Assembly (NCBI GenBank): GCA_017398585.1
Contig: JAFQFS010000159.1
Coordinates: 1 to 34,568 of the forward strand
Reading direction: 5' to 3'
DNA: 34,568 bases
DNA from: Clostridia bacterium
GTDB lineage: Bacteria > Bacillota > Clostridia > Oscillospirales > CAG-272
Shown here: positions 1 through 34,568 of the stretch, one piece after another
Numbering within the stretch: position 1 is the first letter of the stretch
Layout of the letters: each line of letters opens with the position of its first letter
The notes under the pieces: generated by a model
The model's database searches: none
What the model was told of the DNA's origin: nothing
Seen by the model: only the letters and a program-made list of their open reading frames with translations
Position numbers and translations under genes: made by a program

Positions 1-1335
1 GGATACGAAGGTGTAGCCGGAGATTGCGGTCTTGCCGATGGAAGCAACTGCTTCTTCGAGGGTAGCGTAACCTGCGCCGGAGTTAGCGAGGAGGTCCATG
101 TTCGGGTAATCCTGAACGGATGCCGCTGCGTCGATTTCGATTACTTCAACAGCTGCTGCGGGAGCTTCAGCTGCCGGAGCTTCGGTAGCTGCTGCGCTGT
201 AGTCGGGGTTGGAGCCGTCCTTTGCGTAGCCGTAAAGTTCAACTTCGGCAACGTCACCGTGCTGCATATAGTTGATGTAGCGGAAGTAACGGTAACCGGT
301 GTTTACGGATGCGTCAATGTCCGCGGTGCAGTCTATGAAAGCGATTTCGGTAGCTGCGCCGTTTGCATTGTAGAAGATTTCAACGGATTCGTTGAAGTCG
401 GGGTCGTTGGATGCTTCGATGGTAGCACCGTCGAAACGATCGAGATAAGTAGTTCTCGGGTGGATCATGATCTTGGTGATGATCATTTCTTCACCTGCGT
501 CAACGCCGGTATAACCGTCGCCCACGCCGAGCGGGTCGAAGAAGGTTTCAACGTTACCGTCGAATGCGGCGTGACGGCCGGCAGCGGCTGCGTCACCCCA
601 ACCGGTTTCGTTGCCGATGAGTGTGCCGCGGATCAGAACGGAGTCAGCGGGAACATCGGTACCGGATACCGGGTATGCTTCGCCGATGCCGGGAGCTGCG
701 GATTCTTCTGCAGCAGCGTCAGCAGCGGGAACTGCGAGAGTGGTGTTGGAGCCTGCAGCACGCCATGCAGCGTAGTCGAAGTTGTTTGCGTCTTCTTCGG
801 AACCGAATACAGCAACGTAAGCAACCTTAGCAAGCTGACCTTCGTATGCGGAGTCGAAGATATCGAGACGCATACCGGTGATGGTACCTGCCCATGCGGG
901 GCATTCGTCCATGTAGAAGGTCTGTTCGCACCATTCATCGTCGTCACCGTCATAGATGCCCTTCCAGTGGCCGGTTTCGGACCATGCAACGGTATCGGTG
1001 GTGAAGTAGATGGAGGTGGACCAGTCAGAGATACCGGAGAGGTAATACTTTACTCTGACAAAGCGGTTTTCTGCCGGGAAATCACCGCGGCTGGGGAGCT
1101 GGAAAAAGGGGTCGCCGCCGGTAACGTCTGCGGTCATGCAGGCATTTTCAGCGTCGTAGGAGGCGTTGGCGTTGTTGACAGAGAACGCCATGGTGCCGTC
1201 TTCGTTGTAGAGGGTGGTGTCATCCGCGTTCGCGAAGTCCCACACTACAACCGGATCAGCAGCGGAGACTGTCAGTGCAAGAGCAGCAGTCAGGACAGCA
1301 GCGCCGAGACCCGCGAGGAGCTTAGTAAGCTTCAT
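1..1335 (-). CDS. Secreted protein, 5' part only (runs off the left edge)
   Basis: The minus strand is open from an ATG at 1335 to the window edge (445 codons, no stop). The start has AAGGAG 9 bases upstream (1345-1350) and a good promoter behind it. The N-terminus is a signal peptide: MKLTK, a long Ala/Leu/Val core and an Ala-x-Ala-like site near residue 26, so the product is exported. The first ~200 residues read like a beta-rich carbohydrate-binding module (VVWDF, FFQLPSRG, RFVRVKYYL). Residues ~230-370 contain a discoidin/F5-8C-like stretch (AFDGNVETFFD, YRYFRYINY, AEVELYGY). A low-complexity Ala/Pro linker rich in EAPAAE follows, then the start of another domain. The 3' end is missing, so a catalytic domain may lie outside. 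The domain names are inference from sequence style. The open frame on the opposite strand (259-1443) is its antisense shadow. Confidence 0.85.
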   Translation of the reverse strand, partial: MKLTKLLAGLGAAVLTAALALTVSAADPVVVWDFANADDTTLYNEDGTMAFSVNNANASYDAENACMTADVTGGDPFFQLPSRGDFPAENRFVRVKYYLSGISDWSTSIYFTTDTVAWSETGHWKGIYDGDDDEWCEQTFYMDECPAWAGTITGMRLDIFDSAYEGQLAKVAYVAVFGSEEDANNFDYAAWRAAGSNTTLAVPAADAAAEESAAPGIGEAYPVSGTDVPADSVLIRGTLIGNETGWGDAAAAGRHAAFDGNVETFFDPLGVGDGYTGVDAGEEMIITKIMIHPRTTYLDRFDGATIEASNDPDFNESVEIFYNANGAATEIAFIDCTADIDASVNTGYRYFRYINYMQHGDVAEVELYGYAKDGSNPDYSAAATEAPAAEAPAAAVEVIEIDAAASVQDYPNMDLLANSGAGYATLEEAVASIGKTAISGYTFVS

Positions 1336-1436
1336 GGGGAAATACTCCTTTACAAAAATTTTGTCGGAAAATCGGGGGATTTCGTGCTGTTTTTCGGAAA
1401 AAGACACGGCAAAAAAGCCCCTTTCGAGACAGTACC

Positions 1437-1465
1437 ATCTTAGCACATTTTTCGGTAATTGTCAA
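1437..1465 (-). promoter_or_regulatory. Sigma-A promoter of the secreted-protein gene
   Basis: On the minus strand TTGACA (1460-1465), a 17-base spacer and TAAGAT (1437-1442) lie about 100 bases before the start codon at 1335. Confidence 0.75.
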
Positions 1466-1550
1466 TAATTTCGGTGTGGAAAAAGCAGGGTTTTGATATT
1501 AAAGATTATTAAATATTTAATAATTAATTAATAGCTTTATTTAGAAGGAA

Positions 1551-1959
1551 GAAAAATGACCTTCGGGTCATTTTTCTAATATTCTTATGCCACTGCGCGT
1601 GGCGGCACAAGAGAGACCCGGTCGCGGGCCTCTCTTGACTCTCCGCGACCAGAGGAGGGGAAGTTTCCCCTCCTCTGGACTCTTCCCCTCGGATGATGCG
1701 CTAACCGCGGGGGGCTGAGTTTTTCGTCCGGCTTCACGCCGGAAGTTAGGCTTTTTCTGCGGTTAGCCTATATCTGCGCAACCCTTGCGCCGGTATGTGC
1801 GTGTCGATGGTTGTCTCAACTATTCAACTGCAAGAACGAGAGGTGTCCAGAGGACACTTCCTCTGGTCGTGGAGAGTCAAGAGAGGACCGCGACCGGTCC
1901 TCTTTTGCGCTGTGCCGCGCAGGCACATAAAATTTGAAAAACGCCTTCAGGCGTTTTTC
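1551..1959. repeat. Nested palindromic intergenic element
   Basis: This 409-base stretch has no credible gene and is built from inverted repeats. At the ends sit two similar A/T-stem hairpins with TTCG or TTCA loops (1551-1576 and 1936-1959). Inside, 1608-1655 is the imperfect reverse complement of about 1860-1905, giving a ~45-base-pair arm. Each arm also folds alone: CAAGAGAG/CTCTCTTG (1608-1615/1630-1637). A 14-base-pair hairpin with a 2-base loop lies at 1649-1678. The centre holds GCTAACCGC/GCGGTTAGC (1700-1708/1759-1767) around TCCGGC/GCCGGA (1727-1743). It could be a structured RNA, a miniature mobile element or a double terminator. No family is recognised. Confidence 0.7.
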
Positions 1960-2030
1960 TTCCTTATCAATCCAAACAGGATTATTTCGATTATCCCGAA
2001 TTATTAAAATCCACTAAATTATTTTTAGTA

Positions 2031-2059
2031 TTGCCAATGGGCAAAAGATTTGCTATAAT
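2031..2059 (+). promoter_or_regulatory. Sigma-A promoter of the ABC exporter gene
   Basis: TTGCCA (2031-2036), a 17-base spacer and TATAAT (2054-2059), with TG one base before the -10 box (extended -10). It lies about 30 bases before the start of the downstream gene. Confidence 0.85.
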
Positions 2060-2095
2060 GGAGAAAACATTACGACATCACGAAAGGACGTTATC

Positions 2096-3814
2096 ATGCA
2101 GATTCTCAAACGGTTCATCGGGTACTACCGGCCGCATGTCAAAATGTTCCTCGCGGACATGGCGTGCGCACTCATGCTTGCCCTGTGCGACCTCATCTAC
2201 CCGAACATCACCCGCAATATGCTGAACATCTATATCCCGAACAATCAGATCAACCTTCTGGTCGTCTGGGCGGTGATCCTTCTGCTCATCTACGTTGCGA
2301 AACTGTTCTTTAACTATTTTGTCTCCTATGTCGGTCACCTTGTCGGCGTGGATATGCAGGCGGATATGCGCCGCGAAGTGTTCGACCACCTCGAACGTCT
2401 CCCGCTTACCTATTTTGACAATAACAAGACCGGTACCATCATGTCCCGTATCGTCAGCGACCTGATGGATATCTCCGAACTTGCCCACCACGGTCCGGAA
2501 GACCTCTTCCTCTCCGTGATCTCCATCGTCGGCGCGTTCATCATGATGGCAAGAATCCATCTGCCCCTCGCGCTGATCGTGTGCGCGTCCCTGCCGATCA
2601 TGGTCATCTTTGCGGCACGTCTGCGGATGCGCATGAGCCAGGCGTTCACTGAAACCCGCGTGGAAATCGGTGAAGTCAACGCAGGGCTTGAAAACAGCAT
2701 CGCCGGTATCCGCGTTTCCAAGGCGTATACCAGCCGCGAATACGAAAACGAAATGTTCGAAAAGGGCAACAGCAAGTTTGTCAAGGCACGTTCCAAGGCG
2801 TATAAAGTCATGGCAGAATTCCACTGCGGTACGACGTTCATCGGTGACTTCCTGCAGGTCGTACTGTACATCGCGGGCGGTATGTTCTGCGCGTTCGGCA
2901 AGATCTCCGTCGGTGACTTCACGGCGTTCGTCCTTTATATCGGTATTTTCATGAACCCCGTACGCCGCATCATCTCGTTCGTTGAACAGTATCAGAACGG
3001 TATGACCGGTTTCAAGCGCTTCCTTGAAATCATGGATTACCCCGTCGAAGCGGACGATCCGGACGCGAAGGATCTCGGCCGTGTGAAGGGTGAAATCGAA
3101 TTCGACAACGTAACCTTCCGTTATGAAGAAGAAAAGACCGTCCTGAGCGACCTCAGCTTCAAGGTGGACGCAGGCAAGACCCTTGCTCTCGTCGGTCCGT
3201 CCGGTGGCGGCAAGACGACGATCTGCCACCTTATCCCGCGCTTCTACGAGCTTGCTGGCGGTAAGATCACCGTGGACGGCACGGACATCCGCGACGTGAC
3301 CCGTGCATCCCTGCGTGAAAACATCGGGATCGTAGCACAGGATGTGTTCCTGTTCAACGCGTCGATCTATGACAACATTGCCTATGGTACACCGACGGCG
3401 ACCAGGGAACAGGTCGAAGATGCGGCGCGCCGCGCGAACATTCTCGAATACATCAACTCTCTTCCGGAAGGCTTTGACACCATTGTCGGTGAACGTGGTA
3501 TCAAGCTGTCCGGTGGTCAGAAACAGCGCGTGGCAATCGCTCGTGTCTTCCTCAAGAATCCGCCGGTGCTGATTCTCGACGAAGCGACAAGCGCACTTGA
3601 CAACGCGACCGAGCAGATGATCCAGCACAGCCTCGAAGAACTCGCACACGGCAGAACCACCATCGTCGTTGCGCACCGTCTCACCACCATCAAGAACGCC
3701 GATGAAATCCTCGTTATCAGTGACAACGGCATCGAGGAACGCGGCAATCACGAATCCCTGCTTCAGAAGGGCGGCATTTACGCCGGTCTGTGGAACGGGA
3801 TGAAGATCGAATAA
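2096..3814 (+). CDS. ABC transporter, fused permease and ATP-binding protein
   Basis: Inner-membrane half-transporter of 572 aa, the usual length for the MsbA/LmrA-type exporter family, expected to work as a dimer. The N-terminal ~320 residues carry about six hydrophobic segments and the coupling-helix pattern of type 1 exporters (around LTYFDNNKTGTIMSRI). The nucleotide-binding domain has Walker A GPSGGGKTT (residues ~367-375), Q-loop AQDVFLF, signature LSGGQ (~471-475), Walker B VLILDEATSALD (~491-502) and switch His in VVAHRL. All catalytic residues are present. GAAAGGACG precedes the ATG at a suitable distance. It is a single-gene unit with its own strong promoter, and a family hairpin follows the stop. 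The substrate (lipid, peptide or drug) cannot be told from sequence. Confidence 0.93.
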   Translation: MQILKRFIGYYRPHVKMFLADMACALMLALCDLIYPNITRNMLNIYIPNNQINLLVVWAVILLLIYVAKLFFNYFVSYVGHLVGVDMQADMRREVFDHLERLPLTYFDNNKTGTIMSRIVSDLMDISELAHHGPEDLFLSVISIVGAFIMMARIHLPLALIVCASLPIMVIFAARLRMRMSQAFTETRVEIGEVNAGLENSIAGIRVSKAYTSREYENEMFEKGNSKFVKARSKAYKVMAEFHCGTTFIGDFLQVVLYIAGGMFCAFGKISVGDFTAFVLYIGIFMNPVRRIISFVEQYQNGMTGFKRFLEIMDYPVEADDPDAKDLGRVKGEIEFDNVTFRYEEEKTVLSDLSFKVDAGKTLALVGPSGGGKTTICHLIPRFYELAGGKITVDGTDIRDVTRASLRENIGIVAQDVFLFNASIYDNIAYGTPTATREQVEDAARRANILEYINSLPEGFDTIVGERGIKLSGGQKQRVAIARVFLKNPPVLILDEATSALDNATEQMIQHSLEELAHGRTTIVVAHRLTTIKNADEILVISDNGIEERGNHESLLQKGGIYAGLWNGMKIE

Positions 3815-3836
3815 AATATCGTTTGTGCGGATTTTT

Positions 3837-3890
3837 GAGGGGAACCTTTTCAGAGGAAAGGTTCCCCTCAAACTCCCCTCCAAACCTCTT
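3837..3890 (+). repeat. Intergenic hairpin family, copy 1 (diverged)
   Basis: Stem GAGGGGAACCTTT (3837-3849) pairs with AAAGGTTCCCCTC (3857-3869), 22 bases after the ABC exporter stop. The C-rich tail after it (aaactcccctcc) is a diverged form of the family tail. A short GGCTG/CAGCC hairpin follows at about 3891-3903. Confidence 0.7.
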
Positions 3891-3989
3891 TGGGCTGTTG
3901 CAGCCGGTTTGTGTAGTGCAGACTTGCAGTTTTTGGGGGGATTTTTGATGGGTCTGTGCGTAGCCATTTAGTTAGTCCCAGCTGACAAA

Positions 3990-4345
3990 ATGTGTGCGAT
4001 CCAAAGCCTGAGGAAGGGTGGAGACGGAAGTCAGGGGCCACCGAGACCCTGACTTCCCACGCCGTATAGGCTAACCTTGATTTCGTGCGAAGGAGAGAAA
4101 GCTCTCTACGTTGAGCAACTGCCTGCTCGGCTTGGCTGTCGCCGTCCTCGCTTCTGTCAGTTCTGTCGGCTGACATCAAGTTTCAACAAACGCAAAGCAC
4201 GAACGGCGGTAGCCAAGGAGTGCGGTGTTATACTTAAAGTAGCTGAATTCTATAAGGGCGCACTGAATCGAGGTTACGGAAGTGCCGAGCGCTGAACAAA
4301 ACGGAGTTTTGTGAAGTCGCTCCATTATTCCTCATGTTTTTTATA
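3990..4345 (+). ncRNA. Candidate structured non-coding RNA, family unknown
   Basis: No credible gene, but dense pairing. Perfect 11-bp stem GGAAGTCAGGG (4026-4036)/CCCTGACTTCC (4047-4057). GAGAG/CTCTC near 4093-4106. GAGC/GCTC near 4113-4128. A 15-bp helix CTTGGCTGTCGCCGT (4131-4145)/ACGGCGGTAGCCAAG (4203-4217), with TGTCAG/CTGACA (4155-4160/4170-4175) inside. AGTGCG/CGCACT (4219-4224/4259-4264) around TTATA/TATAA. Finally GAGCG…CGCTC around ACAAAAC/GTTTTGT (4287-4322), then T6 at 4337-4342, which looks like a terminator. The long helix contains tandem G-U pairs that exist only in plus-strand RNA. I found no group II intron domain V. A 5' GTGTGCG near 3992 is suggestive only. It could be a solo mobile-element RNA or an independent ncRNA. 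Confidence 0.5.
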
Positions 4346-4446
4346 CCTCCACGGCTATCGCCTGAACAAATTTCAGCCGTACTCCACCGAAAATTCCCCC
4401 TTTTCCCCCCACTAAATCATATCAGCTGCAAAATCCGGCTACAACA

Positions 4447-4485
4447 GATTAAAGTTCTTTGCGGAGCTTTCTTTCAAGAAAGCGA
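4447..4485 (+). repeat. Possible remnant of the intergenic hairpin family
   Basis: The segment attaaagttctttgcgg is followed by an 8-bp hairpin GCTTTCTT/AAGAAAGC (4466-4483). This matches the order of parts in the family (AAAGTTTTTTG box, then palindrome), with a different stem. A box AAACGATTTGCAC (4501-4513), also found beside the copy at 19801, lies just downstream. Confidence 0.4.
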
Positions 4486-4530
4486 CCGTTCCCCTTTCAC
4501 AAACGATTTGCACTTTTTTCCCCTAAAGCA

Positions 4531-4559
4531 TTGCGAAAACGTGCAAATTAAGCTATAAT
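4531..4559 (+). promoter_or_regulatory. Sigma-A promoter of radA
   Basis: TTGCGA (4531-4536), a 17-base spacer and TATAAT (4554-4559). Transcription should start near 4566. This argues against the ATG at 4568 and for the ATG at 4595 as the radA start. Confidence 0.8.
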
Positions 4560-4594
4560 AAACAATAATGAAGAAAAGAATCGGAGAACCACAG

Positions 4595-5989
4595 ATGAAA
4601 GCCCCAAAGACCGTGTTCGTATGCAGCGAATGTGATTATCAGAGTTCGAAATGGCTCGGCAAATGCCCGCAGTGCAATGCGTGGAATACGTTTGTTGAGG
4701 AGATGTACGCCTCTCCGGCGAAGGTTTCCGCCGGTTCGAATTCGCCGACACGTGCGGCGGCATCCACGCCGGAACAGAGCCGCGCGGTGAAGTTCAACGA
4801 GTTTGAAATTCCCGAATATCTGCGGCACAGTACGGGTATCGGCGAGCTTGACCGTGTTCTCGGCGGCGGACTGGTTGAAGGTTCGGTTATCCTTCTTGCC
4901 GGGGAACCCGGCATCGGCAAGTCCACGCTGCTGATGCAGCTGTGCGGGCAGCTCGGGAATTCCTGCAAGGTCCTGTATGCGTCCGGGGAAGAGTCCAAGG
5001 GGCAGCTCAAGATGCGTGCCGACCGTCTCGAAGTCAACGCGGAGTTTCTCTATGTCCAGACCGAGACCAACATTGCGCACATCCTTGCCGAATATGACAA
5101 GATCAAGCCCGATATCGTCATCGTTGACTCCATCCAGACCATCTATTCCGACGAGCTTACCTCCACGGCGGGCAGTGTCACACAGGTGCGTGAATGTTCG
5201 TCCCTGCTCATCAACCGCGCGAAAACCGACGGTGCGGCGGTGCTGATCGTCGGTCATGTCAACAAAGAGGGAGGCATTGCCGGACCGAAGGTGCTCGAGC
5301 ATATGGTTGACGCGGTGCTGTATTTCGAGGGTGACCGCCGTCAGCCGCACCGGATCGTGCGTGCCATCAAAAACCGTTTCGGCTCTACCAACGAGATTGG
5401 CGTGTTCGAAATGGCGGAACACGGGCTGGAAGAAGTTGCAAATCCGTCCGCGATGCTGCTGGAAGGACGTCCCACCGGTGTCAGCGGAAGCTGTGCCGTC
5501 TGTATCATGGAGGGGACGCGTCCCCTGATTGCGGAAATTCAGGCGCTCGTCACACCGACGGTGTTTCCCGCGCCCAGACGTACCGCAAACGGCATCGATT
5601 ACAACCGGATGTGCCTGCTTCTCGCCGTCCTTGAAAAGCGGCTCGGACTTAAATTTTCGACCTGTGACGTATATCTCAATGTTATCGGCGGACTGCGGCT
5701 CGACGAGCCTGCGGTCGACGCGGCGGCGTGCCTCGCGATGATTTCGTCTCTCCGTGACATTCCCGTGCCGGATGACGTGATCGCTTTCGGCGAAGTCGGT
5801 CTGTCCGGCGAATTCCGCTCGGTCGCGTCGATCGAACAAAGGGTGAACGAGGCGTTCCGTCTCGGATTTACAAAAATCGCCCTGCCGAAGCGGGCTGTTT
5901 TGAAAAACGAGGAAACGCTGAAGGAATCCGGCGCGGAAATCATTCCTCTCAGCGGAATTTACGACGCCATCCGGCTCCTGGTGCAGTGA
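4595..5989 (+). CDS. radA: DNA repair protein RadA
   Basis: RadA (Sms) is a RecA-related, DNA-dependent ATPase that helps process recombination intermediates. At 464 aa it is close to the usual ~455. Seen: a C4 zinc finger (Cys10, 13, 24 and 27 in CSEC…CPQC), Walker A GEPGIGKST (residues 103-111), the RadA-specific KNRFG motif followed by STNEIGVFEM, and the C-terminal Lon-protease-like domain (from about residue 300). The ATG at 4595 is chosen because GGAG lies 8 bases before it. The in-frame ATG at 4568 would be nearly leaderless. A bPH membrane gene follows in the same direction 58 bases downstream. Confidence 0.96.
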   Translation: MKAPKTVFVCSECDYQSSKWLGKCPQCNAWNTFVEEMYASPAKVSAGSNSPTRAAASTPEQSRAVKFNEFEIPEYLRHSTGIGELDRVLGGGLVEGSVILLAGEPGIGKSTLLMQLCGQLGNSCKVLYASGEESKGQLKMRADRLEVNAEFLYVQTETNIAHILAEYDKIKPDIVIVDSIQTIYSDELTSTAGSVTQVRECSSLLINRAKTDGAAVLIVGHVNKEGGIAGPKVLEHMVDAVLYFEGDRRQPHRIVRAIKNRFGSTNEIGVFEMAEHGLEEVANPSAMLLEGRPTGVSGSCAVCIMEGTRPLIAEIQALVTPTVFPAPRRTANGIDYNRMCLLLAVLEKRLGLKFSTCDVYLNVIGGLRLDEPAVDAAACLAMISSLRDIPVPDDVIAFGEVGLSGEFRSVASIEQRVNEAFRLGFTKIALPKRAVLKNEETLKESGAEIIPLSGIYDAIRLLVQ

Positions 5990-6047
5990 CTTTGTACTTG
6001 CAGAAGCGATTCTGTAACTATATTTTACGTTTTTCAGGAGAGACATT

Positions 6048-6533
6048 ATGAAACAGTACGGACTGATCGAACCTTCCATCGTGGAATGCAGACGTGCAAA
6101 AAGCTACGTGATGTTCCACACCATTGCCAGTATCGTTTTCGCTGTGATCGCGCTGATTGCGGGAATTGCAGCAAAAAATGCAGGAATTGCCATTGCCCTC
6201 ATCCTCATCGATGCCATTCAGGCGGGCTGCTATTACCTCAGCGTGAAAACCACTGTTCTCGGCGTGACGCGACACTTTGTTGCGGGACATGTCGGCGTTC
6301 TGTTCGACCGGAATTTTGTCACCCCGATGGCAAAAGTCGTTTCCATCGACCGCCACAGCTCCTTCTTCGAACGCATCTTCGGCGCGACCACCATCCGTGT
6401 GAGAACGTCCGGCGGTATGGTATGCCGGTTCTCCGGTATGGACGCGGCATCTGCGGCGAAAATGTTCCAGGTCTTCCAGAAGTACGTGATCCTGGCCGAA
6501 CAGACCCAGGCATCGCAGAATCCCAATGCATAA
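6048..6533 (+). CDS. Membrane protein with a bacterial PH (bPH) domain
   Basis: This 161-aa protein has two hydrophobic helices at about residues 22-45 and 47-66. A soluble region of the bacterial PH-domain type (YdbS/YdbT-like, DUF304) follows, with the usual pattern around TRHFVAGHVGVLFDR and FGATTIRVRTSGG. AGGAG lies 7 bases before the ATG. Such proteins sit in the cytoplasmic membrane and have no enzymatic motif. Their role is poorly defined. The GH78-like gene starts 31 bases after the stop, so the two may be cotranscribed, possibly with radA. The family call is moderately secure and the function is unknown. Confidence 0.75.
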   Translation: MKQYGLIEPSIVECRRAKSYVMFHTIASIVFAVIALIAGIAAKNAGIAIALILIDAIQAGCYYLSVKTTVLGVTRHFVAGHVGVLFDRNFVTPMAKVVSIDRHSSFFERIFGATTIRVRTSGGMVCRFSGMDAASAAKMFQVFQKYVILAEQTQASQNPNA

Positions 6534-6564
6534 TTTTAATTGATATACCCGAAAGGAACCAATT

Positions 6565-8232
6565 ATGAAACTTCAGGACAAATTCAATCTCTGCGGCATC
6601 GACGACGAGCGCAGCCGCAAGGTGCTTTTCCCGACCCGTGTCGTTCTTACGAAGGGCAAGGTCACCGGAAGCCAGTACCTCACCGACTACAAACCCGCAC
6701 AGGTCGCGATTTACGGCTATCATGACCAGTGTACCCTCGACAACCGGAATTCCACCGAAAATGCAGGTGTTCTCGTGGACTTCGGCCGTGAACTCCACGG
6801 TACCCTTACCGTTTCCGTATGGTCGATGAACGGAAAGTACGCGGACTACACCATCCGCCTCGGCGAAAGCGTTTCCGAAGCGATGACCCCCATCACGGAA
6901 ACCGACAAGAACCCCACGAACGACCACGCGAACCGTGACATCAAGACCGGATCCGGCGCATGGGCATCCAACGAAACCAACGAAAGCGGTTTCCGCTTTG
7001 CGTATGTGGAACTCACCTCTCCGAACATGTTCATGCAGATCCGCTGCATCACCGCGACCCTCGTTTACCGTGACATCGAATACCGTGGCTCCTTCGAGTG
7101 CAGCGATCCCCTGCTCAACACGATCTACGACACTGCCGCCTATACTGCGCATCTGAATATGCAGCGTTACCTCTGGGACGGCATCAAGCGTGACCGTCTC
7201 GTCTGGGCGGGCGACATGAACACCGAACTCGCTACCATCCTCGCCGTTTTCGGTGCGAACGAAGTGGTTCCGAAGTCTCTCGACCTCGTGCGCGATGTAA
7301 CTCCGACCGACGCGTCCATGAACGGCCTGTCCTCCTACAACCTGTGGTGGATGCTCTGCCATTACGAATGGTACATGGGCACCGGTGACTACGACTATCT
7401 CGCCGCGCAGAAGGACTACATCAAAGCACTGATGGAACGCTACATGACCTATGTGGATGAAAACGGCGCGGAAATCCTTCCCGAAGGACGCTTCTTCGAC
7501 TGGCCGACGAACGATCTTCCGAACGAAAAGCACTGCGGTCTGCAGGGTCTGCTCCGTCTGGCGCTCCTGCGCGGCGGCGATATCATGAAGATTCTAGGCG
7601 AAACCGAAACGGCGGCGGAATGCTACATCGCGGCGGACAAGCTCCTCGCGCACAAGCCGGTTCCGACCGCAAAGCAGCCGGCGGCGCTTCTCGCGATCGG
7701 CGGTGTCTGCGAAGCAAAGGAAATGTTTGACAAGGTCATCGGTCCGGGCGGCGCGGCAGGTCTGTCCACGTTCCTCGGCTACTACACTCTCTGCGCGTGC
7801 GCGGAAGCGGGCGAATATGAAGCGGCACTCGACATCATCCGCAATTACTGGGGCAAGATGATCGAAATGGGCGCGACGACGTTCTGGGAAGACTTCAACA
7901 TCGACTGGCTCGACAACGCGGCACCGATCGACGAACCCGTTCCGGAAGGAAAGAAGGATATCCACGGCGACTTCGGTGCATACTGCTACGTCAAGCTGCG
8001 CCACAGCCTCTGCCACGGCTGGGCATCCGGTCCCGCACCGTACCTCGCAGAGAACGTCCTCGGCATCAAGGTCGTCGAACCGGGCTGCAAGAAGATCAAG
8101 TTCGAACCGAACCTCGCCGGACTCGAATGGGCAAAGGGTACCTACCCGACTCCGTACGGCGATATCAAGATCGAAATCACAAAGGACGGCGCATCCTGCA
8201 TCGTTCCCGAAGGCGTTGAGATTGTTAAGTAA
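6565..8232 (+). CDS. GH78-like glycosidase (alpha-L-rhamnosidase family), short form
   Basis: 555 aa without signal peptide, so probably cytoplasmic. An N-terminal beta domain (to about residue 175, including VLVDFGRELHGTLTVSV and GFRFAYVEL) is followed by an (alpha/alpha)6 region. GH78 hallmarks: DGIKRDRLVWAGDM (residues 205-218, the segment supplying acidic residues), GATTFWEDF with Glu442 as candidate base, and SLCHGWASGPAPYL near the C-terminus, then a small C-terminal beta domain. Typical GH78 enzymes are 650-1100 aa. This one lacks the extra N-terminal carbohydrate-binding modules. By family knowledge it would release rhamnose or a related sugar from oligosaccharides, and the exact substrate is unproven. 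AAAGGA precedes the ATG. A family hairpin follows the stop by 11 bases. Confidence 0.82.
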   Translation: MKLQDKFNLCGIDDERSRKVLFPTRVVLTKGKVTGSQYLTDYKPAQVAIYGYHDQCTLDNRNSTENAGVLVDFGRELHGTLTVSVWSMNGKYADYTIRLGESVSEAMTPITETDKNPTNDHANRDIKTGSGAWASNETNESGFRFAYVELTSPNMFMQIRCITATLVYRDIEYRGSFECSDPLLNTIYDTAAYTAHLNMQRYLWDGIKRDRLVWAGDMNTELATILAVFGANEVVPKSLDLVRDVTPTDASMNGLSSYNLWWMLCHYEWYMGTGDYDYLAAQKDYIKALMERYMTYVDENGAEILPEGRFFDWPTNDLPNEKHCGLQGLLRLALLRGGDIMKILGETETAAECYIAADKLLAHKPVPTAKQPAALLAIGGVCEAKEMFDKVIGPGGAAGLSTFLGYYTLCACAEAGEYEAALDIIRNYWGKMIEMGATTFWEDFNIDWLDNAAPIDEPVPEGKKDIHGDFGAYCYVKLRHSLCHGWASGPAPYLAENVLGIKVVEPGCKKIKFEPNLAGLEWAKGTYPTPYGDIKIEITKDGASCIVPEGVEIVK

Positions 8233-8243
8233 ATAGGGATTTC

Positions 8244-8312
8244 TCGGGGGAAACTTTTTTGAAAAAAAGTTTCCCCCGAACCCCTTTCAAAAAACTTTAT
8301 ACTGGGAAAGGA
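8244..8312 (+). repeat. Intergenic hairpin family, copy 2
   Basis: Long stem CGGGGGAAACTTTTTT/AAAAAGTTTCCCCCG (8245-8279) starts 11 bases after the glycosidase stop. The tail CCCCTTTC…ACTTTATACTG and a second arm GGAAAGG follow. That second arm also supplies the AAAGGAG ribosome binding site of the next gene. Confidence 0.9.
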
Positions 8313-8321
8313 GACGGAGTT

Positions 8322-8873
8322 TTGCTGAAATCGGAAGAAATACGGGAGAAAGCGGACAGAATTTTAGAGGAAACCGGACTGTTTAGGGAACTTTCGAAGT
8401 ACGGGGAAGTGCATCCCGTCGGGAGTTACCGGATGGACATCATGGCGTGGAACGATATTGACATCGACGTGCGGAACGACGGGATGAACCTCGATAAACT
8501 GTACGCGCTGACGCGGTATGTGCTGGATGTTTTTCATCCGGTATGGTACGAAGCGAAGGAAGAGGTCACGGACGAAGGAAAGACGGTCTGGTTCCACGGC
8601 TGGGAAGCTGTCATTGACGGAGAACTGTGGAATTTCGATATCTGGTTCTTCGATACGGAAACGATCGTGGAAGCGGAGGAATTCTGTGACGGAATTTCCG
8701 CGAAACTTGCGGCGGAGCCGGAGAAAAAGACGGTCATTGCGCAGATCAAGCGGGAGCTGATCGGACGGGGGATGTATTCGTTCGAGCAATATCACAGCAT
8801 GGACGTATACCGCGCGGTGCTTGACCTCGGCATGACCTCCGCGGATGAAATGATCCGGGATTACCGGAAATGA
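8322..8873 (+). CDS. Small nucleotidyltransferase-fold protein
   Basis: A 183-aa protein if translation starts at TTG 8322, which has GGAG 8 bases upstream. The frame stays open to an ATG at 8259, but that would translate through the repeat hairpin and is rejected. The motif GSYRMDIMAWNDIDIDV (after VHPV) fits the GS-x(n)-D-x-D signature of the polymerase-beta-type nucleotidyltransferase superfamily (MNT, kanamycin nucleotidyltransferase and relatives). A later acidic position is likely in NFDIWFFD. The molecule modified is unknown; antibiotic modification or an antitoxin role are possible but unsupported. An XRE regulator lies downstream with its own promoter. Confidence 0.65.
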   Translation: MLKSEEIREKADRILEETGLFRELSKYGEVHPVGSYRMDIMAWNDIDIDVRNDGMNLDKLYALTRYVLDVFHPVWYEAKEEVTDEGKTVWFHGWEAVIDGELWNFDIWFFDTETIVEAEEFCDGISAKLAAEPEKKTVIAQIKRELIGRGMYSFEQYHSMDVYRAVLDLGMTSADEMIRDYRK

Positions 8874-8927
8874 CAACGCTGCGCAGAAAGTTCCACGGAG
8901 CGTATACCCGCGTTGCGAACCCGTTGC

Positions 8928-8956
8928 TTGCCTTTTGCTCCGGACGGTGGTATACT
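8928..8956 (+). promoter_or_regulatory. Sigma-A promoter of the XRE regulator
   Basis: TTGCCT (8928-8933), a 17-base spacer and TATACT (8951-8956), about 45 bases before the start codon at 9003. Confidence 0.6.
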
Positions 8957-9002
8957 TGAATCACCGGCCGGAGTTCTTTTATTACAGAAAGGAAGAAAGC
9001 AT

Positions 9003-10151
9003 ATGTCGAAATTCGGAACCATTCTCCGTGATCTGCGGCTCGAACGCGGATTCACGCAGGCGGAAGTGGGGGAGGGGATCGGGGTGTCCCCGCAGGCGGT
9101 GTCCAAGTGGGAGAACGAAAACGGTCTTCCCGATGTGACACAGCTCATCCCGCTCGCGGATTATTTCGGCGTGACGGTGGATGCGCTGCTCGGGCACGAT
9201 CCGGACAAGGACGAACGGGAGATTCTCGCACACATCGAACGTCTCGAAGGAAAGCTGACGGATGAAGGAAACTGGGATGCACAGATGGAGGAAAACCGCG
9301 CGATGCTGCGGAAGTACCCGAAGGACTGCCGCCTGATGGTGCAGATGTGCCGGATTTTGTTCTATTATCCGAAGGAAACAGGGATTGACGGGACACCGGA
9401 ATCGGACAGGTGCGCGGACGAACTGGTCGATTGGGGTGAAAAGGTCCTGCGCGAATCAACGGATTCGCACCTGCGGAACGAGGCGGTGCGGTGGCTTGTT
9501 TATACGCTTGAAATTCAGGGGGAAGTTGACAAGGGACGCAAATACGCGGAAATGATGCCGCCGTATGAGCTGTGCCGGGAAAATCTGATGCAGTATCTGC
9601 ATGAAAACGATATGGACAAACTGGAATACGATCAGAAGTTTGCGCGGACGCTTTTCCACGATCTGATCGGTTATCTGAACAGTCATGCCGGCCGGCTGAA
9701 AGAGAAAACGTACACTCTTGAAGAACGCCTTCGCCTGTGCAGCACGGTTCGTGCGCTGACGGAAGCATGGTTCCCGGACGGGGATTATGATCCGCAGATG
9801 TACGGCGCGTGCTTCGAAAGCTATCTGACGGAGTCGGAGATTTATGTGGAACTCGATCGTCCGGAAGATGCGCTGGACAGTCTGCGGAAAGCGGTCGATA
9901 CGACGGAAACGATGAAAGCGGCTGCGGGACAGGACGGGATTCACACGGCTCCGTTTATGACGACATTCTGCCGTAAGTTTGAATTCTGGCCGGGCAGTCT
10001 GGCGTATGAAATGAAGCATTATCTCAAGTATACCGGACGGGATGGCAACGGAATCATCCAGTATTTCAAGGACGAAAGAGCCAAAGCCTTTGCGGAAACA
10101 GCCGGCTATAAAGAACAGATGGCGCGGTTTGAAACCCTCTGCGGCGAATGA
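9003..10151 (+). CDS. XRE-family transcriptional regulator with long C-terminal domain
   Basis: 382 aa. Residues 1-65 are a Cro/CI helix-turn-helix (FGTILRDLRLERGFTQAEVG, then GVSPQAVSKWENENGLPDV), of the type common in Clostridia regulators. The remaining ~310 residues are helical and acidic, without recognised enzymatic motifs. Repeated helical pairs suggest TPR-like structure that could bind a peptide or protein partner. The start at 9003 has AAAGGAAG upstream; the in-frame upstream extension covers the promoter and is rejected. A clean intrinsic terminator follows. The preceding nucleotidyltransferase gene ends 129 bases upstream. The target is unknown. Confidence 0.85.
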   Translation: MSKFGTILRDLRLERGFTQAEVGEGIGVSPQAVSKWENENGLPDVTQLIPLADYFGVTVDALLGHDPDKDEREILAHIERLEGKLTDEGNWDAQMEENRAMLRKYPKDCRLMVQMCRILFYYPKETGIDGTPESDRCADELVDWGEKVLRESTDSHLRNEAVRWLVYTLEIQGEVDKGRKYAEMMPPYELCRENLMQYLHENDMDKLEYDQKFARTLFHDLIGYLNSHAGRLKEKTYTLEERLRLCSTVRALTEAWFPDGDYDPQMYGACFESYLTESEIYVELDRPEDALDSLRKAVDTTETMKAAAGQDGIHTAPFMTTFCRKFEFWPGSLAYEMKHYLKYTGRDGNGIIQYFKDERAKAFAETAGYKEQMARFETLCGE

Positions 10152-10160
10152 ATCTCCAAA

Positions 10161-10188
10161 AGCGGACAGCACACCTGTCCGCTTTTTT
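10161..10188 (+). terminator. Intrinsic terminator after the XRE regulator
   Basis: 9-bp stem AGCGGACAG (10161-10169)/CTGTCCGCT (10175-10183), 5-base loop, then TTTTTT. Confidence 0.93.
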
Positions 10189-10208
10189 CTGTGATTTCAA
10201 CATTTTCA

Positions 10209-10237
10209 TTGACAGACCACACAATCCATGATATAAT
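10209..10237 (+). promoter_or_regulatory. Consensus sigma-A promoter of alaS
   Basis: Perfect TTGACA (10209-10214), a 17-base spacer and TATAAT (10232-10237). It leaves a leader of about 124 bases that contains a family hairpin but is too short for a T-box. Confidence 0.92.
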
Positions 10238-10280
10238 AATCTATTGATATCGAATAAATCAAACCTCATTTATCCCCTTG

Positions 10281-10341
10281 TTTAAAGTTTTTTGGAAAGG
10301 GTTCGGGAAAACCTTTTTGCAAAAAGGTTTTCCCGAGAAAC
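10281..10341 (+). repeat. Intergenic hairpin family, copy 3 (in the alaS leader)
   Basis: Box TTTAAAGTTTTTTGGAAAGG precedes a 16-bp stem TCGGGAAAACCTTTTT/AAAAAGGTTTTCCCGA (10303-10336). It lies in reverse orientation relative to the stop-codon copies and ends 31 bases before the alaS start codon. Confidence 0.9.
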
Positions 10342-10367
10342 TTCATTTTATAAGGAGACACACCATC

Positions 10368-13001
10368 ATGCAGTGGACTTCAGTTAATGATCTGCGCGAG
10401 AAATATCTCTCGTTCTTTGAATCCAAGGGACATCTCAGACTCCCTTCTTTCCCGCTCGTTCCCCAGAACGACAAATCCCTCCTTCTCATCAACTCCGGTA
10501 TGGCTCCGATGAAGAAATTCTTCACCGGTGAAGTTGAACCGCCGCGTCACCGCGTCACCACCTGCCAGAAGTGCATCCGTACCCCCGACCTGGAACGCGT
10601 CGGTCACACCGCGCGTCACGGTACCTACTTCGAAATGCTCGGCAATTTCTCCTTCGGTGACTACTTCAAGAACGAAGCGATTCCGTGGGCTTGGGAATTC
10701 CTGACCCAGTGCCTCGAAATTCCGGAAGAACTCCTCTACCCGTCCATCTACGAAGAAGACGACGAAGCGTTTGAAATCTGGAACAAGAAGATCGGCGTAC
10801 CCGCAGAACGCATCGTACGTCTCGGCAAGGCCGATAACTTCTGGGAACACGGTACCGGTCCCTGCGGTCCCTGCTCCGAAATCTACTTCGACCGCGGTCT
10901 GAAGTACGGATGCGGTTCCCCGGACTGCAAGCCCGGCTGTGACTGCGACCGCTTCATGGAAATCTGGAACAACGTATTCACCCAGTTCAACTCCGACGGC
11001 AAGGGCGGCTACACCGAACTCGAACACAAGAACATCGACACCGGTATGGGTCTCGAACGTCTCGCATGCGTAATGCAGGGCGTTGACAACATGTTCGAAG
11101 TCGACGGCGTCCGCAAGATCCTCGACAAGGTTGTCGAAATCTCCGGCAAGAACTACGGTTCCGACAAGAACAACGACATCTCCATCCGCGTCATCACCGA
11201 CCACGTACGCGGCGCAACCTTCATGATCTGCGACGGCGTTATCCCGTCCAACGAAGGACGCGGCTACGTTCTCCGCAGAATCCTCCGCCGTGCGGCACGT
11301 CACGGCAAGCTCCTCGGCATCGGCCGTGAATTCCTCACCGAAGTATGCGACGTTGTTATCGCAGAAAACGTTGCGGGCTATCCCGAACTCGGCGAAAAGG
11401 CCGGCTACATCAAGAAGGTTATGTCCATCGAGGAAGACCGCTTCAACGCAACCATCGACGCAGGTCTCTCCATCCTCTCCGACCTCATCCGCACCACCAT
11501 CGCGGAAGGCGCTGACACCATCTCCGGTGAAGACGTCTTCAAGCTTTACGATACCTTCGGATTCCCGATCGACCTGACCCGCGAAATCACTGAAGAAAGC
11601 AATCTCCATATCGACGAAGAAACCTTCAAGATGCTCATGCAGCAGCAGAAGGTTCGTGCACGTGAAGCAAGAGCCAACATCTCCGGCTGGAGCGACGCGT
11701 CCAAGTCCTTTATCTCCACTCTCCCGGCGACCGAATTCACCGGTTACACCGATTACAAGACCGAAGGTGCAAAGGTTCTCGCAATCCTCTGCGAAGACGA
11801 ATCCGTGAACGAAGTTTCCGAAGGCGAATGCACCATCATCCTCGACAAGACTCCTTTCTACGGCGAAGGCGGCGGTCAGATCGGCGACACCGGTACCATC
11901 TATAAGGCAGACGCTCTCCTCACCGTATACGATACCAGAAAGACCGACGGCGTTTACATCCACCTCTGCACCGTTGCAAACGGCTCCTTCAAGGTCGGCG
12001 ACGTTGTAACCGCAGACATCGAAGATATGCGCCGCGAAGCGATCAAGAGAAACCACTCCGCGTGCCACCTCCTGCAGGCTGCACTCCGTAAGGTTCTCGG
12101 CACGCACGTTGAACAGGCAGGTTCCTACGTGGACAACAGCCGCGTGCGTTTCGACTTCACGCACTTCCAGGCACTGACCGCGGACGAGCTGAAGCAGGTT
12201 GAAGCCCTCGTCAACGCGCACATCCTCGTCGGCAATCCGATCGAAACCGTGGTAACCGACATCGAAACCGCAAAGCGCGAAGGCGCAATGGCGCTGTTCG
12301 GCGAAAAGTACGGCTCCGAAGTCCGCATGGTCAAGATGGGTGCGTTCTCCACCGAACTCTGCGGCGGTACCCACTGTGACAACACCGGCAAGATCGGTCT
12401 GTTCAAGATCGTTTCCGAATCCTCCGTTGCAGCAGGTGTACGCCGTATCGAAGGCGTGACAGGGCTGGGCGTTCTCGAACTGATCGCGGAACGCGACAGC
12501 CTCATCGGCGAAACCGCGCACGCTCTCAAGGCGCAGAACCCGCACGAAATGCCGAACCGCGCAGCATCCCTGCTCGGCGAAATCTCCGGCCTCAAGAAGG
12601 AAATCGACAGCCTGAACTCCAAGCTCGCGGCAAACCGTCTCGGCGAACTCGTGAACGGTGCTGTGGAAGTCGGCGCGTTCAAGCTCATCACCGCTGATCT
12701 CGGCGCAACCGGCGTTGACGCGGCACGTACCCTCTGCGACCAGATCAAGGACAAGATGCCCGAAGCTGTCGCAGTCTTCGCTGTTAACGACGGAGCAAAG
12801 CTGAACTTCATCGCAGCGGCAGGTTCCGCGGCAGTCAAGTCCGGCGCACACGCAGGCAAGCTCGTCGGCGCAGTTGCAGCCGTTACCGGCGGTAAGGGCG
12901 GCGGACGTCCCGACAGCGCAACCTCCGGCGGTAAGGACATCTCCAAGGTAGCAGACGCCCTCGCAGCGGCAGAATCCGTTCTCGCAGGTATGCAGAAATA
13001 A
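10368..13001 (+). CDS. alaS: Alanine-tRNA ligase
   Basis: Charges tRNA-Ala in the cytoplasm. 877 aa, the normal length. The start at 10368 (MQWTSVNDLREKYLSFFESK) matches the family N-terminus and has AAGGAGA upstream; the frame's 30-residue upstream extension translates the repeat and is rejected. Class II catalytic core with INSGMAPMKKFF and GTGPCGPCSEI. The editing-domain zinc site is HSACH (His563, His567) plus CGGTH (Cys665, His669), so editing looks intact. The C-terminal C-Ala domain ends in a glycine-rich segment (GGKGGGRPDSA). Very strong codon bias fits high expression. It is monocistronic, between a consensus promoter and a hairpin-plus-terminator unit. Confidence 0.98.
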   Translation: MQWTSVNDLREKYLSFFESKGHLRLPSFPLVPQNDKSLLLINSGMAPMKKFFTGEVEPPRHRVTTCQKCIRTPDLERVGHTARHGTYFEMLGNFSFGDYFKNEAIPWAWEFLTQCLEIPEELLYPSIYEEDDEAFEIWNKKIGVPAERIVRLGKADNFWEHGTGPCGPCSEIYFDRGLKYGCGSPDCKPGCDCDRFMEIWNNVFTQFNSDGKGGYTELEHKNIDTGMGLERLACVMQGVDNMFEVDGVRKILDKVVEISGKNYGSDKNNDISIRVITDHVRGATFMICDGVIPSNEGRGYVLRRILRRAARHGKLLGIGREFLTEVCDVVIAENVAGYPELGEKAGYIKKVMSIEEDRFNATIDAGLSILSDLIRTTIAEGADTISGEDVFKLYDTFGFPIDLTREITEESNLHIDEETFKMLMQQQKVRAREARANISGWSDASKSFISTLPATEFTGYTDYKTEGAKVLAILCEDESVNEVSEGECTIILDKTPFYGEGGGQIGDTGTIYKADALLTVYDTRKTDGVYIHLCTVANGSFKVGDVVTADIEDMRREAIKRNHSACHLLQAALRKVLGTHVEQAGSYVDNSRVRFDFTHFQALTADELKQVEALVNAHILVGNPIETVVTDIETAKREGAMALFGEKYGSEVRMVKMGAFSTELCGGTHCDNTGKIGLFKIVSESSVAAGVRRIEGVTGLGVLELIAERDSLIGETAHALKAQNPHEMPNRAASLLGEISGLKKEIDSLNSKLAANRLGELVNGAVEVGAFKLITADLGATGVDAARTLCDQIKDKMPEAVAVFAVNDGAKLNFIAAAGSAAVKSGAHAGKLVGAVAAVTGGKGGGRPDSATSGGKDISKVADALAAAESVLAGMQK

Positions 13002-13015
13002 TTGAATAAAGATAA

Positions 13016-13095
13016 TCGGGGAGGAACTTTTCGAGAAAAGTTCCTCCCCGAACCCCTCTTCCAAAGCTTTCAATCTGGAAGAGGGGGTATTTTTG
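13016..13095 (+). repeat. Intergenic hairpin family, copy 4, with second hairpin acting as terminator
   Basis: First stem TCGGGGAGGAACTTTTC paired with its complement (13016-13051), 14 bases after the alaS stop. The tail forms a second perfect 10-bp stem CCCCTCTTCC (13053-13062)/GGAAGAGGGG (13077-13086). GTATTTTTGTTT follows, so the second hairpin is a likely intrinsic terminator. Confidence 0.88.
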
Positions 13096-13129
13096 TTTGT
13101 GCGGATTTTTAGAAATTATCAATTATATC

Positions 13130-13159
13130 TTGCGTGATGACGTGGGGCGCTGTTATAAT
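13130..13159 (+). promoter_or_regulatory. Sigma-A promoter of the aldo/keto reductase gene
   Basis: TTGCGT (13130-13135), an 18-base spacer and TATAAT (13154-13159), about 28 bases before the start codon. Confidence 0.7.
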
Positions 13160-13187
13160 AAAAGAAAAACATAACGGAGGTTTTTCT

Positions 13188-14171
13188 ATGAAAACTTTGA
13201 CTGTACGTACGTATCCCGTGCCGTTGTCACGCGTTTGTCTGGGGACGGCGTCGATGGGTTCCGCGGGGCTGACCGGGGAACCTGCAGAAAAGGCGTTTGC
13301 GATCCTTGATGCATATTATGCGCTGGGCGGACGGTTTCTCGATACTGCCAATGTTTACGGCAGATGGGGCGTGGACCGTACCAATGCATCCGAACTGGTG
13401 ATCGGGCGCTGGCTGAAGGACCGTCGGATCAGCGACATGGTTGTGACGACCAAGGCGTGCCACTGGGCGCCGGAAGCGCCGGATGTTCCCCGGGTGAATG
13501 CGGACGCGCTTTGCCGGGATGTGGAGGAAAGCCGCGCATCGCTCGGCATGGACAAGCTCGACATCATGCTCCTTCACCGCGACAACGAAGATGTAGACAT
13601 CCGTGCGATCGTTGATTTCTGCGTTCCGCTCGTGGATGGTGGCAAAGTCACACGGTTCGGTTTCTCGAACTTCTGTGCAGACCGTGTGAAAACGGCGATC
13701 GGGTACCTCGGCGCGGACTGGGAGCGTTATTTTGCCGGCGTATCGAACGAACAGAGCCTTGCCATGGACGGCGCGGAAAACTACCGGCCGGGTTCCGGCA
13801 TGGTCGCCACCGACACGGCGCTGCTGGAAGTTCAGAAACAGTACCGCTTCCCGCTGTTCCCGTTCTCGTCCATCGCACACGGATTTTTCACGAAATTACA
13901 GCGCTGCGGCGCCGTTTACGACGGCGAATGGCACAGCACGGACAGCTTTGCCGGAAACAAGGCATGGCTGACCGCAAAGAACGGGCGTGCGTACAACCGT
14001 CTTTGCGCATATTCGGCGGAGACCGGCGTATCCGTCGGCATGCTGTCTCTTGCATACCTGCTTGCACAGGCAGACACGATCCCCGTCATGAGCGTGAGCC
14101 GTCCGGAACAGCTCTGTGAACTGGCGGCGGTTGCGTCAAAAACATGGGACAGCGTGTCGTTTGAAGCGTAA
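13188..14171 (+). CDS. Aldo/keto reductase family oxidoreductase
   Basis: NAD(P)H-dependent (alpha/beta)8 barrel of 327 aa, a normal length. The catalytic tetrad is visible: Asp52 and Tyr57 (FLDTANVYGRW), Lys89 (TTKACHW) and His130 (MLLHRDN). C-terminal NAD(P)-site pattern around PVMSVSRPEQLCE. The start at 13188 has CGGAGG 7 bases upstream; the longer frame from 13134 runs through the promoter. The enzyme probably reduces or oxidises a sugar or other carbonyl compound; the substrate is not evident. It converges with the AraC regulator gene with only 9 bases between stop codons and no room for a terminator. Confidence 0.9.
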   Translation: MKTLTVRTYPVPLSRVCLGTASMGSAGLTGEPAEKAFAILDAYYALGGRFLDTANVYGRWGVDRTNASELVIGRWLKDRRISDMVVTTKACHWAPEAPDVPRVNADALCRDVEESRASLGMDKLDIMLLHRDNEDVDIRAIVDFCVPLVDGGKVTRFGFSNFCADRVKTAIGYLGADWERYFAGVSNEQSLAMDGAENYRPGSGMVATDTALLEVQKQYRFPLFPFSSIAHGFFTKLQRCGAVYDGEWHSTDSFAGNKAWLTAKNGRAYNRLCAYSAETGVSVGMLSLAYLLAQADTIPVMSVSRPEQLCELAAVASKTWDSVSFEA

Positions 14172-14180
14172 CACGTACAT

Positions 14181-15053
14181 TCAGGTGCGGATGCCGGCAC
14201 GGTATTCCTTCGGCGTCACGCCGAAATGCTTCCGGAACGTTTCGGAAAAATAGCTGGCGCCGCCGAAGCCGCAGGACAGCGCGATCTCCGTGACCGACTG
14301 TTCGGTTTGTGTGAGAAGCTCTGCCGCTTTGCCGAGACGGTAGTGTATTAGGTAAGTATTCGGGGTTTTGTGAACGTATTTGCCGAACAGGCGGCAGCAT
14401 TTGCTTTCGCAGACGTGGCCGCTTTCGGCGATCTGCGCGAGGGATATTTTTTCGGAATAATACTGCTCAATGAAGTCGATCATTGCTTCGATTGCAGTGA
14501 GATCGTTGACATCGGCGAAGTTCTGCTGAGAGGATTCCGGCATATTCTCGAACAGCTGTGACCAGATCAGGCAGAGAAGACCGTGGATTTTCAGATGAGA
14601 CGACGGACTTTTGCTGTGACGGTGGATTTCGGTCAGGCAGCGGATCACATCCTGCTGCCAGCCGTTGTCCTCGCGGAGGATGAAATACGGCATGTTGTGG
14701 TTTTGCGTGACCGGGAGGACATAGGTATTGTCGAAAAATGGGGACATGCTCAGCATGTTCGGGTTCAGTCGGATGCAGAGGATCTCGGAGCGTTCTCCGC
14801 CGATCGGACGGGCGTAATGCATCTGCCGGGAATTGACAAAAATCGTTTCTCCGCGGTGCAGGGTGATGACCTTTCCGTTGATGCTGTGTTCCGCTGTGCC
14901 CGCGAGCGTGACGAGAAATTCCACATCGTTGTGCCAGTGAGCGATCCCGCCGTGGAGGTTCGTCGGTTTTTCGCGGCGGAAATACTGTATGAAAACATCA
15001 TAATCGGGGTAGGAATAGGTGACCAGTTCGGCACGGTTTTCATCAATTATCAT
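14181..15053 (-). CDS. AraC-family transcriptional regulator
   Basis: 290 aa. The N-terminal ~150 residues are a cupin-like sensor domain (HWHNDVEFLVTLAG, LHRGETIFVNSRQMH), typical of sugar-responsive regulators. The C-terminal ~100 residues contain two helix-turn-helix motifs (ISLAQIAESGHVCESKCCRL and VTEIALSCGFGGASYFSETF) ending in HFGVTPKEYR, the AraC signature. GGAGG lies 7 bases before the ATG. It is transcribed divergently from a sugar O-acetyltransferase gene and convergently to an aldo/keto reductase gene, either of which could be a target (inference). Confidence 0.92.
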   Translation of the reverse strand: MIIDENRAELVTYSYPDYDVFIQYFRREKPTNLHGGIAHWHNDVEFLVTLAGTAEHSINGKVITLHRGETIFVNSRQMHYARPIGGERSEILCIRLNPNMLSMSPFFDNTYVLPVTQNHNMPYFILREDNGWQQDVIRCLTEIHRHSKSPSSHLKIHGLLCLIWSQLFENMPESSQQNFADVNDLTAIEAMIDFIEQYYSEKISLAQIAESGHVCESKCCRLFGKYVHKTPNTYLIHYRLGKAAELLTQTEQSVTEIALSCGFGGASYFSETFRKHFGVTPKEYRAGIRT

Positions 15054-15129
15054 TATTGTTCCTCCATATACAGAATTGTTATATCAAATGGCAGTATTCT
15101 GATAGAAATTTAATTTCATACGCAGTATA

Positions 15130-15158
15130 ATTATAACAGTGTGAAAGAAAAAAGTCAA
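15130..15158 (-). promoter_or_regulatory. Sigma-A promoter of the AraC regulator
   Basis: On the minus strand TTGACT (15153-15158), a 17-base spacer and TATAAT (15130-15135), about 77 bases before the start codon. Confidence 0.85.
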
Positions 15159-15174
15159 GATTCCGGAAACCTGC

Positions 15175-15203
15175 TTTACAAAACAGAGTGAATATGGTAT
15201 CAT
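15175..15203 (+). promoter_or_regulatory. Promoter of the O-acetyltransferase gene
   Basis: TTTACA (15175-15180), a 17-base spacer and TATCAT (15198-15203). A 9-bp dyad TCCTGTAAA (15207-15215)/TTTACAGGA (15225-15233) spans the expected start of transcription and reaches the AGGAGG ribosome binding site. Confidence 0.6.
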
Positions 15204-15244
15204 GTATCCTGTAAATCCAGACTTTTTACAGGAGGAACATCATC

Positions 15245-15862
15245 ATGACCATGAAAGAAAAAATGCAGTGCGGGGAGCTTTATCTCTGTGAGGATCCCGA
15301 TATCCTCCGTGAACAGCGTATCTGTCTCGAAAAACTGTACGATTTCAATCAGACCCGTCCGTCCGAACTTGACAAGCGCACCGAAATGCTGAAGGATATG
15401 TTCGCCGAAATCGGTGACGACTGCTACATCGAACCCCCGCTTCACGCGAACTGGGGCGGACACCACGTCCACTTCGGCAAAAACGTTTACGCGAACTTCA
15501 ATCTCACCCTTGTGGATGACTCGCATATCTATGTCGGCGACAATACCATGTTCGGTCCGAACTGTGTTCTCTCGACGGCGGGGCATCCGATTCTTCCTGA
15601 ACTGCGCGAACTTGTGTACCAGTTCAACATGCCGATCCACATCGGAAAGAACTGCTGGCTGGGTGCCGGTGTCCTCGTGATGCCCGGCGTGACCATCGGG
15701 GACAACACCGTCATCGGTGCGGGCAGTGTCGTTACGAAGGATATCCCCGCAAACGTCGTTGCGGTCGGCACCCCGTGCCGTGTCCTCCGCGAGATCAATG
15801 AACATGACCGCGAATACTACTTCAGGGACAAAAAAATCAACTGGGACGAGATTCAGAAGTAA
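15245..15862 (+). CDS. Sugar O-acetyltransferase (LacA/Maa-like)
   Basis: 205-aa left-handed beta-helix acetyltransferase that moves acetyl from acetyl-CoA to a sugar hydroxyl. N-terminal maltose-acetyltransferase segment (MKEKMQCGELYLCEDPDI), then hexapeptide repeats (IYVGDNTMFGPN, IHIGKNCWLGAG, VTIGDNTVIGAG). STAGHP carries the catalytic His, and VAVGTPCRVLR closes the helix. This matches galactoside/maltose acetyltransferases (~185-205 aa). AGGAGG precedes the ATG at 15245; an ATG two codons later is also possible. An intrinsic terminator follows at 15982. Its divergent neighbour is an AraC regulator. Confidence 0.93.
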   Translation: MTMKEKMQCGELYLCEDPDILREQRICLEKLYDFNQTRPSELDKRTEMLKDMFAEIGDDCYIEPPLHANWGGHHVHFGKNVYANFNLTLVDDSHIYVGDNTMFGPNCVLSTAGHPILPELRELVYQFNMPIHIGKNCWLGAGVLVMPGVTIGDNTVIGAGSVVTKDIPANVVAVGTPCRVLREINEHDREYYFRDKKINWDEIQK

Positions 15863-15901
15863 AACCGTAAATCCGTACCCGCCAAAATCTCTATAACAGT
15901 G

Positions 15902-15937
15902 TAAAGATTTTTGGAAAGGGTTCGAGAAATATCATTT
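15902..15937 (+). repeat. Intergenic repeat family, copy 5, with the hairpin missing
   Basis: The text taaagatttttggaaagggttc joins directly to gagaaatatcattta. In copy 3 the same flanks enclose the palindrome, so this copy has lost the whole stem-loop between TTC and GAG. Confidence 0.75.
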
Positions 15938-15981
15938 ATCCAAACGGCGATTCCTGTATGTGTGAGAGCTTACAGTCGCAG

Positions 15982-16019
15982 TACGGCGGTATTTGTTGGG
16001 AGTACCGTCGTATTTTTTT
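15982..16019 (+). terminator. Intrinsic terminator after the O-acetyltransferase gene
   Basis: 10-bp stem TACGGCGGTA (15982-15991)/TACCGTCGTA (16003-16012) with one G-U pair, then seven T. Confidence 0.88.
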
Positions 16020-16136
16020 GCATTTTTGTATATTTATACAGCCGACTTTTTGTGAATATCCACAAAAATGTTCCCATTCGGATTGGTTACAATAGAGAAA
16101 ATCGTGACTATAAAATAGAAAATAATTTTTAAACGG

Positions 16137-16165
16137 TTGAAAATAATAGATGTGTGTGATATAAT
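16137..16165 (+). promoter_or_regulatory. Sigma-A promoter of the solute-binding protein gene
   Basis: TTGAAA (16137-16142), a 17-base spacer and TATAAT (16160-16165), about 48 bases before the start codon. Confidence 0.85.
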
Positions 16166-16212
16166 ATTTTATCAAACATTGATCGGATAATTCTGAAAAC
16201 GGAGGTATTCCA

Positions 16213-17772
16213 ATGAAACAAAAGCTCTCACTCGTACTGGCACTTCTGATGCTGCTCCCGACCTTTACAGCATGTGCCGAATCCAAGGAAAACACCGAAG
16301 AAACGACGGGTGCTCCCACCGACACCCCGACCGCGGAAGAAGTTGTTGGGGAAGACAAGGAAGAAAACCCGTATTACGAAGGTTACGTTGACCCGTTTGT
16401 TGACGTGGACTTCGACGGCGCGACGCTTTCCGTGTACACGTCCGTCAACCAGCGCGGTACGCTCACCAGCTCCAACTATCTGATTGAGGGACCGGAAGAA
16501 CTGACCGGTGACCTTGCGCCCGACGCGGCGATCCAGAGAAATCTCGATGTTATGGAACGCCTGAATATCGAGCTGTTCTTTGAACCCGCCGACTACAGCT
16601 ACGACGTCGTAGCATCGAACATCCGCCAGCTCCTGCAGTCCGGCGACGCGACCTACGACCTCATCATCAACGACATCTACGGTCTTGCACCGATCACGCC
16701 GGAAGGACTCTTCCACAACGCGTACGACGGCAAGAACTTCAACTTTGACGCACCGTGGTGGTACGACAACTTCATGAGCGACATTTCGCTCAACTCCAAT
16801 CTTCGCTTCATGCTTGCGGGCGACTACTTCATCGACATGCTCCGCTGTACGCACTGTCTCGTCATGAACAAGGGTATGTACACCGATATGTACGGGGATC
16901 CGGAAGACGTTTACGCAATGGTTCTCAACAACGAATGGACGCTTGACAACTTCAAGATGCTGGAAGAAAACTGCTATCTTGACCTGAACGGCAACGGTCA
17001 GCACGACCTGAACGACCAGTACGGACACATTGCGTTCGAATTCTGGGGCCCGATGATCCCGTGGCTGATTTCCGCTGACCCGGGCTTCATCGCACGCGGC
17101 GAAGACGGCTATCCGATTCTCACCGTCAACAACGAACGTTCGGTCGCTCTTACCGAAAAGCTCAACTCCATTCTGAACAACAACGCGGCGGGGATCAACC
17201 TGACCGGCGGCGACGAAGCGAAGACGGAAGCGATCTTCCTCGAAGGCCGTGCGCTCTTCCTCGGCTACCAGAGACTTGCATCCCTTGAAAACGCATCCTT
17301 CCGTGATGCGGAAGTCGACCTTGCGGTTCTCCCGTATCCGAAGCTTGACGAACTTCAGGAAAACTACGTTTCCTCCACGCACGACACCGCGGAACTCGGC
17401 TTCATTCCGGTAGCGGTTCCCTATGACCGACTTGATTTCATCAGCACCGTTGTGGAAGTTCTCTGCCGCGAAACCTACGTACAGGTTCTTCCGGAATACT
17501 ACGAATCCTCTCTGAAGATCAAGTACACCCGTGACAACACCTCCGCGCAGATGATCGACATCATCCACGACAACCACGGCAACGGCTTCGCTCTCGCGTT
17601 CTCCAACGGTCTCTCCGGCATCCTCCTCTCCAACACCTTCAACTCCGCCATCTCCGCAAACTCGACCGACTTTGCGTCCAAGTACAAGTCCCTCGAAAAG
17701 CCTGCAACCAAACTCCTCGAAAAAATGATCGAAAAATGTGAAGACATGCTCGCCGAAAAGGGCGGAAGATAA
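16213..17772 (+). CDS. Extracellular solute-binding lipoprotein
   Basis: 519-aa ABC-transporter type 1 solute-binding protein. Signal peptide with lipobox ending FTAC (lipidated Cys21), then a Thr/Glu-rich linker, so it is anchored outside the membrane. The body follows the sugar-binding family (PDAAIQRNLDVMERLNIEL; DLIINDIYGLAPITPEG; WWYDNFM; GRALFLGYQRL; ELGFIPVAVPYD). DLNGNGQHDLND (near residue 260) looks like an EF-hand-type calcium loop. GGAGG lies 7 bases before the ATG. No permease or ATPase genes adjoin, so its partner must be encoded elsewhere (inference). Strong codon bias suggests abundant expression. The ligand is probably an oligosaccharide, unproven. Confidence 0.88.
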   Translation: MKQKLSLVLALLMLLPTFTACAESKENTEETTGAPTDTPTAEEVVGEDKEENPYYEGYVDPFVDVDFDGATLSVYTSVNQRGTLTSSNYLIEGPEELTGDLAPDAAIQRNLDVMERLNIELFFEPADYSYDVVASNIRQLLQSGDATYDLIINDIYGLAPITPEGLFHNAYDGKNFNFDAPWWYDNFMSDISLNSNLRFMLAGDYFIDMLRCTHCLVMNKGMYTDMYGDPEDVYAMVLNNEWTLDNFKMLEENCYLDLNGNGQHDLNDQYGHIAFEFWGPMIPWLISADPGFIARGEDGYPILTVNNERSVALTEKLNSILNNNAAGINLTGGDEAKTEAIFLEGRALFLGYQRLASLENASFRDAEVDLAVLPYPKLDELQENYVSSTHDTAELGFIPVAVPYDRLDFISTVVEVLCRETYVQVLPEYYESSLKIKYTRDNTSAQMIDIIHDNHGNGFALAFSNGLSGILLSNTFNSAISANSTDFASKYKSLEKPATKLLEKMIEKCEDMLAEKGGR

Positions 17773-17791
17773 GTTTATAAAATGAAGTTTT

Positions 17792-17850
17792 TCGGGGAGG
17801 GACTTTTTGCAAAAAGTCCCTCCCCGAGCCCCTCTTCAAAAAACTTTAGA
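17792..17850 (+). repeat. Intergenic hairpin family, copy 6
   Basis: 17-bp stem TCGGGGAGGGACTTTTT with its complement (17792-17827), 19 bases after the lipoprotein stop, followed by the tail CCCCTCTTCAAAAAACTTTA. A separate true terminator comes 16 bases further on. Confidence 0.9.
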
Positions 17851-17865
17851 CGGAATAGATTGACG

Positions 17866-17902
17866 AAGTACGGCTGAAATTTTTCGGCGGTACTTTTATT
17901 TT
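17866..17902 (+). terminator. Intrinsic terminator after the solute-binding protein gene
   Basis: AAGTAC (17866-17871)/GTACTT (17890-17895) encloses GCTGAAA/TTTCGGC. A TTTTATTTT run follows. It starts inside the GACGAAGT box that recurs beside other family copies. Confidence 0.85.
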
Positions 17903-17906
17903 GGGA

Positions 17907-17935
17907 TTGACAAATGATTTTTTGTGTGTTATACT
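17907..17935 (+). promoter_or_regulatory. Promoter of the first PLMP-like gene
   Basis: TTGACA (17907-17912), a 17-base spacer and TATACT (17930-17935). It is followed by an ~80-base leader that is repeated before the second paralogue. Confidence 0.85.
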
Positions 17936-18027
17936 GAATTCACGGCAGGGGACGGCACCCATTCCTAAAAAACTGCGCCGTATTCAATTTATCTCATCGA
18001 AAGGGGAGGACACCCATCACAAAAAAC

Positions 18028-18777
18028 GTGAAAATGATTCGTGTATTCGATGAAGCTGGAAACGAAGTCAATCCCACCTACCCGAAACGGGCGCGTGGGT
18101 TAGTGAAACAGGGACGGGCACGCTGGGCAGACGATGCAGACGACGTGATCGTTCTCACATCCTATATACGAGACATGGAAACAGCGTATCCGTCCGATCA
18201 GAATCATATATTGGAGGATACAGAAATGTTTGAAGATACCAATGGAAACGAAGAAATCATCGAAACCGCAGAAGAAACCGAAACCATCGAAGAAACCGGT
18301 CTCCCGCTGAATGAGGAACTGAACCGGCTGTACGGCATTCTCGAAAACATCGACAAAATGGCGATGAACGTAAGCTGCATGGGTCTGTCCCTTCCGGAAG
18401 ACATGAACGGCATGGACAACGAAGGGGTACAGGCGGTCGCCGATGCGATCATGTCGGAAAGCACCCGTCTCCGCCTTCTCGCGGAACAGTATACGGCGAT
18501 GCGCAAACAGACCATCGACCTGATTGACAAGGTCAAGTATTACGCAAGACCGAAACCCAAATCGGACGGGTTTGACGAAGAAGCTCTGATTGTTGAACAG
18601 ATCAACATGAACATGGCATCGTACAAGACGATGTGTCAGTACCTGAACGATCAGCTTCGCTGTTCCAGAATTGGCATGGACGAATACCGTGCCGAGATGG
18701 AAAAGGTGCAGAGCGTTTTCGATTACCGTATGGATCAGCTTCGCGGTGAACTGAACGCGCTGAAGTACGGCGGATAA
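18028..18777 (+). CDS. PLMP/RRXRR-like domain protein, paralogue 1
   Basis: About 249 aa, function unknown. Residues ~3-42 (MIRVFDEAGNEVNPTYPKRA, then RGLVKQGRARW) resemble the N-terminal PLMP/RRXRR module of IscB-type proteins (pattern: G-K-P-L-M-P-T, later LLKEGKAR). No HNH or RuvC motif follows. Residues 60-90 are very acidic, and the rest is helical and coiled-coil-like (LNEELNRLYGILENID). The next gene is a full-length paralogue. The start is doubtful. GTG 18028 and ATG 18034 lie 18 and 24 bases after GGGGAGG. An in-frame ATC at 18016 sits at the position of the paralogue's ATG with ideal spacing, and the TKN sequence after it is conserved. A terminator follows. Confidence 0.7.
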   Translation: MKMIRVFDEAGNEVNPTYPKRARGLVKQGRARWADDADDVIVLTSYIRDMETAYPSDQNHILEDTEMFEDTNGNEEIIETAEETETIEETGLPLNEELNRLYGILENIDKMAMNVSCMGLSLPEDMNGMDNEGVQAVADAIMSESTRLRLLAEQYTAMRKQTIDLIDKVKYYARPKPKSDGFDEEALIVEQINMNMASYKTMCQYLNDQLRCSRIGMDEYRAEMEKVQSVFDYRMDQLRGELNALKYGG

Positions 18778-18808
18778 TTCAAACACAGCCACTGTCCCAT
18801 ACATCCGA

Positions 18809-18840
18809 GAGGAGTACCGGAAGGTATTCCTCTTTTTTTT
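18809..18840 (+). terminator. Intrinsic terminator between the two paralogues
   Basis: 10-bp stem GAGGAGTACC (18809-18818)/GGTATTCCTC (18823-18832) with a GGAA loop, then eight T. Confidence 0.92.
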
Positions 18841-18862
18841 GCGGAAATCAAGAACCGCTTGC

Positions 18863-18891
18863 TTGACAGACGTCCGTTCTTGTGCTATACT
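18863..18891 (+). promoter_or_regulatory. Promoter of the second PLMP-like gene
   Basis: TTGACA (18863-18868), a 17-base spacer and TATACT (18886-18891) with TG before the -10 box. The sequence from TATACTGAAT onward matches the first gene's leader, so promoter and leader were duplicated together. Confidence 0.88.
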
Positions 18892-18977
18892 GAATCCGTG
18901 GCAGGGGACGGCACCCATGACAAAAAACGGCGCCGTATACAATTCAACAGTTCAGTCATCGAAGGGGGAGGACACCC

Positions 18978-19691
18978 ATGACAAAAAACGAGATGATCCG
19001 CGTATTCGATGCAGACGGAAACGAAATCGGACAGACCTACCCGAAGCGGGTGCAGGGTCTGATAAAAAAAGGACGGGCACGCTTCACCGACGACAGCGAA
19101 ACCGCCATCGTCCTCACCGATACGGCAGAAGAGAATACGGAAGCGTGTCCGCCGACAGATAAATCGGAGGATTATAAAATGTTTGAAGATACCAACACCG
19201 CAGAAGTTCTCGAAACCATTACTCCCGCAGAAGAATCCGTGACCGGAGAAATCCCGGAAACCATGCCCGAAGAACTGCGCCGCCTGTACGACAAGCTCGA
19301 CGATATCGACGACGAGATCAGAAATCTGAAAAAATATATCCCTGCCGAACCGCCGGAAGGGTCTTATGAGAAGAGTGAGCTTACGACAATTCTCTCTGTG
19401 GAAACCAAGCGTCTGGAAGTTATGCTTGACAAATGGGGTAATATCCGCGAGGACACCGTTCATATGATCGAGGCGTACAAGAAGGAACACGCGCCGAAGG
19501 AAAATCCCGCGGAACACTACGTTCGTGAGCAGATTGACTTCATCAGCAACGAACTCAAGGGCGCGATCGACCAGCTCACGGAGCGTCTGGTAAACGAAGA
19601 CATTGCCGCAGGCGATTACCGTATGATTTTTGAAGTCCTTGTCGAAACCGCTGATGTGCGCATCGCAAACCTTCTCGGTAAAACCAAGTAA
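18978..19691 (+). CDS. PLMP/RRXRR-like domain protein, paralogue 2
   Basis: 237 aa, function unknown. The start ATG at 18978 has GGGGGAGG 6-7 bases upstream. Residues 6-45 (MIRVFDADGNEIGQTYPKRV, then QGLIKKGRARF, ending IVLT) align along their length with the PLMP/RRXRR module of IscB proteins: a short beta hairpin, then basic LIKKGRAR. The C-terminal part is acidic and then helical (EELRRLYDKLDDIDDEI), sharing the EEL-x-RLY-x2-L-x2-ID pattern with paralogue 1. There is no membrane segment or nuclease motif. An out-of-frame ATG with the same CACCCATGACAAAAAACG context lies upstream at 18917 in the leader. A bidirectional terminator follows. By analogy with the IscB module a nucleic-acid-binding role is possible (inference only). 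Confidence 0.8.
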   Translation: MTKNEMIRVFDADGNEIGQTYPKRVQGLIKKGRARFTDDSETAIVLTDTAEENTEACPPTDKSEDYKMFEDTNTAEVLETITPAEESVTGEIPETMPEELRRLYDKLDDIDDEIRNLKKYIPAEPPEGSYEKSELTTILSVETKRLEVMLDKWGNIREDTVHMIEAYKKEHAPKENPAEHYVREQIDFISNELKGAIDQLTERLVNEDIAAGDYRMIFEVLVETADVRIANLLGKTK

Positions 19692-19707
19692 TCTCAAACA
19701 ATAGCAA

Positions 19708-19743
19708 AAGACGGACGTACCACACCGGTACATCCGTCTTTTT
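19708..19743. terminator. Bidirectional intrinsic terminator
   Basis: AAGACGGACGTACC (19708-19721) pairs with GGTACATCCGTCTT (19727-19740), one mismatch. T run on the plus side and A run on the minus side. It serves the PLMP-like gene and probably the convergent oxidoreductase gene. Confidence 0.88.
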
Positions 19744-19800
19744 GATTTGCAGAAATCCTATAACAAACGATTTGCACAAACTTCGTCTTCCTTTTTCAGA

Positions 19801-19860
19801 TTGAAGTTTTTTGAAAGGGGTCCGGGGGAAACTTTTTTTCAAAAAAGTTTCCCCCGGAAA
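19801..19860 (-). repeat. Intergenic hairpin family, copy 7
   Basis: 17-bp stem CCGGGGGAAACTTTTTT with its complement (19822-19857), 5 bases after the oxidoreductase stop in gene orientation. The flanking box AACGATTTGCACAAACTTCG (19762-19781) also occurs near copies at 4447 and 22926. Confidence 0.9.
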
Positions 19861-19862
19861 CA

Positions 19863-21041
19863 TTATTTCCTCGGATTCATCTTTTTCCCGATCGCGCATG
19901 GGAGGGTTACATTGCCGTTTTCGTTCGGGAACGGGGTGAGAACGTCGTCGCGTACCTTGTTTCGTTCTTCCGGATTCGTGAAGTCGGGAATATAGTACGT
20001 CTTTCCGTCTTCCATGCAGCTGCGCCATGCAAGGATGCCGACCGCCGACATCGCGCATCCACGGTAGACATTGAAGAACGGTTCGACGTCGTTCACGATG
20101 TAGTCCACGAAATTGCGTACCATCCAGTAGTCGCCGCCGCCGTGTCCGGTCTTCGCCGCTTCCGCATGGGATTCCGGTGCGTACGTTTCGCTCTGCGGCT
20201 TTCCTTCCGGCGTCGTCCAGCTGTGGTAGGTCACGTTTACCTTGCTGCCGAGGGTGCGTCCGGTTTCCGCGCCGCCGAATTCACCGCAGATGCGGTAGCC
20301 GCTCGGGGAACACATTGCCGTGCATCCCGTGAAGCGGAACAGCGCGCCGTCGTCCGTGATGCAGTTCATCATCGCGAGCGCGTCATAGTTGTGGCGGAAA
20401 TCGTCGTATTCCTCGAGAACGTCCGAGTGCACCGCGAACGCGTTTACCTTCACCGGCATCTGCTTTGTGATATGCATCAGCGGACCGAGTGCGTGCGTCA
20501 CGTAGTACGTCCGCGGCATCCATCCGCGCCAGTGATATTCGCCGGGGGTCAGGCCGCGCAGGTCTTCCTTCGTCGCCGTGTGATTGTACTCGCCTTCCGC
20601 GTACAGGATCCGTCCGAGCGTGCCTTCGCGGTTCAGACGTTCCATTTCAAGCAGCGCCGGACTGAACGGGTAGTTTTCCGCAATCATGTACTTGCATCCC
20701 GTACGTTCCACTGCTTCGCACAGCAGAACGCAGTCGCGCAGCGTCGCGCCGGACGTGCATTCGCTGAAGACGTGGATCCCGCGTTCCATCGCGCGGATCG
20801 CGAATTCCGCATGCTGGTGGAAGTAGTTGCAGAGCAGTACGCCGTCCATCCCACATTCGATGAACTCATCGAAATTTGTGAACTTCAGCACATGTTCCGG
20901 CAGACGTGCCGCTGCCGCGTTCAGCTTGTCCTCGTCCTTGTCGCAGATTGCGTACACTTCCGCGTCGTCCTGTGCATTGATGATGTCCAGAAAACTGCCG
21001 CCTCTCCACAGTCCGAACACACCGAGCTTGATTTTTGCCAT
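19863..21041 (-). CDS. Gfo/Idh/MocA-family oxidoreductase (GH109-like)
   Basis: 392-aa NAD(P)-dependent sugar oxidoreductase or NAD-dependent glycosidase. N-terminal Rossmann fold with GVFGLWRGG (residues 7-15) and CNYFHQH. The family's EKP motif is replaced by Glu94-Cys95-Thr96 (VFSECTSG), so the usual Lys is absent. Other family motifs are MIAENYPFSP, GEYHWRGWMP and GHGGGDYWMVRNF; the last resembles alpha-N-acetylgalactosaminidase-type GH109 members. No signal peptide, so it should be cytoplasmic. AAGGAG lies 8 bases before the ATG. It lies downstream of the ABC genes but behind a terminator-like dyad and its own possible promoter. Reaction and substrate are uncertain. Confidence 0.88.
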   Translation of the reverse strand: MAKIKLGVFGLWRGGSFLDIINAQDDAEVYAICDKDEDKLNAAAARLPEHVLKFTNFDEFIECGMDGVLLCNYFHQHAEFAIRAMERGIHVFSECTSGATLRDCVLLCEAVERTGCKYMIAENYPFSPALLEMERLNREGTLGRILYAEGEYNHTATKEDLRGLTPGEYHWRGWMPRTYYVTHALGPLMHITKQMPVKVNAFAVHSDVLEEYDDFRHNYDALAMMNCITDDGALFRFTGCTAMCSPSGYRICGEFGGAETGRTLGSKVNVTYHSWTTPEGKPQSETYAPESHAEAAKTGHGGGDYWMVRNFVDYIVNDVEPFFNVYRGCAMSAVGILAWRSCMEDGKTYYIPDFTNPEERNKVRDDVLTPFPNENGNVTLPCAIGKKMNPRK

Positions 21042-21082
21042 ATCGTAATCTCCTTCCGGATGATATAAAGTTCAAAAAACAA

Positions 21083-21123
21083 AGGTACAACGAAAACATA
21101 AATCTCGCTGTACCTCTATTATA
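21083..21123 (-). promoter_or_regulatory. Terminator-like dyad with a -10 box, between the DUF4340 and oxidoreductase genes
   Basis: In minus-strand reading, TATAAT (21118-21123) is followed by AGGTACAGCG (21106-21115) pairing with CGTTGTACCT (21083-21092), then TTGTTTTTT. The dyad can end transcription from the DUF4340 gene. Because the -10 box lies against it, it could also be an operator for the oxidoreductase gene. No good -35 box was found. Confidence 0.5.
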
Positions 21124-21130
21124 TAATAGA

Positions 21131-21187
21131 TTGAAGTTTTTTGAAAGGGGGTCGGGGGAAACTTTTTTTCAAAAAAGTTTCCCCCGA
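21131..21187 (-). repeat. Intergenic hairpin family, copy 8
   Basis: 17-bp stem TCGGGGGAAACTTTTTT with its complement (21152-21187), 9 bases after the DUF4340 gene stop in gene orientation. Confidence 0.9.
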
Positions 21188-21196
21188 AAAATCCAT

Positions 21197-22762
21197 TTAG
21201 TTGTGACCGTATGCGTCGACGTCAAGACCTTCAAGGACACGGGAAGTGTCGTTGACGACCTTGTCGACGAGGTCGTTGGTGGTGTAGAATTCGCCGGCAC
21301 CGTTGACGACGACGAAGATCTTACCGGTGCTGAGTTTGTCGGTGGAGCTTGCGTAGTACTCGTAGAACTTGTACTCGAATTCGTCACCGTCGGTATTTTC
21401 GTACGTCATCGTGAGAACGAGACGGTTGTCGTCCGCCATCAGGGCCGCGCGGTCTTCCGCAGAGAGGAGCGCGTATTCCTGATTCGTGATGTTCAGCATC
21501 GTCTTGTAGTATTCACGGAAGTTCTTGACTTCGGCGTTCGGAATTTCCACGCCGCTGTTCATTTCCTTCACGTCGAGAACCGCATTGCCGTCCGCGTCTA
21601 TGTTGTGGGTCAGACGGTAGTCCACGTCAACCTTGTCGTTCTTCAGCGTGATGCGCGCAACCTGCGTGATATTGACAAAGAACGGAGTCGGGAAGATCCA
21701 CGCGAACGTGTCGTCGGAGAGCCAGCCGAGCTTTTCGTTCGATACCTTGCAGATGATGTTGTAGCCGAACAGGTTGGACGCCGCATAGAACGAACCGTCC
21801 TTCTGTTCTTCGGATGCGAAGATGAAGAACTGATAATCTTCAAACGTGTACGCGATCGTGTATGCCGGGTTCGCGAGACCGTACTGTTCGAGTTCCTCTT
21901 CGGTCGGCATGAAGCATTCGACGGAGTCGCCTTCCAGCGCGATGAAGTTGTACAGGATCTGGAAGTAGAGATTGTCGTTCGCTTCGTAGTATACGCCGTC
22001 GCCGCCGCCTTCCGGAAGCGGGTAGGTCATCTTGATTTCGGTGATCGCGTCGGGATTCTTCTTCTGATCGTCCGGAACGCGCTGGATGTGAACGAACAGG
22101 TCTTCGCCGTGCCATACGGAGAAGTTGTCCGCGAAGAAGTAGTCGTTCTGGGACATGCCCGCGGTCAGCAGGGGCTTCAGAAGAACCTTCGCCGGCTGCA
22201 GGATCGTGGATTCGAGGGTGTTGCTGACGATGTACGCCGCATCACGGTCCGCATACTTGACGTAATAGCCGCCTTCAGTCACGAGTGCATCGCCGACGTA
22301 CATCGTGAACTTTTCTCCGAGGGTGGAGGTGACCGTCCAGGAAGCCTGCGGATCGTCAAGACCGTATTCCGCGAGCTGTTCGGGCGTCAGGTCGGTCGCC
22401 ACACGCATCATCGCGGTCGGTGTACCGGAGGAAACGACCAGACTGGAGAAAACTTCGGGGTCAAAGGTCAGTCCGGGGCAGCCTTCGAGCTGGAACGTGT
22501 CGGACGCATCACGGTAAACTTTGTATCCGCCGTGTTCGTTCGTGACTTCAATGGACTGAATTTCCGAACGTTCGAGCGGATCGAAAATGTAGATGTTGGT
22601 GGTCTTCGCCGTCACCTGAACTTCGCCGGGAAGCAGTTCCTGCGTCACCGTACCGTCATCCTCAACCGCAGTCAGCGGACGGATCACGGCAAAATACGCA
22701 ATGACCATGACAACGAACAGCACACCAAAAATAATAATAAGCTGTTTCTGTTTCTTAATCAT
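21197..22762 (-). CDS. DUF4340 domain-containing membrane-anchored protein
   Basis: 521 aa. One N-terminal membrane anchor (KQLIIIFGVLFVVMVIAYFAVI), the rest probably extracytoplasmic. DUF4340-type features: an early IYIFDPLERSEIQSIEVTNE segment, then repeated units with LTPEQLAEYGLDDPQASWTV and TEEELEQYGLANPAYTIAYT. By family knowledge DUF4340 proteins accompany Gld-type ABC exporters, and the order here (ATPase, permease, GldG-like, DUF4340) is the standard one. The start at 22762 is chosen because the upstream extension to 22864 translates a family hairpin; its ribosome binding site is weak (AGAAAG). The precise role is unknown. Confidence 0.85.
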   Translation of the reverse strand: MIKKQKQLIIIFGVLFVVMVIAYFAVIRPLTAVEDDGTVTQELLPGEVQVTAKTTNIYIFDPLERSEIQSIEVTNEHGGYKVYRDASDTFQLEGCPGLTFDPEVFSSLVVSSGTPTAMMRVATDLTPEQLAEYGLDDPQASWTVTSTLGEKFTMYVGDALVTEGGYYVKYADRDAAYIVSNTLESTILQPAKVLLKPLLTAGMSQNDYFFADNFSVWHGEDLFVHIQRVPDDQKKNPDAITEIKMTYPLPEGGGDGVYYEANDNLYFQILYNFIALEGDSVECFMPTEEELEQYGLANPAYTIAYTFEDYQFFIFASEEQKDGSFYAASNLFGYNIICKVSNEKLGWLSDDTFAWIFPTPFFVNITQVARITLKNDKVDVDYRLTHNIDADGNAVLDVKEMNSGVEIPNAEVKNFREYYKTMLNITNQEYALLSAEDRAALMADDNRLVLTMTYENTDGDEFEYKFYEYYASSTDKLSTGKIFVVVNGAGEFYTTNDLVDKVVNDTSRVLEGLDVDAYGHN

Positions 22763-22794
22763 ATCAAATAACGTCTTTCTTGGTTGAAAATTTA

Positions 22795-22856
22795 TCGGGG
22801 AGGGACTTTTTACAAAAAGTCCCTCCCCGAACCCCTCTTCAAAAACTTTTATACGA
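22795..22856 (+). repeat. Intergenic hairpin family, copy 9
   Basis: 17-bp stem TCGGGGAGGGACTTTTT with its complement (22795-22830), and tail CCCCTCTTCAAAAAC. Relative to the minus-strand DUF4340 gene it is a leader copy that ends 32 bases before the start codon. Confidence 0.9.
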
Positions 22857-22873
22857 ATAAACAAGCAGCGTGC

Positions 22874-22986
22874 AGTGCAAATCTATAACGAACGGTCTGC
22901 ACAAACTCTGTTAATCCATTTCGTATAAAGCTTTTTGAAAGGGGTTCGGGGAAAACTTTTTCTCGAAAAAGTTTTCCCCGAGAAAC
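22874..22986 (-). repeat. Intergenic hairpin family, copy 10, with accessory hairpin
   Basis: 17-bp stem TCGGGGAAAACTTTTTC with its complement (22946-22981), 15 bases after the GldG-like gene stop in gene orientation. Further downstream an accessory hairpin GTGCAGA/TTTGCAC occupies 22874-22901; its T tract is weak. Confidence 0.87.
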
Positions 22987-22996
22987 ATCATTTCTA

Positions 22997-24493
22997 TTAA
23001 CTATGCTTACGCTTGGTGATAACCACAGCACCCGCAATACCGAATACCAGCGGGAGAACGGTGGTCATAGCCACGGTCCAGCGGTTGGATTCGGCGGTGG
23101 TGATGGTGATTTCGTCGTCGTCGAAGGGCTTGCGTTCGAGCTTGGAGAGAACGCGTTCACGGCCGATCGCCTTCATTGCGGAGCCGATGATATCGTCGTT
23201 CGCGTAGGCGTTGGATTCGAGGTAGCTGCCGTTCGCGAAGGACGGGGAACCTGCCGCCATGACGTAGGAGTAGTAGTATTCGTTGTCCACGATTCTGGTT
23301 TCGCGGGAGATCGTCACGAGGTTGTAGGAGTCGGTACCGGTAACGATGCCGCCTTCCATCTGTTCTGCGGTGTCATAGGACTTCAGAACAGCGGACACAT
23401 CGCGGGAGCCGTTCAGACCGCCGCCGGATTCCCACAGGATGTTGATCGGAGCGGACTTGCGGATGATGGTCTTCGGAGGAGTTGCAAGTTCGTTGAGGTC
23501 GCTGTAGATGGATGCACCGAGGGTGTCCTTCTGGTATTCCGCGATGATGGAGTAGCCGTCCACGGACATGGAGTGCTCGGTGTCACGGATGGTGGTGTCC
23601 GCAATGTAGGAAATACCCCATTCTTCGAGGAATTCGTTGAGGTTGGTCAGGTTGGAGACGTTTTCGGGAGATTCGAAGACGAGGATTGCTGCGTAGTTGT
23701 CAAGCAGCTTGTCCAGCTTTTCGATCTCGTTCTTGGAATCGTCTTCCGCTTCCGCACCGATGAAGTCGTAGATCGGGTCGTAGATGACGAGGATGCGGCA
23801 GTCTTCGCTCAGTTCTTCCTGCGCGAGGTTCACGGGAGTGACTTCAAAGCCGTTGTCGTAGAACTGCTGCATGAGGTATGCCGCGCTTGCGAGGTCTTCG
23901 CCGTGCTCGGTGGTGAAGGAAACAACCGGCTGTTCGGTCTGTGTTACCTGCATGATACCGGACATCATCTTGTTTTCACCGAAGTATGCCCATACGGTGG
24001 ACGGGTCGGCAGGATCGCTGAAGCTGAAGAATGCTTCGGCAGCAAATACACGGACTTCACCGTTGCTTTCCACAACAACGGAGTCGGTGTCGATATCGGT
24101 TGCCGCAGTCTGGTAGAAGTCACGGAAGAAGGACGGATTCTTGAGAACGTCCACACATTCGACATGAACATTCTTGAATTCTTCTTCGAGCTGGAGCGCG
24201 GTCGTGTAGATGTACTTCATGTAGCCGGAGTTCTGACCGGTCATGAGCACGTCGGGTTCGCTTGCAAAGTAGATGTTGACGTCGCTCTTGATGTCGGACA
24301 TGATTTCCTTCGCTTCGTCAGACAGCGTAAAGAGCTGTTCTTCGGTCATGTCGATGTACCACATGTACTTTCCGGCAAGAGCGGTGAAGATGATATTGAA
24401 AATGACGACGATCGCGATGAACGCCACGGTGAACGCGGTCGCGACGGAGCCGTACTTGAATTTTCTGCTTCTGAGATAAGTGTTGTTTGTCAT
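22997..24493 (-). CDS. GldG-like ABC transporter auxiliary protein
   Basis: 498 aa. N-terminal helix (about residues 17-40, SVATAFTVAFIAIVVIFNII), a large external domain and a C-terminal helix (TVAMTTVLPLVFGIAGAVVI) before a basic tail KRKHS. The segment MTEEQLFTLSDEAKEI with DIKSDVNIYFAS is characteristic of the GldG/DUF4350-type family. FTTEHGED and LVIYDPIYDF match its ThuA-like core. The ATG has GGAGGAA upstream and lies 15 bases after the permease stop, so the two are cotranscribed. It probably forms the external part of the transporter. By family knowledge related proteins serve gliding motility in Bacteroidetes; in Clostridia the cargo is unknown. Confidence 0.88.
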   Translation of the reverse strand: MTNNTYLRSRKFKYGSVATAFTVAFIAIVVIFNIIFTALAGKYMWYIDMTEEQLFTLSDEAKEIMSDIKSDVNIYFASEPDVLMTGQNSGYMKYIYTTALQLEEEFKNVHVECVDVLKNPSFFRDFYQTAATDIDTDSVVVESNGEVRVFAAEAFFSFSDPADPSTVWAYFGENKMMSGIMQVTQTEQPVVSFTTEHGEDLASAAYLMQQFYDNGFEVTPVNLAQEELSEDCRILVIYDPIYDFIGAEAEDDSKNEIEKLDKLLDNYAAILVFESPENVSNLTNLNEFLEEWGISYIADTTIRDTEHSMSVDGYSIIAEYQKDTLGASIYSDLNELATPPKTIIRKSAPINILWESGGGLNGSRDVSAVLKSYDTAEQMEGGIVTGTDSYNLVTISRETRIVDNEYYYSYVMAAGSPSFANGSYLESNAYANDDIIGSAMKAIGRERVLSKLERKPFDDDEITITTAESNRWTVAMTTVLPLVFGIAGAVVITKRKHS

Positions 24494-24508
24494 CGGGGTT
24501 CCTCCGGA

Positions 24509-25213
24509 TTACGCATAGCGTCTTCTCTCGTAGATGCGGACGGAAAGGAAGAGGAATACCGCGGTGATCGAGAGGTAATAAACGGTAGCGGCAATGTCGA
24601 AAATGCCGTTGGTGAAGTTGACGTAACGGGAATAAACGGAGATCCAGTTGAGGATGTAGCGGATGAAGTAGGTGTCGATCAGGTTGTTGAAGATCGCCGC
24701 AACGGCAAAACCGAGCAGGATCGCCATCGTGCCGATGGATGCGGTGACGGTGCTTTCGGTGAGGGTCGATACGAAAATACCGACGGAGATGAAGCACATG
24801 CCGATGAGGAGCATCGCGATCAGACATCCGACCGCCTTGCCGACGTTGGGTTCACCGTAACCGAAGAGGGGGAGGTAATAGATACAGCTGACGAGAACGG
24901 TGCCTGCGAACATGGTGAATGCCGCAAGGAACTTTGCCATGATCATCGAAGTGATCGAGATCGGCGCCGTCATCAGAAGCTGTTCGGTACGGGTTCTGCG
25001 TTCTTCCGCAAAGCTGCGCATGGTCAGCAGCGGAACGATAACGATGTAACCGAAGATCATCAGCTGGAAGTAGCCGGAGACGTCGGACGTGCCGGACTGC
25101 AGCGTCGCAACGGCAAACATGAAACCGGATACGGCAAGGAACACTGCGATGAACACGTATCCGAGCGGGGTCGTGAAGTACCCGCGCATTTCTTTCTTGT
25201 AAATAGCAAACAT
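24509..25213 (-). CDS. ABC-2 type permease (GldF-like)
   Basis: 234 aa with six hydrophobic segments. It starts MFAIYKKEMRGYFTTPLGYV, the family hallmark, and contains MRSFAEERRTRTEQLLMTAP, the ABC-2 cytosolic coupling segment. It ends in basic ERRRYA. The ATG at 25213 is chosen because the frame's upstream extension runs through a family hairpin; its ribosome binding site (AAGAGAG) is only fair. It should pair with the ATPase encoded upstream (25439-26374) in the cytoplasmic membrane. Confidence 0.9.
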   Translation of the reverse strand: MFAIYKKEMRGYFTTPLGYVFIAVFLAVSGFMFAVATLQSGTSDVSGYFQLMIFGYIVIVPLLTMRSFAEERRTRTEQLLMTAPISITSMIMAKFLAAFTMFAGTVLVSCIYYLPLFGYGEPNVGKAVGCLIAMLLIGMCFISVGIFVSTLTESTVTASIGTMAILLGFAVAAIFNNLIDTYFIRYILNWISVYSRYVNFTNGIFDIAATVYYLSITAVFLFLSVRIYERRRYA

Positions 25214-25243
25214 TGGTGTAAACTCTCTTTTGTGTTGATTTTT

Positions 25244-25346
25244 CGCGGGAAAACCTTTTTGCAAAAAGGTTTTCCCGCACCCTTTCCAAAAAACGTTATA
25301 CTGGGAAAGGGGTGGGGAAGTGCAGATTTTTCGTTTGGTCTGCACT
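25244..25346 (+). repeat. Intergenic hairpin family, copy 11 (full three-hairpin form)
   Basis: First stem GCGGGAAAACCTTTTT with its complement (25245-25278). Second stem CCCTTTCC (25280-25287)/GGAAAGGG (25304-25311). Third stem GTGCAGA (25320-25326)/TCTGCAC (25339-25345) before a T-rich run. Relative to the minus-strand permease gene the first stem ends 31 bases before the start codon. Confidence 0.9.
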
Positions 25347-25366
25347 GTACCTTGTTTTTTACATAG

Positions 25367-25426
25367 TTTGAAAGTTTTTGCGGAGGGGTCCGGGGAGGTG
25401 CTTTTTTCAAAAAGCATCTCCCCGGG
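25367..25426 (-). repeat. Intergenic hairpin family, copy 12
   Basis: Stem CCGGGGAGGTGCTTTTTT with AAAAAGCATCTCCCCGG (25390-25425), 13 bases after the ATPase stop in gene orientation. One stem position is G-U on the plus strand and A-C on the minus strand. Confidence 0.87.
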
Positions 25427-25438
25427 AAGAAAATTGAC

Positions 25439-26374
25439 TTATCTTCCCATGTCCATGATCTTGATGAAGACTTCTTCGAGGTTCATGCCGAGAGGTTCCA
25501 TGCCGATCATGGGGTAGTTCTTTTCACTGAGTACGTAGAAGACGGGTTTGCGGATGTCCACGCCCTTTTCCGCTTCAACGATGTAGGTGTAGCTGTCGAG
25601 TTCACGTTCGCCGGTCAGTTCCACGGAGATAACGCCCGGGATTTCCTGGAGGAGATTCTGGATCTCTCTCTGCGGACCGCAGATCTTGAGGCTGTAGCGG
25701 CGGTTTTCTTCCACCACGCGGGTGATGTTTTCCGTGCGTTCGTCCGCGATGATCTTGCCTTCGTTGATGATGATGATGCGGTCGCAGACGGACTGTACTT
25801 CGGAGAGGATGTGCGTCGAGAGAATGACGGTGTGGCTCTGACCGAGGTTTCGGATGAGGTTGCGGATCTCGATGATCTGCTTGGGGTCAAGACCGACGGT
25901 CGGTTCGTCAAAGATGATGACCGGCGGGTTGCCGACGAGTGCCTGCGCGATGCCGACACGCTGCTTGTAACCCTTCGAGAGGTTCTTGATCAGACGGTTC
26001 TTGACGTCTTCAATCTTCGTTACCTGACGGATTTCGGCGATGTGGCGTTCGCGGTTGAGCTTGCAGCCCTTGATCTCGTAAACGAAGTTCAGGTATTCGT
26101 TTACCGTCATGTCGATGTAGAGCGGGGGCTGTTCCGGAAGGAAGCCGATCAGCTTCTTCGCTTCGTTCGGGTTTTCGAGAATGTCAATGCCGCCGACCTT
26201 CGCTTCACCCGAGGTGGAAGAGAGATAGCCGGTCAGGATGTTCATCGTGGTCGACTTGCCCGCGCCGTTCGGCCCGAGGAAGCCCACGATCTCGCCCTTG
26301 CCGACCTTGAAGCTGATGTCGTCAACGGCGAACTTGGTGCCATAGTTTTTTACCAGATTGTTTATTTCAATCAT
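25439..26374 (-). CDS. ABC transporter ATP-binding protein (GldA-like)
   Basis: 311 aa from ATG 26374 (MIEINNLVKNYG). Walker A GPNGAGKST (residues 34-42), Q-loop FLPEQPPLY, signature LSKGYKQRVGIAQAL, Walker B VIIFDEPTVGLDP, switch His in ILSTHILSEV. The C-terminal ~80 residues form the regulatory extension seen in ABC-2 exporters (SLKICGPQREIQNLLQEI to EEVFIKIM). Start choice is open: 26374 has GGAGG at 14 bases, 26386 has it at only 2, and 26407 has none. It energises the adjacent permease, GldG-like and DUF4340 components. The family copies between these genes suggest separate mRNA processing or partial termination within the cluster (inference). Confidence 0.93.
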   Translation of the reverse strand: MIEINNLVKNYGTKFAVDDISFKVGKGEIVGFLGPNGAGKSTTMNILTGYLSSTSGEAKVGGIDILENPNEAKKLIGFLPEQPPLYIDMTVNEYLNFVYEIKGCKLNRERHIAEIRQVTKIEDVKNRLIKNLSKGYKQRVGIAQALVGNPPVIIFDEPTVGLDPKQIIEIRNLIRNLGQSHTVILSTHILSEVQSVCDRIIIINEGKIIADERTENITRVVEENRRYSLKICGPQREIQNLLQEIPGVISVELTGERELDSYTYIVEAEKGVDIRKPVFYVLSEKNYPMIGMEPLGMNLEEVFIKIMDMGR

Positions 26375-26432
26375 ACGGATACTCATTTCCTCCGATGTTT
26401 CCGTCATCGGATGTACTTTTTTGCATTTATAG

Positions 26433-26441
26433 ATTATATCA
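26433..26441 (-). promoter_or_regulatory. Extended -10 promoter of the ABC cluster
   Basis: On the minus strand TGATATAAT reads as an extended -10 box (TATAAT at 26433-26438). The -35 region is poor. Confidence 0.5.
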
Positions 26442-26546
26442 CAGAATTATAAATAAATCTTGAACAACACCACATTTGCGGGCGTTTTATGTGATTTTTA
26501 CGTGAAAATTAAACAAAGAACAGTTGAAAGTGACAGATGTAACCGT

Positions 26547-27368
26547 TCAGCGGATACCGATACCCGCGCCGTGGACGCCGCGTTTCCCCGCGGTCGCGCG
26601 ATGGGAATAATAGACGTCGTTCATGCACATCGTGCAGTCGGATGAAACGTCGATTTTTTCCGGCGTTACACCGGCATTTGTCAGAATTTCGACGTTCATG
26701 GACGTAAGATTTGCGTGATGCTTCACCTTTCCTGCGGGGATTGTGATATGCCGTCCGGCGAACTCCGCGCCGCATAATCCGCAGACCGTTTCGTAGAAAT
26801 CCGCACCGACTTCGTAGCAGCAGTATCCGATGTGCGGACCGATTGCCGCCCGGATCGTCGGAAGCTCACAGCCGAGCGAGAGCATCACCCGTACCGCTTC
26901 CGCCGCAATGCCGGAAACCGTTCCGCGCCATCCCGCATGAACCGCTGAAACGACCGGACGTCCGTCTGCACGGAGCCCCGCAAGCAGGACCGGCACGCAG
27001 TCCGCGGCACGCGCGATCGGGATCACGCCCGCCTGAACGGTCACGAATCCGTCACCGTCTTCGCCGCGCGGGATCGAGTATCCCTCCCCCGCATTGTCCG
27101 CCGTCAGCACGCGTACCTTCGCCGAATGGATCTGGTGCAGCGTTACGGTTGCATCACCGCCGTAGGCGCTGTCCGAAACGGTGCGTGCAAAGATGTCGAG
27201 ATTCTCCCGTACAACCTCCGCGGGATCCCCGAGATTGTGCGACAGATTCAGCGACGCCGTATGCGGAAGCACACTTTTTCCGCCCGCACGGGTCGAAAAA
27301 CCGTGGAAAATCCCCGGAATTTCATCGATCAGCGAAGATTTTCTCAGAATACCGTCAGCATAAAACAT
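26547..27368 (-). CDS. pgeF: Multicopper-like purine nucleoside phosphorylase / polyphenol oxidase family (YfiH)
   Basis: 273 aa, the normal length for the YfiH/PgeF/LACC1 family, which acts on purine nucleosides or clears an unwanted peptidoglycan precursor with L-Ser. Metal-site motifs are present: TLHQIHSAKV, ADCVPVLLAG, VHAGWRGT and GPHIGYCCYEV. The C-terminal NDVYYSHRA corresponds to the family's FYSHR. GAGGA lies 9 bases before the ATG. It follows gpmI at 148 bases in the same direction, behind that gene's hairpin and terminator. The family is secure; the physiological substrate is not. Confidence 0.93.
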   Translation of the reverse strand: MFYADGILRKSSLIDEIPGIFHGFSTRAGGKSVLPHTASLNLSHNLGDPAEVVRENLDIFARTVSDSAYGGDATVTLHQIHSAKVRVLTADNAGEGYSIPRGEDGDGFVTVQAGVIPIARAADCVPVLLAGLRADGRPVVSAVHAGWRGTVSGIAAEAVRVMLSLGCELPTIRAAIGPHIGYCCYEVGADFYETVCGLCGAEFAGRHITIPAGKVKHHANLTSMNVEILTNAGVTPEKIDVSSDCTMCMNDVYYSHRATAGKRGVHGAGIGIR

Positions 27369-27384
27369 AAATACAAATCCTCAG

Positions 27385-27425
27385 AAAAACAAAAAATCCG
27401 CAGCTCGCTTTCACAAGCGACCTGC
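27385..27425 (-). terminator. Intrinsic terminator of gpmI
   Basis: On the minus strand GCAG-g-TCGCTT, GTGA loop, AAGCGA-g-CTGC (27400-27425), followed by ATTTTTTGTTTTT. It lies about 45 bases beyond the family hairpin, which itself has no T tract. Confidence 0.9.
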
Positions 27426-27450
27426 ACCCAACTTCGTCAATTCATTTGTT

Positions 27451-27507
27451 TAAAGTTTTTGGAAAGGGGTTCGGGGAAAACTTTTTTTCAAAAAAGTTTT
27501 CCCCGAG
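27451..27507 (-). repeat. Intergenic hairpin family, copy 13
   Basis: 17-bp stem TCGGGGAAAACTTTTTT with its complement (27471-27506), 10 bases after the gpmI stop in gene orientation. The tail box AAAGTTTTTGGAAAGGGG and a GACGAAGT-like box follow before the terminator. Confidence 0.92.
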
Positions 27508-27516
27508 AAACCTCAT

Positions 27517-29163
<1,647 letters not shown>

Positions 29164-29207
29164 AGGTTTTTGATTCCTTTTATATATAAATTTAATTTTT
29201 GGCACAG

Positions 29208-29741
29208 TTACGTTTTTGTGTGATCCACATGGTTCCAGACATTGTACAGGTCGAGTCCTGCCTCTTCCGCCATTCGGTACGTCTGACCGGCTCCCGAGCG
29301 GGGATATCCGCTGTAATACGCGATGCACGCGGAGGAACGGTCCACCATGTACCGGTTGCGCTCCCACATACACGTGTCGGTATAGAAATCGTTCACGTAG
29401 ACCACGCAGTCCGCGAGTCCGAGAATCTGCTTGTACCGCCGGAGATGCTCCACATAATGCGGGACACTTTCCCAGCGGGAGGTCTGATCACGGCAGGGGA
29501 GAGCGAGGATCAGTTTGATGTCCTCATCAAACCGTGCGGCGCGGAGGACTTCCACTTCCGCGAGCATATCGAACCCGAGCGCACCACCCGCGATGAAGTA
29601 GCGGTATCCGGCGCGATAGAGTTCACGGATGTACCCGTCGACGGCGGCGATGACATCTTCGCGGAGGTGTGCGGCGACGACGCGGTGGCCGGTGAAGCAG
29701 CACGTCTGTTCGCGGGGGATCGAGTCGGGATGAATATCCAT
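29208..29741 (-). CDS. SLOG-family protein (YpsA/DUF1273-like)
   Basis: 177 aa. The N-terminal CCFTGHR and the glycine-rich GGALGFDMLAEVEVLR match the YpsA/DUF1273 branch of the SLOG nucleotide-binding superfamily (Rossmann-like). LADCVVYVNDFYTDTCMWERNRYMVD and YYSGYPRSGAGQTYRMAE match its C-terminal half. By family knowledge such proteins bind nucleotides or their derivatives. B. subtilis YpsA affects cell division, and other members are linked to prophage or stress systems. CCGGAG lies 8 bases before the ATG. It is divergent from a winged-helix regulator and precedes gpmI. The specific role here is unknown. Confidence 0.88.
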   Translation of the reverse strand: MDIHPDSIPREQTCCFTGHRVVAAHLREDVIAAVDGYIRELYRAGYRYFIAGGALGFDMLAEVEVLRAARFDEDIKLILALPCRDQTSRWESVPHYVEHLRRYKQILGLADCVVYVNDFYTDTCMWERNRYMVDRSSACIAYYSGYPRSGAGQTYRMAEEAGLDLYNVWNHVDHTKT

Positions 29742-29754
29742 AAAAAATCTCCGG

Positions 29755-29784
29755 TTGACATCGCGGCGGCGGATGTGGTATCAT
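29755..29784 (+). promoter_or_regulatory. Promoter of the winged-helix regulator
   Basis: TTGACA (29755-29760), an 18-base spacer and TATCAT (29779-29784), 38 bases before the start codon. Confidence 0.75.
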
Positions 29785-29822
29785 AGAGTCACACAGGACT
29801 GAAACGATGCGGGGGAAGAGCG

Positions 29823-30455
29823 ATGAATTATATTTGCGATACGGGAGACGAAAAACTGGATGCGATGCTGCGTGCGCTGCTGGAACATTTCCGCGATACA
29901 TCCGCAGAGGACGGGATCCTTCTGGTGACGACGGAGGAGACTTTTCCTGCCGACATCCGCTGCGCGGCGGTGATCGTTCTGTATACGGACGACCGTTACA
30001 CGTATTCGCAGGAGCACCGGGATCTGACGCTGCGGTATGGGGAGAAGTACCGTGCGGTACTTCGTCCGATCGACCTTCTCGGATTCAGCAGCGTGATTCG
30101 CGAACTGCACGGAGGCGGTTATCCCACCCCTCCGAAAACGGGAGGGGATGAGGACGGTCACGTGGTGTATGAGAACCGGACGGTTTCGTTCCGGGGACGC
30201 ACCGTGAAACTGACCGCCCGCGAGGACGAGCTGTTCCGGCTGATGTACGAACACCGCGGAAAGGTCGTATCGCGTGAGCGGATCGCGGCTGCAGTCTGGG
30301 GCAGCGACACATCCACAAACGTGACGGATGTCTATATGAGCTATCTCCGCCGGAAACTCGTCACGGTACTCGGGGACGGAGTGCTGTCCTCGGTGCGCGG
30401 CGAGGGGTACATTCTGAAAATGCCCGCCGGTGAAGAAATTATTGGCACACGCTAA
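29823..30455 (+). CDS. OmpR-type winged-helix regulator with a degenerate receiver-like domain
   Basis: 210 aa. The C-terminal half (residues ~115-205) is a clear OmpR/PhoB winged helix (VKLTAREDELFRLMYEHRGK, VVSRERIAAAVWG, VYMSYLRRKL, VRGEGYIL). The N-terminal ~100 residues resemble a shortened response-regulator receiver (GILLVTTEETF, AVIVLYTDD, VLRPIDLLGF in place of the usual KPFD). They lack the early acidic pair and the usual phospho-Asp context. Control by phosphorylation is therefore doubtful. A Pro/Gly/Asp linker (TPPKTGGDEDG) joins the halves, and its DNA forms a CCCCTCC/GGAGGGG hairpin (30127-30148). No histidine kinase adjoins. Divergent from the SLOG gene. Confidence 0.82.
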   Translation: MNYICDTGDEKLDAMLRALLEHFRDTSAEDGILLVTTEETFPADIRCAAVIVLYTDDRYTYSQEHRDLTLRYGEKYRAVLRPIDLLGFSSVIRELHGGGYPTPPKTGGDEDGHVVYENRTVSFRGRTVKLTAREDELFRLMYEHRGKVVSRERIAAAVWGSDTSTNVTDVYMSYLRRKLVTVLGDGVLSSVRGEGYILKMPAGEEIIGTR

Positions 30456-30610
30456 TATTATAGCACAAAACGTGCGGAATAACAAATGTTTTCGTAAATA
30501 TATTGAAAATTTTCCGGACGATTTGTCCGGCCGTGCATCCTTTCGGGAGACCCTTAAGGATGCACAGAGAAGTGCCCGGGAACCGGACGTAAAATTTAAT
30601 AAAATAACTG

Positions 30611-30639
30611 TTTACTTTTTTCATATAATGATATATAAT
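30611..30639 (+). promoter_or_regulatory. Promoter of the cysE-CPBP-cysS operon
   Basis: TTTACT (30611-30616), a 17-base spacer and TATAAT (30634-30639). The T-box leader begins immediately downstream. Confidence 0.8.
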
Positions 30640-30646
30640 ACAGAAC

Positions 30647-30915
30647 AGGTAAATATCCCACAGGACGCTGAACGGAAAGAAACAGAGGTTCCGTCGGGCG
30701 AAAGAGAGTGCTGTCACCGGCTGAAAGCAGCATGCCTGATTCTCTGATGTGCATCCGTGAGTCCGAATGAGACATTTTTTCGGCATGTCTCTTCCGCTGC
30801 CCGCGTTACCCGGCTTTTGAGTGATAAATCAGAGTGGAACCGCGTATTACGCCTCTGTCACGCCGATGTGCAAAGTTTTTCAGCTTTCCTGCGGCGGACG
30901 GAGACTTTTTTATTT
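30647..30915 (+). promoter_or_regulatory. T-box riboswitch sensing tRNA-Cys
   Basis: Stem I base: GGAC/GTCC (30663-30666/30761-30764), ACGGA/TCCGT (30672-30676/30754-30758) and CAGAG/CTCTG (30683-30687/30742-30746). The specifier loop between the last two contains TGC (30750-30752), a Cys codon, followed by the usual purine. Stem III: GAGACAT/ATGTCTC (30769-30791). Antiterminator: CAGAG…CTCTG and GCGT/ACGC enclosing the 7-base bulge TGGAACC (30830-30857). UGGA in the bulge complements the U73 discriminator expected in tRNA-Cys. The competing terminator pairs 30853-30865 with 30892-30903 and ends in T6. Uncharged tRNA-Cys should therefore switch on the cys genes. Confidence 0.93.
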
Positions 30916-30953
30916 TCATACATCCAACATCCAAACATCGAAAGGCTGTCCCT

Positions 30954-31718
30954 ATGAACTATAATTCCAAAACCAATCAGTTCGAAATTACCGTAAAACT
31001 GAACGGTCCCGTCGAAAAAGCCATCTGCCGGCTGATCAAAGATGTCCGCAGCGACATCGACGTTATTATGGCGCGCGACCCCGCGGCGACTTCCCGGCTC
31101 GAAGTCCTCTTCCTGTACTCCGGACTTCATGCCCGCATCATGCACCGCATTTCCCATGCCCTCAACAAACGCGGCATGAAGTTCAGTGCGCGTGCCGTCT
31201 CCCAGTATGCGAAATTCCTCACCGGCATCGAGATCCATCCCGGCGCCACCATCGGCAAGGGTCTGTTCATCGACCACGGCACCGGCGTTGTCATCGGCGA
31301 AACCGCCATCATCGGCGACAACTGTACCATTTATCAGGGCGTGACCCTCGGCGGTACCGGCAAGGAAACCGGCAAGCGTCACCCGACCCTCGGCGACAAC
31401 GTCATGGTCGGCGCGGGCGCGAAGTGTCTCGGCAACTTCACCATCGGCTCGAATTCCAAGATTGCTTCCGGTGCGGTCGTTCTCAGCGACGTTCCGGAAA
31501 ACAGCACTGCGGTCGGTATCCCCGCCCACGTTGTCAAAAAGGACGGCGCACGTGTTGAAAAGAACGAAGCCGACCTCGACCAGATCCACATTCCCGACCC
31601 GATCGAAACCGAGATCGAAGCGCTCTGCGCACGTATTCACGCACTCGAAGAAGCCGTCTGCAGCCTCCCGATCACGGAGGAGACTGCGGAAGACAGCACG
31701 GAGGACATATTCGAATGA
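30954..31718 (+). CDS. cysE: Serine O-acetyltransferase
   Basis: Makes O-acetylserine from serine and acetyl-CoA, the entry step of cysteine synthesis. 254 aa. N-terminal helical region, then left-handed beta helix (GIEIHPGATIGKGLFIDHGT, GVVIGETAIIGDNCTIYQGV, TLGGTGKETGKRHPTLGDNV) with the catalytic Asp-His pair in IDHGTG. AVGIPAHVVKK ends the core, and a ~45-residue acidic tail follows. The start at 30954 is preceded by AAAGG; the frame's upstream extension translates the T-box and is rejected. First gene of a T-box-controlled operon; its stop overlaps the next start (ATGA). Confidence 0.96.
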   Translation: MNYNSKTNQFEITVKLNGPVEKAICRLIKDVRSDIDVIMARDPAATSRLEVLFLYSGLHARIMHRISHALNKRGMKFSARAVSQYAKFLTGIEIHPGATIGKGLFIDHGTGVVIGETAIIGDNCTIYQGVTLGGTGKETGKRHPTLGDNVMVGAGAKCLGNFTIGSNSKIASGAVVLSDVPENSTAVGIPAHVVKKDGARVEKNEADLDQIHIPDPIETEIEALCARIHALEEAVCSLPITEETAEDSTEDIFE

Positions 31719-32755
31719 CCCCCGAACGTCCCCGTACGGGTGCCTTTTCCGCCGTACTTCACGCGCTGTTTTACGTATTCGTCTTTTTTTCCTGCCAGTA
31801 TGCCGTGACGGCGGGGTACATGATGTCCCTCATGTCCGGTTCGCTGACTTCCGGTTCGTTTGACGAAGCCGCCATGCTGCAGATTGCGGAACAGGTCATC
31901 GGTCAGAGCGTCATGATCGCGCTCATCTCGAACCTGCTTACCATTCTGATCGTCTGCCTCATTCAGACGCTGCGGATGCGCAGTCCGCTGCAGGAATTCA
32001 ACGTGCGGCCCGTGAACCTGATGCGGATCCCGACCTTTCTGCTGTTCGGCGCATCGCTGAACCTCTTCGTCTCCGGCACGCTCTCGTTCCTGCCGCTTCC
32101 CGAAAGCATTCTTGAGGCATTCGAAAACCAGTATGCCGCGCTCTACGGCGACACGCCTCTCGCGGTCGAAATCCTCAGCATTGCTGTCGTCACAGGTATC
32201 ACGGAGGAGATTGTCTTCCGCGGACTCGTGAATTCCCGCCTGTCCCGCGGGCTGCAGACCGGCACCGTCATGATGGTCTCGTCCATTATCTTCGGTCTGG
32301 CACACGGCGCGCTCATCGCGGTCGTGTATTCCGCCCTGCTCGGGCTGGTCTTCTGCCTGCTGTACGAAAAGTTCCGCTCCGTGATTCCGTCCATCCTCGC
32401 GCACGTTGCGTTCAACGCGACGTCCTATCTGCTCGAAGCACTGGACGACCGGTGGGGACTTCCGCTGTATCTCTTCTCGATCGCGGCGGTGCTGTACTGC
32501 ACGTACCGCCTCTTCTTCCGCCGTCCGACGTTCTACGATGTTGCCTCCGACATGGTCGGGGAATACGAACTCCGTGACAACGTGGAACGGGAGATCATCG
32601 GCGAGATCCGCCGGATGCAGGAGGAGGACGACATCTCTCCCGAAGCCCTCGAACGTCTCGCGGAAGCATGGGAGGAAAACGAGCGGAAATACGATCAATA
32701 TCCTCCCACAGACAACAATGACACCACTGACAACGATAACAATACAAAGGAGTAA
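31715..32755 (+). CDS. CPBP-family intramembrane metalloprotease
   Basis: 346 aa with about eight membrane segments. CAAX protease/bacteriocin-processing (Abi) motifs: EEIVFRG (acidic pair plus Arg), FGLAHG and HVAFN supply the metal ligands, so the active site looks intact. A long hydrophilic acidic tail (from about residue 275: EREIIGEIRRMQEEDD, ending in Asn/Asp/Thr-rich low complexity) lies after the last helix. Its start overlaps the cysE stop by four bases and cysS begins 9 bases after its stop, so it is translated within the cysteine operon. Why a membrane protease sits there is unclear. The substrate is unknown. Confidence 0.92.
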   Translation: MTPERPRTGAFSAVLHALFYVFVFFSCQYAVTAGYMMSLMSGSLTSGSFDEAAMLQIAEQVIGQSVMIALISNLLTILIVCLIQTLRMRSPLQEFNVRPVNLMRIPTFLLFGASLNLFVSGTLSFLPLPESILEAFENQYAALYGDTPLAVEILSIAVVTGITEEIVFRGLVNSRLSRGLQTGTVMMVSSIIFGLAHGALIAVVYSALLGLVFCLLYEKFRSVIPSILAHVAFNATSYLLEALDDRWGLPLYLFSIAAVLYCTYRLFFRRPTFYDVASDMVGEYELRDNVEREIIGEIRRMQEEDDISPEALERLAEAWEENERKYDQYPPTDNNDTTDNDNNTKE

Positions 32756-32764
32756 CACATCCCA

Positions 32765-34243
32765 ATGAAACTTTACAACACCCTTACCCATACACGTGAC
32801 GAATTCGTCACCCACGAACCCGGCAAGGTCACGATGTACACCTGCGGCCCGACCGTATACCACTTCGCTCACATCGGCAACCTCCGTTCCTACATCATGG
32901 AAGACATCCTTGAAAAGTATCTCGGCTACGCGGGCTACGACGTCAAGCGCTGCATGAACATCACCGATGTCGGACACCTCTCCAGCGATGCGGACACCGG
33001 CGAAGACAAGATGCTCAAGGGCGCGAAGCGCGAAAAGAAGACTGTCATGGAAATCGCGCAGTTCTACACCGACGCATTCTTCGCGGACTGCGGCAAGCTG
33101 AACATCAAAATTCCGGAAATCGTGGTTCCCGCGACTTCCTACATCCCCGAATTCATCGAAATGGTGCAGGGACTCCTTGACAAGGGCTACGCGTACCTTT
33201 CCGAAGGCAACGTATACTTTGACACCTCCAAGCTCGACGAATACTACGTCTTCAACAAGCAGGACGCGGAAGACCTTGAAGTCGGCGTTCGAGAAGGCGT
33301 GGAAGAAGACACTGCAAAGCGCAACAAGGCGGACTTTGTTCTCTGGTTCACGAAGTCCAAGTTCGAAGACCAGGAACTCAAGTGGGACAGCCCGTGGGGC
33401 ATCGGCTATCCTGGCTGGCACATCGAATGTTCCGCGATCAGCGTGAAGAATCTTGGGGAATACCTCGACCTTCACTGCGGCGGCATTGACAATGCGTTCC
33501 CGCACCACACCAACGAAATCGCGCAGAGCGAAGCGTACCTCGGCCATCCGTGGTGCAAGCAGTGGTTCCACGTTCTGCACCTGAACACCCAGAGCGGAAA
33601 GATGTCCAAGTCCACGGGCGAATTCCTGACCGTTTCCCTGCTCGAAGAAAAGGGCTACAACCCGCTCGTATACCGTCTGTTCTGCCTGCAGTCGCACTAC
33701 AGAAAGTCCCTCGTCTTCTCGTGGGAAGGTATGGACAGCACGAAGACCGCGTACAACAAGCTGATCGCGAAGATTGCGGGTCTGAATCCCGACTCCGCGG
33801 AAGCCGTTGATGAAGAAGCGTTCGTAAACCTGAAGAAGCGCTTCTCAGACGCGATGGACAATGACCTCAACACCGCGCTCGCCGTCACCGCCGTTTACGA
33901 CGTTCTGAAGGCAAAGACGAATGATGCGACCAAGATTGCTCTGCTGAAGGATTTCGACACGGTTCTTTCCCTGAATCTCCTCGAAGAAGCGGCAAAGGTA
34001 CGCGAAGCGAACAAAAAGGCAGCGGAAGCGGCAAAGAACGCACCGGCAGCAGCTCTCGTGATCACCTGCACGACCGAAGGCGTGGATGCAGAAACCACCG
34101 CGAAAGTGGAAGCACTCATCAATGACCGTGCGGCGGCAAAGAAGGCAAAGGACTTTGCAAAGGCCGACGCGATCCGCGACGAACTGACCGCAATGGGCAT
34201 CACCATCGTCGACGTCAAGGGCGGCGTGAACTGGAGCAAGTGA
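32765..34243 (+). CDS. cysS: Cysteine-tRNA ligase
   Basis: Charges tRNA-Cys. 492 aa, slightly longer than the usual ~465. Class I motifs: HIGN (HIGH box, residues 36-39) and KMSKS (279-283). Zinc ligands: Cys27 (YTCGPT), the Cys in GWHIECSA, and His/Glu in HHTNEIAQSE. The DALR domain is near residues 345-400, followed by an Ala/Lys-rich linker (KKAAEAAKNAPAAA) and a conserved C-terminal helix pair (KKAKDFAKADAIRDEL). The linker accounts for the extra length. It is third in the T-box operon, which fits the Cys specifier. A family hairpin and bidirectional terminator follow. Confidence 0.97.
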   Translation: MKLYNTLTHTRDEFVTHEPGKVTMYTCGPTVYHFAHIGNLRSYIMEDILEKYLGYAGYDVKRCMNITDVGHLSSDADTGEDKMLKGAKREKKTVMEIAQFYTDAFFADCGKLNIKIPEIVVPATSYIPEFIEMVQGLLDKGYAYLSEGNVYFDTSKLDEYYVFNKQDAEDLEVGVREGVEEDTAKRNKADFVLWFTKSKFEDQELKWDSPWGIGYPGWHIECSAISVKNLGEYLDLHCGGIDNAFPHHTNEIAQSEAYLGHPWCKQWFHVLHLNTQSGKMSKSTGEFLTVSLLEEKGYNPLVYRLFCLQSHYRKSLVFSWEGMDSTKTAYNKLIAKIAGLNPDSAEAVDEEAFVNLKKRFSDAMDNDLNTALAVTAVYDVLKAKTNDATKIALLKDFDTVLSLNLLEEAAKVREANKKAAEAAKNAPAAALVITCTTEGVDAETTAKVEALINDRAAAKKAKDFAKADAIRDELTAMGITIVDVKGGVNWSK

Positions 34244-34258
34244 AATTAAATAAATTAA

Positions 34259-34330
34259 GCGGGGAAAACCTTTTTTGAAAAAAAGGTTTTCCCCGCACCC
34301 CTTTCCAAAAAACTTTATACTGGGAAAGGG
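34259..34330 (+). repeat. Intergenic hairpin family, copy 14
   Basis: Stem GCGGGGAAAACCTTTTTT with its complement (34259-34296), 15 bases after the cysS stop. Second stem CCCTTTCC/GGAAAGGG (34299-34330) encloses AAAAAACTTTATACT, nearly as in copies 2 and 11. Confidence 0.92.
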
Positions 34331-34337
34331 ATAAAAG

Positions 34338-34380
34338 AGAGAGTGCAGATTTCAAGATGAAAAATTTGCACTCTCTTTGT
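34338..34380. terminator. Bidirectional terminator between cysS and the convergent gene
   Basis: AGAGAGTGCA (34338-34347)/TGCACTCTCT (34367-34376), followed by TTGTTATTT on the plus strand. On the minus strand TTTTATCCC follows. It lies between family copies 14 and 15. Confidence 0.8.
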
Positions 34381-34393
34381 TATTTATATTCGT

Positions 34394-34440
34394 TTAAAGT
34401 TTTTGAAGAAGGGTGAAGACTTGCGGAGCAAGTCTTCACC
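34394..34440 (-). repeat. Intergenic hairpin family, copy 15 (different stem)
   Basis: Box TTTAAAGTTTTTGAAGAAGG precedes a perfect 13-bp stem GGTGAAGACTTGC/GCAAGTCTTCACC (34412-34440). The stem sequence is unlike the other copies but the order and place are the same: 11 bases after a stop codon in gene orientation. Confidence 0.8.
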
Positions 34441-34451
34441 AATAAACTTCA

Positions 34452-34568
34452 TTAAGTCAAAGCGTCGCTGGCTTTCTGGGTGTCTTCGTGCTGGTGGAGA
34501 GAACCGGACAGGAACGCTTTCGCGCGTTCCGGAGCGTCCTTGGCGTCGCCCCACGGTTCGTTTTCGTA
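34452..34568 (-). CDS. 3' end of an unidentified gene
   Basis: Minus-strand frame open from the window edge to TAA at 34452-34454; 38 residues are visible (YENEPWGDAKDAPERAKAF, then LSGSLHQHEDTQKASDALT). Its codon use matches the neighbouring strong genes, and the stop is followed at the expected distance by family copy 15 and a terminator, which supports it as real. The product cannot be named. Confidence 0.7.
   Translation of the reverse strand, partial: YENEPWGDAKDAPERAKAFLSGSLHQHEDTQKASDALT

What the first reader, a model, noticed from the sequence alone, without database searches (positions are those of the whole stretch)
3837..34440. Family of about 15 intergenic hairpins with compensating stem changes
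Copies at 3837, 8244, 10281, 13016, 17792, 19801, 21131, 22795, 22926, 25244, 25367, 27451, 34259 and 34394, plus remnants at 4447 and 15902, share one plan: AAAGTTTTTTG box, GAAAGGGG, then a 13-18 bp near-perfect palindrome. The stems differ (GGGGGAAAC, GGGAAAACC, GGGAGGGAC, GGGGAGGTGC, GGTGAAGAC) while both arms change together. Compensating change implies that pairing is maintained. I know of no named family with this layout.
Basis: seen in the sequence. Interest (0 to 1): 0.78.

Follow-up and report, generated by a model that had tools for sequence, protein, structure and literature searches.

The report
Three-strand DNA hairpin repeat family
An uncultured gut bacterium carries well over a hundred small DNA hairpins between its genes, each followed by a matching third strand that changes together with both hairpin arms, which suggests that the DNA can fold into a triple helix and that evolution keeps it so.

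Summary
In detail: 14 hairpins and 2 remnants are real and far above chance. They belong to a family with at least 150 copies in this gut Clostridia genome (capped). Both arms change together in 150 aligned copies and at orthologous sites. Two points change the reading. (1) G.U and A.C mismatches are about equally common (44 and 54), so nothing points to selection for a plain RNA hairpin. It covaries with the stem like the third strand of an intrastrand triplex: mirror order, 3-nt linker, one nucleotide shorter than the arm in 265 of 292 parsed copies, 0 of 2000 permutations. The relation recurs in sampled loci of three other same-genus genomes (0 of 5000). An unsupervised triplex scan finds 13 of the 14 copies and 124 sites in 797 kb against 0 in a simulated control. 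The closest known kind is BoxC/PIT/TM-ECO; this variant has a long composite stem that published loop limits miss. Copies sit between stop and start codons, form facing doublets and differ in presence between relatives. Fold in vivo, mobility and function are inferred.

The parts
3834..3893 (+). divergent copy: hairpin 3834-3872, third-strand block from 3873
   Evidence: 45 bits; class I scan hit 3837-3880 on minus strand
8230..8305 (+). element: tail, hairpin 8244-8279, third-strand block from 8280
10277..10350 (-). element upstream of alaS: third-strand block 10281-10302, hairpin 10303-10336
13002..13078 (+). element after alaS stop: hairpin 13016-13051, third-strand block from 13052
17778..17854 (+). 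element: hairpin 17792-17827, third-strand block from 17828; orthologous sites in G022 and G004 carry other stems
19796..19871 (-). element: third-strand block 19801-19820, hairpin 19821-19858
21126..21201 (-). element: third-strand block 21131-21151, hairpin 21152-21187
22781..22995 (.). facing doublet: hairpins 22795-22830 (+) and 22946-22981 (-), boxes inside
25231..25439 (.). facing doublet: hairpins 25245-25278 (+) and 25390-25425 (-); the plus half is absent in both G022 and G004
27445..27520 (-). element: third-strand block 27451-27470, hairpin 27471-27506
34245..34456 (.). facing doublet: hairpin 34259-34296 (+) and 34412-34440 (-, replaced stem that breaks the third-strand rule)
   Evidence: plus half only
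4447..4516 (+). degenerate copy
   Evidence: 26 bits
15896..15939 (-). remnant: box and tail without the hairpin
   Evidence: 31 bits
1651..1689 (-). separate class I triplex motif with 11 triads, within published loop limits; not a family member

Best explanation
The family is a DNA-level dispersed repeat of the intrastrand-triplex kind. Each unit is a 13-18 bp palindrome plus a third strand set off by 3 nt. On the strand that reads AAAGTTTTTTG-AAAGGGG-TTC-GGGGAAAAC-TTTTTT..., the purine block repeats the purine arm in mirror order (G.GC and A.AT triads, antiparallel) and the T run can lie parallel to the A run of the other arm (T.AT triads), so one strand can fold into a triplex that crosses from one arm to the other. 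Units occur singly or as facing doublets and fill the space between a stop codon and the next start. They come and go between close relatives, so the repeat most likely spreads or turns over as a non-autonomous element, and copies are kept or propagated when the three-strand fold is intact. Shown: sequence anatomy, three-way covariation, location, presence/absence. Inferred: that the triplex forms in the cell (on single-stranded DNA at replication forks or during transcription), that it crosses between arms, that it is the propagation signal, and that it acts as a replication or recombination obstacle.
For: Third strand follows the arm: 292 of 352 elements parsed, 50 arm types; length difference exactly 1 in 265 of 292; interior G in the arm goes with interior C in the spacer in 57 of 71, against 2 of 203 without interior G; terminal C run equal in 274 of 292; 0 of 2000 permutations with one spacer per arm type. 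Linker 3 nt in 265 of 284. 23 parsed orthologous site pairs: arm and spacer both changed 17, arm only 1, neither 5. Sampled loci of three other same-genus genomes, 21 distinct purine runs: 0 of 5000 permutations; mean score 1.14 on the box side against 0.12 on the other flank. Unsupervised class I scan: 13 of 14 window copies on the predicted strand; 124, 63 and 59 long-loop hits in G000, G022 and G004 samples against 0, 0 and 0 in Markov controls. G.U not above A.C. All 24 neighbouring pairs in the own sample face each other. Presence/absence: in 43 of 74 comparisons of an own element side with a syntenic relative no element is recognised in the relative; relatives' gaps of 0-61 nt in several examples.
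Against: No structure was measured. The box end also tracks the hairpin loop (G with C 99, GAGG or AAGG with CC 58, CGAG with GC 21), which a third strand along the stem does not explain by itself; there are only about three loop classes. Elements are related by descent, so the permutation tests are anticonservative. Both parsing patterns require a terminal C, which helps the C-run agreement. For the 12 arm types of length 9 the plain complement rule is reached by 49 of 2000 permutations, although the rule with C kept is reached by none. Some arm types are loosely matched, such as GGGGAAACC with CCCCTTCC in 23 of 41. 60 of 352 elements did not parse; some are chance hairpins, some break the rule (34412; one with no spacer block). 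One of ten long purine runs in the other genomes, L267:9351, has a flank that does not fit. 23 of 875 arm A and 14 of 1217 arm G positions aligned to a spacer base are outside the class I code, after an alignment that favours matches. No mobility protein was identified, no target duplication seen at the sites inspected, and no near-identical doublets exist. Markov controls contain no hairpins, so the scan counts show rarity of the whole motif, not of the third strand alone.
Confidence: 0.6

Rival explanations
1. RNA element: the hairpin acts in transcripts as a 3'-end stabiliser, terminator or leader structure, and both-arm changes reflect selection for RNA pairing.
For: Tight position after stop codons: 245 elements, median 14 nt, quartiles 10-18. 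Genes followed by an element carry fewer canonical terminators, 29 of 215 against 209 of 766; convergent only 21 of 69 against 91 of 185, though the element occupies the searched space. A pyrimidine-motif triplex is possible in RNA (PMC4666352).
Against: No excess of G.U over A.C on the transcript strand (44 and 54; after stop codons 31 and 33), although a triplex constraint would also blunt that signal. Same outer tail in front of starts as after stops, and the hairpin side is nearer to the gene in 104 of 122 elements in front of starts. A T-rich stretch follows the stem in only 10 of 352. No Rfam family at gathering score in the window.
Confidence: 0.2
2. REP/REPIN-type element: hairpin doublets mobilised by a Y1 (HUH) transposase acting on single-stranded DNA.
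For: High copy number, intergenic palindromes, 24 of 24 neighbouring pairs in facing orientation, patchy occurrence.
Against: No Y1_Tnp match in the own genome (genome 73.6% complete; 5 of 14 control genomes respond). No GTAG/CGTC tag within 8 nt 5' of the stem in 352 elements and one within 8 nt 3'. Stem sequence is not conserved.
Confidence: 0.1
3. MITE: the 250-bp doublet is a deletion derivative of an unknown DDE transposon, the hairpins being parts of long terminal inverted repeats, and the fold has no role.
For: Doublet is a nested inverted repeat with inner arms GTGCAGATTTG/CAAATCTGCAC; 12 of 24 doublets have inner lengths of 155-158 nt; absent from many orthologous sites.
Against: Each hairpin's third strand matches its own stem, also where the two stems of a doublet differ (22781-22995); no target duplication seen by eye in the inspected empty sites; no near-identical doublets. 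A parent transposon was not searched for beyond Y1_Tnp.
Confidence: 0.2
4. Arm-spacer correlation is a relic: a few subfamilies, each with its own spacer, spread and recombined; homopolymer-length limits do the rest, and arms stay paired by template-switch correction of quasi-palindromes.
For: Strong descent among copies; whole stems are swapped at orthologous sites, as conversion between copies would do; G.U and A.C mismatches about equal.
Against: Template switching is not known to copy in mirror order (recalled). Base-specific matches occur in 14-16 nt mixed purine arms of G008 and G017, and the same rule holds across 50 arm types.
Confidence: 0.2

Closest known systems
BoxC / PIT / TM-ECO intrastrand triplex repeats of E. 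coli and other Proteobacteria (PMC4666352; parts 1-7 of 10 read)
   Same: Third strand, purine arm and pyrimidine arm on one strand; 3-nt linker; intergenic; inverted doublets; copy number differs sharply between close relatives; flanks variable.
   Different: Class I order (third strand first) instead of class II; different sequence (no TM-ECO consensus match in the own genome); stem continues into an A/T block on the other arm, so the loop of the R-Y block is 14-18 nt in the window copies, outside the published 1-6 nt search; stem sequences vary and the third strand varies with them.
REP/BIME/REPIN repeats (PMC3116915, PMC3733652; start of abstracts in a search listing only)
   Same: High-copy intergenic palindromes, often in pairs.
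   Different: No GTAG/CGTC tag at the 5' side, no Y1 transposase found, stem sequence free to vary, third-strand block.
MITEs and intergenic mosaic repeats such as ERIC, RUP, Correia elements (recalled)
   Same: Short inverted-repeat elements in intergenic space, present or absent between relatives.
   Different: No target duplication or parent transposon identified; terminal parts are themselves variable hairpins with matched third strands.

Membership tests
Intrastrand triplex repeat (BoxC/PIT/TM kind) | Third, purine and pyrimidine blocks on one strand obeying the triad code with at most one mismatch | tested here: met
   13 of 14 window copies with the second loop widened; 124 sites in 797 kb against 0 in control
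   With both loops 1-6 nt only 1 window hit, 1651-1689, outside the family; 7 against 124 in 797 kb
Intrastrand triplex repeat (BoxC/PIT/TM kind) | Stable triplex in vitro | not testable with these tools
   Shown for TM-ECO in PMC4666352; not measured here
TM-ECO (BoxC) proper | Consensus CCCTCNCCCN3-6GGGNGAGGGN3GGGNGAGGG | tested here: not met
   0 exact matches in the own genome
REP/REPIN | Y1 (HUH) transposase in the genome | tested here: not met
   PF01797: no match in a 73.6% complete genome
REP/REPIN | GTAG or CGTC tag beside the stem | tested here: not met
   0 of 352 within 8 nt 5', 1 of 352 within 8 nt 3'
MITE | Target-site duplication at insertion | tested here: inconclusive
   None seen by eye in the filled/empty pairs shown; no systematic test
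MITE | Terminal inverted repeats shared with an autonomous transposon | not tested
   Inverted-repeat doublets present; only Y1_Tnp was searched for
Intrinsic terminator | GC stem followed by a T tract | tested here: not met
   5 or more T in the 8 nt after the stem in 10 of 352
Any Rfam family | Score at or above the gathering threshold | tested here: not met
   4 matches up to E 1 in the window, none at threshold

The most novel reading that the evidence does not exclude
A new class of mobile or self-maintaining bacterial repeat whose conserved signal is not a sequence but a three-stranded DNA fold: well over a hundred copies per genome change stem, counter-stem and third strand together, giving comparative evidence that an intrastrand, alternate-strand DNA triplex forms and is selected in living cells.
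Probability: 0.35. Interest if true: 0.9.

Novelty: new variant of a known kind. Interest (0 to 1): 0.72.

Why it matters
Whether DNA triplexes form and matter in bacterial cells is open. For TM-ECO, triplex formation was shown in vitro, in vivo footprinting did not support stable formation, no promoter or terminator activity was seen, and the motif was linked to genome instability (PMC4666352). TM-ECO is highly conserved in sequence, so it offers little covariation. Here the third strand varies with the stem over 50 stem types in three close genomes and again in sampled loci of three other genomes of the genus, which is the kind of evidence that established RNA secondary structures. It gives natural compensated triple mutants to test, and it suggests that loop limits in triplex searches hide such families.

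Tried and rejected
Outer stem between the 5' tail (AAATGAAGTTT) and the box end: no covariation, observed 4.065 against permuted 4.071, 111 of 200 permutations as high. Rejected.

Intrinsic terminator: no T-rich stretch after the stem in 342 of 352. Depletion of canonical terminators at elements is confounded by space and was not used as proof.

Pure RNA reading: not supported by mismatch symmetry.

First count of both-arm changes at orthologous sites (119 both, 15 one-arm, 6 other over 31 site pairs) is inflated by register shifts and includes two pairs that are not family members (site 127 and the right side of site 450); replaced by the parsed count (23 of 31 pairs, 21 distinct own site sides).

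A local-alignment score of stem against flank over all hairpins did not separate cleanly from reversed flanks because of low complexity: in G000, 156 at the lower cut-off against 143 with reversed flanks, and 139 against 64 at the higher one. The permutation tests on parsed units replaced it. A regular expression for hairpin-less remnants matched intact 3' arms and was discarded. Some rows are false elements made by N padding at the ends and were ignored.

Searches for a printed description gave the triplex and REP literature but no report of this family in their listings; the library holds open-licence papers only. One search looked for six literal sequence words and found two unrelated papers.
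Full report
What is there. The window is contig 157 of a 3.18-Mb, 73.6% complete assembly. Its best named matches, by one ABC-transporter protein, are uncultured Clostridia/Oscillospiraceae, many from ruminants. In one orientation the units read: tail like AAATGAAGTTTCTC, stem like CGGGGAAAAC-TTTTT, short loop, counter-stem, 3-nt linker, CCCCTTTC-like block, AAAAA-C-TTT. Seven of the 14 window copies run in the other direction.

How many. A covariance model from nine copies gives 150 scored matches in the own genome, a ceiling of the tool with 2012 candidates, and 302 matches on both strands in 797 kb of it, many of them the same palindrome read twice. My own finder gives 151 strong elements in that 797 kb, no two alike. 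The 41 stretches are the window and pieces of contigs that appeared in the hit lists, so the density is biased upward; even so 7 of the 41 hold none.

Where. Genes were called with a simple codon-usage script, so starts are approximate. Over samples of three genomes, 245 elements follow a stop codon (median 14 nt, quartiles 10-18) and 126 precede a start codon (median 31 nt, quartiles 17-86). The hairpin side is the one nearer to a gene in 327 of 359 cases with a gene on both sides. In the own sample all 24 pairs of neighbours within 260 nt face each other, with inner lengths of 155-158 nt in 12 and further inverted repeats inside.

Both arms change together. On 150 aligned copies (the best of 302 matches, a few being the reverse reading of another) 98.6% of cells pair, 15 of 17 pairs have changes on both sides, and no measure is reached by any of 500 shuffles; the alignment was fitted to the structure, and relatedness is not removed. 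In the parts of G022 and G004 that are syntenic with ours (anchors about 86% identical) the same intergenic site often carries another stem. Of 31 site pairs with an element in both, 23 could be parsed: the arm differs in 18 and is the same in 5.

RNA or DNA. If pairing were kept in RNA, G.U should outnumber A.C among departures. In 371 elements, 5,565 pairs, 180 are not Watson-Crick; on the transcript strand 44 are G.U and 54 A.C. This argues against a plain RNA hairpin. It does not rule out an RNA triplex, in which G.U may be harmful too.

The third strand. The block beside the stem is not constant: GGGGAAAAC goes with CCCCTTTC (49 of 55), GGGGAAAAAC with CCCCTTTTC (25 of 30), GGGAAAACC with CCCTTTCC (10 of 11), GGGGAGGGAC with CCCCTCTTC (8 of 9), GGGGAGATGC with CCCCTCCGC (3 of 3); looser are GGGGAAACC with CCCCTTCC (23 of 41) and GGGGAGAAAC with CCCCTTTTC (9 of 15), where the G has no C. 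The block runs in the same direction as the arm as its complement, which is the Hoogsteen relation, not the Watson-Crick one. Of 352 elements 292 parsed; the 60 left out are listed and include chance hairpins and some family members, a few of which break the rule, 34412 among them. With one spacer per arm type (50 types) no permutation of 2000 reaches the observed agreement. Reverse complement and identity fit far worse in absolute score, though their permutations are also exceeded. Among the 12 arms of length 9 the plain complement is reached by 49 of 2000 and the rule with C kept by none; among the 19 arms of length 10 neither is reached. The block is one nucleotide shorter than the arm in 265 of 292, and the linker is 3 nt in 265 of 284. 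At the orthologous sites arm and spacer changed together in 17 pairs, the arm alone in 1, neither in 5.

Independent check. G008, G017 and G023 have only 46-50% protein identity to the window in one gene. Contigs of G017 taken without regard to hits gave no hairpin with the box in 132 kb, and those of G008 five in 102 kb; loci picked by the model in all three gave more. In G008 and G017 the purine arms are often longer and mixed, and the flank follows them: L270:14064, arm GGGGAGGGAGAAAC..., flank CCCCTCCCTCTTTTC; L265:837, arm GGGGGAGGGGAGAAAC, flank CCCCCTCTCCTCTTC. On 21 distinct purine runs 0 of 5000 permutations reach the observed score, and the other flank of the same palindromes does not fit (0.12 against 1.14). 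In the ten runs of 11 or more purines, G faces C in 63 of 71 aligned positions and A faces T in 48 of 61; one of the ten, L267:9351, does not fit.

Which strand. Read on the strand that starts AAAGTTTTTTG, the block is the third strand of a purine-motif (class I) triplex. Where the spacer departs at an arm A it is A 36 times, C 21 and G 2; A there means a T.AT triad, allowed in the purine motif and not in the pyrimidine motif. Thirty of the 36 lie at the first A after GGGG, so they may reflect few events. The T run beside it can lie parallel to the A run of the other arm, so the fold would cross from arm to arm. That crossing is my inference. The last bases of the box also track the loop, which the model does not explain.

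Unsupervised scan. A class I search with the published loop limits finds one window site, 1651-1689, not a family member. In larger samples with a second loop of 7-22 nt: 124, 63 and 59 sites in 797, 829 and 606 kb of G000, G022 and G004, 6 in 102 kb of G008, 0 in 132 kb of G017, and 2 in 1.36 Mb of the loci; the Markov controls, which hold no hairpins, gave 0 throughout.

Turnover. In 74 comparisons of an own element side with a syntenic relative, 43 show no recognisable element in the relative (degenerate copies below the thresholds count as absent) and 31 do, two of these 31 not being family members; 14 sides have one only in the relative. Examples with small gaps in the relative: 0 nt (TGA directly followed by ATG) against 259, 13 against 84, 14 against 190, 21 against 256. 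Tight operon spacing in the relative makes insertion the simpler direction, but no outgroup was used. The gene at 19863-21041 together with both flanking elements (about 19751-21195) is absent from the G004 contig. No Y1 transposase was found in the own genome, and no target duplication was seen by eye.

Known relatives. The kind is the intrastrand triplex repeat (BoxC, PIT, TM-ECO), described with triplex formation in vitro, inverted doublets, patchy copy number and variable flanks (PMC4666352, parts 1-7 of 10). The present family shares those sequence-level traits, differs in class order, sequence and stem build, and adds three-way covariation, a term that does not occur in that paper's main text. 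I file it as a new variant of that kind. That it forms triplexes in the cell, and that the fold drives its spread, are inferences at about 0.5-0.6 and 0.35.

Noticed in passing
window 1538-1960: A cluster of other strong hairpins, one of which (1651-1689, minus strand) is an 11-triad class I triplex motif within published loop limits.
   Followed up: partly
window 19751-21195: A Gfo/Idh/MocA-type gene with a hairpin element on each side is missing as one block from the syntenic G004 contig.
   Followed up: partly
window 17921-18777: ORF with a weak RRXRR match (Pfam E 5.6e-4, below cut-off) preceded by a strongly conserved region; the stretch also aligns at about 70% to a second place in G022 and G004, suggesting tandem paralogues.
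   Followed up: no
window 30659-30859: T-box leader match (53.8 bits, E 3e-9, below the gathering score of 93) before a hexapeptide-transferase, Rce1-like protease and cysS gene run.
   Followed up: no
window 3895-4322: Stretch between called genes that is 78% identical to L186:13001-13432 (G022), possibly another dispersed repeat.
   Followed up: no
L119-L158, own genome: Elements are unevenly spread: 7 of 41 stretches have none while L135, L119 and L151 have 10-13 in 20 kb. Several empty stretches are little covered by the G022/G004 pieces, but so are the element-rich L119 and L130.
   Followed up: partly
L126:7751-8044, L156:6850-7110, L147:4153-4455, L158:10879-11157: Small foreign hairpins (such as GGAGTTACGAAGTAACCTCC) sit inside one arm of the element stem.
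   Followed up: no
L156:9065-9224: A different hairpin repeat of the GTGAAAT...ATTTCAC type occupies a site where the relative has the present element.
   Followed up: no
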